A DNA stretch of 64,000 bases from Streptomyces sp. NBC_00490 (GTDB taxonomy: Bacteria > Actinomycetota > Actinomycetes > Streptomycetales > Streptomycetaceae): assembly GCF_036013645.1 (NCBI RefSeq), contig NZ_CP107869.1:496001-560000 (forward strand), read 5' to 3'. The stretch's first letter is position 1. Each line of letters opens with the position of its first letter. Below the pieces are notes generated by a model. The model was not told where the DNA came from, did no database searches, and saw only the letters and a program-made list of their open reading frames with translations. Made by a program: the position numbers and the translations under genes. Below, one piece after another: positions 1 through 64,000 of this stretch.

Positions 1-1
1 C

Positions 2-43
2 GGCGACGAAGCGGCCGCCCACGGCCACCGGGACCCGCGATGA
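2..43 (+). CDS. C-terminal end of an upstream gene, probably an ABC transporter ATPase (partial)
   Basis: Frame 2 is open from the left edge and stops at a TGA that overlaps the ATG of the next gene (ATGA). Only 13 residues (GDEAAAHGHRDPR) are visible. The overlap means translational coupling with the permease. Genes of this permease family usually follow an ABC ATPase gene, so that identity is inferred from context and not from the residues seen. Confidence 0.45.
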   Translation, partial: GDEAAAHGHRDPR

Positions 44-1632
44 CCTCGTCGAACGAGCTCACCGGCACCGCCGTCCTCACCCGGCTTATCCTGCGCCGCG
101 AACGCCTCCGCATCCTGATCTGGACCATCGCCGTGCCCCTGCTGGTGCTGCTGACGGCGACCAGCGTCAAAGGCCTCTACCCCACCCAGCACGACTTGGA
201 CGTGGCGGCCGAAGCAAGTGAGGACAATGCCGCGGCCATCGCCTTCAACGGACCCGCCCAGGGTCTCGACACGCTGGGCGGCGAAGTGGCCTTCCAGGTG
301 GGCACTCTCGGACTGGTCATGGTCGCTCTGATGAGCACGTTCATGACGGGACGGCAGACCCGTGCCGAGGAGGAAGCAGGCCGCGGGGAACTGATCCGCT
401 CCCTGCCCGTCGGCCGGCACGCGAACGCCACCGCCACCCTGCTGGTCGTGGCCGGCATGAACGCGGTGGTCGGGGCCCTGGTGACACTCGGCCTCATCGG
501 CCTGGACCTGCCCGTCACGGGGTCTGTCGTCTTCGGCCTGTCCTTCTGTGCGCTCGGCCTCGTCTTCGCCGCGATCACCAGCCTGATCGCCCAGGTCTCG
601 GAGAACACCCGGGTCGTGCACGGCAGCGCCGGCGCCGTCCTGGGAGCGGCCTTCGTGCTGCGAGCGGTCGGGGACATCGGTGACGGCACCGTGTCGTGGT
701 TCTCCCCCATCGGCTGGGTCCAGAAGACCCGCCCCTTCGCGGGCGAACGCCTCTGGCCCCTCCTCCTCGTCGTCGCGGGTACCGTCGCGGCCGTCGCCGC
801 GACCCACGCCCTGTCCGACCGGCGCGACCTCGGCGCGGGCCTAGTACCGCCCCGGCCCGGCCGACCGCGGGCGGCACCCGCGCTCGGCCGGCCGCTGGGC
901 CTGGCGCTGCGGCTGCAGCGTGGCAGCCTCATCGCCTGGAGCTGCGGTGTGTTTCTCGCGGGCGTCGCCTATGGCTGGGTCGCCGTCGACGTGGAGGACT
1001 TCGTCGCCGACAACGAGGCCATGGAGGACCTGATCACCGGCTACGGCGGGGCCGACCTCACCGAGGCCTATCTGTCCCAGTCGCTGCTCGTCGTCGCACT
1101 GCTCGGCGCCGGGTACGCCGTCCAGTCGGCCCTCCGGCTGCACGGCGAGGAGAGCGGGCTGCGGGCCGAGCCGGTGCTCGCCACCCCCGTCTCCCGCGAC
1201 CGCTGGGTGGCCAGTCACCTGACGGTGGCACTGGCCGGCAGCGTCGTCGTCCTCACGGCCGCGGGCCTGGGCACGGGACTCGCCTACGGCCTCACCAGCG
1301 GCGAGCTGGACCAGGTGCCCCGCCTGCTGGGCGCCGCACTCGCCTACACGCCCGCGCTCTGGCTGCTCGCGGGACTGGTCATCGCCCTGTTCGGCCTCGC
1401 ACCGCGCGCCATCACGGCTGCCTGGGCCGCCCTCGCGGCCTGCTTCGTCATCGGCCTGTTGGCCCAGGCTCTCGACCTGCCCTGCTGGGTCAGGGACGTC
1501 TCCCCCTTCGAGCACGTCCCGCACCTGCCCGCGGCCGACCCGGCCCTCACCGCGCCGGTCCTCCTCCTGGCCATCACCGCCGTCCTCATCACGGCCGGTC
1601 TGGTGGGTTTCCGCCAACGGGACGTGCGATAG
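40..1632 (+). CDS. ABC-2 type multidrug/polyketide exporter permease
   Basis: A 530-residue integral membrane protein with about twelve hydrophobic segments spread over two similar halves, with a charged stretch near residues 260-290. The size and the two-half layout match the large permeases of actinobacterial drug exporters, which work with a separately encoded ATPase; the end of that partner probably precedes it. The start is the ATG overlapping the upstream stop, which gives a normal N-terminus (MTSSNELTG) leading into the first helix near residue 25. The substrate cannot be read from sequence. A DosR-like box lies directly after its stop codon but serves the next gene. It is the least dormancy-like gene on the island and may mark its left border. 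Confidence 0.8.
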   Translation: MTSSNELTGTAVLTRLILRRERLRILIWTIAVPLLVLLTATSVKGLYPTQHDLDVAAEASEDNAAAIAFNGPAQGLDTLGGEVAFQVGTLGLVMVALMSTFMTGRQTRAEEEAGRGELIRSLPVGRHANATATLLVVAGMNAVVGALVTLGLIGLDLPVTGSVVFGLSFCALGLVFAAITSLIAQVSENTRVVHGSAGAVLGAAFVLRAVGDIGDGTVSWFSPIGWVQKTRPFAGERLWPLLLVVAGTVAAVAATHALSDRRDLGAGLVPPRPGRPRAAPALGRPLGLALRLQRGSLIAWSCGVFLAGVAYGWVAVDVEDFVADNEAMEDLITGYGGADLTEAYLSQSLLVVALLGAGYAVQSALRLHGEESGLRAEPVLATPVSRDRWVASHLTVALAGSVVVLTAAGLGTGLAYGLTSGELDQVPRLLGAALAYTPALWLLAGLVIALFGLAPRAITAAWAALAACFVIGLLAQALDLPCWVRDVSPFEHVPHLPAADPALTAPVLLLAITAVLITAGLVGFRQRDVR

Positions 1633-1645
1633 GGCCACTTGGCCC
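1632..1645 (+). promoter_or_regulatory. DosR-like box, GGGCC-ACTT-GGCCC
   Basis: A perfect 5-4-5 inverted repeat 75 bp before the ATG of the acetyltransferase/acyl-CoA ligase gene. Arm length and spacing match the mycobacterial DosR box core (GGGAC-N4-GTCCC). A partial second copy follows at 1651-1655. Confidence 0.6.
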
Positions 1646-1720
1646 ACCAACCGGCCCACTCAGCCCCTGGGCCGCCCGGTGCGGCGACCGGACGCTGGAA
1701 GTGAGGCCCGGAGGTGTGTC

Positions 1721-4408
1721 ATGACCGAAGTACAGCAAACACCGGTGCACGCGCTGCTCACGGACGGCACCACCGTCCGTATCCGGCGGGCAGGTCCCGG
1801 CGACCACGACGAGGTGCAGCGGCTGTACGAGCAGATGTCGGCGGAGAACCTGCGGCAGCGGTTCTCCGCCATCAGCCGGACCTCCGCCCGGCAGGCCGCG
1901 GACCGTGTGGCGAAGTCCGGCCGGGCAGGCTACCTCGCCCTGGCCGCCGAACACGCGGGCCGCCTGGTGGGACTGACGGAGTACGAGGTCACACCGCCCG
2001 GTACCACGGCTGATCTCTCGCTCGCCGTCGCCGACGACTGGCACCACCACGGCATCGCCACACTGCTGCTCGAGCACCTCGCGGACGCCGCCCGGTCGGC
2101 GGGCATCACAGCGTTCACCGCGGAGGCGCTCTCCGACAACCACGAGGTCCTGAAGGTCTTCCGGGACCTCGGGCTGCGCGTCGAGCGCCGCCTCAAGGGC
2201 CCCCAAGTGCACTGCACCGTCGAACTCGCCGAGGACGAGGACTACTTGCGTGCCGTGGACACCCGCGGCAGCCTCGCCGACGTCGTCAGCCTGCGCCCTC
2301 TGCTGCGGCCCCGCAGCGTAGTGGTGATCGGCGCGGGCCGCAGGCCCGGCTCCATCGGCCGCGCGATCCTGCGGAACATCGCCACCGGCTCCTTCACGGG
2401 GCGCGTGTTCGCCGTGCATCCCGAGGTCACGTCACTGTCGTGGGCGCACGCGTACCCGTCCCTGGCCGAGCTGCCGGAGGTGCCCGATCTGGCGATCGTC
2501 GCCGTGCCCGCGCCGGCCGTCCCGGATGTGGCCGAGGAGTGCGGCGCGGCGGGCGTGCGCGCCCTGTTGGTCGTCTCCGCCGGTCTCGGCCCCCAGCAGG
2601 CGGGCGCGCTGCTCGCCGCCTGCCGCCGCCACGACATGCGGCTGGCCGGCCCCAACTGCCTGGGTCTGGCGAACACCGAGGACGGCATCCGGCTGGACGC
2701 CACCTTCGCCGCGCACCACCCGGGCCCCGGGGCGGCCGGGGTCGCCGTGCAGTCCGGCGGAGTCGGCATCGCCCTGCTTGACGGGCTGAGCCGGCTGGGC
2801 ATCGGCGTCTCCAGCTTCGTATCTCTGGGCGACAAGTACGACGTGAGCGGCAACGACATGCTCCAGTGGTGGGAGAGCGACGGACGCACCGATCTGGCGC
2901 TGCTGCACCTGGAGTCCTTCGGCAATCCGCGTGCCTTCTCCCGCACCGCACGCCGCGTGGCCCGCACCATGCCCGTGCTCACCGTCGACGCCGGGCGGTC
3001 GGAACCGGGGCGGCGCGCCGCCGCCTCGCACACCGCGGCGGCCGCCACCCGGATCATGACCCGGCAGGCCCTGTTCACCCAGGCCGGGGTCACCGCCACC
3101 CGCACGATCGGCGAACTCCTCGACGCCGCGGCGCTGTTGCACTCCCAGCCGGTGCCGACGGGCACCAGGGTCGCCGTCGTCTCCAACGCGGGCGGCACGG
3201 GTGTCCTGACCGCGGACGCCTGCGTGGACGCCGGGCTGAACGTGCCACAGCTCGGTGCCGACCTGATCGCCGAACTCCTCGCGGTGCTGCCCGAGGGAGC
3301 GACCGCCACCAACCCCGTGGATGCCACAGCCACGGTCGACGAGGAACAACTGCGCGCCTGTGTGAACCTGCTGGCCGGGCACGGAGCCGTCGACGCCGTG
3401 CTGGTGACCCTCGTGCCCACGGCGGTCGCCGCGGCCACCGGCGACGATCTCGTCCGGGCCCTCACCCACGATCCGGGCCCGCTCCCCCGCCCGGTCGTCG
3501 CGGTCCTGCCCGCCCAGGCGACCGGGGTCGAGCTACTCGCTGCCCGCAACGACGGTACGGTGCCCGCCTACGCGGACGCCCAGGACGCCGCCCGAGCCCT
3601 CGTCCATGCCGCCGCCCGGGCCCACTGGCTCGCCCAGCCCCGAGGCACCGTGCCGGACTTGACACAGGTGGAGACCCCGCGTGCCAGTGAGCTCGTCGCG
3701 TCGTTCCTGGACGACAACCCGGAAGGCGGCTGGCTGGATCCGAGGACGGCCGCCGCGCTCCTCGGGTGCTACGGGATCCCACAGATCCCCTGGGCCTGGG
3801 CGCGGGACGAGGACGAGGCGGTCGCCACCGCCGAGCGGCTGGCGGGCGCCGACGGACGTGTCGTCATGAAGGCCCACTGGCCGGGGCTCGTGCACAAGAG
3901 CGAGCAGCACGCCGTCCACCTCGACCTGCAGAACCCCGCCCAGGTCAGGGCCGCCCATCGGGACCTGGTCACTCGCTTCGGGGACCGGCTGACCGGCGTA
4001 CTCCTCCAGCCGTTGGCCGAGCGCGGCACCGAACTGCTCGCCGGCGTCGTCCAGGACGAGGTCTTCGGACCGCTCGTGGTCTTCGGACTCGGCGGCAGCG
4101 CGACCGAACTGCTCGCCGACCACGCGGGACGGCTCGCCCCGCTCACCGACCGCGACGTGCACGAACTGATCACGGCCCCGCGGTGCGCCCCGATGCTGTT
4201 CGGCTTCGCGGGCAGTCCGGCGGCCGACGTCGAGGCGCTGGAACAGGTGCTGCACCGGCTGTCCCGGATGGCGTGCGACCTGCCGCAGCTGGCGGAGGCC
4301 GACCTCAACCCGCTGCTGTCCGGACCGCACGGTGTTCGTGCGCTGGACGTCCGAGTACGGCTCGTGCCGCGAGATGCGCACGACCCGTATCTGCGCCGTC
4401 TGCGCTGA
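1721..4408 (+). CDS. GNAT acetyltransferase fused to NDP-forming acyl-CoA synthetase (protein lysine acetyltransferase, Pat type)
   Basis: 895 residues. An N-terminal GNAT domain (about 18-170) is followed by a CoA-binding Rossmann domain (about 195-290, with VVVIGAGRRPGSIG), two succinyl-CoA-ligase-like domains (GPNCLGL near 310, SHTAAA near 435) and a C-terminal ATP-grasp domain (about 670-885). Proteins with this content acetylate lysines, classically silencing acetyl-CoA synthetase. The GNAT-first order is the one described for Streptomyces PatA, opposite to Salmonella Pat. The ligase half is usually regulatory rather than catalytic. The start at 1721 has a strong GGAGGTG site, so the upstream in-frame codons are excluded. 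A DosR-like box precedes it, linking acetyl-CoA metabolism to the hypoxic programme by inference. Confidence 0.88.
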   Translation: MTEVQQTPVHALLTDGTTVRIRRAGPGDHDEVQRLYEQMSAENLRQRFSAISRTSARQAADRVAKSGRAGYLALAAEHAGRLVGLTEYEVTPPGTTADLSLAVADDWHHHGIATLLLEHLADAARSAGITAFTAEALSDNHEVLKVFRDLGLRVERRLKGPQVHCTVELAEDEDYLRAVDTRGSLADVVSLRPLLRPRSVVVIGAGRRPGSIGRAILRNIATGSFTGRVFAVHPEVTSLSWAHAYPSLAELPEVPDLAIVAVPAPAVPDVAEECGAAGVRALLVVSAGLGPQQAGALLAACRRHDMRLAGPNCLGLANTEDGIRLDATFAAHHPGPGAAGVAVQSGGVGIALLDGLSRLGIGVSSFVSLGDKYDVSGNDMLQWWESDGRTDLALLHLESFGNPRAFSRTARRVARTMPVLTVDAGRSEPGRRAAASHTAAAATRIMTRQALFTQAGVTATRTIGELLDAAALLHSQPVPTGTRVAVVSNAGGTGVLTADACVDAGLNVPQLGADLIAELLAVLPEGATATNPVDATATVDEEQLRACVNLLAGHGAVDAVLVTLVPTAVAAATGDDLVRALTHDPGPLPRPVVAVLPAQATGVELLAARNDGTVPAYADAQDAARALVHAAARAHWLAQPRGTVPDLTQVETPRASELVASFLDDNPEGGWLDPRTAAALLGCYGIPQIPWAWARDEDEAVATAERLAGADGRVVMKAHWPGLVHKSEQHAVHLDLQNPAQVRAAHRDLVTRFGDRLTGVLLQPLAERGTELLAGVVQDEVFGPLVVFGLGGSATELLADHAGRLAPLTDRDVHELITAPRCAPMLFGFAGSPAADVEALEQVLHRLSRMACDLPQLAEADLNPLLSGPHGVRALDVRVRLVPRDAHDPYLRRLR

Positions 4409-4440
4409 CCGGAACCGGTCCCCTCCCGGCCCACCACCGG

Positions 4441-4475
4441 GGGCCGTTCGGCACCCGCTCGGTGCCGCTCGGCCC
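4441..4475 (+). promoter_or_regulatory. Pair of imperfect DosR-like boxes
   Basis: GGGCC-GTTC-GGCAC (4441-4454) and GTGCC-GCTC-GGCCC (4462-4475) each differ from the consensus at one position. They are centred 21 bp apart, two helical turns, so two dimers could bind the same DNA face. They lie 62 bp before the short universal stress protein gene. Confidence 0.5.
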
Positions 4476-4537
4476 ACGCCCGAGCCGGCCGGTACGGGCC
4501 ACTGTGGGAGCAGGAGAGGTCCTGCGGGGAGGCAGCC

Positions 4538-5050
4538 ATGACCGAACGTACCGACGGCAACGCAATCGTGGTGGGCGTCGACGGATCCGAAGCATCCCTG
4601 GCGGCGCTGCGCTGGGCGGAGAAGCAGGCGCGTGCCCTGAACACACCGGTCGTCGCCGTGCACGCCTGGGAACCGGCCGCGGCCGGATTCGCACCCTACG
4701 CTCCGGCAGCGGCCCGGCCGACCGCCGAGGAGCAGCGCGAGCGTGCCGCCGCACTCCTGGCCTCCGCGGTGCGGCAGACCTTCGGACCTCGCAGCGGGTC
4801 TGCCGTACGCGCCGTCGTGGTGGAAGGGCCGCCCGCCAAGGTGTTCCTCCAGCACGCCCGCGGCGCCCTGCTGCTGGCCCTGGGGCGCAAGGCCCACGGG
4901 CAGTGGGATCCACCTGCCATCGGCACGGTGGGCCGCGACTGTCTGCGGCACGCGGCGGTGCCCGTGGTGACCGTGCCTGCGGCCGAGAAGGCCACGCCAC
5001 CGCTCAGGGCCGTCGCCACGCCGGAACACGTCCGCAGCGGAGCCGCATAG
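4538..5050 (+). CDS. Single-domain universal stress protein
   Basis: 170 residues, one Usp domain (about 8-150) beginning with the family signature VVGVDGSEASLAALRWA. The C-terminal ATP loop is degenerate: the usual G-x2-G-x9-G(S/T) pattern is only partly kept around GRKAHGQWDPPAIGTVG, so ATP binding is uncertain. GGGGAGG stands seven bases before the ATG. It is the only single-domain Usp here; the other four are tandem. It sits between the acetyltransferase and the flavodoxin on the same strand, 33 bp before the latter, so the two are probably cotranscribed from the double box upstream. Confidence 0.85.
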   Translation: MTERTDGNAIVVGVDGSEASLAALRWAEKQARALNTPVVAVHAWEPAAAGFAPYAPAAARPTAEEQRERAAALLASAVRQTFGPRSGSAVRAVVVEGPPAKVFLQHARGALLLALGRKAHGQWDPPAIGTVGRDCLRHAAVPVVTVPAAEKATPPLRAVATPEHVRSGAA

Positions 5051-5083
5051 CCGAGAGCGACCGAGGAACACCGAGGTGACGAC

Positions 5084-5593
5084 ATGGACATCCTGGTCGG
5101 ATACGCCAGCGCGCACGGGTCGACCCGCGAGATCGCGGCCCACATGGCGGATCGGCTGAGCGCGGCGGGGCTCAAGGCCGAGGCGAGGGCGCTGGAGACG
5201 GTGGAGGACGCCGACGCGTACCGGGCGTTCGTCCTCGGCAGTGCCGTGCACGGGCAGACCTGGCTCGAACAGGCGAAGGCATTCCTCCGCGACAACCCCG
5301 ACGTGCTGAGTACCCGGCCGGTGTGGATCTTCAGTGTCGGGATGCCGGGGGCGCTGCGCGGGCCGTGGAAACGCCTCGCGGCCAAGGAGGTCCCGGTGAT
5401 CGTGAAGAGTCTGCCCGGTGAGGTGCCCCACCGCGACCACCGACTCTTCTCCGGTGTCGTCTCTCCCGCCCAGCTGCCCTTCACCGGACGTGTGCTGTTC
5501 CGTCTGATGGGTTGCCGGTTCGGCGACTACCGCGACTGGGGCGCCATCGACGGCTGGACCGACGGGATCGCCGCGGAGCTGGCCGACGGCTGA
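5084..5593 (+). CDS. Flavodoxin-domain protein, HemG-like
   Basis: 169 residues of flavodoxin fold. The N-terminal strand and FMN phosphate loop read ILVGYASAHGSTREIA, and the second loop is VLGSAVHGQTW, as in menaquinone-dependent protoporphyrinogen oxidase (HemG) and flavodoxin_5 proteins. Such proteins move electrons between quinones or reductases and a partner; nothing here proves protoporphyrinogen as substrate. A weak GAGGTG site lies before the ATG, 33 bp after the universal stress protein stop, indicating one operon. A cytosolic flavodoxin suits a low-oxygen regulon because FMN can replace iron-sulphur carriers. Confidence 0.78.
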   Translation: MDILVGYASAHGSTREIAAHMADRLSAAGLKAEARALETVEDADAYRAFVLGSAVHGQTWLEQAKAFLRDNPDVLSTRPVWIFSVGMPGALRGPWKRLAAKEVPVIVKSLPGEVPHRDHRLFSGVVSPAQLPFTGRVLFRLMGCRFGDYRDWGAIDGWTDGIAAELADG

Positions 5594-5629
5594 GGGGGTG
5601 CCCGATGCGTTTCGAACCGTGAGGAGGCG

Positions 5630-5811
5630 GGGCGGTCTGCCCGTGGCTGGGAGGTGGCCGATGCGCTCAGGGTGCCCCTCGGCGTTCTGGTGGTGTGCAC
5701 GTCCACAACGGCACGGTCGCGCTCCGCGGCTCGCTGCCGGCGGACCAGGCCGGAAGGCTGACGGACTCTGTGGCACGGATCCTGGACGAGTTGCGGTCGC
5801 GGACCACCTCC
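5630..5811 (+). pseudogene. Possible BON-domain remnant
   Basis: A short run reading VHVHNGTVALRGSLPADQAG, then LTDSVARILDEL, resembles the C-terminal BON domain of the CBS-BON proteins found elsewhere on this island (compare VRVEVHDGVVKLTGRI). The preceding stretch ADALRVPLGVLV is in another frame, so any gene here is frameshifted and lacks its CBS half. It lies upstream of the osmC box. The call is tentative because the match is short. Confidence 0.3.
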
Positions 5812-5823
5812 CGTGCGGTGGGA

Positions 5824-5837
5824 GGGCCGAACGGCCC
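5824..5837 (+). promoter_or_regulatory. DosR-like box, GGGCC-GAAC-GGCCC
   Basis: A perfect inverted repeat 88 bp before the OsmC start codon. The identical 14-mer recurs at 10062. Confidence 0.65.
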
Positions 5838-5925
5838 TCGTCGACTCCCCCTCGGCCCCTGCGTCCGCCGCGCCGTCCGCGCTCCACTGAGACGAGAACA
5901 GGAGACATCGCCGAGGGAGCCGACC

Positions 5926-6378
5926 ATGACGGACACAGCAGCAGAGACGGTCACCGTGCAACAGCCGCCGGAGGCGGACCCGCACCGGCTGGAGGTCACC
6001 CACGTCAACGGTGATGCGTACGAGGTGGACATCCGGGGCCATCGGATCCTGGTCGACCAGCCCCTGGAGGCGGGCGGGACGGACACCGCACCCACACCCA
6101 CCGAACTGTTCGCCGCCTCCCTGGCCACCTGCGTCGCCTTCTATGCCGGGCGATACCTCCTCCGCCACGGACTGCCGCGCCGCGGACTGCGCGTCCGGAC
6201 GGAGTTCACCATGGCCTCGGACCGCCCTGCCCGGGTGGACACCGTGCGTCTGGTGATCGTGCCGCCGCCCGCACTGTCCGCACAGCGCCACGCGGCCCTG
6301 CTCGCCGTCGCCTCGCACTGCACGATCCACAACACATTGCACAGCGCACCCGAGATCGACATCGAGCTGGAGCCGTGA
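5926..6378 (+). CDS. OsmC-family peroxidase/redox protein
   Basis: 150 residues. The central segment PTELFAASLATCVAFYAGRYL carries the first redox cysteine of the OsmC/Ohr family; the second is in the C-terminal SHCTIHNTL segment. The family reduces organic hydroperoxides with paired cysteines. Family-wide features are kept, but I cannot tell OsmC from YhfA-type subgroups. The reading frame is open for 77 more codons upstream; the start at 5926 is chosen because GAGGGAG precedes it and the upstream region holds the box and a different coding remnant. It is probably monocistronic. Confidence 0.82.
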   Translation: MTDTAAETVTVQQPPEADPHRLEVTHVNGDAYEVDIRGHRILVDQPLEAGGTDTAPTPTELFAASLATCVAFYAGRYLLRHGLPRRGLRVRTEFTMASDRPARVDTVRLVIVPPPALSAQRHAALLAVASHCTIHNTLHSAPEIDIELEP

Positions 6379-6465
6379 GCACACCCCGGTCTCTGGGAGC
6401 CACGCGCTCCGTGAGCCGGCAAGAGGACGCCGAGGGAACCGTACGACCGTGAGGCGGGACGGCCC

Positions 6466-6960
6466 ATGAAGGAGACGCTGCGTCTGGGGCGCTTGGCCGG
6501 TGTCGGTCGCTTTCCCGACGCCCATCCCGGCCACTCCGTGGGCCTACGGGAGCGTCGGCCTGCTGACGGCCGTGGTGCTGCTGGCCTCACTGCCGGCGCA
6601 CGAACTCGCCCATGCTGTCGTAGCGCGCCGCGACGGAGTCGACGTCGATGGCATCACACTGTGGATGCTGGGCGGTGTCGCGAGGCTGCGCAGCGAGGCA
6701 GCCACGCCCGGCGCGGAGTTGCGCATCACAACGGTGGGTCCACTGGCCTGCGCTGTCGCGGGCGGGGTGTGCACCGGCCTGGCCCTGTGGCTGGACTCGC
6801 TGCGTGTCTCCGGCCTCGTCGTGGAGGCCGTGGCCTGGCTGGCCGCCATCAACATCGTGCTGGCCGTCTTCCACTCCGTTCCCGCCGCCCCGCTGGACGG
6901 CGGGCGACTGCTGCGCGCGTTCCTGTGGCACCGCACCGGCCACCTGACGCCGCCGGGAGT
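6466..6960 (+). pseudogene. Broken site-2 protease (M50 family membrane metalloprotease)
   Basis: The N-terminus MKETLRLGRLAGV is in frame 1 and passes straight into FPDAHPGHS. The rest, including the zinc motif HELAH and the second-site motif PAAPLDGGR, is in frame 2 from about 6525. Intact relatives have a transmembrane helix between the first two blocks and about 200 further residues with CBS domains after LWHRTG. Here the helix is deleted, the frame is shifted and the tail is lost near 6960. The copy should therefore make no full enzyme, although a 198-residue frame-2 product starting at 6500 would still contain both zinc motifs. Confidence 0.6.
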
Positions 6961-7030
6961 CGGTGGCCGCGGGCCGTTCTCGGTACTCCCCGCTCCCGCA
7001 CCGGACCGCCCCCGTCCCCGGCCCCGCGGG

Positions 7031-7045
7031 TACCCCCGGGGAGTA
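7031..7045 (+). promoter_or_regulatory. CsoR-like palindrome TACCCCC-G-GGGAGTA
   Basis: A near-perfect 15-bp palindrome (one mismatch) of the TACCC...GGGTA type bound by copper-sensing CsoR repressors. It lies 77 bp before the DUF6153 start and upstream of a multicopper oxidase, so a copper-responsive operator is the natural reading. No csoR gene is in the window. Confidence 0.4.
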
Positions 7046-7060
7046 CGACGCTCTTCCGGC

Positions 7061-7094
7061 AATGGCTGCAGCAGGTGCAGCAGGTGCAGCCATT
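7061..7094 (+). repeat. 10-bp perfect inverted repeat with 14-nt spacer
   Basis: AATGGCTGCA (7061-7070) and TGCAGCCATT (7085-7094) are exact reverse complements; the spacer repeats GCAGGT. It lies 28 bp before the DUF6153 start codon, so it may be an operator or a 5' leader hairpin rather than a terminator. Confidence 0.45.
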
Positions 7095-7122
7095 GACACT
7101 TCGGTCGGCCCGTAACGGCGGC

Positions 7123-7461
7123 ATGGCTGTCCGCCTGGAGTACGGGGTGCTTCGCACCCTGTGCGTCGCGCCGGCCGTTCTCGTCCACCACGAGACGACC
7201 GCGACGGACGCCTCCGCCATTCCGGACGCGGCCCACGCACCGTCCGCCTCGACCGCACCGACGCACGAGGTCGGACCAGACGCCTGTTCCATCCCGGGCA
7301 TGCCGCACTGCATCGCAGCACTCGTCGGCGCCGTACCCCACCAGGTCGCGTCGCACCCGCTGCTCACCCCGCGACAGGGCGCGGCGCGGCATGCCTTCGA
7401 CGCGTCGGCAGTCGGCCGCGCCCCGCCCGACCTCTCCGTCCTCTCCCGGCTGCGCCTTTAG
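7123..7461 (+). CDS. DUF6153-family small membrane protein
   Basis: 112 residues. One N-terminal hydrophobic helix (YGVLRTLCVAPAVLV) is followed by a Thr/Ala/His-rich region with a Cys pair (DACSIPGMPHC) and the C-terminal tail GRAPPDLSVLSRLRL, which matches the conserved tail of Streptomyces DUF6153 proteins as I recall them. The function is unknown; the His/Met/Cys content and the multicopper oxidase 74 bp downstream suggest a metal-handling role. The ATG at 7123 is chosen because the helix starts just after it; the frame runs on upstream into the protease remnant. Confidence 0.6.
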   Translation: MAVRLEYGVLRTLCVAPAVLVHHETTATDASAIPDAAHAPSASTAPTHEVGPDACSIPGMPHCIAALVGAVPHQVASHPLLTPRQGAARHAFDASAVGRAPPDLSVLSRLRL

Positions 7462-7535
7462 GCCGCGCCGGGCGGCGCGCGACGTGCCGTCCCTCCGCGA
7501 CCACACCGGCAGTCTCAGCCAGAGGACACCACACC

Positions 7536-9107
7536 ATGAACAGCATCGACCGTCGCTCCGTCCTGCTGGCCGGGCTGGGAGCCGCCGGCGTCGGCGCGCT
7601 CGCGGCCTGCACCAGCGGATCTGACAGCGGCCACGCCCTGATCGACCCCTCCGGCTCGGCGGTCGCCGCCGCCGAGAAGAAGCGCGAGGGCACCGGACGC
7701 AGCCAGGAGATCGCGCTGACCGCGGCACCTGCCACCATCGACCTGGGCGGCGGCGTCAGGCCCAAGACGTGGGCCTTCGACGGACGCACCCCGGGCCGGG
7801 AGGTCCGGCTCTCCGTGGGCGACACCCTGGTCGCCGAGCTGTCCAACCAGCTCCCGGACAGGACCGCCACCTCAATCCACTGGCACGGCATCGCCCTGCG
7901 CAACGACATGGACGGCGCCCCGCCTGCCACCCAGAGCGCCGTCCGGGCCGGCTCGACGTTCACGTACCGCTTCGTCGCGGACGCCCCGGGCACGTACTTC
8001 TTCCACCCGCACGTCGGCGTCCAGCTCGATCGTGGTTTGTACGCGCCTCTGATCGTCGAGGACCCCAAGGAGACCCTCGGCCACGACGATGAGTGGACCG
8101 TACTCCTAGACGATTGGGTCGACGGCGTCACCGGCACCCCCGACGAGGTCTTCGCCGAACTCAGACACGGCATGGGCGGCATGGAGGGACACGACATGGG
8201 GGGCATGCACGGGACGGACAGGGACGGCGGCCCCGCGTCCCCCTCCGCCACGGCCGACGGTATGTCGTCGAAGTTCATGATCATGGGCGCCCAGAGCGCC
8301 CTGCTCGGCGGCGACGCCGGAGACGTGCGGTACCCGTACCACCTCGTCAACGGCCGGGTGGCGACCGACCCCGCCGTCTACTCCTCCAAGCCCGGGAAGA
8401 AGGTGCGGCTGCGGATCATCAACGCGGGCTCGGACACGGCCTACCGGCTCGCCCTCGGCGGGCACAAGCTGACGATCACCCACACCGACGGATTCCCGGT
8501 CCGGCATCAGGAGGTGGACGCCCTCCTGATCGGCATGGGCGAGCGTTACGACGTTCTCGTCACCCTTGGCGACGGTGTGTTCCCGCTGGTCGCCGTGGCC
8601 GAGGGCAAGAACGCGAACGGTCTGGCCCTGGTGCGTACGGGCTCGGGGAGCAAGCCGTCCGCGACCGTCCGCCCAAAGGAACTCGACGGCGTGATCATGA
8701 CGGCGCCCCGGCTGCGCGCAGACGACGACGTACGCCTGGAGGCGGCCAGGACCGACGTCACGCACCGGATCGAGCTGACCGGCGGCATGATGCACTACAA
8801 CTGGGCCATCAACGGCGAGCCGTTCGAGATGAGCGACCCCGCCGCGAACCCGATCCTCATCGAGCAAGGCCAGCGGGTACGGCTCGACTTCCTCAACCGC
8901 ACCACCATGTGGCACCCGATGCACCTGCACGGCCACACGTACCAGCTCGGCGCCTCGGGCCCGCGCAAGGACACCGCGATCGTGCTGCCCCGACAGAACT
9001 TGTCCGTCTTCTTCGACGCGGACAACCCGGGCCAGTGGATGCTGCACTGCCACAACGCGTATCACGGTGAGGCCGGGATGATGGCGAACGTGGCCTATCG
9101 GGCCTGA
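7536..9107 (+). CDS. Multicopper oxidase (Tat/lipoprotein signal)
   Basis: 523 residues. The N-terminus has a twin-arginine-like DRRSVLLAG and a lipobox LAAC (Cys near residue 26), indicating export and lipid anchoring outside the cell. Copper ligands are visible in order: HWHG (about 113), HPHV (about 155), HPMHLHGH (about 463) and HCHNAYH (about 504), the last with Met ten residues on. A Met/His-rich insert (HGMGGMEGHDMGGMHG, about 210-225) resembles the copper-binding loops of CueO-type cuprous oxidases. The likely role is oxidation of Cu(I) or phenolics at the cell surface. It probably shares an operon with the DUF6153 gene behind the CsoR-like palindrome. Confidence 0.88.
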   Translation: MNSIDRRSVLLAGLGAAGVGALAACTSGSDSGHALIDPSGSAVAAAEKKREGTGRSQEIALTAAPATIDLGGGVRPKTWAFDGRTPGREVRLSVGDTLVAELSNQLPDRTATSIHWHGIALRNDMDGAPPATQSAVRAGSTFTYRFVADAPGTYFFHPHVGVQLDRGLYAPLIVEDPKETLGHDDEWTVLLDDWVDGVTGTPDEVFAELRHGMGGMEGHDMGGMHGTDRDGGPASPSATADGMSSKFMIMGAQSALLGGDAGDVRYPYHLVNGRVATDPAVYSSKPGKKVRLRIINAGSDTAYRLALGGHKLTITHTDGFPVRHQEVDALLIGMGERYDVLVTLGDGVFPLVAVAEGKNANGLALVRTGSGSKPSATVRPKELDGVIMTAPRLRADDDVRLEAARTDVTHRIELTGGMMHYNWAINGEPFEMSDPAANPILIEQGQRVRLDFLNRTTMWHPMHLHGHTYQLGASGPRKDTAIVLPRQNLSVFFDADNPGQWMLHCHNAYHGEAGMMANVAYRA

Positions 9108-9165
9108 CCTTCGCCACCGCCCCCCACGGTGAATGCACGACCTCGCCCAGGAGCAGGTGGATACC

Positions 9166-9403
9166 TCACGCTGTTCCCGTCGGGGAACTCGGCAAGTCAT
9201 CGGTCCGGTGCGCGATGTGTGGGGAGACCGAGGCCACACCGTCCACGCTTCGGCCCAGCCGCTCGGTGATCCGAAGGGTCCGACGACGCCCTACTCGGAA
9301 CACTTGCGCAGCACGAACGCGTGTCGCGCCGCGCCCGGAGCACGTCTCGGGTCATCAGGTCCGCGACCGTACGGTGGCGCACCGCGAGCGAACCGCCCAG
9401 CAC
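9166..9403 (-). pseudogene. CBS-BON protein remnant with central deletion
   Basis: On the minus strand the start of a first CBS domain, RHRTVADLMTRDVLRARRDT, is followed in another frame by the end of a BON domain, RITERLGRSVDGVASVSPHI. Everything between (about 130 codons in the intact homologue at 20307-21080) is missing. The TGA at 9166-9168 closes the BON frame. It is a second, dead copy of the CBS-BON gene that survives further along the island. Confidence 0.55.
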
Positions 9404-9432
9404 CCGTTCAGGGCCCCTCGGTCCGGCGAACC

Positions 9433-9446
9433 GGGCTGTTCGGCCC
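9433..9446 (+). promoter_or_regulatory. DosR-like box, GGGCT-GTTC-GGCCC
   Basis: It lies 89 bp before the DUF1918 gene. A related inverted repeat, GGGCTT-TAC-AAGCCC, follows at 9454-9468, and a one-mismatch copy (GGGCC-CCTC-GGTCC) at 9411-9424 points to the CBS-BON remnant on the other side. Confidence 0.6.
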
Positions 9447-9535
9447 CGTAATCGGGCTTTACAAGCCCATGCTGCGGAGGTCTGTGCGTGTCACGCTGGT
9501 TACGTCAGCCCATCGAAGAAGGGAGGGTGGCGATC

Positions 9536-9733
9536 ATGCGAGCGCGACTCGGCGACCAACTCATTGTCGAAAGCCCGACCACCGGCGCCACCAAGCGCGA
9601 CGGCGAGATCGTCGGACTGCACCACGAAGACGGGACGCCGCCCTACGACGTGCGCTGGTCGGACACGGACGACGTGACACTCGTGTTCCCCGGCCCCGAC
9701 GCACATGTCCGTCATGCCCAACACGGGACCTGA
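9536..9733 (+). CDS. DUF1918 protein
   Basis: 65 residues, all one DUF1918 domain: ARLGDQLIVESPTTG, then EIVGLHHEDGTPPYDVRWSD and VFPGPDAHV. Mycobacterial members Rv0569 and Rv2302 have this domain; Rv0569 belongs to the DosR regulon. The fold is a small SH3-like barrel and the function is not established. GGGAGG is placed well for the ATG at 9536, so the 16 codons upstream in frame are not needed. It stands 50 bp before the DUF1876 gene, probably in the same transcript. Confidence 0.8.
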   Translation: MRARLGDQLIVESPTTGATKRDGEIVGLHHEDGTPPYDVRWSDTDDVTLVFPGPDAHVRHAQHGT

Positions 9734-9783
9734 AGCCCCACGGGCGCCCCGCCCCTCGTACTCTCCGCTCGGGAGTGATCACG

Positions 9784-10041
9784 ATGGAAGCCAAACAGGG
9801 GACCGTGCAGATCTACATCACAGAGGAAGGCGACGGCACTCGTGCACGTGCTGTCCTGAACACCCGGGACACGTCGACGGTCACCGGCCGTGGTGTGGCC
9901 CGCCGCAACCCGATCGACCGCTCCATTCCGGAGATCGGCGACGAACTCGCCGCCAGCCGTGCACTGGAGGACCTCGCCATCCGTCTTGACGATGTCGCCG
10001 CCGACGACATCGTCCAACCGGCGGGCCCCGGCGAACGGTGA
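9784..10041 (+). CDS. DUF1876 (Rv1738-like) small protein
   Basis: 85 residues with the DUF1876 pattern: VQIYITEEGDGTRARAVL, a GRGVARRNPIDRSIPEIGDE core and a helical end LEDLAIRLDDV. The mycobacterial homologue Rv1738 is among the most strongly DosR-induced proteins and folds like ribosome hibernation factors, so a role in slowing translation during dormancy is plausible but unproven. GGGAG precedes the ATG by nine bases. It lies downstream of the DUF1918 gene under the same box; an exact box just after its stop codon belongs to the next unit. Confidence 0.8.
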   Translation: MEAKQGTVQIYITEEGDGTRARAVLNTRDTSTVTGRGVARRNPIDRSIPEIGDELAASRALEDLAIRLDDVAADDIVQPAGPGER

Positions 10042-10061
10042 CCCGCCCGCGTCACACAATG

Positions 10062-10075
10062 GGGCCGAACGGCCC
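10062..10075 (+). promoter_or_regulatory. DosR-like box, GGGCC-GAAC-GGCCC
   Basis: A perfect repeat flanked by G and C, so the symmetry extends to 16 bp. It is 310 bp before the start chosen for the P-type ATPase, farther than elsewhere. The 10076-10385 stretch contains no convincing gene and may be a long leader. Confidence 0.6.
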
Positions 10076-10385
10076 CGTCGTACCGCCCCGCTCGGCCCTG
10101 CCGCTCCCGGAGCACCGGCGTAGGCTGAAATGAGCCTGCGGGCGAGCAAGGGAGCCCGTCCGCAACAGCCGCCTGCGACAAGGGAGTTACCGCCCCTGCG
10201 AGAAGGCTCCGGCAGCGGCCGGGCTGAGAGACCGGAAGGTCGAAGGACCGCACGGCGACCTCCACCACCTGACCCGAAACATGCCGACGAAGGGAGCCCA
10301 CCCCGCACGTTCCGTCGTGTCCCGCGACCCGTCCCCTCTTCTGCCCGCCCCCGGGCGGAGAGCCGACGGACAGTCTGGGGGTCCG

Positions 10386-13193
10386 GTGCCACATCACCTC
10401 ACCGCGAGTGCTACGCCCGGCCACGCGCGACCGGCGGCATCGGCCGCACCGGTACAGCGTTTGCGCCCGGACGAGGCGCTCGGCGCGTTCGACACCTCCT
10501 CACGCGGGCTGTCCTCCCGGGAAGCGGACGTCCGGCGCGGGCGGGACGGCCCCAACGAACTGCCGCGCCCCCGCCGCAAGGGGCTGGGGCGGCGCTTCAT
10601 GGCCCAGTTCACCGATCTGTTCGCGATCGTCCTGATCGCCGCGTCGGCGCTGACGTTCCTCGCCTACACCCTTCAGGATCCGCACGACGCGGGAAACCTG
10701 CAGCTGGCCTTCGCGATCCTGGGCGTCGTGATCCTGAACGCGGTGATCGGCTTCGTCCAGGAGTACTCCGCCGAGCGGACCGCGCAGACGCTGCAGGCCA
10801 TGGTGCCGCACACCTGCCGGGTACTGCGGGACGGGGAGCGACTGGAGCTGCCGTCGGGCGCGCTGGTCCCCGGCGACATCGTCGTCCTGGAGGCCGGGGA
10901 CGCGGTGCCCGCGGACTGCCGGGTCGTCGAGGCCCATGCTCTGGCGGTGAACAACGCGCCGCTGACCGGGGAGAGTTCGGCCGTCGGCCGCGTCTCGGAG
11001 CCGACCGGCGCGGCCACCGCGCTGGACTCCCGCAACTGCGTCTTCATGGGCACCACGGTGGTGTCCGGCTCCGGCAGGGCCGTCGTGTACGCCACCGGAG
11101 CGGCCACGGAGTTCGGCAGGATCTTCCGCCTTACCGACGCGGCCCCGCTGCAGAAGACGCCGCTGCAGCGCGAGGTGGCCGTCATGGCGCGGCGCGTCTC
11201 GGGGCTGGCCGTGGCGATCGGGGCGGGCATGTTCGTGCTGCGCCTGGAGACGGGGCAGCCGCTGGTGTCGGCGTTCGTCTTCGCGCTCGGCATCATGGTC
11301 GCGATGGTTCCCGAAGGGCTGCCGGCGACTCTGTCGGTGTCGCTGGCCATCGGCGTGCGGCGCATGGCCCGCCGCCGGGCACTCGTGAAACGACTGCTGG
11401 CCGTGGAGGCCCTCGGCTCCACCACCGTCATCTGCACGGACAAGACCGGCACCCTCACCCAGGCCGAGATGACCGTCACCCGGATCTGGGGCGACGGCAC
11501 GTGGCACGAGGTCTCCGGCGTGGGATACGCCCCGGTCGGCGAGGTGGCCGGGCGCGATGCCGTCCGCGAGCTGCTGCGGGCGGCGTTGCTGTGCACGGAC
11601 GCCCGGCTGGTGCCGCCTTCCGGGGCCGACGGCTGGCGGGTGCTGGGGGACACCACCGAGGGGGCGCTCCTGGTCGCGGCGGCCAAGGCAGGCCTGGACA
11701 CGTCCGTCGAGAAGGAGGCCGCCCCGCGGATCGGGGAATTCCCCTTCGACCCCGTACGGAAGCTGATGAGCACCGTCCACCGGATGCCCGGGGGTGACGT
11801 CGTGTGCGTCAAGGGCGCGCCGCAGGAGCTGCTCGTCCGGTGCGCACACGTCCGCTCTGACGGGGCCGAGCTGCCACTCACCGATGAGCTGCGGCGGGCG
11901 GTGGCGGACGCCAATGACTCCATGGCCAGGCGAGGACTGCGCGTTCTCGGCATCGCCGTACGCCCCGTGACGACCGCGCCCGCGGACGCGGCGCAGGCCG
12001 AGTCCGGCCTGACGTTCCTGGGGCTGGTCGGCATGCTCGACCCGCCGAGGCCGGAGGTCTCCGAGGCCGTGAGCGCCTGCCGGCGGGCCGGCATCCGGAT
12101 CGTGATGCTGACCGGGGACCACCCTTTGACGGCGGAGGCGATCGCCCGCCGAGTCGGTATTGTGACCGGCCCCTCCCCCACCGTGGTGACAGGAGCCGGG
12201 CTGGACGCGATGGACCCGCCCGCCCTCGACGCGCTGCTCGCGGCCCCGGGGCAGGTGCTGCTGTGCCGGGTCAGTCCCGAGCACAAGATGCGCGTCGTCG
12301 CCGCCCTGCAGGCTCGCGGCGAGGTCGTCGCGGTCACCGGGGACGGGGCCAACGACGCGCCCGCGCTCAAACACGCCGACATCGGTGTGTCCATGGGGGC
12401 CAGCGGTACGGACGTCGCCCGCGAGGCGTCCGGGATGGTGCTCCTCGACGACTCGTTCGCCTCCATCACCGCGGCGGTGGAGCTCGGCCGGTCCGTCTAC
12501 CGCAACATTCGCAAGTTCCTCACCTACCTCTTCAGCCACAACATCGCCGAGCTCGCCCCGATCATCGCGGCGGCCTTCGTCGGCTTCCCCCTGGTGCCGC
12601 TGACCGCCGTGCAGATCCTCGCCATCGACCTCGGCTCCGACGTGCTGCCGGCGCTGGCGCTCGGGGCCGAACCGCCCGAGCCGGACACCATGGACCGCCC
12701 GCCGCGCTCACGCCGCGAGCGGCTGTTCTCCGCCGAGCTGGTCCGCCGGTTCCTCTTCCTGGGCACGGTGATGTCCGTCGGCGTGTGCACCGTGTTCTTC
12801 TGGCAGGTGCACTCCGCGGGGATCCCGTACGACGACTTCACCGCCGACGACCCCGCCTACCGCAAGGCGATCACCCTCACCCAGGCCGCAATCGTGGTGG
12901 GCCAGTTCTTCAACGCGCTCGCCGTGCGGACCGACCGGCAGAGCGTGTTCACCGTCGGACTGTTCTCCAACCCCCGGCTGCTCGCGGCCGGTTGCTTCGG
13001 TATCGGTCTGATGGCCGCCATCAGTTACACACCTTGGCTCCAGGAGGTGTTCCACACGGCTCCCCTCGCGCCCGCCGACTGGGCGGTCGTGGTCGGCTTC
13101 GGCGTGCTGCTGCTGGCCGCGGAGGAGGCCCGCAAGTGGTGGGTGCGCCGTGCGCCGGCCCCCGTCGACAAAGAGAAGGAGGTGGCAGGATGA
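10386..13193 (+). CDS. Cation-transporting P-type ATPase (P2 type, CtpF-like)
   Basis: 935 residues. In order: N-terminal cation-ATPase domain (about 25-95), TGES of the actuator (about 192), PEGLPAT in the ion-binding helix (about 309), the phosphorylated Asp352 in DKTGTLT, TGDGAND (about 650) and a C-terminal transmembrane block. PEGLPAT and the layout indicate Ca2+-type P2 ATPases; Mycobacterium CtpF (Rv1997), a DosR-regulon member, is of this class. The GTG at 10386 follows GGGGG and gives the usual short N-tail; ATG 10281 is possible but adds 35 low-complexity residues. It overlaps the next gene by ATGA. Confidence 0.88.
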   Translation: MPHHLTASATPGHARPAASAAPVQRLRPDEALGAFDTSSRGLSSREADVRRGRDGPNELPRPRRKGLGRRFMAQFTDLFAIVLIAASALTFLAYTLQDPHDAGNLQLAFAILGVVILNAVIGFVQEYSAERTAQTLQAMVPHTCRVLRDGERLELPSGALVPGDIVVLEAGDAVPADCRVVEAHALAVNNAPLTGESSAVGRVSEPTGAATALDSRNCVFMGTTVVSGSGRAVVYATGAATEFGRIFRLTDAAPLQKTPLQREVAVMARRVSGLAVAIGAGMFVLRLETGQPLVSAFVFALGIMVAMVPEGLPATLSVSLAIGVRRMARRRALVKRLLAVEALGSTTVICTDKTGTLTQAEMTVTRIWGDGTWHEVSGVGYAPVGEVAGRDAVRELLRAALLCTDARLVPPSGADGWRVLGDTTEGALLVAAAKAGLDTSVEKEAAPRIGEFPFDPVRKLMSTVHRMPGGDVVCVKGAPQELLVRCAHVRSDGAELPLTDELRRAVADANDSMARRGLRVLGIAVRPVTTAPADAAQAESGLTFLGLVGMLDPPRPEVSEAVSACRRAGIRIVMLTGDHPLTAEAIARRVGIVTGPSPTVVTGAGLDAMDPPALDALLAAPGQVLLCRVSPEHKMRVVAALQARGEVVAVTGDGANDAPALKHADIGVSMGASGTDVAREASGMVLLDDSFASITAAVELGRSVYRNIRKFLTYLFSHNIAELAPIIAAAFVGFPLVPLTAVQILAIDLGSDVLPALALGAEPPEPDTMDRPPRSRRERLFSAELVRRFLFLGTVMSVGVCTVFFWQVHSAGIPYDDFTADDPAYRKAITLTQAAIVVGQFFNALAVRTDRQSVFTVGLFSNPRLLAAGCFGIGLMAAISYTPWLQEVFHTAPLAPADWAVVVGFGVLLLAAEEARKWWVRRAPAPVDKEKEVAG

Positions 13194-13849
13194 GGGTCAT
13201 CGTGGTGGGCTGCGGCCGAGTGGGTTCCGCGCTCGCCGTACAACTGGTCAGCGAAGGACACGACGTGCGTGTCATCGACCGCGACCCCAGGACCCGGCGG
13301 CTGCTGCCGGCCGGCTTCTCGGGGCAGGTCCTGCACGGCAACGGCTTCAGCCGCACGCTGCTCGAGGCCGCCGGAATCGAACTGGCCGACGCGTTCGTCG
13401 CCGTCACCTCGGGCGACAACACCAACATCGTCAGCGCCCGCACCGCGAAGGAGACCTATCGGGTGCCGATCGTGCTGGCCCGCATTTACGACCCGCGACG
13501 CGCCGACATCTACCGCGAGCTGGGCATCCAGACGATTGCCAGCGTGCGCTGGACCGTACACCAGTTGCACCAGATGCTGTTGCACCGTCACCTCACCCCG
13601 GACCTCGACTTCGGCAACGGCGAAACCCTGCTCCTGCGCTCCCGGCTGCCCCTGTATCTCGCCGGCAGACGCCTGGGCGACTTGGAGGTGGACGGCGAGA
13701 TCCGGGTCGTCGAGGTGACGCGCGGCGGCCGGTCGTTCCTGCCCTCGCCCCACACCCCGGCCGAGTCGGACGACCTCGTCACCTTCGCCGTCGCGGCCGA
13801 CGCACTGGGCCGCCTGCGCGGATTCCTGGACAAGGAGCTCGGGACATGA
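13190..13849 (+). CDS. TrkA-family NAD-binding K+ channel/transport regulator (first of pair)
   Basis: 219 residues. A Rossmann RCK-N domain starts at residue 1 (MRVIVVGCGRVGS; ID at strand 2 for the NAD ribose) and runs to about 125, followed by an RCK-C domain (about 135-215). TrkA proteins gate potassium transporters in response to nucleotides. AGAAGGAGG precedes an ATG that overlaps the ATPase stop (ATGA), and its own TGA overlaps the next start in the same way, so the three genes are translated as one coupled unit. The P-type ATPase plus two TrkA proteins suggests joint control of K+ and divalent cation balance under energy limitation. Confidence 0.85.
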   Translation: MRVIVVGCGRVGSALAVQLVSEGHDVRVIDRDPRTRRLLPAGFSGQVLHGNGFSRTLLEAAGIELADAFVAVTSGDNTNIVSARTAKETYRVPIVLARIYDPRRADIYRELGIQTIASVRWTVHQLHQMLLHRHLTPDLDFGNGETLLLRSRLPLYLAGRRLGDLEVDGEIRVVEVTRGGRSFLPSPHTPAESDDLVTFAVAADALGRLRGFLDKELGT

Positions 13850-14502
13850 AGGTCATCGTCGCCGGAGCCGGCCGGCTCGGCACCCAGATCGCACAGGTCC
13901 TGAGCGCCGCCCGCAACCAGGTCACGCTCGTGGACCAGGACGACGCCCGCGTCGCCGGACTCCGGGGCGCTGTCGCCGCCGATCTTCGCATCGGTGATGC
14001 CTGCGAACCGAGTGTCCTGGAGAACGCGGGCGCCCACACCGCCGATCTCGTCGTCGCCACCACCGGCGAGGACGAGGACAACCTGGTCATCAGTCTGCTC
14101 GCCAAACGGCAGTTCAAGGTCGCCCGGGTCATCGCACGGGTCAACGACGAGGAGAACGCCTGGCTGTTCACGCACCACTGGGGTGTGGACACCGCCGTAC
14201 CGGCCGCCGCGCCCCTCATCTCCCTGATCGAGGAGGCGACCAGCGCCACCGACACCGTGGCTCTGCTCCGCCTGAGCAAGGCGGGCGTCAACGTGATCGA
14301 GACGAGCATCACCGCGCAGTCCCGCGCGGCAGGCCGGACCCTCGCGGAACTCGGTGTCCCGCCGGGCATCGTGGTGGTCAGCGTCGTGCGCGGCGGCGAA
14401 CCCCTGGCCCCGGTTCCGGACCGCCGGCTGCAAGAGGGCGACGAACTGCTCGTGGTCTCCCACGCGGCGACAGAGAGTGAGGTCCACGCGGCCTTCCAGT
14501 GA
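13846..14502 (+). CDS. TrkA-family NAD-binding K+ channel/transport regulator (second of pair)
   Basis: 218 residues, with the same RCK-N (MKVIVAGAGRLGTQIAQVL) plus RCK-C layout as its neighbour but clearly diverged, so the pair may form a hetero-complex. The start ATG overlaps the previous stop. No membrane pore subunit (TrkH or Kch) is encoded in the window; the partner must lie elsewhere, or the adjacent P-type ATPase is the target. It ends 56 bp from the convergent histidine kinase gene. Confidence 0.85.
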   Translation: MKVIVAGAGRLGTQIAQVLSAARNQVTLVDQDDARVAGLRGAVAADLRIGDACEPSVLENAGAHTADLVVATTGEDEDNLVISLLAKRQFKVARVIARVNDEENAWLFTHHWGVDTAVPAAAPLISLIEEATSATDTVALLRLSKAGVNVIETSITAQSRAAGRTLAELGVPPGIVVVSVVRGGEPLAPVPDRRLQEGDELLVVSHAATESEVHAAFQ

Positions 14503-14558
14503 ACACACCGGTGCGTGGACATGCGCCGACCGGCCACGCTCAGGGGGTGCAGGAACTG

Positions 14559-16295
14559 TCAGGGCAGGCGCTCGCCGCTCCCCGTCGGCGTCCGCCAGAC
14601 CAGCGTGGTGCCGCCCTCCGCAGGACAGTTCAGATCCAGTTCCCCGCCTTTTTGCTCGGCCCGCTCTGCCATGTTCCGCAGGCCACTGCGGCGGCCGTCG
14701 GCCGGGACGCCCACGCCGTCGTCGGAGATCGTCAGCCGGACCTCATGCCCCTCCGCCTCCAGGACGACGTCCGCTCGAGAGGCCCGGGCGTGCCGGGCGA
14801 CGTTGGTCAGCGCTTCGGAGAGGACGGCCACCACATGGTCGGCGATCTGCCGCGGGACGTCGGTGTCGACCAGCCCCGCCATACGGACGCTGGGAGCGAA
14901 GCCCAGCACCGAGGCCGCCTCTCCGGTCGCCCGCATGACGCGGGCCCGCAGCCCGGATGCGCCACCTCCCTGGCGCGAGCGCAGGCCGAAGATGGTCGAC
15001 CTGATGATCTTGATCGTTTCGTCCAGGTCGTCCACCGCGCGCATCACCCGCTCGGCGGCCTCACGATGCTCGATGAGGCGTCCCACGCTCTGCAGCGTCA
15101 TGCCGGTCGCGAACAACCGCTGGATGGCCAGATCATGCAGGTCACGGGCGATCCGGTCATGGTCCGTGAGAATGGCGAGCTGCTCGGCGTCCTGGCGCCG
15201 CTCCGCCAGCTCCATCGCGACGGCCGCCTGAGCTGCGAAGCCCCGCAAGGGTTCGATCTCCTTCGCCGTGAACACCGTGTGCCCCAGCTCCCGCACCAGC
15301 AGAACGACACCGCGGACGCCGTCGCCCGTCCCGATCGGCACGGCGGCACCGGGGCCCAGCCCGGCGAAGCGCTGAGAACTCGCGGAGACCCGCTCATCGT
15401 GGGAGGCGTCTGCGCTGGTGACCGGAGCGGCGGTGGCGAAGGCCTCGCCGATCAGACTGCCTTGCACCGGCAGCACCACACCGCGGTGCCGCTCCGCGTC
15501 CGCACCGACGGCGAGTTCCACGGACAGCGAGTCGGTGCCTTCCATCGGCATCGCCACCATGGCCAGGGCCGCGCCCGTGATCTCCCGGGCCCGGTCGGCG
15601 ATCAGACGGAGGACTTCGGTCTGGCCGCCTCCTGACATCAGGCTGTAGGTGATCTCCGCGTTCGCCTGGAGCCAGCGCTCGCGCAGCCGGGACTCCTCGT
15701 ACAGCCGCGCGTTGTCGATCGCCACGCCCGCCGCCACGGCCAGGGTCGACAGGACCGCCTCGTCCTCCTCGTCGAACTGGATCCCGCCCCCTTTCTCGGT
15801 GAGGTACAGATTGCCGAAGACCTGGTCGCGCACCCGGATCGGGACGCCGACGAAGCTGTTCATCGGTGGGTGGTTGGCAGGGAAACCGTACGAGGCACGG
15901 TGCTGGGAGATCTTCGCCAGGCGCAGCGGCTCGGGACGGCTGATCAACTCGCCCAGGATGCCGTGGCCCTCCGGATAGTGGCCGATCTTCGCGATTTGTT
16001 CCTCACTCATGCCGACGGTGAGGAACTCCGACAGCCGCTCGCCATCGGGGCCGATGACGCCCAGGGCCGCGTACTCGGCGTCGACGAGTACCGCGGCTGC
16101 CTCCACGATGCTGCGCAGCGCCTGTTCCAGGTCGAGCTCCCTGCCTACCGAGAGCACCGCCTCCAGAAGGCTGTGCACCCGGTCGCGGGTACCGCGGGCC
16201 GCGTCGAGGCGTGCCTGCAGCTCCTCCAGCAGCTCGTCGAGCCTCAGCTGCGGCAACTTCACCCGGATCTCGTGGGACTGCTCGGTGGTGCCCAC
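14559..16295 (-). CDS. Two-GAF histidine kinase, DevS/DosT (OsdK-like) family
   Basis: 578 residues, no transmembrane segment. GAF-A (about 55-200) contains FPANHPPMNSFVGVPIRV, the block that in mycobacterial DevS/DosT holds the proximal haem His; His142 is the candidate here. GAF-B spans about 225-365. The dimerisation domain has the phospho-acceptor His387 in RDLHDLAIQRLF, and the HATPase shows SEALTNVARHA and DDGVGV. DevS-type kinases sense O2, NO or redox state and activate DosR. GAF-A has no cysteine, arguing against an iron-sulphur cluster there. No response regulator is adjacent or elsewhere in the window. The start is ATG 16295. No DosR box lies directly upstream. Confidence 0.88.
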   Translation of the reverse strand: MGTTEQSHEIRVKLPQLRLDELLEELQARLDAARGTRDRVHSLLEAVLSVGRELDLEQALRSIVEAAAVLVDAEYAALGVIGPDGERLSEFLTVGMSEEQIAKIGHYPEGHGILGELISRPEPLRLAKISQHRASYGFPANHPPMNSFVGVPIRVRDQVFGNLYLTEKGGGIQFDEEDEAVLSTLAVAAGVAIDNARLYEESRLRERWLQANAEITYSLMSGGGQTEVLRLIADRAREITGAALAMVAMPMEGTDSLSVELAVGADAERHRGVVLPVQGSLIGEAFATAAPVTSADASHDERVSASSQRFAGLGPGAAVPIGTGDGVRGVVLLVRELGHTVFTAKEIEPLRGFAAQAAVAMELAERRQDAEQLAILTDHDRIARDLHDLAIQRLFATGMTLQSVGRLIEHREAAERVMRAVDDLDETIKIIRSTIFGLRSRQGGGASGLRARVMRATGEAASVLGFAPSVRMAGLVDTDVPRQIADHVVAVLSEALTNVARHARASRADVVLEAEGHEVRLTISDDGVGVPADGRRSGLRNMAERAEQKGGELDLNCPAEGGTTLVWRTPTGSGERLP

Positions 16296-16410
16296 CAGCG
16301 CTCCTCCACGTCCCCCAGACGCTCACCCGCCGGACCATCGCAGGCATCTGCCACGCTACCGCTCCGGCGCGCAAAAGGGCACGACGAGCGGTGGGCGCAC
16401 GGCTGCGTCA

Positions 16411-17298
16411 TCAGTCGAGGGGCACGACTGCGACCGGTGCGGCCGAGCCCTGGAGCACCTGGTGAGTCACCGGGCCGATGTGCGGCCCGACCAGGGCAGG
16501 ACGGTTTTTGCGGCCCACGACGACCAGTGAGGCCTCGTGGGAGGAGTCGACGAGGTGCGGGCCGGCCGAGCCGATCACAGTCCCTTCCGTCACCTTGACA
16601 CCGGGGAACTTCTCCTGCCACGGGCGCAGCGCCTCGGTCACCGTCTCCTCCGTCCGCGCCGCACGGTCTCTATGCGCCGCCGCGTGCGGCTCCGGCTTCC
16701 AGCCGTGCGCGATCCGCAGGGCGGCTGAACGGCGTGCGGCGGACTCGAAAGCGAACTCGAGAAGGGCGTCGGCGGGCAGGTCGTGCAGTTCGAGCCCGAG
16801 GACGACGTCCCGACCGGCACCGCCGCCGGACGCGGTACCTCGGGTATCGGGCCGGCGCTCGTCAGCCGCGCCGGTTCCCGCGCGTACGAGAACCACCGGC
16901 CGCGTGGCCCGCGCCAGCACCGCGGAGGCCACGGAACCGAGCAGGTATCCGGCGGTCCGGCCCAGCCCGCGTGAGCCGAGCACCAGCAGATCTGCCTCCC
17001 GCGCTGCCGTCACCAGGGCCACCGCCGGGCGTCCGGCGAGCCGTTCCGACGTGACGCGCAGACCAGGGTGACGTCGGGCGAGGGACACCTGGACCTCGCG
17101 GAGCAGGTGCGCGCCCCGGTCCGCACCGGGCGTCGGCACAGCCTCTTCGGCGAACGGCACGTAGGAGTGCGGTGGTTGGTCCCCGGCGTGCACGAGACGC
17201 AGGGGAACCGCCATGAGCGAGGCCTCGTGGGCGGCCCAGTCGGCGGCCGCGATGCTCTCGGGTGAACCGTCGAGGCCGACAGTGACGTTACGGGACAT
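16411..17298 (-). CDS. Tandem universal stress protein
   Basis: 295 residues, two Usp domains (about 1-140 and 155-293). The first keeps the full ATP loop, GSRGLGRTAGYLLGS; the second is degenerate (GRKNRPALVGPHIG). Tandem Usp proteins of this kind are abundant in the DosR regulon (Rv1996, Rv2005c and others). GGAGG before the ATG at 17298 fixes the start and excludes a 39-codon upstream extension. It lies 115 bp upstream of the kinase gene on the same strand, so read-through into the kinase is possible. Confidence 0.87.
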   Translation of the reverse strand: MSRNVTVGLDGSPESIAAADWAAHEASLMAVPLRLVHAGDQPPHSYVPFAEEAVPTPGADRGAHLLREVQVSLARRHPGLRVTSERLAGRPAVALVTAAREADLLVLGSRGLGRTAGYLLGSVASAVLARATRPVVLVRAGTGAADERRPDTRGTASGGGAGRDVVLGLELHDLPADALLEFAFESAARRSAALRIAHGWKPEPHAAAHRDRAARTEETVTEALRPWQEKFPGVKVTEGTVIGSAGPHLVDSSHEASLVVVGRKNRPALVGPHIGPVTHQVLQGSAAPVAVVPLD

Positions 17299-17354
17299 GG
17301 GAGCCTCCTTGGTGAAGTGCCCCCACTCTCGCGTCCCCGGTGGCCGCGGCAGGA

Positions 17355-17368
17355 GGCCCCATTGGTCC
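17355..17368 (-). promoter_or_regulatory. Weak DosR-like box (GGACC-AATG-GGGCC on minus strand)
   Basis: Two mismatches to the consensus. It sits 56 bp before the universal stress protein start at 17298. A further half-site, GATGGGCCC, is at 17381-17389. Confidence 0.35.
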
Positions 17369-17424
17369 CCCCGATCCGCCGATGGGCCCGGCGTCGGGGA
17401 CTGCTCCGGGCGCACCGCACCTCC

Positions 17425-18300
17425 TCAGCCGCGTGCGGGTGCGACCGCGACCGGGCACTCCGCGTGGTGCAGCAACGTATGTCCCACCGGACCCAGTTGG
17501 AGGCCGTAGTGGCCGTGCCGGCGCCTGGCCCCGATGATCACGAGGTCCGCCGCGGCGGAGCGCTGCAGGAGCACCTTGCGGGCCGGTCCTTCAGCGGTGG
17601 CACGGCGGACCAGGACGTCGGGGTGTTCGTCCACGGCATGAGCGAGCAGGGCATCGAGGACGGCGGAGGCCTCCTCCTCGTGCTGGTGCGCCGGCTCTCC
17701 GGCGAGCAGGGGATGATCGGCGGTCTCGTGGGCGGGGCAGCGCCATGCGCGTACGACGTCCAGGGCGCACGCGCGGGCCTCGGCCTCACGAAAGGCGAAC
17801 CGCACCGCCTCGTCGCCCGTGGCGTGGTCGCCCACGCCCAACAGGATCCGTTCGTGCGAGCCGGTGAGGCCCGCCTTGTCGCCCCGGACCACGACCACGG
17901 GGCAGTGCGCCCGTGCCGCCACGGCCAGGCTCACCGAACCCAGCAACAGGCCCGTCACCTCGCCACGGCCGCGGGATCCCGTCACCAGGAGCGAGGCGTT
18001 GTGGCCTTCGCGCAGCAGCGCGTCCACCGCCTCGTCGCCGAGTACCTCGCCGGTCGCCTGCACTTCCGGGTTGCGGCGCCGGGCGCGTTCCATCGCGGCT
18101 CCGAGGATGTTCTCCATGAGTACCCGCCCGGAGGATCGCTCCAGGTCGCCCGGGAGTGCGGGGCCCTCGTACCGTTCCCACTTCGAGGCGCTGACCAGCC
18201 GCAGCGGCAGGCCGAGCCGCGCGGCTTCGTCCACCGCCCAGTCGACCGCCGCGAGGCTCGGTTCCGATCCGTCGACGCCCACGACCAGGGGCAGTTCCAT
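17425..18300 (-). CDS. Tandem universal stress protein
   Basis: 291 residues with two Usp domains. The N-terminal one opens LVVGVDGSEPSLAAVDWAVDEA and keeps the ATP loop GSRGRGEVTGLLLGS; the C-terminal one ends VGHTLLHHAECPVAVAPARG and keeps GARRRHGHYGLQLGPVG only in part. The ATG at 18300 is preferred to a GTG three codons earlier because it lies at the proper distance from AAAGGCGG. Two DosR-like boxes sit 89-122 bp upstream, the strongest double site on this strand. Confidence 0.87.
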   Translation of the reverse strand: MELPLVVGVDGSEPSLAAVDWAVDEAARLGLPLRLVSASKWERYEGPALPGDLERSSGRVLMENILGAAMERARRRNPEVQATGEVLGDEAVDALLREGHNASLLVTGSRGRGEVTGLLLGSVSLAVAARAHCPVVVVRGDKAGLTGSHERILLGVGDHATGDEAVRFAFREAEARACALDVVRAWRCPAHETADHPLLAGEPAHQHEEEASAVLDALLAHAVDEHPDVLVRRATAEGPARKVLLQRSAAADLVIIGARRRHGHYGLQLGPVGHTLLHHAECPVAVAPARG

Positions 18301-18389
18301 TGTCCCCACCGCCTTTCGTCGGATTGCTGCGCATCGAGCAGCAGGGAGGGGTCACCCTCACCGTGGCACGCCATGCGGCACTCGTGCAG

Positions 18390-18423
18390 GGGCGGTTCGG
18401 CCCTTGTCCGGGACGTATGGCCC
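18390..18423 (-). promoter_or_regulatory. Two tandem DosR-like boxes
   Basis: GGGCG-GTTC-GGCCC (18390-18403) and GGGAC-GTAT-GGCCC (18410-18423). The second matches the mycobacterial GGGAC left arm exactly. Their centres are 20 bp apart, as in DosR promoters that use paired sites. They lie upstream of the universal stress protein start at 18300 and overlap the 3' end region of the small membrane gene. Confidence 0.65.
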
Positions 18424-18621
18424 TCAGCTGTGGACGATCGTGCGGTGGTCCGTGGTCGTCGGACGAGGCCGCGTGGGTGACGGTGTCCGGCCCGCGCGCC
18501 GGCTCAGCAACCGCACGGCGAGCGCGTCGAGCGCCGCGGTGAGGACGATGGTCACGCCCATGGCCGCGACGAGAAGAATCGCGAATCGCTCCCAGAACTC
18601 CGGTGTCAGGCTCGTGCCCAC
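18424..18621 (-). CDS. Small single-helix membrane protein
   Basis: 65 residues: a short polar N-terminus (MGTSLTPEFWERF), one long hydrophobic helix (AILLVAAMGVTIVLTAALDALAV) and a basic, Pro/Thr-rich tail. I do not recognise a named family. The start is the GTG at 18621, near a GAGGACG. The gene ends one base before the second of the two DosR-like boxes (18410-18423) and has its own box 70 bp upstream, so it looks like a regulon member. It could be an accessory subunit of a membrane complex. Confidence 0.5.
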   Translation of the reverse strand: MGTSLTPEFWERFAILLVAAMGVTIVLTAALDALAVRLLSRRAGRTPSPTRPRPTTTDHRTIVHS

Positions 18622-18691
18622 CGTCCTCGCCCCCTCGGGTCGGGGTCCTTCCCCTCACCACCAGCCAACTCCGTTACGAGGAGGGGCGCTT

Positions 18692-18705
18692 GAGCCGACC
18701 GGCCC
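18692..18705 (-). promoter_or_regulatory. DosR-like box, GAGCC-GACC-GGCCC
   Basis: One mismatch. It is 70 bp before the small membrane gene. A longer-spaced palindrome, GGGCC-GCATAC-GGCCC, follows at 18711-18726. Confidence 0.5.
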
Positions 18706-18743
18706 GAACACGGGCCGCATACGGCCCTTGCGCGGGACCGGGG

Positions 18744-20165
18744 TCACCGCACGAGAACGTGTTCCCCGGAACGTGGGACGACGGCGCTCCAGCCCAGCGT
18801 GTGGTCGATGCGGTCGCGCAGCGCGGCTGCCGCATCGGGCTCGCCGTGCACGAGGTAGGTGGTGTGGGGTGCCGGAGCGTGCCGCAGCCAGTCGATGATC
18901 TGGCCGGCGTCGGCATGGGCCGAGAAGTGCGGTACGTCGGCCACCTGGGCGCGCACCGGGACGTACTCGCCGAACATCTTCAGCGCCTTGGCGCCGTCGA
19001 CGAGGTCGCGGGCCCTGGTGCCCTGTGCCGCGAAGCCCACCACGACCACGGCGTTGCGCGGGTCGGGCAGCAGTCGCCGCAGATGGTGCAGGACACGACC
19101 ACCGGTGGCCATGCCGGACGCCGACACGATGACGGCCGGCCCGCCGGCCCGGCTGATGTCGACGGACTCCTGGATGGAGCGGGCCGCCAGGAATGGCTCG
19201 GGGCTCAGCGCGCCCAGGCCGGCGGCCGCGACCTCGGGACGCAGTTCGGGGGCCCGGGAAAGAACGGCGTCGCGGTAGACGTCGAGAGCAGCCAGCGCCA
19301 TGGGACTGTCGACGTACACCGGTACGGCGGCCGACAGGCCGCCCTTGCGGCGCAGCTCGGCGAGTTCGTGCAGGACGACCTCGGTACGGTCGAGGGCGAA
19401 CGCCGGGATGACGACGGTGCCGCCGCGGGCCAGGGTGCGGGTGAGCACGCTCGCGAAGTGGGCGCGTGCCGCGTCCTCCTCGTGGTGCCGGTTGCCGTAG
19501 GTCGACTCCATGAGCAGCACGTCCGCCCCGGAGAACGGCTCCGGTGGGCGCAGTAGCGGATGGCCGGGGCGCCCGAGGTCGCCGCTGACGGCGAGGGTGT
19601 GGCCGTCCTCCAGGGTGAGCCGGGCCCAGGCCGATCCGAGGATGTGTCCGGCGGAGTGCAGCGTGACCGTGGTGCCGGTGGCGATGTCGACCGTCGCGCC
19701 GGTCGGTACGGGGTCGAGGAGTTTCAGGGTGCGGTCAACGTCCGAGTCATCGTAGAGGGGCTGGGCCGGGCGGTGTTTGGACCAGCCGTGCTCATCGGCG
19801 TGCTGGGCGGCCTCCATCTGCAGCTTGGCGCTGTCCCTGAGCACGATCTCCATGAGCCGGGCGCTGAACTCGGTGGTCACTATCCGTCCCCGGAAGCCGT
19901 GCCGCACCAGCCGGGGCAGGTATCCGCAGTGGTCCAGGTGGGCGTGGGTGACGACGACCGCCTCGATGTCATCACCGTCGCAGGGCAGCTTCCGCCAGTT
20001 ACGCCTGCGCAGGTCCGCCAGACCCTGGAAGAGCCCGCAGTCGACGAGGACTCGGGCGTGGTCGGTCTCGACGAGGAACTTGCTCCCGGTGACGCTGCCC
20101 GCCCCGCCCAGGAAGGTGAGCAGCGCGGGCCGGAGCGGCGCGAGGTCCGGTCGGTTGACGGTCAT
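18744..20165 (-). CDS. CPSF/Ysh1-type metallo-beta-lactamase (RNA-processing exonuclease family)
   Basis: 473 residues. The zinc motif HAHLDHCG (about 85), [10 protein letters not shown] (about 170), SGDLGR (about 192) and ESTYGN (about 217) define the metallo-beta-lactamase core. A beta-CASP domain (about 240-390) and an RMMBL tail with HFSAHAD and HGEP follow. This is the CPSF73/Ysh1-like nuclease family, whose prokaryotic members cut or trim RNA; the substrate here is unknown. The ATG at 20165 follows GAGGAGGAG. Its box is only 35 bp before the start codon, so activation must use a close promoter or the box may repress. Confidence 0.85.
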
Positions 20166-20200
20166 GACGTCTCCTCCTCGCCTTCCGCAGCAGGTTTCCG

Positions 20201-20214
20201 GGGCCGTTCGGCCC
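20201..20214 (-). promoter_or_regulatory. DosR-like box, GGGCC-GTTC-GGCCC
   Basis: A perfect repeat, 35 bp before the CPSF-type nuclease gene, closer than the other boxes. Confidence 0.6.
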
Positions 20215-20306
20215 TGGCGGGCTCGCCGCCGGTGTGGTGTGCTGGAGGTGTCGGGAAGGGACCCGGAACGACGCGGAGAAGCGGCCGGCGGCCGTGCACC
20301 GCGCAA

Positions 20307-21080
20307 TCAGGATCCGCGAGAAGCGGGTAGGGCCCTTCCCGCCTCTGCTGCCCGGGCTCCGTCGCTGTCAGCGGCTCCGGAAGGCCTCACGGCGGTCTCC
20401 TCGTCCGGCAGGTCCGGGTCGAGGTCAGGATGGCGGGGCCGGCCGGTCAGCGCGCAGTCCACGTCCACCACGCCCTCGATTGCGTGCGCCAGCCGGGCGG
20501 CTACGGGCACGAGCGCGGTGTCCCTGATCCGTCCGGTCAGCTTCACCACGCCGTCGTGCACCTCCACCCGGACCGGTTCGGGGGGTGCGGGGAACAGCAG
20601 GTCGACGACCTCGCGCCGGACTTCCTCGGCGATGTCCTTGTCGTTCCGCAGGAAGACCTTGAGCAGATCGGACCTGCTGACGATGCCCTTCAGCACTCCG
20701 TCCCCGTCCACCACGGGCAGTCGCTTCACCCTGTTCCGCGCCATGATCCGCGCGGCCCGCGCGAGCGACGCGTCCGGCGCCACGGTGATCGCCGGGCCGG
20801 TCATCAGCTCCTCGGCGGTCACCGCGCCGGCCTTGGCCAGTTCGGCCAGGCGCCACAACCGGGTGTACAGGTCCGGCACGTCGCCCCGGAACTCCTCCTT
20901 GGCCAGCAGGTCGGCCTCGGAGACGACTCCGACGACGCGGTTGCCGCTCTCCAACACGGGAAGGGCACTGACCTTCCACTGGTGCATGGTCCTGACGACG
21001 TCCTTGAACGTCGCTCCCCGGCCGAGGGCGACGACGGTGCGGGTCATCACATCGCTCACGAGATGCGCGGTGTCGTGCAT
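20307..21080 (-). CDS. CBS-pair plus BON domain protein
   Basis: 257 residues. Two CBS motifs (about 8-65 and 95-150; GVVSEADLL and GIVSRSDLLKVF mark their ends) are followed by a BON domain (about 160-225: VRVEVHDGVVKLTGRI, EGVVDVDCALTG) and a disordered acidic tail. CBS pairs bind adenosine nucleotides and report energy state. DosR-regulon Rv2626c is a CBS-only relative. GGGAGG precedes the ATG at 21080. A perfect box lies 65 bp upstream. The dead copy at 9166-9403 shows that this family was once duplicated on the island. Confidence 0.85.
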   Translation of the reverse strand: MHDTAHLVSDVMTRTVVALGRGATFKDVVRTMHQWKVSALPVLESGNRVVGVVSEADLLAKEEFRGDVPDLYTRLWRLAELAKAGAVTAEELMTGPAITVAPDASLARAARIMARNRVKRLPVVDGDGVLKGIVSRSDLLKVFLRNDKDIAEEVRREVVDLLFPAPPEPVRVEVHDGVVKLTGRIRDTALVPVAARLAHAIEGVVDVDCALTGRPRHPDLDPDLPDEETAVRPSGAADSDGARAAEAGRALPASRGS

Positions 21081-21145
21081 GGCGTCCTCCCGGGGCTCGG
21101 ATCCCGCGACACCTTCAGAGTCGGACACGGACAGGCCTGCGACAT

Positions 21146-21159
21146 GGGCCGAGTGGCCC
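21146..21159 (-). promoter_or_regulatory. DosR-like box, GGGCC-GAGT-GGCCC
   Basis: A perfect repeat 65 bp before the CBS-BON gene. A weaker repeat follows at 21166-21182. Confidence 0.65.
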
Positions 21160-21249
21160 TGATCGGGGTTCCGATCGGTCCGCTTCTGCTGCTGCGCCGA
21201 CGCTCGGTCCAGGGCCGTGCGGGTCGGGAGCAGCCGAGGAGCGGTACCG

Positions 21250-21720
21250 AGGCTGTTGGAAACGGCACCGGTCGCCGTGTTCGTCGTCGTCGACGACACC
21301 GAGGCCATCAAGCTCGTCAACGGCGACGCCGCCAACGGCAAGGTGCGGCGCATGGGAGCGGGACTCGAACTGGACGGGATGGACATCAGCGACCGCAAGC
21401 GCGCGGAGCGGGAGGCGACTGGTCCGCCCTCATCCCCCTGGCACCGGACCGATCGGGGTGCTGATCGGCGGCGTGATGAGCGGGGTCTGGAAGCCACCGC
21501 CGTCATGGGCCGGTTGTGCTCGGCCGCGCACGCGCCGACCAAGACCGGTATGCGGCCCCGTCGGCTGATGCAGCCCTGGGCGGGCTGTGTCACCGATCCG
21601 GACGTCCCCGACCAACTCGTCACCTGCTGCTGTCTGTCCATCGTCCCTGACACCGGCAACCTGGCCGACAGCGGAGGCGTACGTCCCGCCGACGACGCCA
21701 AGACGACCTGGTTCACGCTG
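21250..21720 (+). pseudogene. Decayed PAS / SpoIIE-type (PP2C) phosphatase
   Basis: PAS-like text (LLETAPVAVFVV, then GMDISDRKRAERE) leads into fragments of a SpoIIE phosphatase domain in three frames: DWSALIPLAPDRSG, then VLIGGVMSG, then GLEATAVMGRLCSAAHA and DVPDQLVTCC. Read together they follow the family order (metal-binding VxGDVMGHG-like block, then AxxMGxLRxA), but each join needs a frame change and the C-terminal third is absent. The Asp of the first metal motif is also lost (GGVM instead of GDVM). Such phosphatases normally drive partner-switching control of sigma factors; this copy cannot. Confidence 0.55.
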
Positions 21721-21763
21721 ATCCGACGGACCGCGTCGTCTTGTCGCGCACCCACGCAGAAGA

Positions 21764-21777
21764 GGGTCGTTCGGCCC
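21764..21777 (+). promoter_or_regulatory. DosR-like box, GGGTC-GTTC-GGCCC
   Basis: It lies 109 bp before the next universal stress protein gene. A separate hairpin, GAGGCCG-CTT-CGGCCTC, follows at 21785-21801. Confidence 0.6.
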
Positions 21778-21886
21778 CGGCCCGAGGCCGCTTCGGCCTC
21801 TGCCGGTGACGGTACCCCGAGAGGATTCTGGTACCGAAGGGACCCGTACAGAAGCGTGCGGGCACCGATCCGGGGAGGTGACGGCC

Positions 21887-22780
21887 GTGCTGCGCCCCGT
21901 TGTCGTAGGGCTGGACGGTTCGCGTGAGAGTCTCGCCGCCGCAGACTGGGCGGCGCGAGAGGCGTTGAGGCGCGGCCTGCCGCTGCGTCTGGTGCACGCG
22001 TGGGTGGGCGGTACGTCGCCCGACGAGTCGGAGCTGCCCGAACTGGAGGCGCCGCGCTACTGGGCGCGACGGATCCTGCGCGGCGCCATGGACCGGCTCA
22101 ACGAAAGCTATCCGCAGGTCTATCTGAGCGCGGACCAGATTTCCCGGCCCGCGGCCGACGCCCTGGTCGCAGCGGGGGACGAGTCCGAGCTGCTGGTCCT
22201 GGGCAGCCGTGCGTTCAGCGGATTCGGCGGGTTCATGGCCGGCTCGGTCGCCCTGTCGACGGTGGCCCATGCGACACGCCCCGTCGTGCTCGTACGGGCG
22301 CACCAGACACTCGAGGACGAGCACGTGCCCGACGCCGAGGGCCACGCCTCGGCGCGCACGCCGTACCGCGGGGTCGTGATCGGGGTGGACCCGGCGTCTC
22401 CGTGCGAGGAGTTGCTGGCCTTCGCCTTCGAGAGCGCACGCCTGCGCTCGGCTCCGCTGACGGTGGTCTACGCCTGGCGCCTGCCCTACGTGCCCACGGC
22501 GCTGGAGGCCAAGGCGCGCAGGGACGTACGCCGGGCCGCCGAGCGCACGCTCGGCGCGCTGCTCGGGCCGTGGCGGGAGAAATACCCCGCGGTCGAGGTC
22601 CGAGAAGTGGTCGAGGAGGGGCGTCCGGCTCAGCAGCTGTTGGAGGCCACGCAGGACGCCGGACTGCTGGTCGTCGGCCGCAAGCTCCGCCCGGCGAGGA
22701 TCGGCATGCACACCGGACCGATCGCCCACGCGGTGATGCACCACGTCCACTGCCCGGTCGCCATCATCCCGCACGAGTGA
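21887..22780 (+). CDS. Tandem universal stress protein
   Basis: 297 residues, two Usp domains. The first starts [18 protein letters not shown]; its ATP loop is altered ([15 protein letters not shown], Ala replacing the second Gly). The second starts [19 protein letters not shown] and ends [19 protein letters not shown]. The start is the GTG at 21887, six bases after GGGGAGG, rather than the longer frame from 21806. It is the only tandem Usp on the plus strand and ends 41 bp before the broken oxidoreductase gene, with which it may once have formed an operon. Confidence 0.86.
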
Positions 22781-22821
22781 TCCACGCGGTACCACGGGAC
22801 AAAGACTCGTTCGGGAGGAGG

Positions 22822-23007
22822 GTGCCGTGGTTCCAGGTACGCATCCACGGCCGCGGCGGCCAGCGCGCCGTCACGGCCGCCGAACTGTTGTCGGTGGCAG
22901 CCTTTCTGGAGGGCCGCCACGCGCAGGCGTTTCCGAGTTGCGGCTCGGAGCGGACCGGGGCGCCGGTCATGGCGTTCTGCCGGATCGACGAGCGGCCGAT
23001 CCGCGGT
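22822..23007 (+). pseudogene. N-terminal fragment of 2-oxoacid:acceptor oxidoreductase gamma subunit
   Basis: 62 codons from a GTG behind GGGAGGAGG read [19 protein letters not shown], then [20 protein letters not shown] and CRIDERPI, the N-terminal half of the PorG/KorG gamma subunit that helps transfer electrons from pyruvate or another 2-oxoacid to ferredoxin. Homology stops abruptly at 23007. The continuation lies at 23328-23575 on the opposite strand, so the gene was cut by an inversion. Confidence 0.65.
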
Positions 23008-23130
23008 CTCCTCGAGCACGAGGCCTGCCATCGCGGCCGCCAAGCCCGTGAAGGTGTTCAGCAAGGCGGCCACCGGCGTGTCGGCGCCGCCGATCGGCAG
23101 CACCATCGTCACGCCCAACAGCAGCGCCAC
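23008..23130 (-). pseudogene. Fragment of NAD(P) transhydrogenase beta subunit (PntB)
   Basis: 41 codons read [20 protein letters not shown], then [19 protein letters not shown]. This is the membrane segment of PntB containing the invariant IGGADMPV...LN.(Y/F)(S/T)G block. Homology ends at 23008, the exact point where the oxidoreductase fragment begins on the other strand. Nothing else of pntA or pntB is present. Confidence 0.6.
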
Positions 23131-23327
23131 GGCTGATCACCGCGGGCAGGCTCCAGCGCGTCGTGCCCGGGGGCCCGTGGTGTTGCTGGGGACGCGGTCA
23201 CTGGATGTGGTGCTGCCGGGAGCCTTCATCGCCGGCACGATTTGGCTGGTGCTGGCGCCCGACTCCCGTACGGTTCTGTACGGCTCTCCGCGGATGTCCG
23301 TGCGGCCCTCGGCGCGCAGAGATGCCG

Positions 23328-23575
23328 CCCGAGGAAACCGACGAGCAGGACAGCAGTGGGCACCGGCCGGCCGACGTGGCACAGGGCGAGTGCGGTGGCG
23401 GGCGACCGTGAGAACCGGCCCGGTGAACGTCTGCAGCCCCAAGTCGTCGGCCCGCATGGGAAGTTGGTCAAAGTCGTCCCGCCGGGTCGAAGCCCCTCGA
23501 AGACATTCACCTGGTGCAGCAGCGTCGCGTCCCGGATCATCAAGGCATCGGGCCGTATGACGGGCTCGGGCACGC
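23328..23575 (-). pseudogene. C-terminal fragment of 2-oxoacid:acceptor oxidoreductase gamma subunit
   Basis: Reads PEPVIRPDALMIRDATLLHQ, then VNVFEGLRP. It continues in a second frame as RADDLGLQTFTGPVLTV and returns as PATALALCHVGRPVPTAVLL: the C-terminal half of the same PorG-type subunit, with two compensating frameshifts. Turning the 23008-23575 segment around joins CRIDERPI directly to EPVIRPDAL, the order in intact homologues. The rest of 23131-23900 holds no gene I can support. Confidence 0.6.
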
Positions 23576-23748
23576 TTGGGGGCGGCGCGGCTTCGTGTCA
23601 CAACCGTTCATGCGGGGCGGGCCCGTCCATGGCGCCTCCCATGTGCCTGCCTCCTGTCGGATCGCCCTGGCCCGGCCCGCGCGTCAAGACGCGCAAGGCC
23701 GGGCCCTGGGAGTGCGCCGGACGTGGTGAACGTGCCGTGTGAGCCGAG

Positions 23749-23762
23749 TGGCCGTTCGGCCC
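23749..23762. promoter_or_regulatory. DosR-like box, TGGCC-GTTC-GGCCC, with no intact target
   Basis: One mismatch. The nearest reading frames downstream in either direction are the broken oxidoreductase (minus) and the end of GAPDH, so the box appears to be left over from a lost or rearranged gene. Confidence 0.45.
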
Positions 23763-23903
23763 CTCCCGCCAGGCCGGCACCCGCCTCGGCAGAGCGGCGC
23801 GACCGCCTCCCGGGCTGCTCAACTTCATTGCTCCGCGGAGCAGTTCGGACCGCTGCGTCATGGGCCTTGCCCGGCTGCCGCAGTCGAGGATCGCCGTCGC
23901 CCG

Positions 23904-24932
23904 TCAGAGCTGCGTCAGCCGGGCGGCGACGTACTCGGTGAGGTCGAGCAGGCGGTTGGTGTAGCCCCACTCGTTGTCGTACCAGCCGAAGACCTTGACC
24001 AGGTTGCCGTGCACCTGGGTCAGCGGGGCGTCCAGGACGCAGGAGGCGGGGTCGCCGATGATGTCGCGGGAGACGATCGGGGCGTCGGAGACGCGCAGGA
24101 TGCCCTTCAGCGGACCGTCGGCGGCCTCGCGGAACGCGGCGTTGACCTCGTCCGCGGTCACGGCCCGATTCAGTACCAGGGTGAGGTCGGTCAGCGAGCC
24201 GTCCTCGACGGGCACACGGACCGCGATGCCGTCCAGCGTGCCGGCCAGCTCCGGCAGGACCAGACCGACGGCACGGGCCGCGCCGGTGCTGGTGGGGATG
24301 ATGTTGACGGCGGCGGTGCGGCCGCGGCGCGGGTCCTTGTGCGGCCCGTCCAGGACCACCTGGTCGTTGGTGTAGCCGTGGATGGTGGTCATCAGACCCT
24401 TGTCGATACCGAAGGCCTCGTCGAGAACCTTCACCATCGGCGCCACACAGTTGGTCGTGCAGGAGGCGTTGGAGACCACGTGGTGGCTCTGCGGGTCGTA
24501 CGTCTCCTCGTTGACACCCATCACGACCGTGGCATCGACGTCCTTGCCCGGCACGGACAGCAGCACCTTGCGCGCTCCCGCCTTCAGGTGCGCCCCTGCC
24601 TGCTCCCGGGTCCGGAACAGGCCGGTGGACTCGATGACGACGTCCACACCGAGCTCGCCCCAGGCCAGCGCGGCCGGGTCGCGCTCGGCGGTCACCGCGA
24701 TGCGGTGACCGTCCACCGTGAGGGAGCTCTCGTCGTGCTCGACGGTGCGGCCGATGCGGCCGTACGTCGAGTCGTAGGTCAGCAGATGCGCCAGCGCCGC
24801 CGGCGAGGTGATGTCGTTGACCGCCACGACCTCCACCGGTGTCCCGGCGGAGGCCTCTGCGCGCTCCAGCACGAGCCGCAGGTAATTGCGTCCGATGCGG
24901 CCGAATCCGTTGATCCCCACGCGCACACTCAT
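23904..24932 (-). CDS. gap: Glyceraldehyde-3-phosphate dehydrogenase
   Basis: 342 residues, full length. NAD-binding VGINGFGRIGRNYLR at the N-terminus, Asp40 at the end of strand 2 as in NAD-preferring enzymes, catalytic Cys158 in SNASCTTNC, His185 in TTIHGYTND and C-terminal WYDNEWGYTNRL. It catalyses the oxidative phosphorylation step of glycolysis. The ATG at 24932 follows GGGAGGG. Placement in the island under a box identical to the mycobacterial left arm (GGGAC) suggests an alternative, stress-induced isoenzyme additional to the housekeeping gene expected elsewhere. With phosphoketolase nearby it would feed fermentative or bypass carbon flow. Confidence 0.95.
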   Translation of the reverse strand: MSVRVGINGFGRIGRNYLRLVLERAEASAGTPVEVVAVNDITSPAALAHLLTYDSTYGRIGRTVEHDESSLTVDGHRIAVTAERDPAALAWGELGVDVVIESTGLFRTREQAGAHLKAGARKVLLSVPGKDVDATVVMGVNEETYDPQSHHVVSNASCTTNCVAPMVKVLDEAFGIDKGLMTTIHGYTNDQVVLDGPHKDPRRGRTAAVNIIPTSTGAARAVGLVLPELAGTLDGIAVRVPVEDGSLTDLTLVLNRAVTADEVNAAFREAADGPLKGILRVSDAPIVSRDIIGDPASCVLDAPLTQVHGNLVKVFGWYDNEWGYTNRLLDLTEYVAARLTQL

Positions 24933-25026
24933 GTCCGTCGCCCTCCCGATCGATCCGTGTCCGGTTACGCTCCCAGCCTGCTGGCCGGTCACGGGGTGCG
25001 GCATGGGCCGCACGGGGGCCGGTTCA

Positions 25027-25040
25027 GGGACGTTCGGCCC
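25027..25040 (-). promoter_or_regulatory. DosR-like box, GGGAC-GTTC-GGCCC
   Basis: A perfect match including the GGGAC arm; 94 bp before the GAPDH start codon. Confidence 0.68.
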
Positions 25041-25175
25041 ACCCGGCGAGCCGGGTCGGCACACAGTTGGACCCGGATCGGGTTGCCGGGACCGGGCTCC
25101 GACCGCGACCCGACCCGTTCCCGGGAACGGCCCGAAGGCCAAGGCCCTTCGGCGCTGACGCCGTCGCACGCGAAA

Positions 25176-25211
25176 GCGGGGCACCACCGCGTCACCGCGG
25201 TGGTGCCCCGC
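25176..25211 (-). terminator. 16-bp hairpin after the DoxX-like gene
   Basis: Arms 25176-25191 and 25196-25211 are exact reverse complements with a 4-nt loop. It lies 18 bp past the stop of the DoxX-like gene. There is no T-run, as is usual for actinobacterial terminators. Confidence 0.7.
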
Positions 25212-25229
25212 ACCCGGAGGGTGTACCGG

Positions 25230-25853
25230 TCAGATCAGCCAGCGGTTGCGGCTCACTACGGGCAGCCGCGCCCAGGCCTTGCCCAGTCCCCAGGTGGCGC
25301 CGGCGCCCGCGGCCGCGAGGGCGATCAGGACGACGGCGTAGACGAGGTGGTAGTCGGCGAACGGGTTGGTCGACATGCTCAGCGACCCGTCGGACAGGTG
25401 CTTGGCCGGCGGCCACTCGGCGATCCACATCAGCGCCATCATGAGCGTGCCCGCCACGGCGGCCAGCCGCAGGCCGATGCCCAGCATCAGCGCCACACCG
25501 ACACCGAGGAGGCCGAGCATGAACAGCCAGTCCGCCCAGGCTGCCCCGGCCCAGTCGTGGAACGTCGACTCCATCGGACCGGCCGCGACCCCGCTGAGGA
25601 AGCCCTTGGTCGGCGATCCGCCGTCGATCCAGCCCTTGCCGGAACCGGTCGCGTAACCGAACCCGAACGTCTTGTCCAGGAAGGCCCACAGGAAGACGAA
25701 CCCGGTCAGCAGCCGCAGCCCGGCGAAGACGTACGCACGGGTGGCGGTCGTCGCGGCGGTCGTGGTGTCGGCCGTCGCCGCAGCGGTCCCGGTCCTGTGC
25801 CGGGACGGGAGGTGGAATCCCAGGTGCCGGTGCGAGTGGTCTTGAACTGCCAT
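25230..25853 (-). CDS. DoxX/DoxD-like membrane protein
   Basis: 207 residues with four predicted helices (about 45-65, 105-125, 128-146, 165-185). The signature region LRLLTGFVFLWAFLDKTFGFGYATG resembles the DoxX/TQO-small-subunit (DoxD) family, membrane proteins linked to quinone-dependent thiosulphate oxidation or redox stress in mycobacteria. A Thr/Ala-rich cytoplasmic N-tail precedes the first helix. The start at 25853 is preferred over an ATG three codons upstream, which overlaps the GGAAGGG binding site. A perfect box lies 111 bp upstream. Confidence 0.75.
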   Translation of the reverse strand: MAVQDHSHRHLGFHLPSRHRTGTAAATADTTTAATTATRAYVFAGLRLLTGFVFLWAFLDKTFGFGYATGSGKGWIDGGSPTKGFLSGVAAGPMESTFHDWAGAAWADWLFMLGLLGVGVALMLGIGLRLAAVAGTLMMALMWIAEWPPAKHLSDGSLSMSTNPFADYHLVYAVVLIALAAAGAGATWGLGKAWARLPVVSRNRWLI

Positions 25854-25941
25854 GGTGCTCATCCCTTCCAGAGGATCACGCGCGGGTTCACGATGTCTGT
25901 CGTCGCGTCATCAATGTCCCGCTTCCACGCCCCGGACCGGA

Positions 25942-25978
25942 GGGGCTGCGAGCCCCTGACCGTGGGGCCGACCGGCCC
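25942..25978 (-). promoter_or_regulatory. DosR-like box, GGGCC-GACC-GGCCC (25965-25978), next to a small hairpin
   Basis: The box is a perfect repeat serving the DoxX-like gene. The adjacent GGGGC-TGCGA-GCCCC (25942-25956) may be a short terminator for the phosphoketolase gene, which ends at 25994. Confidence 0.62.
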
Positions 25979-25993
25979 TGCTTGACGGCCCGT

Positions 25994-28381
25994 TCAGCCG
26001 TTCCAGGTCCAGTCCGCCACCTCTGGCAGATCCGTACCGTGCTCGCGGATCCAGGCGTGGTGGCGCAGCCGGGCATCCTCCATCGACTGGCGTACGGCAG
26101 CGGCGCGCACGGCGAGTCCGGGAACGCGGTCGATGACGTCCATGACCAGGCGATAGCGGTCGAGGTCGTTGCGGACGACCATGTCGAACGGGGTGGTCGT
26201 GGTGCCGATCTCCTTGTAGCCGCGCACGTGCAGGTTCTTGTGGCCGGTGCGGCGGTAGGCCAGGCGGTGGATCAGCCACGGGTAGCCGTGGTAGGCGAAG
26301 ATCACCGGCTTGTCAGGCGTGAACAGGCCGTCGTACTCGAAGTCGCTCATCCCGTGCGGGTGTTCCTCGCTCGGGAAGAGCCGGGCGATGTCGACCACGT
26401 TGACGACGCGTACCGCCAGCTGCGGCAGGTGGAGGCGGAGCAACTGGGCGGCCGCCAGTACCTCCTGGGTCGGAACGTCACCCGCACAGGCCAGTACGAC
26501 ATCCGGATCCCGGGTGCCGTCCTCGGTGCCGGCCCAGTCCCAGATCCCGGCGCCGCGGGCGCAGTGGACCTTGGCCTGTTCCATCGACAGCCAGTCGTAG
26601 CTGGGCTGTTTGCCGGCGACGATCACGTTGACGTAGTCGCGGCTGCGCAGCGCGTGATCCGCCACCGACAGCAGAGTGTTGGCGTCCGGCGGGAAGTAGA
26701 CGCGCACCACTTCGGGACTCTTGTTGAGGATGTGGTCGACGAAGCCAGGGTCCTGATGGGAGAAGCCGTTGTGGTCCTGGCGCCAGACGTGCGAGGTCAG
26801 CAGGTAGTTGAGGGAGGCGATAGGGGCGCGCCAGGGCAGCTTGCGTGTCACGCGCAGCCACTTGATGTGCTGGTTGACCATCGAGTCGACGATGTGGACG
26901 AACGCCTCGTAGCAGGAGAACAGTCCGTGCCGGCCCGTGAGGAGGTAGCCCTCCAGCCAGCCCTGGCAGGTGTGTTCGGAGAGGATCTCCATCACCCGGC
27001 CGTGGCGTTCCAGGTGCTCGTCGACCGGGAGCAGTTGGGCCTGCCAGGCCTTGCCGCTGGCGTCGAAAACGGCCTGGAGGCGATTGGAGGCGGTCTCGTC
27101 GGGGCCGACGATCCGGAAGTCCCGCCGGTGGCTGGTGTGGCGCATGACGTGTTCCAGCAGATCGCCGAGGACGCGGGTCGGTTCATGCAGGGTCGCGCCG
27201 GGCTTGTCGACGGGGACGGCGAACCGCTCCAGCGGCGGCAGCGGCAGCTCACGCAGCAGCAGCCCGCCGTTGGCGTGCGGGGTGGCGCCCAGGCGTCGGG
27301 CTCCTTCGGGGATGCAGGCCAGCACCTGCTCGCGGGGGCGGCCGTGCTCGTCGAAGAGTTCCTCCGGTTTGTACGAGTGCAGCCACTGCTCCAGCTGGCG
27401 CAGGTGCTCCGGGTTGTCGCGGACCGCGGACAGCGGGACCTGGTGGGAGCGCCAGGTGCCCTCCACGGGCAGGCCGTCGACCTCGGCCGGGCCGGTCCAG
27501 CCCTTCGGCGTGCGCAACACGATCACCGGCCAGTGAGGGCGTTCGCTGACGCCGCCCTCACGGGCGGAGCTCTGGATGGCCGCGATCCGTTCCAGGGCAT
27601 CGTCCATCGCGGCGGCCATCGCCCGGTGCACGGTCATCGGGTCGTCGCCGGTGACATGGATCGGGGAATGGCCGTATCCCCGCAGCAGCGCGTCGAGTTC
27701 GGACTCGGGGAGCCGGGCCAGCACCGCCGGATTGGCGATCTTGTATCCGTTCAGGTGGAGGATCGGCAGGACGGCACCGTCGTGCACCGGATCGAGGAAC
27801 TTGTTCGAGTGCCAGGAAGCGGCCAGCGGACCGGTCTCCGCCTCGCCGTCGCCGATCACACAGGCGACGAGCAGGTCCGGGTTGTCGAGCGCGGCGCCAT
27901 AGGCGTGGGACAGCGAGTAGCCGAGCTCACCGCCCTCGTGGATCGAGCCCGGCGTCTCCGGGGCGACATGGCTCGGCACACCACCGGGGAACGAGAACTG
28001 CTTGAACAGACGGGCCATGCCCTGCGCGTCCCGCGAGACGTCCGGGTAGGTCTCGCTGTACGAGCCCTCCAGCCAGGAGTTGGCGAGCACGGCGGGGCCC
28101 CCGTGGCCCGGGCCCCAGATGCACAAGGCATCCTGGCCACGGGCCTTGACGACTCGGTTGAGGTGGGTGTGCACGAGATTCAGACCGGGTGAGGTGCCCC
28201 AGTGGCCCAGTAGCCGCGGCTTGATGTGCTCCGGGCGCAGCGGCTCGGTCAGCAGCGGATTCGCCATCAGGTAGATCTGGCCGACCGCCAGGTAGTTCGC
28301 GGCACGCCAGTGGGCGTCCAGCGCCTTGAGTTCCTCGTCCGTGAGCTCGGCGGTGGACGCCTGCGGTGTGTCGACAGACAT
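25994..28381 (-). CDS. Phosphoketolase (xylulose-5-phosphate/fructose-6-phosphate)
   Basis: 795 residues, normal length for XFP. Thiamine-diphosphate motifs are clear: [12 protein letters not shown] (about 65-75), [19 protein letters not shown] (about 155-172) and [11 protein letters not shown] (about 185); a C-terminal XFP_C domain ends near DLPEVADW. It cleaves xylulose-5-P or fructose-6-P to acetyl-phosphate plus a sugar phosphate, giving acetyl units without oxidation. GGAAAGG precedes ATG 28381. Acetyl-phosphate from this enzyme would bypass pyruvate dehydrogenase when respiration stalls, and it also fits the lysine acetyltransferase on the same island. Confidence 0.93.
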
Positions 28382-28471
28382 GTCGGGTCCTTTCCGGGGC
28401 GGGATTCGGGGTCGAGGGCGCATGCCGGGATGCGTCTGTTCACCCTGCGCCCGCCCGCCGGGTACCCGACA

Positions 28472-28485
28472 GGGCCGACCGGGCC
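28472..28485 (-). promoter_or_regulatory. DosR-like box, GGCCC-GGTC-GGCCC on minus strand
   Basis: One arm mismatch; 90 bp before phosphoketolase. A half-site CAGCCGTTCGG lies at 28511-28521. Confidence 0.45.
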
Positions 28486-28509
28486 ATCCCCTGGGTCCCG
28501 GTCGGACGG

Positions 28510-29325
28510 TCAGCCGTTCGGCACCAGCAGGACCGGGCAGTGGGAACGGTGCAACAGGGCGTGGGGAACCGGGCCCAGGCTCGGGCGCGACCGGCCGGCG
28601 TGGTCGTGGACACCGATCACGACGGGGCCGGCCTCACGGGTGGCCTCCGGCAGCGCGTACGCCGCGCCGCTGCGGACCGTGCGGGCCTCGACCTCGACCT
28701 CCGGGTACCGCTCGTGCAGCAGAGCCATGCTGAAGCGCGGTATGGCCCTCTCTGCGGTGTCGACCTGGGCCAGTTCGCGCCGGCCGAGGCTGGTCGCGGG
28801 CACCAGCGAGGGCAGTTCGGGTGTGACGCGCCGGTGGATCCAGGTGTGCAGGACGCGCAGTCGGGCACCGCGCCGCTCGGCCTCCTGGAAGGCGTGGGCC
28901 GCGGCGACCTCGTCGGCGTCGCCCGACAACCCCAGCAGCACGTCCCGGCCGCCGTCACACGGGTGATCGCCGCGGACGACCAGCAGCGGGCTGCGGGTGT
29001 GCGCCGCGAGGTGCAGGCTCACCGAGCCCAGGAGCAGCCCGGTGAACCCGCCGAGCCCGCGGTTGCCGACCACGGTGAGTATCGCGCCCTCGCTCTCCCG
29101 CACCAGCGCCTCCACCGCACCGGCCTCCGACACCGCGGTCACGACCGGCAGCCCCGGATGGCGGGCACGGATCCGGGCGGCGGCCGCGGCCAGGACCGGT
29201 CCGGCCTCGTCACGGTCGGGCACGGCGAAGACGATGCGCAGCGTGGCCCCGCGGGACAGGGCCTCGTCCGCAGCGCGGTCCAGCGCGCGCACGGCGATCA
29301 GTGAGCCGTCCACTCCGACGACCAC
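28510..29325 (-). CDS. Tandem universal stress protein with doubtful N-terminus
   Basis: 271 residues from a GTG; two Usp domains, the first with an intact ATP loop ([15 protein letters not shown]). No well-placed start exists: the GTG at 29325 begins inside the first beta strand (VVVGVDGS) and lacks a clear ribosome site. A few bases upstream another frame offers ATGACACCCAGCACG behind GGAGCAGCG, which would give a normal leader (MTPST) if one base were restored. Either the gene uses the odd GTG or it carries a one-base indel (or sequencing error) at its 5' end. The rest is intact. Confidence 0.65.
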
Positions 29326-29399
29326 GTGCTGGGTGTCATGTCGCTGCTCCGCTCTGATCTTCGAAAAGTGCTGTTCATATGTGATGCCGCCGTCGCCGA

Positions 29400-29837
29400 T
29401 CAGGCCGGCAGATCCGCGCCGTACAGCGTGCGTCCGCCAACCAGTTCGCGCCCGGTGACCAGTTCGGGTTCGATGCGTACGAAGACCTCCCTGGGCGAGG
29501 GCGCCCAGGAGCGCGGCCCCACCCGGCGCAGCCGTTCGTGCTCCGCCGGATCGGTCACCACGGTGGCCCGGCCGGTGACGACCACGCTCCAGCCGGACTG
29601 CGCGTCGGCGTCGACCTCGTCCGCCTCGAAGGCGACGACCACGCCGTCGATCGCGCGGACCAGCTCTGATGCCGCCGACGTCCGCAGCACCACAGCGCCG
29701 TCGTCGAGGCCGAAGTTGACCGGAAGGACAGCGGGCAGGGCCTCGCGGGTGTGCACGATGCGGCCGATCCGCGGCCTCGCCAACAGGCTCAGGCACTCGT
29801 GCCGGTCGAGTTCGCGGAACCCGTCGTTGGGGTACAT
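29400..29837 (-). CDS. Pyridoxamine 5'-phosphate oxidase-like flavoprotein
   Basis: 145 residues. PNPOx-like split barrel: GRIVHTREALPAVLPVNFGLDDGAVVLRT near the N-terminus, then VAFEADEVDADAQSGWSVVVTGRA. In mycobacteria this subgroup binds flavin or F420, and some members (Rv0080, Rv3129) are DosR-induced. The ATG at 29837 is chosen over a GTG two codons earlier because AAAGGCGG is then correctly spaced. A perfect box lies 68 bp upstream. The universal stress protein gene follows after 74 bp, so the two may be cotranscribed. Confidence 0.78.
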   Translation of the reverse strand: MYPNDGFRELDRHECLSLLARPRIGRIVHTREALPAVLPVNFGLDDGAVVLRTSAASELVRAIDGVVVAFEADEVDADAQSGWSVVVTGRATVVTDPAEHERLRRVGPRSWAPSPREVFVRIEPELVTGRELVGGRTLYGADLPA

Positions 29838-29905
29838 GGCCACCGCCTTTCACCAAGTGCACCTATACGCGTCCCATCCTCGACGGGGCAGCTGCCCCCA
29901 CAGAG

Positions 29906-29919
29906 GGGCCATCGGGCCC
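29906..29919 (-). promoter_or_regulatory. DosR-like box, GGGCC-ATCG-GGCCC
   Basis: A perfect repeat 68 bp before the PNPOx-like gene. Weaker related repeats lie at 29960-29973 (GGCCC-GACC-GGGCC) and 29980-29993. Confidence 0.62.
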
Positions 29920-29999
29920 TGCCCTCCCGGAGAGCAGCCCCGGAAGCGCGTACCGCCATGGCCCGACCGGGCCTCCGTGCGGCCGTTCGGTCCGCGGTG

Positions 30000-30680
30000 C
30001 TACGTGATCGCGCGGCCCGAGATACCGACGACGTCGACCCACACCCACACATCGCGGCGGCCACCCGCCCAGGGCTCGCTGTGCGCCTGGTTCGCGAGGC
30101 GGCGCAGGGTCTCCGGACGGGTCACGCCCCGGGCGCGACCGCGCACCAGGACGCTCCAGCCGCGGCCGAACGTCTCGTCGATGTGGTCGACCTCGAAGGC
30201 GACCTGCTCGCCCACGACGTGTGCGGGTGCGGAGTCGGCGGCGGTCCGGAACGTGATCGCTCCGTCGACGACGGTGTAGTTGACGGGCAGGATCATCGGC
30301 CCCTCCGCGGTGGCCGACGCCACCCGGCCCACACCGTGCGTGCCCAGCCGGCTCCAGCACTGCTCGGTGTCGAGCTCGGTCAGCTCGGGATTGCCGGCAG
30401 CCCGCCCACGGCCGGGCGGGCTGATCGTGTCGCCGCCGGTGAGCGCCGTGACAGTAGTCTCCAGAGCGCCGGCGAGCTGGAGCAGAACGTTCCGGCCCGG
30501 GGCGGCGGCGGGAGATTTCTCCACGTACTTCAGGTAGTTGACGGACATACCCGCCCGGTCGGCCGTCTCCCGCAGGGTCAGGCCGAGTTCCGTACGGCGC
30601 TGTACGAGGCGGCGCCCGAAATCAGTGCGCGCGGGTCCCGTCGGCGGGTGCGCCGTGGGCACTGATGGGTGCTCGTCCAC
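30000..30680 (-). CDS. XRE helix-turn-helix fused to PNPOx-like domain
   Basis: 226 residues. An N-terminal XRE domain (about 20-80: FGRRLVQRRTELGLTLRETADRAGMSVNYLKYVE) is joined to a split-barrel flavin domain (about 100-220: LGTHGVGRVASATAEGPMILPVNY, VAFEVDHIDETFGRGWSVLVRGRA) like that of the neighbour. Such fusions may use flavin or F420 as a redox signal for DNA binding; this is inference. The start is a GTG at 30680 behind GGAGG, 20 bp after the alcohol dehydrogenase stop, so the two form an operon. Its target could be its own operon or the adjacent boxes. Confidence 0.75.
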   Translation of the reverse strand: MDEHPSVPTAHPPTGPARTDFGRRLVQRRTELGLTLRETADRAGMSVNYLKYVEKSPAAAPGRNVLLQLAGALETTVTALTGGDTISPPGRGRAAGNPELTELDTEQCWSRLGTHGVGRVASATAEGPMILPVNYTVVDGAITFRTAADSAPAHVVGEQVAFEVDHIDETFGRGWSVLVRGRARGVTRPETLRRLANQAHSEPWAGGRRDVWVWVDVVGISGRAIT

Positions 30681-30700
30681 GGTCCCTCGCCTCCTCGCTG

Positions 30701-31771
30701 TCAGGCCGCCGGGACGGCCAGGGCGTCGTGCCGCTGCCCGCCGAGCACCACCTTCAGGGCGCCGGTGTCCGCGGCGCGGGCGAAGACGTCGTAGGCCTCC
30801 GCCATGTGTTCCAGCGGGAAGGTGTGGGTGACCAGCGACGAGGTGGGCAGCCGGCCGGCGGCCAGCATGCGCAGCAGGGTCGGTGTGGAGGAGGTGTCGA
30901 CCAGTCCGGTGGTGATCGTCACGTTCTTGATCCACAGGTCTTCGAGGTGCAGGGTCGCCGGTTTGCCGTGGACGCCGACGTTGGCGACGTGGCCGCCGGG
31001 GCGCACCATGCGGGTGCACATCTCGAAGGTCTCCGGCACACCGACGGCCTCGATGACCACGTCGGCGCCGAGCCCGTCGGTGAGATCGGCGATCAGTTGC
31101 TCGGGGGCTTCTCCGGCACGGGCCACGGCGTCGGCGCCGAGGCGCCGGGCAGCGTCGAGCCGGGAGTCGGCCAGATCCACCGCGACGATGCGCTCGGGTG
31201 AGTACAGCCGGGCCGTGGCGATCGCGGCGAGTCCGACGGGACCCGCCCCGACGATGGCGACCGTGTCGCCGGGCCGGACGCGCCCGTTGAGGACACCCAC
31301 CTCGTAGGCGGTCGGGAAGATGTCCGCCAGCAGCACGGCGTCCTCGCTGCCGACCGCGGCGGGCAGCGGGTGCACGGAGAGGTCGGCGTACGGCACCCGC
31401 ACGTACTCGGCCTGCGTGCCGTCGATCAGGTGGCCGAGGATCCAGCCTCCGCCGCCCTGGCACTGGCCGTAGGTGGCCTCCCGGCAGAACCGGCAGCGGC
31501 CGCAGGCAGTGATGCAGGAGACCAGCACCCGGTCGCCCGGACGCACGGTGCGCACGTCACTGCCGGTCTCGACGACCTCACCGACCGCTTCATGCCCCAG
31601 CACCGTGCCGGGACGCACCTCGGGCACATCGCCCTTGAGGATGTGCAGGTCCGTACCGCAGATGGTGACCGCGTCCACGCGCACGATCGCGTCTGTGGGG
31701 TCCTTGTTTCCGGGGTCGGGGACCTCCTCCCAGGCGGACTGTCCCGGGCCGTGGAAGACGAAACCCTTCAT
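30701..31771 (-). CDS. Zinc-dependent alcohol dehydrogenase (MDR family)
   Basis: 356 residues. Catalytic zinc ligands Cys38 (TICGTD) and His60-Glu61 (GHEAVGE), structural zinc Cys90, Cys93, Cys96 and Cys104, and nucleotide loop VGAGPVG (174-180) followed by Asp199, indicating NAD. It is closest in pattern to alpha-helical MDR alcohol dehydrogenases of the threonine/formaldehyde dehydrogenase-like type. Reoxidation of NADH by reducing an aldehyde would fit a low-oxygen programme. The ATG at 31771 follows AGGGAGG. Three DosR-like repeats lie 127-226 bp upstream, shared with the divergent STAS remnant. Confidence 0.88.
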   Translation of the reverse strand: MKGFVFHGPGQSAWEEVPDPGNKDPTDAIVRVDAVTICGTDLHILKGDVPEVRPGTVLGHEAVGEVVETGSDVRTVRPGDRVLVSCITACGRCRFCREATYGQCQGGGGWILGHLIDGTQAEYVRVPYADLSVHPLPAAVGSEDAVLLADIFPTAYEVGVLNGRVRPGDTVAIVGAGPVGLAAIATARLYSPERIVAVDLADSRLDAARRLGADAVARAGEAPEQLIADLTDGLGADVVIEAVGVPETFEMCTRMVRPGGHVANVGVHGKPATLHLEDLWIKNVTITTGLVDTSSTPTLLRMLAAGRLPTSSLVTHTFPLEHMAEAYDVFARAADTGALKVVLGGQRHDALAVPAA

Positions 31772-31898
31772 GGCCGTTCCTCCCTGTGCTCTGGCGGTTG
31801 CGCGGCGTGCCGCCCTGCGGACGGCCCAGCCGCGACGGGGGTGCGGTGTCGTTCTAGCCCCTCGGCTCCAGCGTGACCCACTCAGTCGGGCTCCGCTT

Positions 31899-31997
31899 GG
31901 GCCATCTGTCCCCATCTGCCGCCCCGACGGGACCCTTCGGCCCTGGTGGAGCCCGCCACGGCACCCGACGACCCCGTACTGACGGGCCAACCGGCCC
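31899..31997. promoter_or_regulatory. Cluster of three DosR-like boxes between divergent genes
   Basis: GGGCC-ATCT-GTCCC (31899-31912), GGACC-CTTC-GGCCC (31930-31943) and GGGCC-AACC-GGCCC (31984-31997). The first has the GTCCC arm of the mycobacterial box. The first two suit the alcohol dehydrogenase; the third is 35 bp before the STAS start codon. Confidence 0.65.
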
Positions 31998-32032
31998 TAC
32001 CGCGCGGCCCGACGTCCGGCTTCGCTGTATCC

Positions 32033-32517
32033 ATGGCCGAGAACCAGAGCAGGCACACGCCCCGTCCCCCGGAGCGCGCCATCAGCGGTACGACCGTGGT
32101 GGAACTGCAGGGCGAGATCGACATCCTCGCGGCACCGCCGCTCTCGGTCCGCCTCGACACCCTCACCGCCGGCCCGTGCCCGATCTGCTGCTGGACCTGC
32201 GTCCGGTGTCCTTCATCGACTGCACCGGGCTGCGTGTGCTGTGCCGGGTACGGAACCGGGTACTGACGCGGCACGGCCGTCTCCGGCTGGTCTCCGACAG
32301 CCACCGCTTCGCGCGGATCCTCCGGAGCACGTTCCTGACCAACGTCTTCGAGATCCATTCCGACCTGCCCCCGGATCTGGTCGGTCTCCCCGTCGAGCAC
32401 GTCACCGCCGCCATGTTTCCGTCACCGTCCGAGGGAACGGGTCATTCGTCGGGCTCCGTCATGTCGAGCACCGCGTGCGGAGCGCGCCGCGGCGTGGCCG
32501 CGCCCTCCGGGCCGTAG
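32033..32517 (+). pseudogene. STAS-domain anti-sigma factor antagonist with one-base frameshift
   Basis: Frame 2 gives the N-terminal half from ATG 32033 (TTVVELQGEIDILAAPPLSV). At about 32170-32180 homology moves to frame 1, which reads PDLLLDLRPVSFIDCTGLRV and then LRLVSDSHRFARILRSTFL. The phosphorylatable-serine position of the DxSG motif is Thr (DCTG). One missing base near 32176 explains the shift; the protein would otherwise be about 140 residues. The frame runs on to 32517, overlapping the convergent nitroreductase gene by 76 bp, so the true C-terminus is uncertain. A sequencing error cannot be excluded. Confidence 0.6.
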
Positions 32518-33443
32518 CCGAGGCGGATCAGCATCTGTGCGTACCCGGTGCCATCGGCATCGGGGCTCAGGGCCTGCCGCAGGTCGGGCCACTCCATCGG
32601 CTGGTGCACCAGAGAGGTGCGCAGGCCGTGTGCCGTGGCCACCAGCAGGACGTGTTCCAGCGCCTGACCGGCGCGCAGCCAGTCGGCACGGCGGTCGTGC
32701 GCAGTGGTCAACAGACCGATAGCGGGGTTGGTCTCGAAGTCCTGGGCGGGCAACCGCTCGGGATGCCGTTGCGCGGTGAAGTCCCGCATGGGCAGCCGTT
32801 CACGCGCGTCCTGCGGACCGAGGACATCCTGCGGGAGACCGATGTCAGCGTGAGCGTCCAGGTCCTTGTGCACCCAGCGACGGCTTTCCGTACCGCGGTC
32901 GGCGTCGACACGGTTGCGCTGCTCGGCTTCCGTGGCCACGCGGAGCGTGCGGGCTGTCTCCTCCGCCGTGGGAAAGGCGAGGGAAGCTCCCTCCATGTGG
33001 GCCGACTCGGCGAGTTCGACGCGCGCGTTCTGCGGCAGCGGCCGTCCGGAGAAGGGGAAGCGGCTGCTGTGCCTGCGCCAGATCATCGGATAGAGGTCCC
33101 CACGGTGCCCCGGTGGATGTGAGCTGCGGGATCCCGTGAGCCGGACGATGGCCAGCAGGTTCGTGTCCTCGGGGCGCGGCAGCAGTCGCACGACCGGTGA
33201 CCAGCCGAAGTGGGACACCGCGACACGGAGATTGAAGACGGACGCGCCTACCGACAGGTGCAGGGCGCGGGCAAACGGATCCGCGTGGCGCAGGCTCCGC
33301 TCCGGTGCGGCGCGCACCTCGAAGGCGACGGCCTCGGGGTCCAGTCGGTAGCGCCACGGCTGGGTGTTGAAGAACGAGGGCGCGGCCACGGCTGCCGAAA
33401 TGCAGGCTTCCAGGGTCGCGGCGTCGAGGGGCGCGGTGCGCAT
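32442..33443 (-). CDS. Acg-like nitroreductase-family protein
   Basis: 333 residues. The N-terminal block ISAAVAAPSFFNTQPWRYRL is the signature of the Acg family (Rv2032, Rv3131, Rv3127), two-lobed nitroreductase-fold proteins strongly induced by DosR. The second lobe carries FETNPAIGLLTT and VHQPMEWPDLRQAL. In Mycobacterium smegmatis and M. tuberculosis the family binds FMN poorly or not at all and may sequester flavin; activity here is unknown. GGAGGAGGG precedes the ATG at 33443. A one-mismatch box lies 77 bp upstream. Confidence 0.85.
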   Translation of the reverse strand: MRTAPLDAATLEACISAAVAAPSFFNTQPWRYRLDPEAVAFEVRAAPERSLRHADPFARALHLSVGASVFNLRVAVSHFGWSPVVRLLPRPEDTNLLAIVRLTGSRSSHPPGHRGDLYPMIWRRHSSRFPFSGRPLPQNARVELAESAHMEGASLAFPTAEETARTLRVATEAEQRNRVDADRGTESRRWVHKDLDAHADIGLPQDVLGPQDARERLPMRDFTAQRHPERLPAQDFETNPAIGLLTTAHDRRADWLRAGQALEHVLLVATAHGLRTSLVHQPMEWPDLRQALSPDADGTGYAQMLIRLGYGPEGAATPRRAPHAVLDMTEPDE

Positions 33444-33520
33444 GGTGCCCTCCTCCCGTACGGACTTCGGGCAAGTGCCGATGTCCTTCAAGGGTGGGAG
33501 CGGGGGGCGGGCCGAGTCAG

Positions 33521-33534
33521 GGGCCGATGGTCCT
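33521..33534 (-). promoter_or_regulatory. DosR-like box, GGGCC-GATG-GTCCT
   Basis: One mismatch (last base); 77 bp before the Acg-like gene. Confidence 0.5.
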
Positions 33535-33652
33535 GTGTGGGTGGCCGGACAGGCCACGGTCGGCCAACGCGACCCGTGCGGTGCGTCGTCATGCTCCTAC
33601 GCCCCCGGCTCCACGGGGGTTGAACGGCCCCTCCCTTAATGGACTTGCCCCC

Positions 33653-33683
33653 GATCGGCCCCACGAGACACCCTGATCGGCCC
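33653..33683 (+). promoter_or_regulatory. Two direct DosR-like half-sites
   Basis: GATCGGCCC occurs at 33653-33661 and again at 33675-33683, 22 bp apart, with degenerate left arms. They precede the Rv1733c-like gene by 63-85 bp, the usual box distance. Confidence 0.35.
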
Positions 33684-33746
33684 ATGGCGAGGTGTGCTCC
33701 CGCCTGTCATCTTCCTCGCAGTGACCACGACGAGGGAGGCAGACCG

Positions 33747-34316
33747 ATGCGTACCGGAAGGCGTACGAAGAGGTGGTTCTGGAGGTGGCGGAGCAACCCG
33801 TTGCGCCGACGCATCGATGTACTCGAGGCATGGCTCGTCCTGGCAGTCTGCGCACTGGTCGCGGTGGGCGGCACGCTGGCGGGTGCGGTGGCTGCGCTGG
33901 CGGCCGACCGCGTCTTCGCGCGGCAGCGGGCCGAGCGGACCGCCGTAGACGCTGTCCTCCTCACGAACACCCCTGCGGCCGCATCGAACAGCTACCGCAC
34001 CAGGGCGGAGGTTCGCTGGACCGGTTACGACGGTTCCGTCCACACCGGCACGACGCTGGTGGGCAGCGGGAAGAACGCCGGGGCCCGCGTCACGATCTGG
34101 ACCAATGCTCAGGGCTCCCTGGTCACCGCGCCTCCGAGCCGGGAAACCGCCGCCGTCGAAGCGGGCCTCCTGGGTACCGGGGCCGCTCTCGCCGTAACCG
34201 GCCTGGTGGTCGGCGCCTGGGGCGTGACACGGTGGTGCCTCGACCGGCGGCGCATCGGCGAGTGGGGCAGCGAGTGGGACCTGGTCGGTCCGCAGTGGGG
34301 GCACAAGACGAGCTGA
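33747..34316 (+). CDS. Rv1733c-family membrane protein
   Basis: 189 residues. The family's start (RSNPLRRRIDVLEAWLVLAVC), a first helix (about 27-52), an external region with SYRTRAEVRWTGYDGSVHTG and a second helix (about 138-162) match the DosR-regulated mycobacterial antigen Rv1733c and the many actinobacterial homologues. The function is unknown. GAGGGAGG precedes the ATG. It is the last recognisable dormancy-type gene, and the ISL3 remnant begins about 145 bp later, so it marks the right edge of the island. Confidence 0.82.
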   Translation: MRTGRRTKRWFWRWRSNPLRRRIDVLEAWLVLAVCALVAVGGTLAGAVAALAADRVFARQRAERTAVDAVLLTNTPAAASNSYRTRAEVRWTGYDGSVHTGTTLVGSGKNAGARVTIWTNAQGSLVTAPPSRETAAVEAGLLGTGAALAVTGLVVGAWGVTRWCLDRRRIGEWGSEWDLVGPQWGHKTS

Positions 34317-34460
34317 CGCATCGGCAGACCGTCCTCGAAGGGGGGTCCGCCAGCTGAGTTGCGGCCTGGATGGACACTTACTCGGCGAACTCCGGCCCGG
34401 CTCGACACCGATGACCCGGCCGTCGAGGTTGCCTCGTACGGCGATCGCCAGGGGCGGGCG

Positions 34461-34806
34461 AGGAAAACCGGCCCGGCCGAACATCTGGCGTTTGAGCATC
34501 TTGCTCCGGTTGACGTGTCCTTCGACGACCCAGGAGTTCCAGGGCAGGGTGAGACGGGCAATGACTGCATCGCGGTCACGATCGATGCCCGCGGCAAGCG
34601 TATGGAGGCCGGGGAGGTCGTCTCGCCGGACGGCATCGAGCCACTGCGGCAGCCGTTCGCCCTGACCCTCGGTGAGCAATTGGCCGAAGGAGCGGACGTG
34701 GCCGGCGAGTGCGTTCAGTTCCGGGCAGTGGACCAGAACGGCCTTGAGTCGGAGGCGCTCCGTCTCGGTGAGAACCTCCGGCCGCCGGAGGATTCTTCCT
34801 GTGCGG
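34461..34806 (-). pseudogene. C-terminal remnant of an ISL3-family transposase
   Basis: On the minus strand: LTETERLRLKAVLVHCPEL, then LHTLAAGIDRDRDAVIARL and WVVEGHVNRSKMLKRQMFGR, the conserved C-terminal end of ISL3 transposases (DDE Glu in VEGHVN). No N-terminal half, no intact start and no terminal repeats are visible. It separates the dormancy island from the glycosidase cluster, so transposition may have shaped that boundary. The flanks 34317-34460 and 34807-35071 hold nothing else I can support. Confidence 0.65.
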
Positions 34807-35071
34807 CTTCAGCCGCTCGGCCACCGCGGGGCGGTGTGCGGCCGGAAGCCTGTGATGGTTCGCGCCGTCGAGGTGGAAAGGGTGCCCGGGCGTGTCACCG
34901 GGGCACGGGATCACCGGGTCCGGTGAGACCGTGTGACCGCGTCTCGGCAAAAAAGGCTAATTGAATCGGCAACCTTTCCGCTCTGGGTGGCCACTTAGGC
35001 GTGTACCGACGAGGGCGAGCCGTGGTCAGCGGTGCTACGCCCTCTGTGTCACCACCCGATCGGAGCATTAC

Positions 35072-36856
35072 GTGTCATCAGAAGACCCGAGATCCGCCGA
35101 GCAGCCGATGCCTCGGGGGCGCACGCCCCGCCGCAGCCGGATGCGCCTCCGCTTTGTCGCGGGAGCGGTGGCGGTGCTCGCCACCTCGGCCGGTGTCGGC
35201 GCCCTGGCGCCCAGCGCGGGCGCCGCGGCGACCGTCGGCATCAGCGTGGATGCCGGTACCTCCTTGGGCACGGTGCCCAGCAGTGGTGCCGGCCTCAACG
35301 TGGGCGTCGGCGACGACCGCATGGGGGACGCCAAGGTGACATCGCTGATGAAGGGCGCGGGAGTTCGGCAGCTTCGCTATCCCGGCGGCTCCGGCGCGGA
35401 CGACTTCCACTGGAAGACCCACACCATGGGCAACGGCGGCTGGATCGTACCCAACACCGACTTCGACAGCTTCATGGCCACCGCGAAGAAGGTCGGCGCC
35501 CAGCCGATCCTGACCGCGAACTACGGTTCCGGCACCCCCCAGGAGGCCGCCGACTGGGTCAAGTACGCCAACGTCGAAAAGGGTTACGGCGTGAAGTACT
35601 GGGAGATCGGCAACGAGGTCTACGGCAACGGGCACTACGGCAACGGCAAGGGCTGGGAAACCGACACGCACGCCGACAAGAGCCCGAAGGAGTACGGGAA
35701 GAACCTGGTCGCCTACGCGAAGGCGATGAAGGCCGTGGACCCGAAGGTGAAGATCGGAGCGGTGCTCACCACCCCGGGCTACTGGCCGGATGCGGAGAAG
35801 GCTCCCGGTGACACCGCCGACTGGAACAACACGGTTCTCTCCATCGCGGGACGCTCGATCGACTTCGTCATCGTCCACTGGTATCCGGGCGGCAAAACCA
35901 CGGCCGACCTGCTGAAGACCCCCTCCCGGATCACCGGTGTAAGGTCCTCGCTGCGCTCGCTGATCGCCAAGTACGCGGGCTCGCGCGCTGCTTCGGTGGA
36001 GATCGCGGTCACCGAGACCGACGCCACATTCTCACCCGCCCTGACCAGCCAGGCCGCAGCCCTGTTCGCGCCGGACACCTACATGACCTGGTTCGAGCAA
36101 GGCGCCACCCACGTGGACTGGTGGAACCTGCACAACGGCACGGACCAGGCACCCACCACCGTCAACGGCCAGACCGACTACCAGGACGGGGGCATTCTCT
36201 CCGCCGGAACCTGCGCCGGGGGGAAGTGCCAACCGCCGCGCGACACGCCCTTCCCCACCTACTGGGGCATCCGCTCACTGACCGCACTGGCGAAGCCTGG
36301 CGACACCATGGTCAAGTCGTCCTCGCGCAACTCGTCGGTCGCCGTGCACGCGGTGCGGAGCAGCAAGGGCGGTCTGAACGTCATGCTGATCAACAAGAGC
36401 CCGAAGAACGCGGCGCAGGTGTCGCTCTCGTACGCCGGATTCACCCCGGCCGCAGGGACGGTCACCACCGTTTCGTATGCCAAGGGAGACACCGCCCTGA
36501 CGACGGCGAAGCGGGGCACGGCAGGCGCACAGAAGCTGCCGCCGTACTCGATCACGACTCTTCAGCTGAAGCCCGCGTCGGGGACCACCAGCGCTGACAA
36601 CCCGACGCCCGCCCCCACACCGACCGCCGTCACGCCGGTTGCCTCCGCCCCCGGCACGACCGGCACCCGTGCGCAGGGGGGGATCGGCGCACTCGTCAGC
36701 CAGGCGACCCCGAGCAGCACATCCGGCGACCTGGCTTCCACCGGGGCGAGCAACGCTGTTGTCACGTACAGCGCCCTCGGTGGCCTGCTGGTCATTGCCG
36801 CCGGCGGCGTGCTGGTACTTCGCGGACGTCGCCGCAGGGGTCTGCACGGGAGGTGA
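35072..36856 (+). CDS. Secreted, LAXTG-anchored glycoside hydrolase (arabinofuranosidase-like)
   Basis: 594 residues. A basic N-terminus with a signal peptide (VAVLATSAGVGALAPSAGAAA) leads to a clan-A (beta/alpha)8 hydrolase. Acid/base Glu182 sits in KYWEIGNEVYG and the likely nucleophile Glu315 in AVTETDATF, as in arabinofuranosidase-type families. A beta domain and a Pro/Thr linker follow. The C-terminus ends with LASTG (about 554-558), a hydrophobic helix and Arg/Lys residues: a class E sortase substrate, like long chaplins. It therefore stays on the cell wall. The GTG at 35072 has GGAG seven bases upstream; ATG 35108 is an alternative. Exact substrate specificity is not assignable by eye. 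Confidence 0.75.
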   Translation: MSSEDPRSAEQPMPRGRTPRRSRMRLRFVAGAVAVLATSAGVGALAPSAGAAATVGISVDAGTSLGTVPSSGAGLNVGVGDDRMGDAKVTSLMKGAGVRQLRYPGGSGADDFHWKTHTMGNGGWIVPNTDFDSFMATAKKVGAQPILTANYGSGTPQEAADWVKYANVEKGYGVKYWEIGNEVYGNGHYGNGKGWETDTHADKSPKEYGKNLVAYAKAMKAVDPKVKIGAVLTTPGYWPDAEKAPGDTADWNNTVLSIAGRSIDFVIVHWYPGGKTTADLLKTPSRITGVRSSLRSLIAKYAGSRAASVEIAVTETDATFSPALTSQAAALFAPDTYMTWFEQGATHVDWWNLHNGTDQAPTTVNGQTDYQDGGILSAGTCAGGKCQPPRDTPFPTYWGIRSLTALAKPGDTMVKSSSRNSSVAVHAVRSSKGGLNVMLINKSPKNAAQVSLSYAGFTPAAGTVTTVSYAKGDTALTTAKRGTAGAQKLPPYSITTLQLKPASGTTSADNPTPAPTPTAVTPVASAPGTTGTRAQGGIGALVSQATPSSTSGDLASTGASNAVVTYSALGGLLVIAAGGVLVLRGRRRRGLHGR

Positions 36857-36872
36857 GAACGCGTGAGTGACT

Positions 36873-36992
<120 letters not shown>

Positions 36993-37084
36993 AACTTCAA
37001 CCACGAATCTCCAGGTCACAGCCAACATCGGACCTCGCTGTCGGCTGTGCAACCCCGGGCGCGCGCAGAGACCGGATACCGGTG

Positions 37085-39175
37085 TCAGCAGGAGCTCAAG
37101 CCCGTGAAGCCGACGCGGACAAGCTTCCACTGCTGGTTCACGCCGCCCCAGTCCGAGTACTGGACGATGCCGGTCCCGTCTGCGGAGGAGAAGCCCGGTA
37201 CCTCGACGGCCTTCCCGCTGTTGCGGTTGATCAACCGGAAGTATCCGTCCGGTGAGTCCGCCAACCGGAACTGCTGATTCAAGCCATCGTGGTCGCTCCA
37301 CTGGTGGATGGCCGCGTTGTCGGCCGTCGACCAGCTGGAGACGTCCAGCACCTTGCCGGAGTGCCTCGCCTTCAACCGGTAGAAGCCGCCACCGGAGTCC
37401 ACGAACTGGAACTGCTGGTTGGTCCCGTCGATCCGAGCCCATTGATTGACCGCGGCGCCGTCCTCGGAGCTCACGCCCGCCACGTCCAGTGCCTTGCCGC
37501 TGTTGCGGTTGACTATGACGTACCAGGCGTTCGTGTCCACAGTGCCCGGTTGCGCCGCCGGCCCGCACGCGCGCACGTCGAAGCGTTCCACCCGCACTTT
37601 GCCGCCGAGGGCCCTGGTGGCGTGGTTGAAGACGGCGAAGCGGTAGCCCATGAAGAAGTGAGGTCTGTCGTTCATGGTGAAGGCCGGGCCGAGCCGGGTG
37701 AAGGTGGTGCCGTCGGTGCTGTAGGAGAACGTCGCCTGGCGGCCGGGCCCCGGGCTGATGTCGGCGGCGGCACGCAGCCAGACGCGGCTGCCGGACGCGG
37801 GGAGGTCGGCGCGGGCCTGCTCGGTGCCGGTGCTGCTGGTGTTCCAGCTGGCGTCCATGGCCAGGCCGTCGAACATCACCAGCCTGCTGACGCCGTTCTG
37901 CCGCGTGACGCCGATCCAGGCGGAGGAGTCGCGCAGCATCGCCAGCCCGGCCCGGTCGCCGTCCGCCATGCCGGAGTAGTCGAGTACCACGGTCGCGGTG
38001 GAGGCGGGGCCCTGGATGCGGCGGGTGAGGGTGTTGCGGGCGCTGTAGAGGTCGTCGGTGACGGTGGCGGTCCTGAGGGTGAGCCCGTTGTCGACGGTGA
38101 ACGCCGTGGTGTCGGGGTTGTGGTTCCACTCCCAGTGCGGCGCCAGCGCCGTCCCCTCGAAGGTGTCGGCGCCGGTCATCGGCGGGAGCGGGTGCGGGGT
38201 GACCGGGTAGGGGTAGGTCTCGCCCCACGCGCCGTCGACGGTCTGGAGCTCGGGCCAGCCGGCGGCGTTCCAGGTGACCGGGGCCAGGGCGGGGACGCGG
38301 CCGCCGGGATAGGCGTCGATGAAGCCCATGTAGTACCAGTCGCCGTTCGGGGTGTCGACCAGCGAGCCCTGGTGCGGTATGCCGCCGCCGGGGATCGGGC
38401 CGGGCAGGTCCAGCAGCACCTCCCGCATCTCGTACGGGCCGAAGGGGCCTGAGGTGGACTTCCAGATGTACTGGCCGTTGGGCGGGCGGGTGACGAAGAT
38501 GTAGTAGTTCCCGTTGATCTTGTAGAAGCGGGAGCCCTCCATCAGGTGTAACGCGTCGGGCTTGGTGAGCACGTGCTCGGACCTGACCTCGGTGCGCATG
38601 TCCGGGGAGAGCTGCGCGACATGGATCTCGTTGGCGCCGTACGCCACATACGGGGTGCCGTCGTCGTCGAAGAGCAGCCCCGCGTCGTAGTAAATGCTGC
38701 CGATCTCGGCGTGCCGGGTCCAGGGGCCCGCCGCGTTGGTGGCCTTGTATACGTACGACCGCTGCCAGCCGATCTGGCCCACCCAGTAGAAGGTCTTGTC
38801 GCTGGGGCGGTAGCGCATCGAGGACGCATAGATGCCCTGGACGTACGCCTGTCCGCCCTTGAGGTCGTACGCGTCGCCGAAGTCGAGGACCGGCACCGAG
38901 TGGCCGATGAACTCCCAGTTGACCAGGTCGTAGGAGCGCAGGACGGGCGCGCCCGGCGAGAAGTGCATGGTCGACCCGGTGTAGTAGTACGTATCGCCGA
39001 CGCGGATGACCTCGAGATCGGCGAAGTCCTGCCAGATCACCGGGTTGGTGAACCGCTCCTGCTGGGCCGTCGTGGCCGCCGCCGCGCGCATCGCCGGCAG
39101 CGCGGCGCCCGCGACCAGACCGGCGGTGACAGCCATGACTCTCCGGCGGCTGTGGGGGTGTTGGAGCCAGGACAT
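37085..39175 (-). CDS. Secreted GH43 glycosidase with C-terminal RICIN domain
   Basis: 696 residues. The N-terminus HSRRRVMAVTAGLVAGAALP looks like a Tat signal. GH43 five-blade propeller at about 40-330: NPVIWQDFADLEVIRVGDTYY (first catalytic Asp), LFDDDGTPYVAYG and MEGSRFYKINGNYY (Glu). A beta-sandwich (about 340-545) and a ricin-type beta-trefoil (about 555-696, three NQQFxF/NQQWKL repeats) follow. GH43 enzymes of this layout act as beta-xylosidases or arabinofuranosidases; the RICIN domain binds xylan or galactose. The ATG at 39175 follows GGAAG. The 250 bp upstream contains CGAAGTTCG near 39218, possibly part of a xylan-regulon operator. Confidence 0.88.
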   Translation of the reverse strand: MSWLQHPHSRRRVMAVTAGLVAGAALPAMRAAAATTAQQERFTNPVIWQDFADLEVIRVGDTYYYTGSTMHFSPGAPVLRSYDLVNWEFIGHSVPVLDFGDAYDLKGGQAYVQGIYASSMRYRPSDKTFYWVGQIGWQRSYVYKATNAAGPWTRHAEIGSIYYDAGLLFDDDGTPYVAYGANEIHVAQLSPDMRTEVRSEHVLTKPDALHLMEGSRFYKINGNYYIFVTRPPNGQYIWKSTSGPFGPYEMREVLLDLPGPIPGGGIPHQGSLVDTPNGDWYYMGFIDAYPGGRVPALAPVTWNAAGWPELQTVDGAWGETYPYPVTPHPLPPMTGADTFEGTALAPHWEWNHNPDTTAFTVDNGLTLRTATVTDDLYSARNTLTRRIQGPASTATVVLDYSGMADGDRAGLAMLRDSSAWIGVTRQNGVSRLVMFDGLAMDASWNTSSTGTEQARADLPASGSRVWLRAAADISPGPGRQATFSYSTDGTTFTRLGPAFTMNDRPHFFMGYRFAVFNHATRALGGKVRVERFDVRACGPAAQPGTVDTNAWYVIVNRNSGKALDVAGVSSEDGAAVNQWARIDGTNQQFQFVDSGGGFYRLKARHSGKVLDVSSWSTADNAAIHQWSDHDGLNQQFRLADSPDGYFRLINRNSGKAVEVPGFSSADGTGIVQYSDWGGVNQQWKLVRVGFTGLSSC

Positions 39176-39426
39176 GAGAGATCAGCTTCCTCACGGGTAA
39201 GGGGACCGAGAGACCGAAGTTCGAAATGTCGGACGTCAATCTCGGATGGCGTCGAGGACCTGGTAGAGAGTGAGCCCGCTGTATCGGCCTTTGAGGCCGG
39301 GCGCTGCTCAGTCGGGAACGCGTGGGCGGCGGAGGGCAGGGGGCCGTGGTGATGCCGGCCGGTGCAGGAGGGGCCCTCGAATCCCAGGACTGGGACGGGG
39401 AGGGGCTCCGGTCCCAAGAGCGGGGG

Positions 39427-40533
39427 TCATCCGGCGGTGAGAGTGGTCCATTTCTGGTTGGAGCCGCCGTGGCAGTCCCACAGGTGGAGTTGTGTGCCGT
39501 CGGTCGTGGAGTAGCCCGGAATGTCGAGGCAGCGGCCGGAGGCGGGGTTGCGGTAGCCGCCGTTGTAGGGCTGCCAGATCTGGTTGGTGCCGCCGTGGCA
39601 GGCCCAGAGCTGCACCTTGGTGCCGTTGGCCGTGCCGAAGCCGGCGGCGTCGAGGCATTTGCCCATAGAGCGCAGGGTGCCGTCGGTGTAGGCGGACCAG
39701 TACTGGTTGATGCTGTCGCCGCAGCTCCAGATCTGGACGGCGGTCCCGTCGGCGGTGCCGAAGCCGCTGACATCCAGGCACTTGCCGCCCAAGTCGGACT
39801 GCACGCGCGCGGGAGCGGGGGCGGGGTTCCTCAGCCACCCGGCGCTGTCGGCGGACTGGATGCCTCTGTGGAAGGCGTCTGCCATCTTCTGGTAGCCCGA
39901 GTCGTTGGGATGCAGGGCGTCGGCCAGGTCGGCCGTGGTCAGGCTGCTCATGTCCACGTATGCGACGTGCTTGCCCGCGGCCTGTGCCTCGCTCACGATC
40001 TGGGGGATGGCCTGGTTGTACGCGGTGCGGTACTGCTCCTCCGAGCCGCTGGTGGACACGACCAGGGAGGCCACGAGGACGGTGGCGTCGGGGACGTCGG
40101 CGGTGATCTGGTTGACCAGCGACTTCAGCCGGTCGGCGGCGGTGGAGACCTGATAGCTGCCGGCCAGGTCGTTGGTGCCGATCATCAGCGTCACGACGTT
40201 GGGCCGGTAGCGGGTCAGCGAGGCGTCGGCGAGTTCGGCGATCTGGTGGATCCTGTATCCCTGGTGACCTTGGTTGTCGGGGTCGGACATCGAACCGCCC
40301 CGCAACGTGCCGACGAAGTCCAGCGGATGGCCTTCCGCCGCGAGCATGTCCCACAACGGACCCCGATAGCCGTTGCCCGTGCTGCTTCCCACGCCCCAGG
40401 TTATGGAGTCGCCGAGCGGCATGACCCGCAAGGGCGTGTTCGAGGCGGCGGAGGCAGGTGCCACACCTGCTGCCGTCATCCCGAGCGCGGCCATGACCAG
40501 CGTGATGAGGGGCAGGATCCAAGGCCTTCTCAT
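39427..40533 (-). CDS. Secreted SGNH/GDSL esterase with C-terminal RICIN domain
   Basis: 368 residues. Signal peptide (about 1-30), then an SGNH hydrolase: block I GDSITWG with Ser43, block III GTND (about 118) and the C-terminal catalytic DALHPND (about 206-212). A Pro/Ala linker leads to a beta-trefoil (about 245-368) with GKCLDVSGFGTADGT-type repeats and QIW/QLW motifs. Together with its neighbours this is probably a carbohydrate esterase removing acetyl groups from xylan; the RICIN domain targets it to the polymer. The ATG at 40533 is preceded by AGGA. The 277 bp upstream shows no other gene. Confidence 0.86.
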   Translation of the reverse strand: MRRPWILPLITLVMAALGMTAAGVAPASAASNTPLRVMPLGDSITWGVGSSTGNGYRGPLWDMLAAEGHPLDFVGTLRGGSMSDPDNQGHQGYRIHQIAELADASLTRYRPNVVTLMIGTNDLAGSYQVSTAADRLKSLVNQITADVPDATVLVASLVVSTSGSEEQYRTAYNQAIPQIVSEAQAAGKHVAYVDMSSLTTADLADALHPNDSGYQKMADAFHRGIQSADSAGWLRNPAPAPARVQSDLGGKCLDVSGFGTADGTAVQIWSCGDSINQYWSAYTDGTLRSMGKCLDAAGFGTANGTKVQLWACHGGTNQIWQPYNGGYRNPASGRCLDIPGYSTTDGTQLHLWDCHGGSNQKWTTLTAG

Positions 40534-40810
40534 GCAGTACGTCCTGTTCTGCGAGTGAGTGCTGAATCTGGCGGGGGCTGTTTGCCGTCCGTGTCGGCAA
40601 CTCGGCTGCTGTGTCGTCCCGTTGGCATCGGCGGATGACGTACTGGTGGAACGGCGTGGTGAGGAACCGTGGGCGTTGTCACGTTGTCGGGTGGGTAGGG
40701 CCTGACGGTGTGTCGAGGCATGGTTCAGTCGGGCTCCGGGCCCGGTTCGGCGTGCGTCGTTGCCCGCGAACGTCAGGAACACCGGAGCCGGACCTGTGTC
40801 ATGCCACCGG

Positions 40811-42250
40811 CTAGCGCTGCAGTGTCAGCACGCCCGGCCGGTAGGGCAGGAGGCCGTAGTCCCCGCCGTCGGTGCTGGGGTCGCGCCCCTGGTAGAGGAA
40901 CTGCAGATTGCAGGGGTCGATGGTCTTGGTCTGGTCGGGGTTGGTGCGAACCAGATCGCCGTGGCTGATGTCGTTGGTCCAGGTCGCGCCGCTGTTGGCC
41001 TTGCCGGCGAAGGGGCTGGTCACGGTGTCGGCCCCGGCCTGCGGTGTCCACGTGCCGTCGAGGCTGGTGGCCGTGAACGCGCGGAAGTAGCGTCCGTATC
41101 CTGTGTAGTTCTGGGCCTCGACGATCATGAGGTACTGGTTCTGACCCTGGACCTTGTAGACCTCCGGCGCCTCGAACAGGTTGAGCGCAGTGTCGCTCAT
41201 GATCTTCGTGGCCGAACCGAACGCGCCCGGGAAGTTGCCGATGGGCATGCTGGACCGGTAGATGTCACCCTCGTCGTTGGCGAAGAACATGTACATGTTC
41301 GCGTCGTCGCCGATAAGGGTCACGTCAAGAGGGCCGCCCTTCGGGAGGGTGCCCGTGAACAGCTCCTGCTGCGCGGACCAGCCGTTAGGGTTGGTGGGGT
41401 CGCTCGAGGTGCGGTAGCCGAAGCTGTACGGCCAAGCCCCGTTGTAGGCAAGCACCCAGATGTTCTTCGGGGCGAAGTAGAACAGCGTCGGCGCGATGCC
41501 GTCGAAGGGGATCGTGTTCTGGGTGGCGGTGGCCATGTCGGACCAGTTCGTGAAGGGGCTGAAGGTCGCCAGCCCCCAGCGCCCGTCGTTACCGGCGAGG
41601 GTGTTGTGCGTCGTGGCATAGACGACGTGCTTGCCGTTGTACTTCACGGTGGTGAAGTCCTTGAGCGAGGCCCACCCCGCCTTCGGCTCCGCCAGCGGGC
41701 CCGTCGAAGTCCACCGGTAGGTGGACGGAAGAGCACACGCGTTGCTCGCTCCGGACAGGCCGGTCCATTTCTGGTTGGCGCCGCCGTGGCACGACCAGAG
41801 CTGCACCCCTGTTCCGTTGGCCTTGCCCCAGCCCGCGGCCTCCAGGCACAGCCCGGAGCGCACGCCGGTGATGGTGCCGTCGGGGTTCACCCGCCACTGC
41901 TGGTTGTCACTGCCGTTGCACGTCCAGATCTGTACCGGGGTCCCGGAGGTGGTGGCGCCGCCCCGGGCATCCAGGCACTTGTTGCCGTACACGGTCAGCT
42001 GGGCGCTGTCCGTCAAGGTCCACTGCTGGTTGATGCCGCCGTGGCAGTCCCAGATCTGCACGTTCGCACCGTCGGCCTGGCTGAAGCCCTCCACGTCCAG
42101 ACACTTGCCGGAATCAACACCGCGCACGTCGCTGGTGGTGGCCGCCTGAGCCGGCCCGGCGACAAGCAGCGCCGCCAGCGCGGCCAGAGCCGCAGCCACG
42201 GCGGCGAGCACCACCGACGGACGTCTGCGGCGGGAACTACGTGTGCGCAT
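40811..42250 (-). CDS. Secreted GH62 alpha-L-arabinofuranosidase with N-terminal RICIN domain
   Basis: 479 residues. Signal peptide (about 1-36), ricin beta-trefoil (about 38-165, three CLDxxG...QIWxC repeats), then GH62 (about 175-479): [59 protein letters not shown] and the closing [15 protein letters not shown]62 removes arabinose side chains from arabinoxylan. Here the RICIN domain is N-terminal, whereas it is C-terminal in the two neighbouring enzymes. Arg-rich n-region; ATG 42250 lies a few bases after GAGG. A palindrome 82 bp upstream is a candidate operator. Confidence 0.9.
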
Positions 42251-42331
42251 AAGGACCTCGTCATCCCTGAGCAAGCGACTCCGGGCCGACCTCTCGAAGG
42301 CTGCCCGGATGCCGGTGTGGCGGAACTCCGA

Positions 42332-42351
42332 CTGTTCGCAATACCGAACAG
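42332..42351 (-). promoter_or_regulatory. Palindrome CTGTTCG-N6-CGAACAG upstream of GH62
   Basis: A perfect 7-bp inverted repeat, typical in size for a dimeric repressor. It lies in the 469-bp gap before the GH62 gene, which otherwise holds only relatively AT-rich promoter-like DNA (about 42370-42425) and no gene. Confidence 0.4.
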
Positions 42352-42719
42352 TGGTCGATGTGTCGATCGAGAGAATGCTAGACATCCCATCAATGACGTC
42401 AATACTTCTCGCAGAATCCGCAACCAGAAACGGTCGCAGGCTCAAACCAGGCGGCTTCAAGTTCCTTGCCTGCACGGGCCTTTGACTGAGAGCCAGGCAG
42501 AGGTGCGGGCGCGGGCTTGGAACAGGCACCGTTGCAGTACTGGTTGCCGCCACTCCCGAAAAGGTTGCCGCGGTCCAAGTTATGGAAGAGCTCAACTTGG
42601 CGAGCTCACCTGATCACCGCGTTCCTCGCGCACCACACGGACACCGAGGACAGCATCTCCCCCGAGAGCCGCCGGCAAGCGCTGATGGCCGGTATGCAAG
42701 TCCACGTGCCGGCTGGTGG

Positions 42720-43568
42720 TCACAGGCCACATCTCCCGGCGGCAAGTGCCGTGATCGCGCACTCGGCGGCGTGCCGTGCCGCGAGCACGGAGGGGAAGGG
42801 CCCACAGCCGTGGGAGGCAACGTCGGTCGGCCCGCTCGCGATCCGCCACTGCCAGACGGTGCGTGCAGCAGGGAGCGCGGGGTGGCACCAGACGGGCTCG
42901 GCGGCCGAGGACGCGTTCTGCACCGTCTGGATCAACAGGCCGTATGCCATCCCGTCGATCACCGCGGTGGCGTGCCTCTCGCTGGTGTCGTCGGCGGTCC
43001 AGTTCAGGGGTGTCGGGGTCGACTCCGACACTTCCAGAAGGGCATCCGCGAGGTCGGCCAGGCTCCGGTACAGCGCGGCGCGTACCGCATCGGTGTGGTG
43101 TCGGCCCCAGTGGTACGAGGGCCGTTCGGCGATCTCCTGCGCGAGAGTGTGCGCGGCGAGTTCGTCCAGAAGGTCTCTGTTCCCGAGGCGTCCCTGCGCC
43201 AGGGTGGCGGCAGCGCCCCAGGTGAGATCGTCCCGGGTCAGGGCGGTGCCGCGGGCCAGCTCCCACAGGTCGGATGATCCGAGGTCGTCGACCGTGCGGC
43301 GGATGCAGAGTGCGGCCGCATCCGCCTGGGGCGGGACTTGGACGTTCAAGAGGCCCGCGTGCACGTCCGTGGCCGCGCTCAGATCGCCTGGCTGCAGCGC
43401 GCCCAGCGGCAAGGCCCCCGCTGTATGGAGCACTTGCCGGTGGACGCGACGTACGGGATGAGGTCCGCGGGAGGACGCGGGTCGTCCGGCGAGTGCGCAC
43501 AGGGCGTCCAGCAGGTGTGCCGGTGGAACCCTCAGGCTGGTGCACGCCCTCGTCAGGCGACCGGCCAT
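42720..43568 (-). CDS. Uncharacterised protein, last gene of the hydrolase operon
   Basis: 282 residues, mainly helical, no signal peptide or membrane segment. I do not recognise the family. Visible features are an Arg-rich first 50 residues and a central helical block (AQGRLGNRDLLDELAAHTLAQEI). The ATG lies 5 bp after the RidA stop (TGACGACGATG), so it is translationally coupled as fourth gene of the operon. Codon bias is normal for the region. A role alongside the esterase and RidA is inferred only from position. Confidence 0.6.
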   Translation of the reverse strand: MAGRLTRACTSLRVPPAHLLDALCALAGRPASSRGPHPVRRVHRQVLHTAGALPLGALQPGDLSAATDVHAGLLNVQVPPQADAAALCIRRTVDDLGSSDLWELARGTALTRDDLTWGAAATLAQGRLGNRDLLDELAAHTLAQEIAERPSYHWGRHHTDAVRAALYRSLADLADALLEVSESTPTPLNWTADDTSERHATAVIDGMAYGLLIQTVQNASSAAEPVWCHPALPAARTVWQWRIASGPTDVASHGCGPFPSVLAARHAAECAITALAAGRCGL

Positions 43569-43573
43569 CGTCG

Positions 43574-43957
43574 TCAGCCGTCCAGCACTGCCAGGGCGTC
43601 GACCTCCACGAGCAGTCCCGGCGGAAGCTGCATGTAGACGGTGGTGCGGGCGGGGAAGGGCTCGCCGACGGCTGCCGCGTACGCTCCGTTCATCTCGGCC
43701 AGGTGGGCGGGATCAGTGAGGTACACGCGCAGCATCACGACGTCCTCCAGGCGCGCACCGCCTGCCTTGAGTACGGCGGTGACGTTGCGCAGGGTCTGCT
43801 CGGTCTGCTCGGCGACCGTGGTGCCCACGATCTCGCCCGTGTCCGGATCGAGCGGGAGCTGCCCGGAGACCTGCAGGACGGGGCCCTTGCGGATGCCTTG
43901 GGACAGCGGGGCTGCCAGGGCGGGTGCGTTCTCGGTGGTGATGACGGTTCTGGTCAT
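43574..43957 (-). CDS. RidA-family deaminase/imine hydrolase
   Basis: 127 residues, standard YjgF/YER057c/UK114 fold: GPVLQVSGQLPLDPDTGEIV, TEQTLRNVTAVLKAGGARLEDVV, the signature VYMQLPPGLLVEVDALAVL. In true RidA an Arg in the PxR(S/T)xVxVxxLP stretch binds the substrate carboxylate; here it is PARTTVYMQLP, so the Arg is kept. RidA hydrolyses reactive enamines and imines. AAGGA precedes the ATG. It is cotranscribed with the carboxylesterase, 30 bp upstream, suggesting detoxification of an aminoacrylate-like or lactone-derived intermediate. Confidence 0.88.
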   Translation of the reverse strand: MTRTVITTENAPALAAPLSQGIRKGPVLQVSGQLPLDPDTGEIVGTTVAEQTEQTLRNVTAVLKAGGARLEDVVMLRVYLTDPAHLAEMNGAYAAAVGEPFPARTTVYMQLPPGLLVEVDALAVLDG

Positions 43958-43987
43958 GGTGTGTCCTTGGGAAGGGTGGCCGGAGGG

Positions 43988-45478
43988 TCAGCGCCAGGCC
44001 TGTCGTTCCTGGCTGCGGGGGTCGTCGACCTGGGTCCACTCGGCGTCGATGCGCATCGTGGCCCGGCGCTCGTCGTCGTACGCGTCCCAGCCGGGGTTGC
44101 CGGTCCTGGCGAACCGGACCCACGTGGCGTGCATACGGGCGGCGAGATCCGCGGGGGGCTTGTCGGGGCCGAGCAGGGCGGACGGGCCGTGCAGCTGCGG
44201 AAGGTGGGCGACATCGAAGACGAAGGGCAGCTCGACCGCATGGGTGGCGCCGAGCTCTCCGTCCAGAGCGTGGGAGCGCCAGGCGAACTCGTAGGCGTAG
44301 GTGGCGGACTCACGGTGGGCGGCATGTGCGTCGCTCAGGGCCCAACTGCCCCCGCCGAACAGTGCGTCGCCCATGATGGCGGAGCGCAGCTCGCCGAAGG
44401 ACGCATCGGGGCGTGCCTTGCGGTACGTCTCGACGAGTTGGACCGGCTTCGGGTGCGCGCGCGCCGCCGCGTCGTCGACGTCCCCGGCGCTCGAGGTGGC
44501 GTACTTGTCCACGGGGACCAGGTAGAGGTTTCCCTCCTCGGTGTTGGTCCCGATGAGCAGGTCGACGTCGGCGCCGAGGCCGGCGGCGACGGATTGGGCG
44601 GGCTGCGTGTCGAGGACCAGGCTGAAGGGGCTGAGTCCGATCAGCGGATCGTGGTGCGTGTCGGTCTGCAGGTCGATGCCCGCGAGCCCGGAGGCGGCCT
44701 CGACCAGGCGGTCGTCGGAGATGTCCGCGAAGGCGTCGGCGCGGGGCTCGATGCCCAGGGTCTGGGCCGCTGCCTGGGTGACGCGGGCGGCCTGCTCGGT
44801 GGTGAACGCCCCCAGGCCGCTGCCGCTTTGGACGATCGCCCGGCGGAAGAGGCCGGCGGCTTGGGGGGTGGCGAGGACGCCGCCGACGATGGTTGCCCCG
44901 GCCGACTGACCGAAGAGGGTGACGTTGTGCGGGTCACCGCCGAAGGCGGCGATGTTCTCCCGCACCCAGCCCAGTGCGGCGACGACGTCGAGCAGGCCGC
45001 GGTTGGCGGGCGCGCCGGGGATGTCGAGGAACCCGGCGATGCCGAGCCGGTAGTTGAGGGTGACGAGGACGACGCCGTCGCGGGCGAAGGCGGAGCCGTC
45101 GTACAGCGCGGACCGCGTCGAACCGGCGACGAATCCGCCGCCGTGGACGAACACCATGACGGGCAGGTCGCCGCCAGAGGCGGCGGGCGCCCAGACGTTG
45201 ACAGTCAGGTAGTCCTCGCCGCGGCTCCAACCGGTGCCGAAGTAGGGGGACATGTCGACGCTGCCGAGCTTGCGCTCGGACTGCGGCGCGTTAGGCCCCG
45301 GCACGGTGGCGTCCCGTACGCCGTCCCACGGCTCGTGCGGCTGCGGCGGCTCGAACCGGCCGGCGCCTCGAGGCGGGGCGGCGTAGGGGATGTTCAGGAA
45401 AGCGGTGGTGTCGCCTTGACGCAGGCCGCGGACGGCTCCCTGCGCCGTGGTCACGACGGGGTCGGTGTGGTGGCTCAT
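43988..45478 (-). CDS. Type-B carboxylesterase
   Basis: 496 residues. The alpha/beta-hydrolase of the carboxylesterase B family: oxyanion hole HGGGFVAGS (about 111), nucleophile Ser in FGQSAGATIVGG (about 189), Glu in GTNTEEGNLYL (about 305) and His in LGATHAVELPFVF (about 407). No signal peptide, so it acts in the cytosol. Substrates of this family range from p-nitrobenzyl esters to carbamates. The ATG lies 23 bp after the metallo-hydrolase stop. With a lactonase-like enzyme first in the operon it probably takes part in degrading an ester or lactone compound. Confidence 0.88.
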   Translation of the reverse strand: MSHHTDPVVTTAQGAVRGLRQGDTTAFLNIPYAAPPRGAGRFEPPQPHEPWDGVRDATVPGPNAPQSERKLGSVDMSPYFGTGWSRGEDYLTVNVWAPAASGGDLPVMVFVHGGGFVAGSTRSALYDGSAFARDGVVLVTLNYRLGIAGFLDIPGAPANRGLLDVVAALGWVRENIAAFGGDPHNVTLFGQSAGATIVGGVLATPQAAGLFRRAIVQSGSGLGAFTTEQAARVTQAAAQTLGIEPRADAFADISDDRLVEAASGLAGIDLQTDTHHDPLIGLSPFSLVLDTQPAQSVAAGLGADVDLLIGTNTEEGNLYLVPVDKYATSSAGDVDDAAARAHPKPVQLVETYRKARPDASFGELRSAIMGDALFGGGSWALSDAHAAHRESATYAYEFAWRSHALDGELGATHAVELPFVFDVAHLPQLHGPSALLGPDKPPADLAARMHATWVRFARTGNPGWDAYDDERRATMRIDAEWTQVDDPRSQERQAWR

Positions 45479-45501
45479 GTCTCATGTCTTTCTGCAGGAC
45501 T

Positions 45502-46416
45502 TCAGGCCTGCTCGGTGTACGGGGCGAAGGGGGCCCAGCCCTTGATGGCGAACTTGTCTCCCTCGCGTGCCACTTCGGCGGCGCCGTGGCCGCCCAGGTG
45601 CGCGGGGATCACGAGTGCGTTGTTGTCGGCCGCCCAGCCCAGCACCTTGCGGCGGGTGGCGCGGGCGGCGGCGGGGTCCTCGCAGAAGCAGCTGTTGGAG
45701 TCGGGCTCGAGGATCTGCACGGGGCTGTGCAGCATGTCGCCGACGAACACCGCGCGGTCCGTCCCGGAGGTGAGGGTCAGGACGGAGGAGCCGGGGGTGT
45801 GTCCGGGAGCCGCGTCGAGGCGGAGGTCGGCGTCGATCTGGTGGCTGTTTTCCCACAGCAGCGTCTGGCCGGCCTGGTGCACAGGGGCCACGCTGTCCTC
45901 GAAGACGTTCTGGTTTCCGCGCCCGAGCAGTGGCTTGTGGCCGTTCTCGGGATTCCAGAAGTCGAAGTCGTCCTTCGGCATCAGATAGGTGGCGTTGGGA
46001 AAAGTGGGTACCCACTCTCGACCGTTCAGGTATGTATTCCAGCCGACGTGATCGATGTGGAGATGTGTGTTGATCACCATGTCCACGTCCTCGGGCGCGA
46101 CGCCGGCGCGCGCGAGATTGGCCAGGAAGCCTGTTTCGAGGCGGTTCCAGACCGGCGCGTAGGGGCGGTCCTTGTGGTTGCCCACGCCGGTGTCGACGAG
46201 GATGGTCTTGCCTGCGCTGCGCAGCAGCCAGGTCTGGATCGCGGAATTGACGATATTGGTCTCGGAATCGAGGAAATGCGGGGTCAGCCAGGATGCACCG
46301 TCGTTCCACACTTCCTTCGGGCTTTCGGGGAAGAAGGTGTCGGGCGTCATTTCGACGGAACCGAAATATTCCCATACCCGTGTGATGGTGACGTTGCCGA
46401 GCGTGATCTGTTCCAT
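45502..46416 (-). CDS. Metallo-beta-lactamase hydrolase, lactonase-like
   Basis: 304 residues. The dinuclear zinc motif NTHLHIDHVG (about 114-123), APGHTPGSS (about 196), the bridging Asp in FVGDMLHSP (about 221) and the last His in PAHLGGHG (about 268) are all present. The length and N-terminus (ITRVWEYFGSVEM) fit the AttM/AiiA-like or MPH group of lactonases. AAGGAAG precedes the ATG. It is first gene of the four-gene operon and divergent from the LAL regulator, 179 bp apart. Quorum-quenching or xenobiotic lactone hydrolysis are both possible. Confidence 0.82.
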   Translation of the reverse strand: MEQITLGNVTITRVWEYFGSVEMTPDTFFPESPKEVWNDGASWLTPHFLDSETNIVNSAIQTWLLRSAGKTILVDTGVGNHKDRPYAPVWNRLETGFLANLARAGVAPEDVDMVINTHLHIDHVGWNTYLNGREWVPTFPNATYLMPKDDFDFWNPENGHKPLLGRGNQNVFEDSVAPVHQAGQTLLWENSHQIDADLRLDAAPGHTPGSSVLTLTSGTDRAVFVGDMLHSPVQILEPDSNSCFCEDPAAARATRRKVLGWAADNNALVIPAHLGGHGAAEVAREGDKFAIKGWAPFAPYTEQA

Positions 46417-46595
46417 GAGGCTTCCTTGGGAATGCAGAGGTTTTCCTGGAACCGTACGAGCGGCCTCGGCGCGCGCGGTATCCGTAACGTGACTGCACCT
46501 GCGCGCATGGCCCGGGCACGGGGCCCGGCCGCTTGTAGCCTGGACGGGCCAGGGCAAGGCGACTGCGATCGAAAGCCGCAATTCCGGGAGACTCC

Positions 46596-49385
46596 GTGGA
46601 CGAGCACACAGGCGACCGCGGTGCGGTCATGGGATCGGAACCGGAGCCACGGGAAATGATCGTCGGCCGGGACGCGGAAGTGGCACGCCTCTTTCGTGCG
46701 GTGGACTCGGTGTCGGCCGCCCCGGTGCTGATGCTGGTCGGTGACATGGGCACGGGGAAGAGCGCACTGCTGGAGCACGCGGTGCACCGGGCTGAAGCCG
46801 GCGGCGCTCGTGTACTGCGGGCCGAGGGGAGCGAGTCGGAGTCGAGCCTGGCGTTCTCCGCACTGCATCAGTTGCTGCGGCCGGTGCCGGCCGCAGTGGA
46901 CGCCCTGCCAGGCAGGCAGCGCGCGGCGCTGCAGGACGCCTTCGGCGAGGGGTCGGCCACGCCGGGATCCGATCTCATGCTGGTCGGGGTCGCCGTCCTG
47001 AGCCTGTTGTCAGGCCTGGGCGACCACCATCGCGTGCTCGTGGTGCTGGACGATGCGCAGTGGTTCGATCGGGCTTCCCTGGATGTACTGTCCTTCGTTG
47101 CCAGACGGCTGGAAGGTGAACCGGTCACCATGCTGATCGGCGCCCGTGGCGGCGATCACCTTCCGGGATTCGACCGTCATCTGCCGATGCTCACCCTCGA
47201 ACCGCTCGACAACGCTGCGGCCCATCAGCTGCTGGACCTGCAGCCGAAGAGCCCCACCGGGCACACCAGGTCGCGGATCCTCGACCAGGCAGGCGGCAAC
47301 CCGCTGGCGCTGGTGGAACTGACCAGGACAGCCTCAGCACAGGACACAGCTGCGCCGCTGCCGACTGCAGGTCCGCTTCCGCTCACCGACCACCTGGAGC
47401 GGATCTTCGCCGCCCGCCTGAACATTCTCCCCGCCCCCACCCTGCGGGCTCTGCTGCTCCTGGCCGCCATGGACAGCGCCGACTCCGCGATCGCCGTCTC
47501 GGCCAGGCTGCCGCGCGCCGAGGACGCGGCCTGGCTGCCGGCAGAGCAGGCCGGGCTGGTCCGGCGAACCGGCCCGGACATCCGGTTCCGCCATCCACTG
47601 GCCCGGTCCGCCGTGTATCACGCCGCGTCCTCGGGCGCCCAGCTCGAGGCTCACCTCGCGCTCGCCGAGATGCTCCGGGACGAACCGGACCGGCGTGCCT
47701 GGCATCTTGCCGCCGCCTGCCCGCAACCGGACGCGGCCGTGTCGGCGGAACTGGAACGGACCGCCGGCCGGGCCCGCCGCCGCGGCGGCCACGCGGCAGC
47801 GGCCCAGGCCCTGCAACGCGCCGCGGAACTCGCACCGCAGCGCCAGGACAGTGCCCGGCTGCTGGTCGAAGCCGCCGCGGCGGCCGTGTTCACCGGAGAC
47901 ATCGCCTGGGTGGAGGAACTGGTCGCCGCGGCACGCGCGCGCACTGATGACGCCACCCTGCTGGCCTCAGCCGCTGTTCAGGCCGCACGGCTGGCGGTCC
48001 TGACCGTGCGCCACACCGTGGTCTTCTCCCGACTGGCCGACGCGGCCGAGCAGTTGGCGGCCTCCCAGCCCGCCGCCGGGCTGGACCTCGTGGCCGGCGC
48101 CGCCGTGGTCCGCTTCTACTCCGGAGAGGACACCCAGCACCATCGCATCCAGGACCTCCTGCGGCGCCTTCCCGAGAACGCCTCACGCGCAGGTTTGCGC
48201 ACCTGGGTGAGGGCCGTGTCCAACCCCTTCGACGACCGGGCCCAACTCATCTCCTTGCTACCGCAGTTGGCCGCCGAGGCGAAAGAGCGCCCGGAGCGGC
48301 TCACCACCGTCGGGATCATGGCGTGGCTCCTGGACGAGACCCCCCAGGCCGTCCGCGCCTTCGACGAGGCCTTCGACCGCTGGGAACTACAGGGAGCACT
48401 GCCCGAGGGTCTGGGCGGCGCGGTCGCCTGGGCCTACCTGGAGCGAGGACGGTGGGAACAGGCCCGTGAGGCCTGCGCCCGCACCACCGCAGTCGGCCGG
48501 GCGGCCCGCCTCGACCACGCCGTGGCCTGTGCGGCCACCGTGGACGCCACCGTGCTGGCCTTCCAGGGCGATGCGTCCTCGGCCCGAACCCGGGCCGAGG
48601 ACGCGCTCACTCTGATCGATCCGCTGGAAAGCCGCTCGGTCTGCGTCTACGCCCGTCGTGCGCTCGCTGCCGCGGCAGCCGCAGAAGGCGCCTACGAGAC
48701 CGCCTACGACCAACTCCGCATGATCTTCACGGCAGACGGCGCGCCCGTGCACTACCACGCCTCCCACCCGGCCCTCGCGGATCTGGCCGCCGCCGCTGTG
48801 CGCTGCGGCCGCCACGAGGAGGCTGCACTGATCGTCGAGCGCTCGGCATCCGCGCTGGCGGACAACGCTTCACCTCGTCTGCGTGCGCTGATCAGCCGAG
48901 CCCGTGGCCTGCTGGCGGATCCCGACGACGCCGAACCGCACTTCCGGGCGGCTTTGGCGGATCCGGCACTGGAGTACTGGCCCTTCGAACGCGCACAGAC
49001 CCTGCTCGACCTCGCCGAGTGGCTGCGGCGCCGCCGGCGCATCGCAGAGGCGCGTGGGCCGCTCACCGAGGCCCTGGAGACCTTCCGGCGCCTGGGCGCA
49101 CGCCCGTGGATCGAACGCGCCCGAGCCGAGTCGCGCGCCGCCGGCCTCGATGTCACCGAGGCGGCCCCCGACGCGCTCGCCGAACTTTCCCCGCAACAGC
49201 AGCAGATCATCCGGCTCGCCGCCCGCGGGCTGACCAACCGAGAGATCGGCGAAAAGCTCTTCCTCTCCCCCCGCACGGTCAGCTCGCACCTCTACCGCAG
49301 CTTCCCCAAGCTGGGCATCACCGCCCGATCCCAGCTGCGCGACCTCATCGAGGGCACCTTCGCGACGGCCGGCCACCAGGAATAG
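46596..49385 (+). CDS. Large ATP-binding LuxR-family (LAL) regulator
   Basis: 929 residues. An AAA/NB-ARC-like ATPase lies at the N-terminus (Walker A GDMGTGKS at about 49-56, Walker B VLVVLDDAQWF), a long TPR-like helical middle (about 330-850) and a C-terminal LuxR helix-turn-helix (about 865-920: LSPQQQQIIRLAARGLTNREIGEKLFLSPRTV). LAL proteins activate catabolic or antibiotic genes after binding an inducer. The start is the GTG at 46596 with GGGAG; a second possible start is ATG 46629. Its divergent position makes it the likely regulator of the metallo-hydrolase/esterase operon. Confidence 0.88.
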   Translation: MDEHTGDRGAVMGSEPEPREMIVGRDAEVARLFRAVDSVSAAPVLMLVGDMGTGKSALLEHAVHRAEAGGARVLRAEGSESESSLAFSALHQLLRPVPAAVDALPGRQRAALQDAFGEGSATPGSDLMLVGVAVLSLLSGLGDHHRVLVVLDDAQWFDRASLDVLSFVARRLEGEPVTMLIGARGGDHLPGFDRHLPMLTLEPLDNAAAHQLLDLQPKSPTGHTRSRILDQAGGNPLALVELTRTASAQDTAAPLPTAGPLPLTDHLERIFAARLNILPAPTLRALLLLAAMDSADSAIAVSARLPRAEDAAWLPAEQAGLVRRTGPDIRFRHPLARSAVYHAASSGAQLEAHLALAEMLRDEPDRRAWHLAAACPQPDAAVSAELERTAGRARRRGGHAAAAQALQRAAELAPQRQDSARLLVEAAAAAVFTGDIAWVEELVAAARARTDDATLLASAAVQAARLAVLTVRHTVVFSRLADAAEQLAASQPAAGLDLVAGAAVVRFYSGEDTQHHRIQDLLRRLPENASRAGLRTWVRAVSNPFDDRAQLISLLPQLAAEAKERPERLTTVGIMAWLLDETPQAVRAFDEAFDRWELQGALPEGLGGAVAWAYLERGRWEQAREACARTTAVGRAARLDHAVACAATVDATVLAFQGDASSARTRAEDALTLIDPLESRSVCVYARRALAAAAAAEGAYETAYDQLRMIFTADGAPVHYHASHPALADLAAAAVRCGRHEEAALIVERSASALADNASPRLRALISRARGLLADPDDAEPHFRAALADPALEYWPFERAQTLLDLAEWLRRRRRIAEARGPLTEALETFRRLGARPWIERARAESRAAGLDVTEAAPDALAELSPQQQQIIRLAARGLTNREIGEKLFLSPRTVSSHLYRSFPKLGITARSQLRDLIEGTFATAGHQE

Positions 49386-49634
49386 GGGCGCCCCTGGCCG
49401 TGGAAGCAGTCACCTGACGCATACCGCGCGCCATCCCGACGGACCAGACTGGCCGCAAGGCGAGGCAGCAGTAACCCGCAAGGTGACCCCTTCGCCCTGG
49501 TGAACCGATGCCTCCGCTTGTCCCCAAGGCCTTGCGGAAACGCAGGCCCTGGCCAGTGGGCCGGGCTGAACACGGCCTCGCTCGTCGTGGCGGGGCGGGG
49601 ACGGCCGACCACGACGAAGGAACGGAAATCCACG

Positions 49635-51371
49635 GTGACTGCGAAAACAGCGTCGCTACGGGACCGCGTTGCCGCAGCCGACCCGGGGCTGCTGCGTCTG
49701 ACCGCCGGGCTGCGTGCCGTCCTCGGCCTCACTCTCACCCTGGCCGCGCTGGCGGTACGGGGTCAGCCCCCGGTCGTACTTCTGGCCGGCGGCTTCACAG
49801 CGGTGGTCACCTCGCTGGCGAGCAGCGACCTGCACCCCCGCAACCAGTTCCTCACTCTGCTCGCCGGGGCCCCCGTGACCCTGGCCGCCTTGACAGCCGG
49901 GGGCCTGCTGGCGCCTTTCCCCGTCGCGTCCCACCTGGCCTTCCTCCTGCTGATCTTCACCGCGGTCTATGCGCGCCGCTTCGGACGACGGGGCCTGGAC
50001 CTCGGGATCTTCGCCTTCATGGCCTTCTTCCTGTCCCAGTTCGCCAGGATTCAGCCCCACCAACTCCCGCAACTCACTGGGGCGTTGGCTGTCGCCTTCA
50101 CGGCAGCCGCAGTCACTCGCCTCTGCCTGGTGCCCACGACGTCCTACGGAATCCTGAGGCGCCTGAGGACGGCGTTCAACACACGGCTTCGTGAAGCACA
50201 GCAGGCCACGTCAGATCTCCTCGCAGACGGCAAAGCCGGTGTCCGCAGAGTCGAACGACGTCTCGCCCGGCTGCACACCTCCGCGCTTCTGCTTCAGCAA
50301 TTCCTGTACGAGGCTCCCGCCGGGCTGCTCCGCGACACGGCGGCGGAGCTGGAGCGGACGGCACGTGCGGACGCGACCGCGCAACGCCTCGGTGTACTCG
50401 CGATCCGCGCAGCGGAGGATTCGACCGGGTCCCGCGTCCGTAGGATGAGGGAGGCAGAGACGGCGGACGTGGCCGACCTGACAGAGCGCGACCGTGTGGC
50501 GCTGCATCCCGGAGCAGCACAGCCTTCAGGCGCGTGGCGGCATACGACGCGGCAGGCGTTCCAGGTGACCGCCGCGGCCGCGCTCGCCGTACTCGGCGGA
50601 CATCTTCTCTCCCCGCACCTGTGGTACTGGGCCGTGGCCACGGCATGGGTCGTCTTCATCAATGCCGAGCACACCGGGGACGTCCTGCTGCAGAGCGGTC
50701 GGCGGCTGATCGGCACCGTCGCCGGGGTGCCGTTCGGATACGGCCTCGCCGTCCTGGCCGACGGGCGCACCGCCTTGGCCCTGGCCTTTCTCCTCGCCTG
50801 CGTCTTCGGGATGTTCTACACCGCCTCCACCAGCTACTGGGCGGTGACCTTCTTCATCACCGGCTCGCTCAGCATGGTGCTCGCAGCCCTGCACACGCTC
50901 TCCCCGCAGCTGCTCGTACTTCGCGTCCAGGAGACCGTTCTGGGGGCCGGATGCGGGATTCTGGCAGCCGCGCTGGTCGTCCCCATGGCTGTCCGCACGG
51001 TGGCCGACATGCGTCTGCGGGAGCTCCTTTCGCTTCTCGACCACCTCGTGCGCTGCGCGCCGCAGGCCGGCGTCCCGAAGCCCGCACTCGATGCACGTGA
51101 TCTTGACCAAGCGCTGGAGGCCTTTCGCACGGCCTGCCGTCCCCTGATGCATCCGCTCAATCCCCGCCGCGCCGAGCGCGCCCGGGTCCGCCACGTTCTC
51201 GAGCGCGTGGAAGCCACCTCCTTCCACGCGCGAAGCCTCGCCACCGAGACCGGACACGCACGAGAGGCAGCGGCGTGGCCCACGTCCCAGCACGCGACAA
51301 GAGCTCGGCACAACTCAACAAACCAAGCCACCTTGCCCCCGCAGCCATGCACGCCCTGCCCGTGCGCCTAG
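49635..51371 (+). CDS. FUSC-type inner-membrane protein (aromatic acid exporter family)
   Basis: 578 residues with two similar membrane blocks (about 30-165 and 315-455, six short helices each) separated by a helical cytoplasmic region, the FUSC/YccS layout. Helix-rich text such as LVLGLTLTLAALAV, LWYWAVATAWVVFIN and FFITGSLSMVLAAL supports it. These proteins are thought to export aromatic carboxylates or stress products. The GTG at 49635 is preferred (GAAGGAA upstream) to ATG-like codons at 49500. The last 40 residues are Cys/His/Thr-rich and unlike the family. Its TAG is nested in CTAG with the convergent stop. Confidence 0.72.
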   Translation: MTAKTASLRDRVAAADPGLLRLTAGLRAVLGLTLTLAALAVRGQPPVVLLAGGFTAVVTSLASSDLHPRNQFLTLLAGAPVTLAALTAGGLLAPFPVASHLAFLLLIFTAVYARRFGRRGLDLGIFAFMAFFLSQFARIQPHQLPQLTGALAVAFTAAAVTRLCLVPTTSYGILRRLRTAFNTRLREAQQATSDLLADGKAGVRRVERRLARLHTSALLLQQFLYEAPAGLLRDTAAELERTARADATAQRLGVLAIRAAEDSTGSRVRRMREAETADVADLTERDRVALHPGAAQPSGAWRHTTRQAFQVTAAAALAVLGGHLLSPHLWYWAVATAWVVFINAEHTGDVLLQSGRRLIGTVAGVPFGYGLAVLADGRTALALAFLLACVFGMFYTASTSYWAVTFFITGSLSMVLAALHTLSPQLLVLRVQETVLGAGCGILAAALVVPMAVRTVADMRLRELLSLLDHLVRCAPQAGVPKPALDARDLDQALEAFRTACRPLMHPLNPRRAERARVRHVLERVEATSFHARSLATETGHAREAAAWPTSQHATRARHNSTNQATLPPQPCTPCPCA

Positions 51372-52417
51372 TCCAGGGAGACGGGCTCGCAGACGTGTGG
51401 TGGGCAGAAGCCCTCCAGCGCGGTGTCCAGCAGTTCCAGTTCGTCCGTGCCGCCGTTCGCCTCCGGGCCGTAGACGGCTATCGCGAACCTGTCGCCGCCG
51501 TCCACGACGAAGCGCGCGTCGTAGACGTGCCAGATGCCCACGTCGGGGGCGTTCTCGACGGAGTTCGCGAGGTACTCCAGCCGCAGTCCGGTGAACCGGC
51601 CGTCGGCCAGGGGCTGGAGTTCGGGTTCCCGGAAGCCGGGTGCCTTCGCGACCCGGTCGGACAGGAACTCGTCGAAGGACGCCTGCGGGGTGGCCTCCTT
51701 CACCTGGTACACCTCGATCCGGTGCTCGCGGTCGGGGCTGTCGTAGGTGACGACCGCGATGCCGAACTGCGACGGCGCGGTCTCGCGCGACCACCCGACG
51801 GGGAGCCCGACGCGGAAACCCTCCTGGTCGTCGTACAGCTCGTACCCGGCGCCCAGCTCGGGCACCGAGGCGGACGCCCCCACGGTCGGCTCCTCCGACG
51901 CCGACGCCGATGCCGACTCCGACGCCGTGTACGGATCGCTCTGCTGCGAGACGGTGGCCACCGGCGACGAACTCGCCGCGGTCGACGGCTTGTCACCGCC
52001 CCCGACAACGGTCGTCAGCACCAGCACCAGCGCCACGGCGACCACGACAACGACGGCTCCACCGACGACGGACCACACGAGCCGGCGGTTGCCGCCGCCG
52101 GCCGCCGGGGCCGGTCCCGGGACGAAGGCGGGCTGCCCGACGATCGGCTCGTCCGGCGACCAGATGCCGTCGGATCCGTCGTGGGCTCTTGGCCCGTGCC
52201 AAGTGCTCCCCTCACCGGTTCCGGGCCAGTCGGCCGAAGGAGGAGGCGGGGACGCTGACGGGGACGGGGACGATGCCTGCCACGGCCCGCTCGGCGAGGG
52301 CGGTGCATACCCCGGCCGGCTCGGCGGCGGTGTCGTCGGCGCCGCCGACCCGCCCCCGCCGTCGTCCTCCTCCCAGCGCTGGGTCTCGTCGTTCCAGTAC
52401 CGCGCTCCCCCGCCCAT
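51368..52417 (-). CDS. Membrane-anchored protein with extracytoplasmic domain
   Basis: 349 residues. It begins with a WND-containing leader (GGGARYWNDETQRWE) and a Pro/Ser-rich cytoplasmic stretch. One transmembrane helix follows (about 112-135: LVWSVVGGAVVVVVAVALVLVL), then a Ser/Ala linker and a folded external domain (about 190-345) with GFRVGLPVGWSRE and YDARFVVDGGDRFAIAVYG. No enzyme motif is seen; the outer domain resembles the lipid/solute-binding tails of serine-kinase-type proteins only loosely. The ATG at 52417 follows GAAGGGGG. It follows the small motif protein by 37 bp and belongs to the same three-gene unit. Confidence 0.7.
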   Translation of the reverse strand: MGGGARYWNDETQRWEEDDGGGGSAAPTTPPPSRPGYAPPSPSGPWQASSPSPSASPPPPSADWPGTGEGSTWHGPRAHDGSDGIWSPDEPIVGQPAFVPGPAPAAGGGNRRLVWSVVGGAVVVVVAVALVLVLTTVVGGGDKPSTAASSSPVATVSQQSDPYTASESASASASEEPTVGASASVPELGAGYELYDDQEGFRVGLPVGWSRETAPSQFGIAVVTYDSPDREHRIEVYQVKEATPQASFDEFLSDRVAKAPGFREPELQPLADGRFTGLRLEYLANSVENAPDVGIWHVYDARFVVDGGDRFAIAVYGPEANGGTDELELLDTALEGFCPPHVCEPVSLD

Positions 52418-52454
52418 CCCATCCCCCTTCGCTCCGGGCCGGCAGCAGGCCGGC

Positions 52455-52811
52455 CTACATCCCCAGCAACCCGGCCACCGCCCCGGCCGACGCGACCAGA
52501 CCCACCAACGCCTGCGAGTCGTCGAGGAGTTGACGCAGCCGCTCACGCCGCGTCGGCGCCGCCCGGCCGGTCGTGACGATCTCCTCCTCCGTCTCCGCGA
52601 GGGCCGTGTCGAGGACGGCCGTGGCGTCGGACGCCCGCAACCTCGTGAGATCCGCGCGGAGTTCTCGTACGGCGATCAGGAGCTCCTCCGCGGCCTGGTC
52701 CCGGGGGACGGCCGCGCCCTGGTTCATCTCGGCGCGCGCGTGGTTGCCGACGGCGAACGCGCTGCCGTGCACCCCGCCGCTGATGTGAATGCCCGGTTCG
52801 TCCCTGGCCAT
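52455..52811 (-). CDS. Small helical protein with N-terminal glycine-rich motif
   Basis: 118 residues. Residues 7-31 form a Gly/Ala/Asn-rich motif (GIHISGGVHGSAFAVGNHA, then RAEMNQ), followed by a long amphipathic helix (about 40-90: EELLIAVRELRADLTRL, TALAETEEEI) and a hydrophobic end (LVGLVASAGAVAGLLGM). No known domain. The same motif closes the protein encoded immediately upstream. The layout, a short beta-prone motif plus a membrane-active C-terminus, resembles small effectors recruited by amyloid-type signalling motifs; this is inference. The start is ATG 52811, near GGGGGC. Confidence 0.65.
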   Translation of the reverse strand: MARDEPGIHISGGVHGSAFAVGNHARAEMNQGAAVPRDQAAEELLIAVRELRADLTRLRASDATAVLDTALAETEEEIVTTGRAAPTRRERLRQLLDDSQALVGLVASAGAVAGLLGM

Positions 52812-52866
52812 CGCTACCGGCCCCCTTCCGTGACGCGGCCCCGTGGCACGACTCCCGTGCCGCCGC

Positions 52867-54501
52867 TCATGAGTTGAAGATCGCGGTGGCCCCGTCGCCC
52901 GCCGCGAGACTGCTGTTGTGTACATCGCCCTCGTTGTAGATGCCGTAGTTGTGCACGACCTTCTGGACGAACTCGCCGGTCTCGTAACCGCATTCGGCCA
53001 GCGCGGTCGTCACTCCGTTCGCCACCCGGTCCTGGATGCTCCGGAGGTAGCGGGTGCGGTCCATCCCCTGGAAGAGCGACGAGTCCTCCGCCGAGCCCAG
53101 TTCCCGCACCGACAGCGCCGGACCGTCGGGCAGCGCGCCCGCGTACCCGCCGGTCAGCAGCCGCCACACGGAGCCGAGCCAGCGGCCCAGGACGACGAGC
53201 GAGCGCACCGCGGACCCGGGCACCCGCACCAGGGCCCAGACGGCCTTGCCGAGCACGTTGTTGTGCCGGTGGTTGTGTGCCGCGCGGTCGGCGTCCTTGA
53301 AGTCCTCGCGGACCGGCAGCAGTACATGCGGGGCGATCTCCAGCATCAACATCTGGCCCTGGGTATGCACCCGCACGAACACCGTGACGACCAGCTCCTC
53401 CTCCCAGCCGCCGACGCGCACACGCAGGAAGTGCCGGCGGCGCTCGCCGCCCTCCTCGACCGCGCGGGCCCGGTGTTCCTCGAAGACCTGCGGGTGGTAC
53501 GGCGCCTCCTCGCGCCGGCGCAGCCCCTCGACGGGCAGGAACACGCACTCGTCGATCTCCAGCCGAAGCAGCCGGTCCCGGACCGGATACCCCGCGAACT
53601 CCGAGGGCAGCCGCAGCTGTTCGAGCAACGGCCGGATCTTCTCCAGGATCGCCCGGTTGTTCAGGGGCAGTTGCTCCTTCTTCTTGTCGGGCTTCAGCTC
53701 GACGGCGATCACCCAGGTGTCGAAGGCGAGCCCGGCCCCACAGAAGGGGCGCTGCTCGTGGTACATGACCAGCGGGGCGTGCTGCTCGATCCGGATGCGC
53801 TCCTTGAGGCGCTGGAACCGCGGCGACTCGTCCTGCTCGGCGGGGTCGCCGGCGGTGTCCGGGAAGCGCCGCGGGGACAGCTCGGCGTCCAGCGCGCGGG
53901 CGAACCGGCCGCGCTGCACGGCGATGCACAGGGCGATCAGCGCGAAGAGGACGAACACGAGCCAGGCCCGCCAGACCTCGATCCCTCCGGCCGCCTCGGC
54001 CAGGACGCGCAGCAGCACATCGACCCAGCCGTCCACGTCGCTGCTCGACGAGTCGTACGGATCGTTCTCCTTCCCGGCCCCGAACGCGGCGACGAGGGTG
54101 ACGAGCAGGAAGAACGCGAAAGTCAACCGGCCCGACCAGCGGAGCCAGAGAGCGGGCAGCCAGCGGTACAGCGGCGGCTGCGCGGCACGGCCCCGGATCC
54201 GGGAGGCGAGGGCGAGCATCAGGCTGGGCACGACGAACATGAACAGCAGTGCGCCGATCAGCGGCAGCCCGACCACCCACAGGCCCAGAATCAGCCCGGC
54301 CCACAGCAGCTCCTGGCGGCGGGCGCGCAGGGCGTGGGCGAGGACGCGAGCCGCGTCCAGACCCAGCGAAGGCGCCACGATCCGCTGTTCATTGAGGTGC
54401 AGTTGCTCGATGACCTGGTCGCGGTACCGCGGATCCAAGTAGGTGCCCGCGCAGAGCAGCCTGGTCGCCTCGCTGGCGTGTGGTGGTGGTGTGGTACTCA
54501 C
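52867..54501 (-). CDS. Polytopic membrane protein with large cytoplasmic region and C-terminal glycine-rich motif
   Basis: 544 residues. Four hydrophobic segments (about 65-100, 120-140 and 178-196) are followed by a large soluble region (about 200-430) rich in Arg/Glu, a short hydrophobic stretch near 440-455, and a final motif (residues 520-544: GIYNEGDVHNSSLAAGDGA, then TAIFNS). No catalytic signature is seen. The start is GTG 54501 behind GGGGGACG. The small motif protein begins 55 bp after its stop. A membrane sensor handing a signal to the small partner through the shared motif is the simplest model. Confidence 0.68.
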   Translation of the reverse strand: MSTTPPPHASEATRLLCAGTYLDPRYRDQVIEQLHLNEQRIVAPSLGLDAARVLAHALRARRQELLWAGLILGLWVVGLPLIGALLFMFVVPSLMLALASRIRGRAAQPPLYRWLPALWLRWSGRLTFAFFLLVTLVAAFGAGKENDPYDSSSSDVDGWVDVLLRVLAEAAGGIEVWRAWLVFVLFALIALCIAVQRGRFARALDAELSPRRFPDTAGDPAEQDESPRFQRLKERIRIEQHAPLVMYHEQRPFCGAGLAFDTWVIAVELKPDKKKEQLPLNNRAILEKIRPLLEQLRLPSEFAGYPVRDRLLRLEIDECVFLPVEGLRRREEAPYHPQVFEEHRARAVEEGGERRRHFLRVRVGGWEEELVVTVFVRVHTQGQMLMLEIAPHVLLPVREDFKDADRAAHNHRHNNVLGKAVWALVRVPGSAVRSLVVLGRWLGSVWRLLTGGYAGALPDGPALSVRELGSAEDSSLFQGMDRTRYLRSIQDRVANGVTTALAECGYETGEFVQKVVHNYGIYNEGDVHNSSLAAGDGATAIFNS

Positions 54502-54605
54502 ACCGCGTCCCCCGATGCGTGCGAAACCTCAGACCAACAGTGTTGTTGACGAACCATCAGCATAGGGCGGCGGGCCGTCCGGGGGGACCGGATCGACAAC
54601 CATCG

Positions 54606-54630
54606 ATTCCTTTGACTAAGTCAAAGGAAT
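54606..54630. promoter_or_regulatory. Perfect 25-bp palindrome ATTCCTTTGAC-TAA-GTCAAAGGAAT
   Basis: Eleven-base arms with a 3-nt centre and unusually AT-rich for the region. The TTTGAC-N3-GTCAAA core resembles operators of MarR-type regulators. It sits directly before a 27-codon ORF with the look of a MarR/GNAT start. Confidence 0.55.
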
Positions 54631-54714
54631 ATGGAGCTGGTGAGGAACAGGGAGCCGGTGTCGAACGAGCACGTGGCGGAGTTCGCCGCTTCAACCGCTC
54701 TGTCAGGCCTCTGA
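54631..54714 (+). pseudogene. Possible N-terminal remnant of a MarR/GNAT regulator
   Basis: ATG at the edge of the palindrome opens MELVRNREPVSNEHVAEFAA and stops after 27 codons. In another frame the same DNA reads GVRRFNRSVRPLSAL, resembling the VRRFNR start of MarR-GNAT fusion regulators. A frameshift and loss of the body would leave the operator orphaned. The evidence is short and the call tentative. Confidence 0.3.
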
Positions 54715-55077
54715 GCGCGCTTTCAGGGCCTGGCGGAAGTCAAGGTACGAGAGCGCTATGACCAGCAGCGGAACAATGATCCATAGCAGGACGTGGCGCA
54801 GCCAGCCTTCGGTCAGGGCAACGACGAGAACCACTGCGACGGCGCTTCCGACAAAGCCGAAGAACTGCCGGTAGGAGGGGAAGCCGCCGACCACGGCCGC
54901 GTAGCTTGCGGCGGGATCGTCTTCTTCGGCGAACGCGGTACGCATGGGGTGGCTGTCGCCCTCACGCCGGGCTCGCTGCCAGGCGAAGAACCAGCGTCCG
55001 AGCACGTAGAGGACGAACGTTCCCAGGAAGATCCACCACTCGGTGGCATTGTCGGGCAGTGAGCGCGCCAGTGTCAT
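54703..55077 (-). CDS. Small membrane protein of unknown function
   Basis: 124 residues with three hydrophobic helices (about 14-32, 70-88 and 93-110) and the cytoplasmic segment RARREGDSHPMRTAFAEEDDP. I do not recognise a family. ATG 55077 is chosen; a TTG eight codons upstream lacks a ribosome site. It stands alone between the palindrome and a 304-bp stretch (55078-55381) in which I see no gene. Confidence 0.55.
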   Translation of the reverse strand: MTLARSLPDNATEWWIFLGTFVLYVLGRWFFAWQRARREGDSHPMRTAFAEEDDPAASYAAVVGGFPSYRQFFGFVGSAVAVVLVVALTEGWLRHVLLWIIVPLLVIALSYLDFRQALKARSEA

Positions 55078-55381
55078 GCGCACCGCATTCCCCAGGCTCA
55101 AGGGAGTAGACGATTCCGCGTTCGCGCTGGAGTCGACGGCTGCACCACGAACGCCTGAACGTACGCCGCAGACCGGACCGGAGGATGGCCTCTCCTACGG
55201 CTGAACAAGCACCGATCATGATCGTGTTGCGAGCTCAAAGCGCCCTGTGTCCACGTTTCCGGGGGCGGAGCGACCTGACTGCCAAGGTGCTCGATATGCC
55301 GTGCCGAACGAGGATGATTGCGCCCGGTGCGATGCACCACATCGACCCAAGCTGATAAGCCGCAGCCGGACCGCCCTGCGG

Positions 55382-55780
55382 TCAGGGCTGGTCGTACCAG
55401 GCAAACGCTGCGATCCGCCAGCCCTCGGAGGTTCGGACGAACTGGATGGTCTTGGTCCCGGCTCCCTCGAACGGCTCACCATCCAAGATTCCGGACTTGC
55501 GGTACTCGCCGAACCGCGACGCGATATCGCCCGCGATCTCTGTCCGTTCAGAGGTCTCCCACTCGGAGAACTCGACCAGTCGACCGTCGGTCAGCAGCCG
55601 CTGGCGAGGCTCGATGAACTCGTCCACGGTGTAGACCGTGAACTCCGGGCCGGTTTTGACGATCACTCCCCCCGGAAGAATCAGCTGGCGGATCCGGGCC
55701 ACGTTGGCAGCCTTGCCGCCTCGGTTGTCAAAGGCACCGAAGAACTCGGCGGTCACGACGTCTATCTCGATCTTGGACAT
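55382..55780 (-). CDS. SnoaL/DUF4440-like small protein
   Basis: 132 residues with the NTF2-like pattern: an N-terminal helix (DVVTAEFFGAFDNRGGKAANV), central strands (GVIVKTGPEFTVYTVDEFI) and the closing TKTIQFVRTSEGWRIAAFAWYDQP. The tryptophan-rich last strand is typical of DUF4440/SnoaL proteins, which serve as cyclases, isomerases or stress proteins of unknown substrate. ATG 55780 has no clear ribosome site. No operon partner. Confidence 0.6.
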   Translation of the reverse strand: MSKIEIDVVTAEFFGAFDNRGGKAANVARIRQLILPGGVIVKTGPEFTVYTVDEFIEPRQRLLTDGRLVEFSEWETSERTEIAGDIASRFGEYRKSGILDGEPFEGAGTKTIQFVRTSEGWRIAAFAWYDQP

Positions 55781-56040
55781 GGCGCGACGGTAACAGCCGA
55801 GGGGCGCCGGACCTCGTTGGTTTCGACAGGCTGCGAAATGTCGTCGAGGCAGGCCGTCGCGCGCCAGTTCAAGCGCCTCGCAGTCCGCCGACAGATGCTC
55901 GACCTCCACAACTGCCATAGTCTCCCTGGCCTTCGGACTGATCTGCTGGAGACGACTCAACAGCCCTTCACCATCGTCGTGTTACGAGCTCTACGTGTCC
56001 CTCCCCGTTATGTGGCCCGATGCCCTCGGGCGGCCGGTGC

Positions 56041-56325
56041 TCACTCGCTGGATGCCGCCGCCGGCCAAGTCCGCCAGACGTGACGCGTGTTCGGCACCTC
56101 GGGGTGGTCCAGGAGCCAGAGAACGTACCCGGCATGGCGCCGCGCCCATGGGGTGCCCCGAACGGACGGCCGTTTCCAGCCTGCCGCGCAGGTCGTCACT
56201 GTCCACAGCCCGGGCCACCCGCACGTACTCGCGGTCCTTGCAGCGGTAAGGCCGCTGGACAACGATCTCGATCAGGTCCACCAGCTTGGTTCTGACCGCC
56301 TCATCATCGGGTCTGTCCTTCGTGG
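56041..56325 (-). pseudogene. 3' part of a hypothetical gene interrupted by the TnpB element
   Basis: Reads STKDRPDDEAVRTKLVDLIE, then VVQRPYRCKDREYVRVARAV. It changes frame near 56160 to PWARRHAGYVLWLLDHPEVP, ending at 56041. The 5' part lies at 57696-58127 on the other side of the inserted element. The added frameshift shows the gene is beyond simple restoration. Function not recognised. Confidence 0.5.
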
Positions 56326-56468
56326 ATACCCCGGCCTTCAGGCCGGGGAGGAATCGAAGCTCCTGCGGAGCAGGGCAGGGGAAGCCGGTTCGCCGCCAGG
56401 GCGGATGGGTGTGCGCCGTCCACCGGCTGACACCCGCTGCCCACACGGAAGTTGATAAAGTGTGAGAC

Positions 56469-57677
56469 GTGACGCGGCAGGTCAAGCGGGCGTTCAAGTA
56501 CCGCTTTTACCCCACGAACGTGCAGGCGGCTGAGTTGTCGCGCACGTTCGGCTGTGTCCGCCTCGTCTACAACAAGGCCTTGGAGGAGCGCACGCGGGCC
56601 TGGCACGGCGAGCAGCGCCGCATCTCCTACGTGCAGTCCTCCGCCGCGCTGACGCAGTGGAAGACGACCGAGGAACTCGCTTTTCTGGCCGAGGTGTCCT
56701 CGGTTCCGCTGCAGCAGGCGCTGCGCCATCTGCAGACGGCGTTCGGGAACTTCTTCGCCAAGCGTGCGAAGTACCCGCGCTACAAGTCCCGCAAGAAGTC
56801 CCGCGCGTCGGCCGAGTACACGCGTAGTGCCTTCACCTGGCGCGACGGACAGCTGACGTTGGCCAAGATGGCCGGCCCTCTGGACATCCGTTGGTCGCGC
56901 CCCCTGCCCGAGGGTGCGCAGCCGAGCACGGTGACGGTGTCCCGTGACGCGGCGGGGCGCTGGTTCGTGTCCCTGCTGTGCCAGGACACCATCGCCCCGG
57001 CCCCCGTCACCACGGCGGCCGTCGGCCTGGACGCCGGGATCACCTCCCTGGTGACCCTGTCCACCGGGGAAAAGGTCGCCAACCCGAGACATGAGAGGCG
57101 GGATCGGGCACGGCTGGCCCGTGCGCAGCGGGAGTTGTCGCGCAAGGCGAAGGGCTCGGCGAACCGGGAGAAGGCCCGCCGTAAGGTGGCCCGTGTGCAT
57201 GTGCGGATCGCCGACCGGCGCCGCGATGTTCTGCACAAGCTGTCGGCTCGACTCGTCCGCGAGAATCAAACGGTCGTGATCGAGGACCTGAGCGTGCGCA
57301 ACCTGCTGAAGAACGGCACGCTCGCACGCGCCATCAGTGATGCGGCCTGGACGGACCTGCGTTCCATGCTGGAGTACAAGTGCGCCTGGTACGGGCGCGA
57401 GCTCGTGGTGATCGACCGCTTCTTTCCCAGCAGCAAGCTGTGCGGGAACTGCGGCACGGTCGCGGCGAAGATGCCGCTGAACGTCCGCGAATGGACGTGT
57501 GTCTGCGGCGTCGTGCATGACCGCGACATCAACGCGGCACGCAACATCCTGGCCGCCGGGCTGGCGGCATCTGCCTGTGGAGACGGTGTAGGACCTCAAC
57601 GGGAGTCCTCCCAGACGGGGCAGTCGTCGGTGAAGCAGGAACCCCAGCGGGCGACCGCTGGAATCCCCCGCCTTTAG
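56469..57677 (+). CDS. tnpB: TnpB RNA-guided nuclease
   Basis: 402 residues, intact. N-terminal OrfB helix-turn-helix (KRAFKYRFYPTNVQAAEL), RuvC-like nuclease with Asp188 (VGLDAGITS), Glu272 (VVIEDLSV) and Asp353 (DRDINAARNI), and a zinc ribbon (CGNCG...CVCG, Cys325, 328, 344, 346). All three catalytic acids are kept, so it should be active. TnpB proteins cut DNA guided by an RNA made from the element's right end. The GTG at 56469 is used. The stop codon lies within the right-end hairpin, overlapping the guide RNA region. Confidence 0.92.
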   Translation: MTRQVKRAFKYRFYPTNVQAAELSRTFGCVRLVYNKALEERTRAWHGEQRRISYVQSSAALTQWKTTEELAFLAEVSSVPLQQALRHLQTAFGNFFAKRAKYPRYKSRKKSRASAEYTRSAFTWRDGQLTLAKMAGPLDIRWSRPLPEGAQPSTVTVSRDAAGRWFVSLLCQDTIAPAPVTTAAVGLDAGITSLVTLSTGEKVANPRHERRDRARLARAQRELSRKAKGSANREKARRKVARVHVRIADRRRDVLHKLSARLVRENQTVVIEDLSVRNLLKNGTLARAISDAAWTDLRSMLEYKCAWYGRELVVIDRFFPSSKLCGNCGTVAAKMPLNVREWTCVCGVVHDRDINAARNILAAGLAASACGDGVGPQRESSQTGQSSVKQEPQRATAGIPRL

Positions 57678-57695
57678 GCGGGGGAGGAAGTCAAG
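57540..57695 (+). ncRNA. Predicted omegaRNA (right-end RNA) of the TnpB element
   Basis: In tnpB elements the guide RNA covers the 3' end of tnpB and the right end, with the guide taken from DNA just outside. Here the C-terminal coding region (about 57540-57677) has no conserved protein domain, and the end forms the CCCCCGCC/GGCGGGGG stem. Boundaries are inferred from family behaviour. The guide would be the host sequence starting about 57696. Confidence 0.45.
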
Positions 57696-58127
57696 GTGAG
57701 CAACAGCCACGTCTCGGATGAGGCGCTGCTTCGCGCCCCATGTCTTGGCATGCCGTGTCCACTCCTGCGGATATCTCGCCTCCCACTCTAGGAAGAGCAG
57801 TACGTAGGGAAGACCCGGCCACGCGACGATGTCTGAACCGGCCGGCCGGTCCCACAACCCGCCGGGCAGCGAATACCTCAGGATCTCCCGGTAGTTCCTG
57901 TCCGCCGCCCTGCGACCCAGCGAATACCTCCGCCGCCACGTCCTGTCGAGCCGATCCCAGGCGTCCTGAGTGGCCCTCTCAACATCAGCCAGACGGACCA
58001 GCGCCGCAGCACGATCAGCCGGATCGCTTGCTATCAGCCCGTACGCCCACCCCAGCCGCTCGTGCCACACATCGCCACCAACGACGCTCACGCCCGTATC
58101 CGCTCCCCTGGTCACCCGGTAGATCAT
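57696..58127 (-). pseudogene. 5' part of the interrupted hypothetical gene
   Basis: ATG 58127 has GAGG upstream and opens MIYRVTRGADTGVSVVGGDV. The coding text continues through WHERLGWAYGLIASDPADRA and FLEWEARYPQEWTRHAKTW to VAVAHLD, where the inserted element begins. About 144 codons survive. I do not recognise the product; Trp-rich and helical, probably cytosolic. The 58128-58392 gap beyond shows nothing. Confidence 0.55.
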
Positions 58128-58392
58128 GCTCTGCCTCAAGCTAAAACCCGTCCTCATTTATCCCGGTGAAGCACGGCACGCCGTTCGCCTATGGCGGGGG
58201 TGACAAGGGCCTTGCCGTTCAGCTGACAACACGTCGATTCTTCCCACGGCGGCGGTTCGAGGGGCCAGTTGGGGATGGCCACGACGTTGGCGCCGGCGGC
58301 AGAGGCTGATCGGCCCCGCCCTCCATCACGGCCGCCTGGCGCATGCCCGACGCCGGGCCACTTCGCCCGGTGGTCCGGGTAGTGTTCCCGAC

Positions 58393-59154
58393 ATGGACTT
58401 CGATACCACCGTAGAGCGAGCTCAACGCCTCAAGCAGCTGCACGCCCAAAGCAAGCCGCTCGTACTGCCGACCGTGTGGGACGCCTGGTCCGCGCGTGCA
58501 GCAGTGGCCGCCGGATTCCCCGCACTGACGGTCGGCAGCCATCCCCTCGCAGACTCCCGAGGGGCAGCGGACCACGAGGGGCAGACCTTCGACGAAGTAC
58601 TCGCCGCCGTCAAGCCGATCATCGCGGCGGTCGACGTCCCCGTGTCTGTGGACCTGGAGTCCGGATACGGGCAAAAGCCCGCTGATCTCGTCGCCGGGCT
58701 CATCGAGGTCGGCGGGGTCGGCCTCAACATCGAGGACACCGTCCACTCGGACGGCGGCCGGGTGCGCAGCACCGAGGAGCACGCGAATTACGTCGCGGGT
58801 CTGCGTTCGGCGGCGGACGAGTCAGGTGTCGCGGTCTGGGTGAACGGGCGCACCGACCTCTTCCTGCACGCGCAGGACGCTTCCGGCGTCCTCCAGAAGG
58901 CGATCGAGCGACTGCGTGCTTTGGAGGAGGCCGGAGCGGACAGCGTCTACCCGGTAGGAATCCAGGACAACGATGAACTGCTCACCGCGGTGATCGGGGC
59001 AGTGAACATCCCCGTCAACTCCACGGCTCATCCCGTCAAGCACGACCTCGAGCGTTTCCGTCGCCTCGGCGTAGGCCGGATCACCTACGGCCCGCTCCTG
59101 CAAATCGCCCTGACCGACACGGTGAAGGACATGCTCAAGCCCTGGGCGCCTTGA
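58393..59154 (+). CDS. Isocitrate lyase/PEP-mutase family protein
   Basis: 253 residues of (beta/alpha)8 fold: PTVWDAWSARAAVAAGFPALTVGS, the Mg-binding VSVDLESGYG (about 83-92), GLNIEDTV (about 112) and NGRTDLFLHA. The KKCG loop of true isocitrate lyases is absent, so it is closer to the 2-methylisocitrate lyase-like, oxaloacetate decarboxylase or PEP-mutase side of the family; substrate unknown. There is no ribosome site. A TAGTGT box lies about 14 bases before the ATG, so translation may be leaderless. Confidence 0.8.
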   Translation: MDFDTTVERAQRLKQLHAQSKPLVLPTVWDAWSARAAVAAGFPALTVGSHPLADSRGAADHEGQTFDEVLAAVKPIIAAVDVPVSVDLESGYGQKPADLVAGLIEVGGVGLNIEDTVHSDGGRVRSTEEHANYVAGLRSAADESGVAVWVNGRTDLFLHAQDASGVLQKAIERLRALEEAGADSVYPVGIQDNDELLTAVIGAVNIPVNSTAHPVKHDLERFRRLGVGRITYGPLLQIALTDTVKDMLKPWAP

Positions 59155-59415
59155 GAAGTTGACCGTGCGGCAGGGTCCGGCCGCGCCGCCAGAACTGTTC
59201 ACCGCACGGTGGAGGTCGGGCGCGGACTTGCGAGGTTGCGTCGCCATAGACGGCTCTTCCGTATGGCTCCGCATCGCCCGAGTTGAGGCAAGTCTGCCCG
59301 GGTGACCGGTGAGTGGCCTGGAGGTCGAATGGCCTCCAGGCGCTTCAACGCCGCCGATTGCAGGACGGCTGCGACGCCGGAATCACACTAGAGCCCGTCG
59401 GAATGATGAACTGAC

Positions 59416-59536
59416 GCGTGGTCATGAATTGACTGATCAGGACTGGGATGTACCCGCTCTGCTGATACGGCGGGCCTCGGCGGGCATCTCTGTGTCGGAC
59501 CGGCGGATCACCAACGAACTGGTCTACAAGGACTGA
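59416..59536 (+). pseudogene. N-terminal remnant of an IS5-family transposase
   Basis: Reads ELTDQDWDVPALLIRRASAG, then ISVSDRRITNELVYKD, matching the typical IS5 start (LTDEQWxxLxPLLPxxxxGRPxxDDRxVINGIxYK), and stops at VYKD. The remaining transposase is missing. The 59155-59576 stretch contains nothing else I can support. Confidence 0.5.
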
Positions 59537-59576
59537 TACTCCGGCTGTAGAGGGTGATCTCACCGCCAGGCAGGCC

Positions 59577-60011
59577 CTACTCGTTCGCGCCGTGCCCCGG
59601 TGGCCACCCGATGACACCGTCCGCTTGAACGTTGCGCAAGGACGCTCCTTCGAATCGGGCACCGGTGACGTAGGTCAACCCGAGCTGGGGCACACCCGTG
59701 TTCACGCTTGCGAACCTGGCGCCGGTCAGATCGGTATCGCGCAGGTCAGCACCTCGCAGATCGCATCCGGCCAGGCTGGCCTCGCGCAGTGAAGCCCCGC
59801 GCAGGTCTGCGTCGCTGAAGTCACAGAACTTGAACCAACACCCGTCCAGGGTGGCGTGGCGTAGATCGGCCCCGATGAACGAGCAGCGGGTGAACCGCAG
59901 CCGCAACATGCGAGCGGAAGCCAGGTTCTGGCCGGTGAAGTCCTCACCGTTCACGGCCGCATAGCTGTGGAGCGCGGCGAGTCGTTGTCTCGGGGTGAGT
60001 GGCGTGGTCAT
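59577..60011 (-). CDS. Pentapeptide-repeat protein
   Basis: 144 residues. From about residue 25 to 130 nearly every fifth position follows A(D/N)Lxx: LRHATLDGCWFKFCDFSDADLRGASLREASLAGCDLRGADLRDTDLTGARF. This gives a right-handed quadrilateral beta-helix. Some relatives protect DNA gyrase, but no gyrase-binding signature can be judged by eye. ATG 60011 is chosen; the frame is open a further 47 codons upstream (including LPEIRATATDPADTLAH), and a longer form cannot be excluded because no ribosome site is clear. Confidence 0.75.
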   Translation of the reverse strand: MTTPLTPRQRLAALHSYAAVNGEDFTGQNLASARMLRLRFTRCSFIGADLRHATLDGCWFKFCDFSDADLRGASLREASLAGCDLRGADLRDTDLTGARFASVNTGVPQLGLTYVTGARFEGASLRNVQADGVIGWPPGHGANE

Positions 60012-60073
60012 GTGCGCCAGCGTGTCAGCTGGATCGGTGGCCGTCGCCCGGATTTCCGGCAGTTCGCCGTCCG

Positions 60074-60283
60074 TCAGCCTATGCCTGCCATGAGGACGGT
60101 CTCGTCCTTGCTGTCGAACCAGCGGATGCCCTTGTCGTAGCGCAAGAACCACCGGTCGATGCAGGTCGCGATCAGAGTGTTCGTGAACAGGTTTTCGGTC
60201 AGCACGGACGGGTGGACCGGCCCGATCGTCGGCACGTAGGGCGCCTGCACCACCGGACGTAGCCAGTCCCAGCGCAATCGCAT
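60074..60283 (-). CDS. Small hypothetical protein
   Basis: 69 residues: MRLRWDWLRPVVQAPYVPTI, then TENLFTNTLIATCIDRWFLR, ending ETVLMAGIG. Trp-rich and basic, no known family. It precedes the pentapeptide gene on the same strand by about 60 bp. Amino-acid composition is protein-like, but support is modest; it could be a fragment of a longer decayed gene. Confidence 0.35.
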   Translation of the reverse strand: MRLRWDWLRPVVQAPYVPTIGPVHPSVLTENLFTNTLIATCIDRWFLRYDKGIRWFDSKDETVLMAGIG

Positions 60284-60459
60284 CGCTTCAGCGTACTCAT
60301 CTCGCGCTTGCAGGCCCGGGCCCCGATGCGATGCACCAGAGCCTGGGCGCGGGTGTACCGAGCAGGTCAGTTCGGGTTGTCGTCGCCCGCCGCGCAGGAG
60401 CAGGCGCTGCCCTCCATCAGTGCGCCGACATCCGGCGCGTTGACGAGCCCAAGGAGACG

Positions 60460-61002
60460 TCAGACCCGCTCCAGGGGCCGGTGCGGCCCGCTGGGAAGCT
60501 CCGCCTTGACCGTGTCGCCCGGGCGCACCGTGCCGCCCTGCTGCACGATGCTCATGATTCCGGCCTTGCGTACGATGTTCCCGGCCTCATCGCGGCCGAC
60601 AACCTGCTTCAGCAGCCCGTCCTGGAAGTTGTCGATCTGCAGGCAGGGGTTGCGCAGGCCGGTCACCTCCAGCACCGCATGGGCGCCGATGCGCAACAGC
60701 GTGCCGACCGGCAGACCCAGCAGATCGATGTCGCGGGTGGTGATGTTCTCGCCGAGGTCACCGGGCATCACCGTGAATCCCTCTGCACTGACCTCGGCGA
60801 AGAGCTCTTCATGAATGAGGTGGACTTGGCGCAGGTTCGGCTGGGTGGGGTCCTGCGCAACCCGAGAGCGGTGCTTGACCGTCACGCCGGCATGCACATC
60901 ACCCTCCACGCCGAGCCCGGCGAGCAGCATGATGCTGTCCCGGTTCGGCTTGGTGAACGAGTACGCACCATTGCTGCTGACGGCCGCGACTATCCCGCTC
61001 AT
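60460..61002 (-). CDS. MOSC-domain protein
   Basis: 180 residues. MOSC features in order: SFTKPNRDSIMLLAGLGVEGDVHAG, HLIHEELFAEV, MPGDLGENITTRDIDLLGLPVGTLLRIG, LEVTGLRNPCLQID (the conserved Cys, about 141) and GTVRPGDTV. The domain handles sulphur or nitrogen-oxide reduction on molybdenum cofactor-like sites; single-domain forms such as YiiM reduce N-hydroxylated compounds. The ATG at 61002 has AGGGGAT upstream. Monocistronic. Confidence 0.82.
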   Translation of the reverse strand: MSGIVAAVSSNGAYSFTKPNRDSIMLLAGLGVEGDVHAGVTVKHRSRVAQDPTQPNLRQVHLIHEELFAEVSAEGFTVMPGDLGENITTRDIDLLGLPVGTLLRIGAHAVLEVTGLRNPCLQIDNFQDGLLKQVVGRDEAGNIVRKAGIMSIVQQGGTVRPGDTVKAELPSGPHRPLERV

Positions 61003-61157
61003 CCTCGAAATCCCCTCCCGTGACCATGGTCAGCCACGACCCTAACCCTTGGCCTCAAGGCACAGCAGCGACAATCCGTCGCGGGTGAGACCGCTACTGG
61101 TCTCGTCGGATTGTTGTCAGCTGGTGGGAGCAGTTCCCACCGCGGGCAGGAGCCGCC

Positions 61158-61790
61158 TCAGTCCTTCCGGCGGGTGGGGACGGCGTCCTCGCCGAAGGAC
61201 GCGGCGAGCGCCCGTGCGATCAGGTCGGGAAGGTCGAGGTGTCCGTCGTTCTCGGCCCAACGCGTCAGTGCGGTGTGCATCGCGGCGAGGCAGGCACTGG
61301 TCGCCGCCTGGGCGCGGAATGCGGCGTCGGGATCGCTGACGTCGGCCTCGAGGGCGTTGACGATGGCCTGTTGCAGCGCGTACTGGCTGTCCAGGTGCCG
61401 GGCCCGCAGCGCAGGCGTGGAGACCATGAGCCGGAGGCAGTCCAGCAAGAACCGTTCGTTCGCCGCCTGTTCGTCCCCGTTGCCGTCGGTCAAGGCCACG
61501 GCCGCGTCGATGAGGGCGCTGCCGACGCGCTGCACCAGGGGTTGCGTCGCAGAGGACGCGGCGACGTGCTCGGCGATGAGCTGGGCGGGCTGGTCGATGA
61601 GGACGAGGTCTTCCTTGGTCGGGAAGTGCCGGTACACGGTCATGGCCGAGACGCCGGCGGCCTCGGCGACGTCTGCCACCGTCACCGCGTCGTAGCCGTG
61701 GTCAGTGAACAGCCGCACCGCGTGCGCTTGAACCAGGCGCCGCGTCTCGGATCGTCGTCGTTCCCGCAGGGTTGGATGCCGCTCACTCAT
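61158..61790 (-). CDS. TetR-family repressor
   Basis: 210 residues. N-terminal helix-turn-helix (about 12-58: RRLVQAHAVRLFTDHGYDAVTVADVAEAAGVSAMTVYRHFPTKEDLV) and a helical ligand/dimer domain (about 80-200). It is divergent from the SDR gene with 50 bp between start codons. Its own ATG lies inside the shared palindrome, so it should repress both itself and the SDR gene. GAACGACGA precedes the start only weakly. Confidence 0.88.
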   Translation of the reverse strand: MSERHPTLRERRRSETRRLVQAHAVRLFTDHGYDAVTVADVAEAAGVSAMTVYRHFPTKEDLVLIDQPAQLIAEHVAASSATQPLVQRVGSALIDAAVALTDGNGDEQAANERFLLDCLRLMVSTPALRARHLDSQYALQQAIVNALEADVSDPDAAFRAQAATSACLAAMHTALTRWAENDGHLDLPDLIARALAASFGEDAVPTRRKD

Positions 61791-61827
61791 GTGCTAGACA
61801 CTACCATCATGTTAGTGACTAACACAT
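61789..61827. promoter_or_regulatory. TetR operator between divergent genes
   Basis: ATGTGCTAGACACTA (61789-61803) and TAGTGACTAACACAT (61813-61827) are reverse complements at 13 of 15 positions around a 9-base centre. It covers the TetR start codon and the region before the SDR start. Confidence 0.7.
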
Positions 61828-61840
61828 GGGGGGTGACGGC

Positions 61841-62605
61841 ATGGGCGACCTGATAGGCAGAACAGCTCTGGTGACCGGCGCATCGCGCGGCATCGGGCAG
61901 GCAATCGCGGCTCGGCTCGCTGCCGAAGGGGCCACAGCCATCGTGCACTTCGGCACGGATGAGAGCGGGGCGGCGGCGACGGTCGACGCGATACAGCGCG
62001 CCGGCGGGACCGGCTTCGCAGTCCGAGCCGAACTGGGCGTGGACGGTGACGTGGAGACACTTTTCGCCGGTGTGGAGGCCGGCCTGGCCGGCCGGCCGCT
62101 CGACATCCTCGTCAACAACGCGGCAGCCGCGCCGGCCGGCCCGCTCGGCGTGACGACCCGGGCAGAGTTCGACCACTTGTTCGCGGTGAACGTGGCAGCG
62201 CCGTACTTCATCATCGAGCGTGCGCTACCGCTGCTGCGCGAGGGCGCCAGGATCATCTCGATCTCGTCGGTGGCGACCCGAATGGCCAACTCATCCCAGA
62301 CATCGTTCGCCATGACCAAGGGGGCGATCGAGACGATGAGCAAGACCCTCGCCGTCCAACTGGGCCCGCGGGGGATCACGGTGAACGCGGTCGCTCCGGG
62401 GGCCACCCGCACGGCGGCCAACGGAGCCGTCTTCGACGTGCCGGGCCTGGCCGAACAGATATCCGCCATGACGGCGCTCAACCGGCTGGGCGGGCGCGAT
62501 GACGTAGCCGACGTGGTCGCCTTCCTCGCCTCCGATGCCGCCCGCTGGGTCACCGGTCAGACCATCGACGCCAGCGGCGGACTGTTCCTCGGCCCCCGCC
62601 TGTGA
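61841..62605 (+). CDS. SDR-family oxidoreductase with Phe at the catalytic Tyr position
   Basis: 254 residues. The Rossmann TGASRGIG (12-19), NNAA (about 89) and C-terminal TGQTIDASGG mark a classical SDR. The catalytic Ser is present in ISSVATR, but the YxxxK motif reads FAMTK, so the acid/base Tyr is Phe. This would strongly weaken normal dehydrogenase activity, unless another residue substitutes. ATG 61841 follows GGGGGG; ATG 61826 is within the operator and less likely. Expression is probably controlled by the divergent TetR. Confidence 0.85.
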   Translation: MGDLIGRTALVTGASRGIGQAIAARLAAEGATAIVHFGTDESGAAATVDAIQRAGGTGFAVRAELGVDGDVETLFAGVEAGLAGRPLDILVNNAAAAPAGPLGVTTRAEFDHLFAVNVAAPYFIIERALPLLREGARIISISSVATRMANSSQTSFAMTKGAIETMSKTLAVQLGPRGITVNAVAPGATRTAANGAVFDVPGLAEQISAMTALNRLGGRDDVADVVAFLASDAARWVTGQTIDASGGLFLGPRL

Positions 62606-62754
62606 CCAACAACGGCCGAGCAACGGCGGCGCGCCATGCAGCTCCACGCACGGTCCCGGCTCCATGACATGCGCCGTCGTCGTCGGATCCGGGGCCGCCG
62701 TCTCCGTCCCCGCCGTCGGCATGCAGGCATACGGGTCCCGCACAGGAGAGATTG

Positions 62755-64000
62755 CGTCAACTTGACCCGGCCCTGAAGGACCGGGCTTGGAGGTAGTGCC
62801 CGGCTGGCTGCTGGGTTGGCTCCTCCGTCCAGACACCCCTATGGGGTGGCAGGGACGCGTGACTCACGCCCCGCGTTCCACACGCTCTCGCCACGGGTGG
62901 CGATGTTGTGGGAAGCATTCCGGTCGGCGTGGGCAACGACCCCGCACCCCCGGCAGATGAAAAGTTGCTGGTCGACACGGTTGCGTTTGTCGACGTGGCC
63001 GCACGCGGCGCATGTCTGCGACGTGTACGCGGGATCGACGAAGACCAGGGGCACGCCTGCCCGCTTGGCCTTGTAGACGATGAAGTCTGCGAGCTGGGCG
63101 AACGCCCAGGAGTGGAGCGCGACCCGTTGGGGCTTGCGGAGCCGTACCCGGGAGCGGATGCCCTTGAGTTCTTCGAGGGACAGGCCACGCCCGGTGCGTT
63201 CAGCCTCGGTCACGATCGTCTTGGAGATGATGTGGTTCTGGTTGGCGACGTGCCGCGCCTCTTTGCGGGCACGGGCCTTGAGTCGCCGCTTGGCGCTCTT
63301 GGTGCGCTTCTTCTGGAGCTTGGCACGCAGGACAAGCTGTCGCTTGCGGTACCTGCCCAGCCCCCGCCCGGCGGCGAGGTAACCGGTGGACGTGGTGGCG
63401 ATGTTGGCGATGCCGAGGTCCACGCCGATGAAGCCGTCCGGCCCGTACTGCTCGGCCTCGGGTACCTCGCAGGTGGCGATCAGGTAGAAGACACCGTCAC
63501 GCTCGATGAGGTCGGACTCTCCCTGCCGGTGCGCCCGGAGCGTCTTGAGCGCGTCGGCGGAGCAGACAAAGCGGACGCTCTTGAGCCGTCCGGAAGTGGT
63601 CCAGATGGACACGGTCTGCTGGTCGTACTGCCAGGAAAGGCACCGGTCGTCGTACGCCTGGGCGGCCTCGGGCCGGAAGGCGATCGGCCTGGACTCCGCC
63701 TTCCGGCGGCGCTTGGAGCCTTCTTTCCCGAGATTCCCGGCCCGAACGTTGGCCTTGAGTGTGGTGTAGGCGTCGCGCACCTTCTTGATGGTGTGCTGCG
63801 CGGCCTGCGCCCCCAAGCCCCGGGCCTTGAGTTCGGCGTAGGTGTGCCTGCGCAACTCGTACTCACGCGGAACACCGTGCTCGAACGCCACCTCCGACAC
63901 CCAGTTCGCGGCGTCGTTGACCGTGCGCAGGGTCGACTCAAGTACCGACGCCTGGATGGCATCCGGCACGAGTTTCACCTGCACGACGATCTTCACGGGG
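62755..64000 (-). mobile_element. Second IS200/IS605-type tnpB element (right end and tnpB; left end beyond window)
   Basis: TnpB on the minus strand with its right end at lower coordinates: an imperfect hairpin CCCGGCCC-TGAA-GGACCGGG (62766-62785) followed by GTCAAG, the same hexamer that follows the hairpin of the first element. The other end lies outside the window. The omegaRNA would cover about 62760-62900. The 62606-62754 gap holds no gene. Confidence 0.65.
62839..63996 (-). CDS. tnpB: TnpB RNA-guided nuclease (second, divergent copy)
   Basis: 385 residues. RuvC acids Asp193 (GVDLGIANI), Glu275 (LEELKGIRS) and Asp358 (HADRNASHNI); zinc ribbon CAACG...CRGCG (Cys329, 332, 348, 351). It differs strongly from the first TnpB in the N-terminal half (MKIVVQVKLVPDAIQASVLE), so the two belong to different subgroups. 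All catalytic residues are kept. The GTG at 63996 is four bases from the window edge; an earlier start outside cannot be excluded. No tnpA is visible. Confidence 0.88.
   Translation of the reverse strand: MKIVVQVKLVPDAIQASVLESTLRTVNDAANWVSEVAFEHGVPREYELRRHTYAELKARGLGAQAAQHTIKKVRDAYTTLKANVRAGNLGKEGSKRRRKAESRPIAFRPEAAQAYDDRCLSWQYDQQTVSIWTTSGRLKSVRFVCSADALKTLRAHRQGESDLIERDGVFYLIATCEVPEAEQYGPDGFIGVDLGIANIATTSTGYLAAGRGLGRYRKRQLVLRAKLQKKRTKSAKRRLKARARKEARHVANQNHIISKTIVTEAERTGRGLSLEELKGIRSRVRLRKPQRVALHSWAFAQLADFIVYKAKRAGVPLVFVDPAYTSQTCAACGHVDKRNRVDQQLFICRGCGVVAHADRNASHNIATRGESVWNAGRESRVPATP

Follow-up and report, generated by a model that had tools for sequence, protein, structure and literature searches.

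The inverted repeats in the first 34 kb of the window (the whole 64,000-nucleotide stretch of Streptomyces sp. NBC_00490 DNA that was analysed) resemble the landing sites of a switch protein, known from soil bacteria, that responds to low oxygen or nitric oxide. In this genome they single out two related gene blocks for fermentation and stress, in promoters of recurring layout. It is highly probable that OsdR, the DevR/DosR ortholog of Streptomyces, uses these repeats as its operators. A tuberculosis-type dormancy operator would then mark an island in a soil Streptomyces that is both large and doubled. Both regulator and operator have been described before; what appears to be new is the doubled island together with the promoter layout.

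The repeats and the OsdR operator

A preliminary description of the window listed 14 main and seven one-mismatch repeats, and all 21 are present at the positions listed. The GGGnC arm it gave them holds for 12 of the 14 main repeats; in those at 9433 (GGGCTGTTCGGCCC) and 18390 (GGGCGGTTCGGCCC) position 5 is not a C. Its DosR-like reading is supported, since the motif is the published Streptomyces operator of OsdR (PMC5069765) and OsdR is encoded in the genome. The published consensus is AGGGCCGATCGGCCCT, with EMSA support for selected S. coelicolor targets (PMC5069765), and a perfect copy of this 16-bp palindrome lies before osdR at contig position 441742.

We considered whether the repeats are chance palindromes in a 70% GC genome, clustered through local composition. 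Consistent with this, the forward strand of the whole genome carries 347 copies of GGGNCN4GGCCC, fewer than the 550 of a reversed control, and two pattern matches in the window (38716 and 39402) lie outside the island, contrary to the claim that none follow 34 kb. However, GGGNCN4GKCCC has 28 strand-matches in the window, a count that no shuffle attained among 100 that preserved dinucleotides (8.58 +/- 3.40). Raw genome-wide counting was rejected as a signal: on both strands GGGNCN4GGCCC has 688 matches and its reversed controls 1,099, so the signal is hidden and stricter cores or placement are required.

We used a matrix built solely from S. coelicolor sites (26 printed 16-mers; hit threshold >=9). 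Sixteen of the 21 listed sites score at least 9, and 1632, 4462, 18692, 21146 and 31899 fall below. No hit at this threshold was found at 38716, at 39402 or at a further, unlisted intragenic match at 4882. After 34 kb the window holds four hits, one of them intergenic (58302). Between 400 and 530 kb of the contig, where intergenic DNA makes up 17.6%, 51 of 62 hits are intergenic, against one of 12 at 530-640 kb, next door and of similar GC (10-kb bins 66-73%). Sixty permuted palindromic matrices gave a mean of 21.6 raw island hits, one reaching 54 against the 62 real hits; real and permuted matrices are thus told apart by placement, not by raw hit number. Together with the fixed spacing of partner boxes and -10-like elements described below, which extends to other species, this refutes the chance account in general and leaves it very improbable, although single weak sites (18692, and 23749, from which the nearest called gene start is more than 400 bp away in both directions) may be chance.

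Placement before genes

Within the first 34 kb, a box lies 20-300 bp upstream of 13 of the 22 transcription-unit starts, compared with 1 of 61 farther right. Hand-adding 1632 (gene 1721) and 21146 (corrected start 21080) raises this to 15 of 22, so that "nearly every transcription unit" was too strong a description. The distance of 60-110 bp to the start was borne out in 8 of 13 cases (median 96). At threshold no box was found for nine of these 22 starts or 27 of the 73 island starts, the window kinase among them. Predicted boxes (with matrix scores), predicted -10-like elements and genes are as follows, in window positions:

1632..1645 (+), OsdR box, weak score 4.8, serving the gene at 1721; box plus -10 layout match
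1692..1703 (+), -10 element ACGCTGGAAGTG, 14.4 bits, at the expected offset from box 1632
1721..4408 (+), GNAT/CoA-binding/ATP-grasp protein (GNAT plus acyl-CoA ligase-type fusion), 895 aa; 67%-identical relative (h086) in island 2
4441..4454 (+), strong OsdR box of a Usp promoter, score 14.2, 90 bp to start
4462..4475 (+), weaker partner of box 4441, 21 bp farther downstream
4501-4512 (+), -10-like element of the Usp promoter, with box 4441
4538..5050 (+), universal stress protein (Usp), PF00582
5824..5837 (+), strong OsdR box, score 21.8, 95 bp to the start of an OsmC-like gene (5926-6378)
9433..9446 (+), OsdR box before the DUF1918 gene, score 12.8
9493-9504 (+), -10-like element before the DUF1918 gene, ACGCTGGTTACG
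9527..9733 (+), DUF1918 protein, PF08940
9775..10041 (+), Rv2632c-like protein, PF08962
10062..10075 (+), strong OsdR box, score 18.2, with a long leader to the P-type ATPase gene
10122-10133 (+), -10-like element before the P-type ATPase gene, 8.7 bits
10461..13193 (+), P-type cation ATPase, PF00689/PF00122; start uncertain (in-frame ATG 10281)
14559..16295 (-), DevS/DosT-type GAF-GAF-HisKA_3 kinase by domains, His retained in GFPANHPPM; no box upstream, no adjoining response regulator
16411-17298 (-), tandem-Usp protein, PF00582
17425-18300 (-), tandem-Usp protein, PF00582
18353-18364 (-), -10-like element before the Usp gene starting at 18300
18390..18423 (-), two OsdR boxes in tandem with a spacing of 20 bp, upstream of the same gene
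18744-20165 (-), MBL/beta-CASP gene, PF10996, PF07521
20201..20214 (-), strong OsdR box, score 20.0, 42 bp to the MBL/beta-CASP gene start; no -10-like element at the expected place
20307..21080 (-), CBS-BON protein, PF00571, PF04972
21110-21121 (-), -10-like element of the CBS-BON gene, 12.4 bits
21146..21159 (-), OsdR box of the CBS-BON gene, score 8.7
21764..21777 (+), OsdR box before a Usp gene; partner box 22 bp downstream, -10-like element 21825-21836
21878 or 21887 (called start) to 22780 (+), Usp gene
23904-24932 (-), GAPDH gene
25027..25040 (-), strong OsdR box before the GAPDH gene; partner 22 bp downstream, -10-like element 24968-24979
25230-25862 (-), 207/210-aa protein, no family assigned
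25965..25978 (-), strong OsdR box preceding gene 25230-25862; -10-like element 25906-25917
25994..28381 (-), xylulose-5-P/fructose-6-P phosphoketolase, PF09364
28472..28485 (-), OsdR box before the phosphoketolase gene, score 13.3, 97 bp to start; no -10-like element found
28510..29325 (-), Usp protein, PF00582
29400-29843 (-), PNPOx gene, PF12900
29906..29919 (-), OsdR box before the PNPOx gene, score 11.0, 69 bp
30701..31771 (-), zinc-type alcohol dehydrogenase, PF08240
31863-31874 (-), -10-like element before the zinc alcohol dehydrogenase gene
31899..31997 (-), three OsdR boxes (31899, 31930, 31984) before the same gene
32442..33491 (-), Acg-family FMN oxidoreductase, NF047509
33521..33534 (-), OsdR box between the Acg and Rv1733c-family genes, score 9.7, 84 bp before the Acg gene; marks the island's right edge
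33801..34316 (+), Rv1733c-family protein, NF050032

The true start of the CBS-BON gene is most likely 21080, which would give it the N-terminus MHDTAHLVSDVM as in island paralogues. The assignment of the linked genes to DosR-regulon families holds at family level for Usp, DUF1918, Rv2632c-like, CBS, P-type cation ATPase, PNPOx, Acg and Rv1733c proteins.

Beyond the window, boxes precede 46 of 73 starts in island 1, 29 of 43 in island 2 and 3 of 132 in the flanks. The operator reading would fail if the matrix hit other intergenic DNA of the genome equally often, and these figures do not refute it. The combined figure of 75 of 116 island starts is partly circular because the island limits were chosen after the boxes were seen. 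Strict-core sites (GGGCCGNNCGGCCC) number 22 outside both islands. Of these, 11 were inspected by position: four are 20-130 bp upstream of a called start, and the 11 gave no evident sign of a further regulon.

A recurring promoter layout

A weaker partner box lies 20-23 bp away in 39 of 56 of the strain's own promoters (other one-sided bins: mean 2.8, maximum 6), a set that includes paralogous promoters and single boxes between divergent genes. The same spacing was found for 36 of 67 boxes in other species (other bins: mean 7.9, maximum 14). Two of the listed repeats, 4462 and 18410, are partner boxes of this kind. Canonical TANNNT at a fixed offset from the box gave only one or two instances; a de novo search gave instead the -10-like motif ANNCTGG, 52 to 54 bp downstream of the strong box in 24 of 56 promoters, with a shuffled control that was less thorough (12 starts and 40 rounds against 40 starts and 60 rounds). 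In other species it lies at 52-54 bp in 12 of 67 cases and at 31-32 bp in 11 of 67 (elsewhere mean 0.34, maximum 3 per offset). This offset would place the boxes near -64.5 and -42.5, the latter, start-proximal position being predicted from the -10-like element. Genome-wide, box plus -10 has 10 matches, all in OsdR-linked loci, and the reversed control two; eight of the 10 come from motif-defining promoters, the exceptions being 497632 and 1363624.

This arrangement also bears on whether the inverted repeats are RNA hairpins or terminators and not operators. Folding is conceivable, given GC-rich arms and a loop of four bases. However, they precede starts at medians of 96-105 bp, upstream of the common -10-like element, so that most would not be transcribed, and OsdR binds the same motif in vitro in S. 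coelicolor (PMC5069765). We consider the hairpin account very improbable. Since the promoter layout is readable from sequence, it could allow regulon members to be predicted across actinomycetes from box, partner and -10 in combination.

Two islands and their cargo

The first 34 kb of the window form the right end of an island of ~125 kb in which osdRK is located. At ~7.97-8.05 Mb, a distance of ~7.5 Mb, there is another island, partly duplicated, which encodes an OsdR of its own (90% identical). Both this size and the second island are beyond what the earlier reader could see. The cargo comprises DosR families together with pyruvate formate-lyase (PFL), an AdhE-like enzyme, phosphoketolase and [NiFe] hydrogenase. 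PFL and PFL activase pass NCBIfam cut-offs, and both islands contain such a pair. The hydrogenase genes begin at 452854, inside the island and behind a box scoring 18.8; the large subunit is nearest to NAD(P)-linked sulfhydrogenase models, with scores below their cut-offs. This cargo opens a direct test of anoxic survival in filamentous bacteria usually held to be strict aerobes.

A recent within-genome duplication of the islands was considered and found no support, as the strain's two OsdR copies do not pair as sisters in the tree, which is poorly resolved (good support for three of 20 inner branches; of 20 fetched rows one, G136, was dropped for lack of a readable frame). Another genome's two OsdR copies do group as sisters in this tree.

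Regulators, kinases and proposed mechanism

OsdR is encoded at contig positions 440947-441645, with upstream boxes scoring 22.3 and 17.0. It has a receiver and a LuxR-type HTH, its best solved match is M. tuberculosis DevR, and TVKN of the recognition helix is conserved. The genome encodes DevS/DosT-type kinases (GAF-GAF-HisKA_3-HATPase). GAF-A of the window kinase matches DosT/DevS and retains the HPPM histidine, which we take to be the haem-ligand position.

From motif identity, enrichment, placement, the regulators and kinases, tandem spacing, the -10-like element and the second island, we propose that OsdK, and probably also the window kinase (14559-16295), would phosphorylate OsdR upon a change in oxygen or NO. 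OsdR dimers would then occupy the strong box together with the weaker one at a distance of two helical turns (20-23 bp), and would activate, rather than repress, a promoter with the fixed-spacing ANNCTGG element and boxes centred near -64.5 and -42.5, relative to predicted start positions. Autophosphorylation of S. coelicolor DevS drops with an NO donor (PMC4766573), and published work suggests that phosphorylation strengthens OsdR binding. Because the second island's OsdR is 90% identical, both regulators probably read both sets. More tentatively, it is possible that Streptomyces OsdR promoters share this one layout (strong box -64.5, weak box -42.5, degenerate -10 ANNCTGG, perhaps without a -35) and that the two paralogous islands with interchangeable OsdRs switch a supposedly strict aerobe to complete mixed-acid/H2 fermentation.

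The boxes might instead be read by another NarL-family regulator, with OsdR one of several readers. The genome has four OsdR-like genes and 120 response-regulator-like matches. The main candidate is a 76%-identical paralogue at 1.364 Mb, in which the recognition helix EKTVKNH is conserved and which is preceded, at ~97 bp, by a box scoring 14.3; its locus also has the box plus -10 layout at 1363624, where the box scores <8 by matrix. For another OsdR-like gene (65%), at 5.404 Mb, the 3.7-kb locus contains no box. Against the paralogue as reader, osdR itself lies in the island behind boxes of top score, and in S. coelicolor the OsdR ortholog binds the motif in vitro (PMC5069765). We regard this alternative as unlikely; overlap between OsdR and paralogue readers is likely, and exclusivity is not.

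Other genomes

Across 150 genomes of the genus, GGGCCGWWCGGCCC averages 4.99 copies in the 104 with an OsdR-like protein (E<=1e-95, a cut chosen after E-values were seen) versus 2.35 in the 46 without (p about 1e-8, also with the strain's own genome left out; reversed control p 0.26). Box plus -10 averages 2.01, lower than its reversed control (2.47); by OsdR status, the values are 2.42 in positive versus 1.09 in negative genomes, and 2.63 versus 2.09 for the control. PFL loci of other genomes served as a natural control and fell into two groups: among 34 of them (L049-L082), 11 have at least three strong boxes and 23 have none or one. A further 46 (L083-L128, of which L104 is from a Coriobacteriia bacterium) have one strong box in total.

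Comparison with known systems

The Usp, Acg, Rv1733c, Rv2632c-like and CBS families are members of the mycobacterial DosR regulon, and the GC-rich GGCCC arms in NBC_00490 differ from the mycobacterial box. The DevR-type regulator is common to both systems (PMC3029386). For M. tuberculosis DevR, closely packed sites are reported, with cooperative binding to a second site of lower strength, and the site nearest the start overlaps the -35 (PMC3029386); closely packed strong and weak boxes also occur in NBC_00490, which in contrast has a large cargo of fermentation enzymes.

The S. coelicolor OsdR (SCO0204) regulon, with its core at SCO0167-SCO0219, shares the operator consensus, osdRK in the cluster, and targets including Usp, PNPOx, nitroreductase, PPDK and alcohol dehydrogenase (PMC5069765). 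Its osdR box at -81 is a further likeness. A term search of the accessible text of that paper found no mention of tandem, spacing, two or second binding sites. NBC_00490 differs in its ~125-kb island and the second paralogous island with a second OsdR, and the AdhE-like enzyme and [NiFe] hydrogenase are absent from the printed Table 1 for S. coelicolor (PMC5069765). In S. lividans TK24, Group III genes including putative PFL (SCO0206), PPDK, Usp, PNPOx, nitroreductase and alcohol dehydrogenase rise with osdR (PMC6302529), so that PFL in an OsdR regulon is not new; the activase is listed there as a putative pseudogene fragment, whereas that of NBC_00490 passes its NCBIfam cut-off. Coupling of a dormancy regulator to hydrogenases is likewise seen in another genus, in the M. 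smegmatis dos regulon with Hhy and Hyh (PMC8125079).

OsdR-like boxes mark a genomic island extending beyond the window

All 21 repeats in the preliminary description (14 main and seven one-mismatch sites) were located exactly where it placed them. Its written consensus fitted 12 of the 14 main sites, with 9433 and 18390 deviating at position 5. The pattern GGGNCN4GKCCC gave 28 strand-matches in the window, compared with 8.58 +/- 3.40 in 100 shuffles. Three of these matches (4882, 38716 and 39402) had not been listed previously, and none of the three had a score >=9 with an independent matrix.

This matrix was built from the 26 16-mers printed in Table 1 of PMC5069765, where the 16-bp consensus of S. 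coelicolor OsdR (SCO0204) is AGGGCCGATCGGCCCT; it therefore contains no training site from the genome under study. Scanned over 300 kb around the window, it scored 16 of the 21 listed sites at >=9. Matches were intergenic in 51 of 62 cases at 400-530 kb, where 17.6% of the DNA is intergenic, and in 1 of 12 at 530-640 kb. Permuting the matrix columns (60 runs) gave a mean of 21.6 island matches and 54 in one run, so raw match counts alone are unconvincing in such DNA.

Intergenic boxes of island 1 span about 401 kb to 529.5 kb of the 10.8-Mb genome, so the window, at C1:496001-560000, holds only its right end, where the last box is window 33521. A lone intergenic OsdR-like box (score 11.7) lies outside the island at window 58302, 84 bp before a 253-aa gene. 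Very long open frames flank the island (5082 aa, G000:C1:360294-375542; 4447 aa, 614432-627775). Within it, an 88-aa open frame (G000:C1:486583-486801, locus L014) is 58% identical to OsdR residues 149-224; it resembles the DNA-binding domain only and has no receiver domain.

Regulators and islands (G000:C1, contig of the strain's own genome; L, fetched loci)
440947-441645: osdR, left of window; 22.3-score box before gene
438917-440641: osdK, left of window
449613-460115: HypF, [NiFe] hydrogenase subunits and HypD (L012 and start of L013); boxes at 449613 and 452764
7970000-8050000: island 2 (L032, L033, L028, L034, L035); own OsdR, 90% identical
1363624-1364989: third OsdR locus (L131), adjoining a CRP-like protein; box plus -10 layout match

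OsdK and a second kinase, encoded at window 14559-16295, each gave matches to the GAF-A structures of DosT/DevS and retain the HPPM-motif histidine. No box of its own was found for the window kinase.

A second island and further OsdR-like genes

Among eight 20-kb control stretches, 8.00-8.02 Mb held 12 matrix matches compared with 0-5 in the others; it is part of island 2. There, 29 of 43 starts have a box, and 27 of 64 called genes have counterparts in island 1 at >=60% identity (median 82%), compared with none of the 78 genes to its left. The paralogues include PFL, an AdhE-like enzyme, PPDK, GAPDH, phosphoketolase and OsdR. The third OsdR-like gene (76%; 1.364 Mb) is preceded by its own box; the fourth (65%; 5.404 Mb) has none in its 3.7-kb locus. 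OsdR-like matches at E<=1e-70 were present in 139 of 150 genus genomes, and among the matches listed, two copies at >=86% identity occur in this genome and at least five others (G007, G091, G117, G132, G139).

Many boxes are paired, and some are followed by a -10-like element

We oriented 56 island promoters by gene; some are paralogous and some are divergent pairs with a common box. A weaker second box was enriched 21-22 bp geneward of the strong box (z 4.6-5.7), and less so on the upstream side (z 3.4-3.6 at -22). A partner lay 20-23 bp away on either side in 39 of 56 promoters; other, one-sided bins had a mean of 2.8 and a maximum of 6. In other genomes, 36 of 67 strong boxes (11 loci) had a partner, with a mean of 7.9 and a maximum of 14 at other distances.

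De novo search identified the motif A-C-n-C-T-G-G-a-a at +52..54 from the strong box centre in 24 of 56 promoters, with a log-likelihood of 67 compared with 33-43 in 12 shuffles, for which fewer starts were used. Among the strong boxes from other genomes, the motif occurred at 52-54 in 12 of 67 and at 31-32 in 11 of 67; remaining offsets averaged 0.34 (maximum 3 per offset). If its A and T are taken as -11A and -7T, we read the boxes as lying at predicted positions of about -64.5 and -42.5. Correctly oriented elements were found at the untrained sites 1632 (14.4 bits), 10062 (8.7) and 21146 (12.4); other boxes, among them 20201 and 28472, lack such an element.

The pattern GGGCCNNNNGNCCCN{45,47}ANNCTGG matched 10 times in 10.8 Mb (reversed controls, 2): seven in island 1, two in island 2 and one at the third OsdR locus. 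Eight were motif-training promoters; the others were 497632 (window 1632) and 1363624. Across 150 genomes its mean of 2.01 was below the reversed control (2.47), which counts against the layout. Splitting the genomes by OsdR status gave a higher mean with OsdR (2.42, n=104) than without (1.09, n=46); the reversed control averaged 2.63 and 2.09, respectively. Where an OsdR-like protein was present at E<=1e-95 (104 genomes), GGGCCGWWCGGCCC averaged 4.99 copies; in the 46 genomes lacking one by this cut-off it averaged 2.35, with p about 1e-8 (control p 0.26) by a statistic that ignores shared ancestry. This genome, with 18, was in the top three of 150.

Island cargo

The inventory of island 1 covers the scanned part of its called genes. 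Pyruvate formate-lyase and its activase both exceeded NCBIfam cut-offs, and the best eight PFL relatives among the matches listed were from Streptomyces (83-89% identity). Also present were an AdhE-like Aldedh/Fe-ADH fusion, a phosphoketolase (inside the window), PPDK, carbamate kinase, CBS-BON, PNPOx, Acg, Rv1733c, P-type ATPases and at least 11 Usp proteins. HypF and HypD accompany a ShyA/HydA-like NiFe hydrogenase large subunit that fell below cut-off; the hydrogenase subunits are closest to the NAD(P)-linked sulfhydrogenase type, and the genes lie in units preceded by predicted OsdR boxes.

Window 1721-4408 encodes acyl-CoA ligase-type domains with an N-terminal GNAT fusion. Relatives occur in both islands, a hint that they may serve low-oxygen-linked protein acylation or acyl-CoA energy conservation. 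A 207/210-aa protein (window 25230-25862) without a match in Pfam or NCBIfam has three copies across both islands, 86-87% identical, each with a strong box ahead.

Comparison with known systems

The OsdR operator, regulator and core regulon are already known. PFL is not a new member, since S. lividans SCO0206 (a putative PFL) increases together with osdR (PMC6302529), and hydrogenases are reported in the M. smegmatis dos regulon (PMC8125079). As an NO donor reduces DevS autophosphorylation and narG2 transcription in S. coelicolor (PMC4766573), the sign of the NO response should not be assumed from tuberculosis. The literature surveyed, mostly titles and abstract beginnings with few subscription papers, gave no account of the Streptomyces tandem layout, -10 element or doubled island, nor did a term search of PMC5069765; given that coverage, this is a weak sign of novelty. 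In M. tuberculosis, tandem DevR sites are known and are bound cooperatively (PMC3029386).
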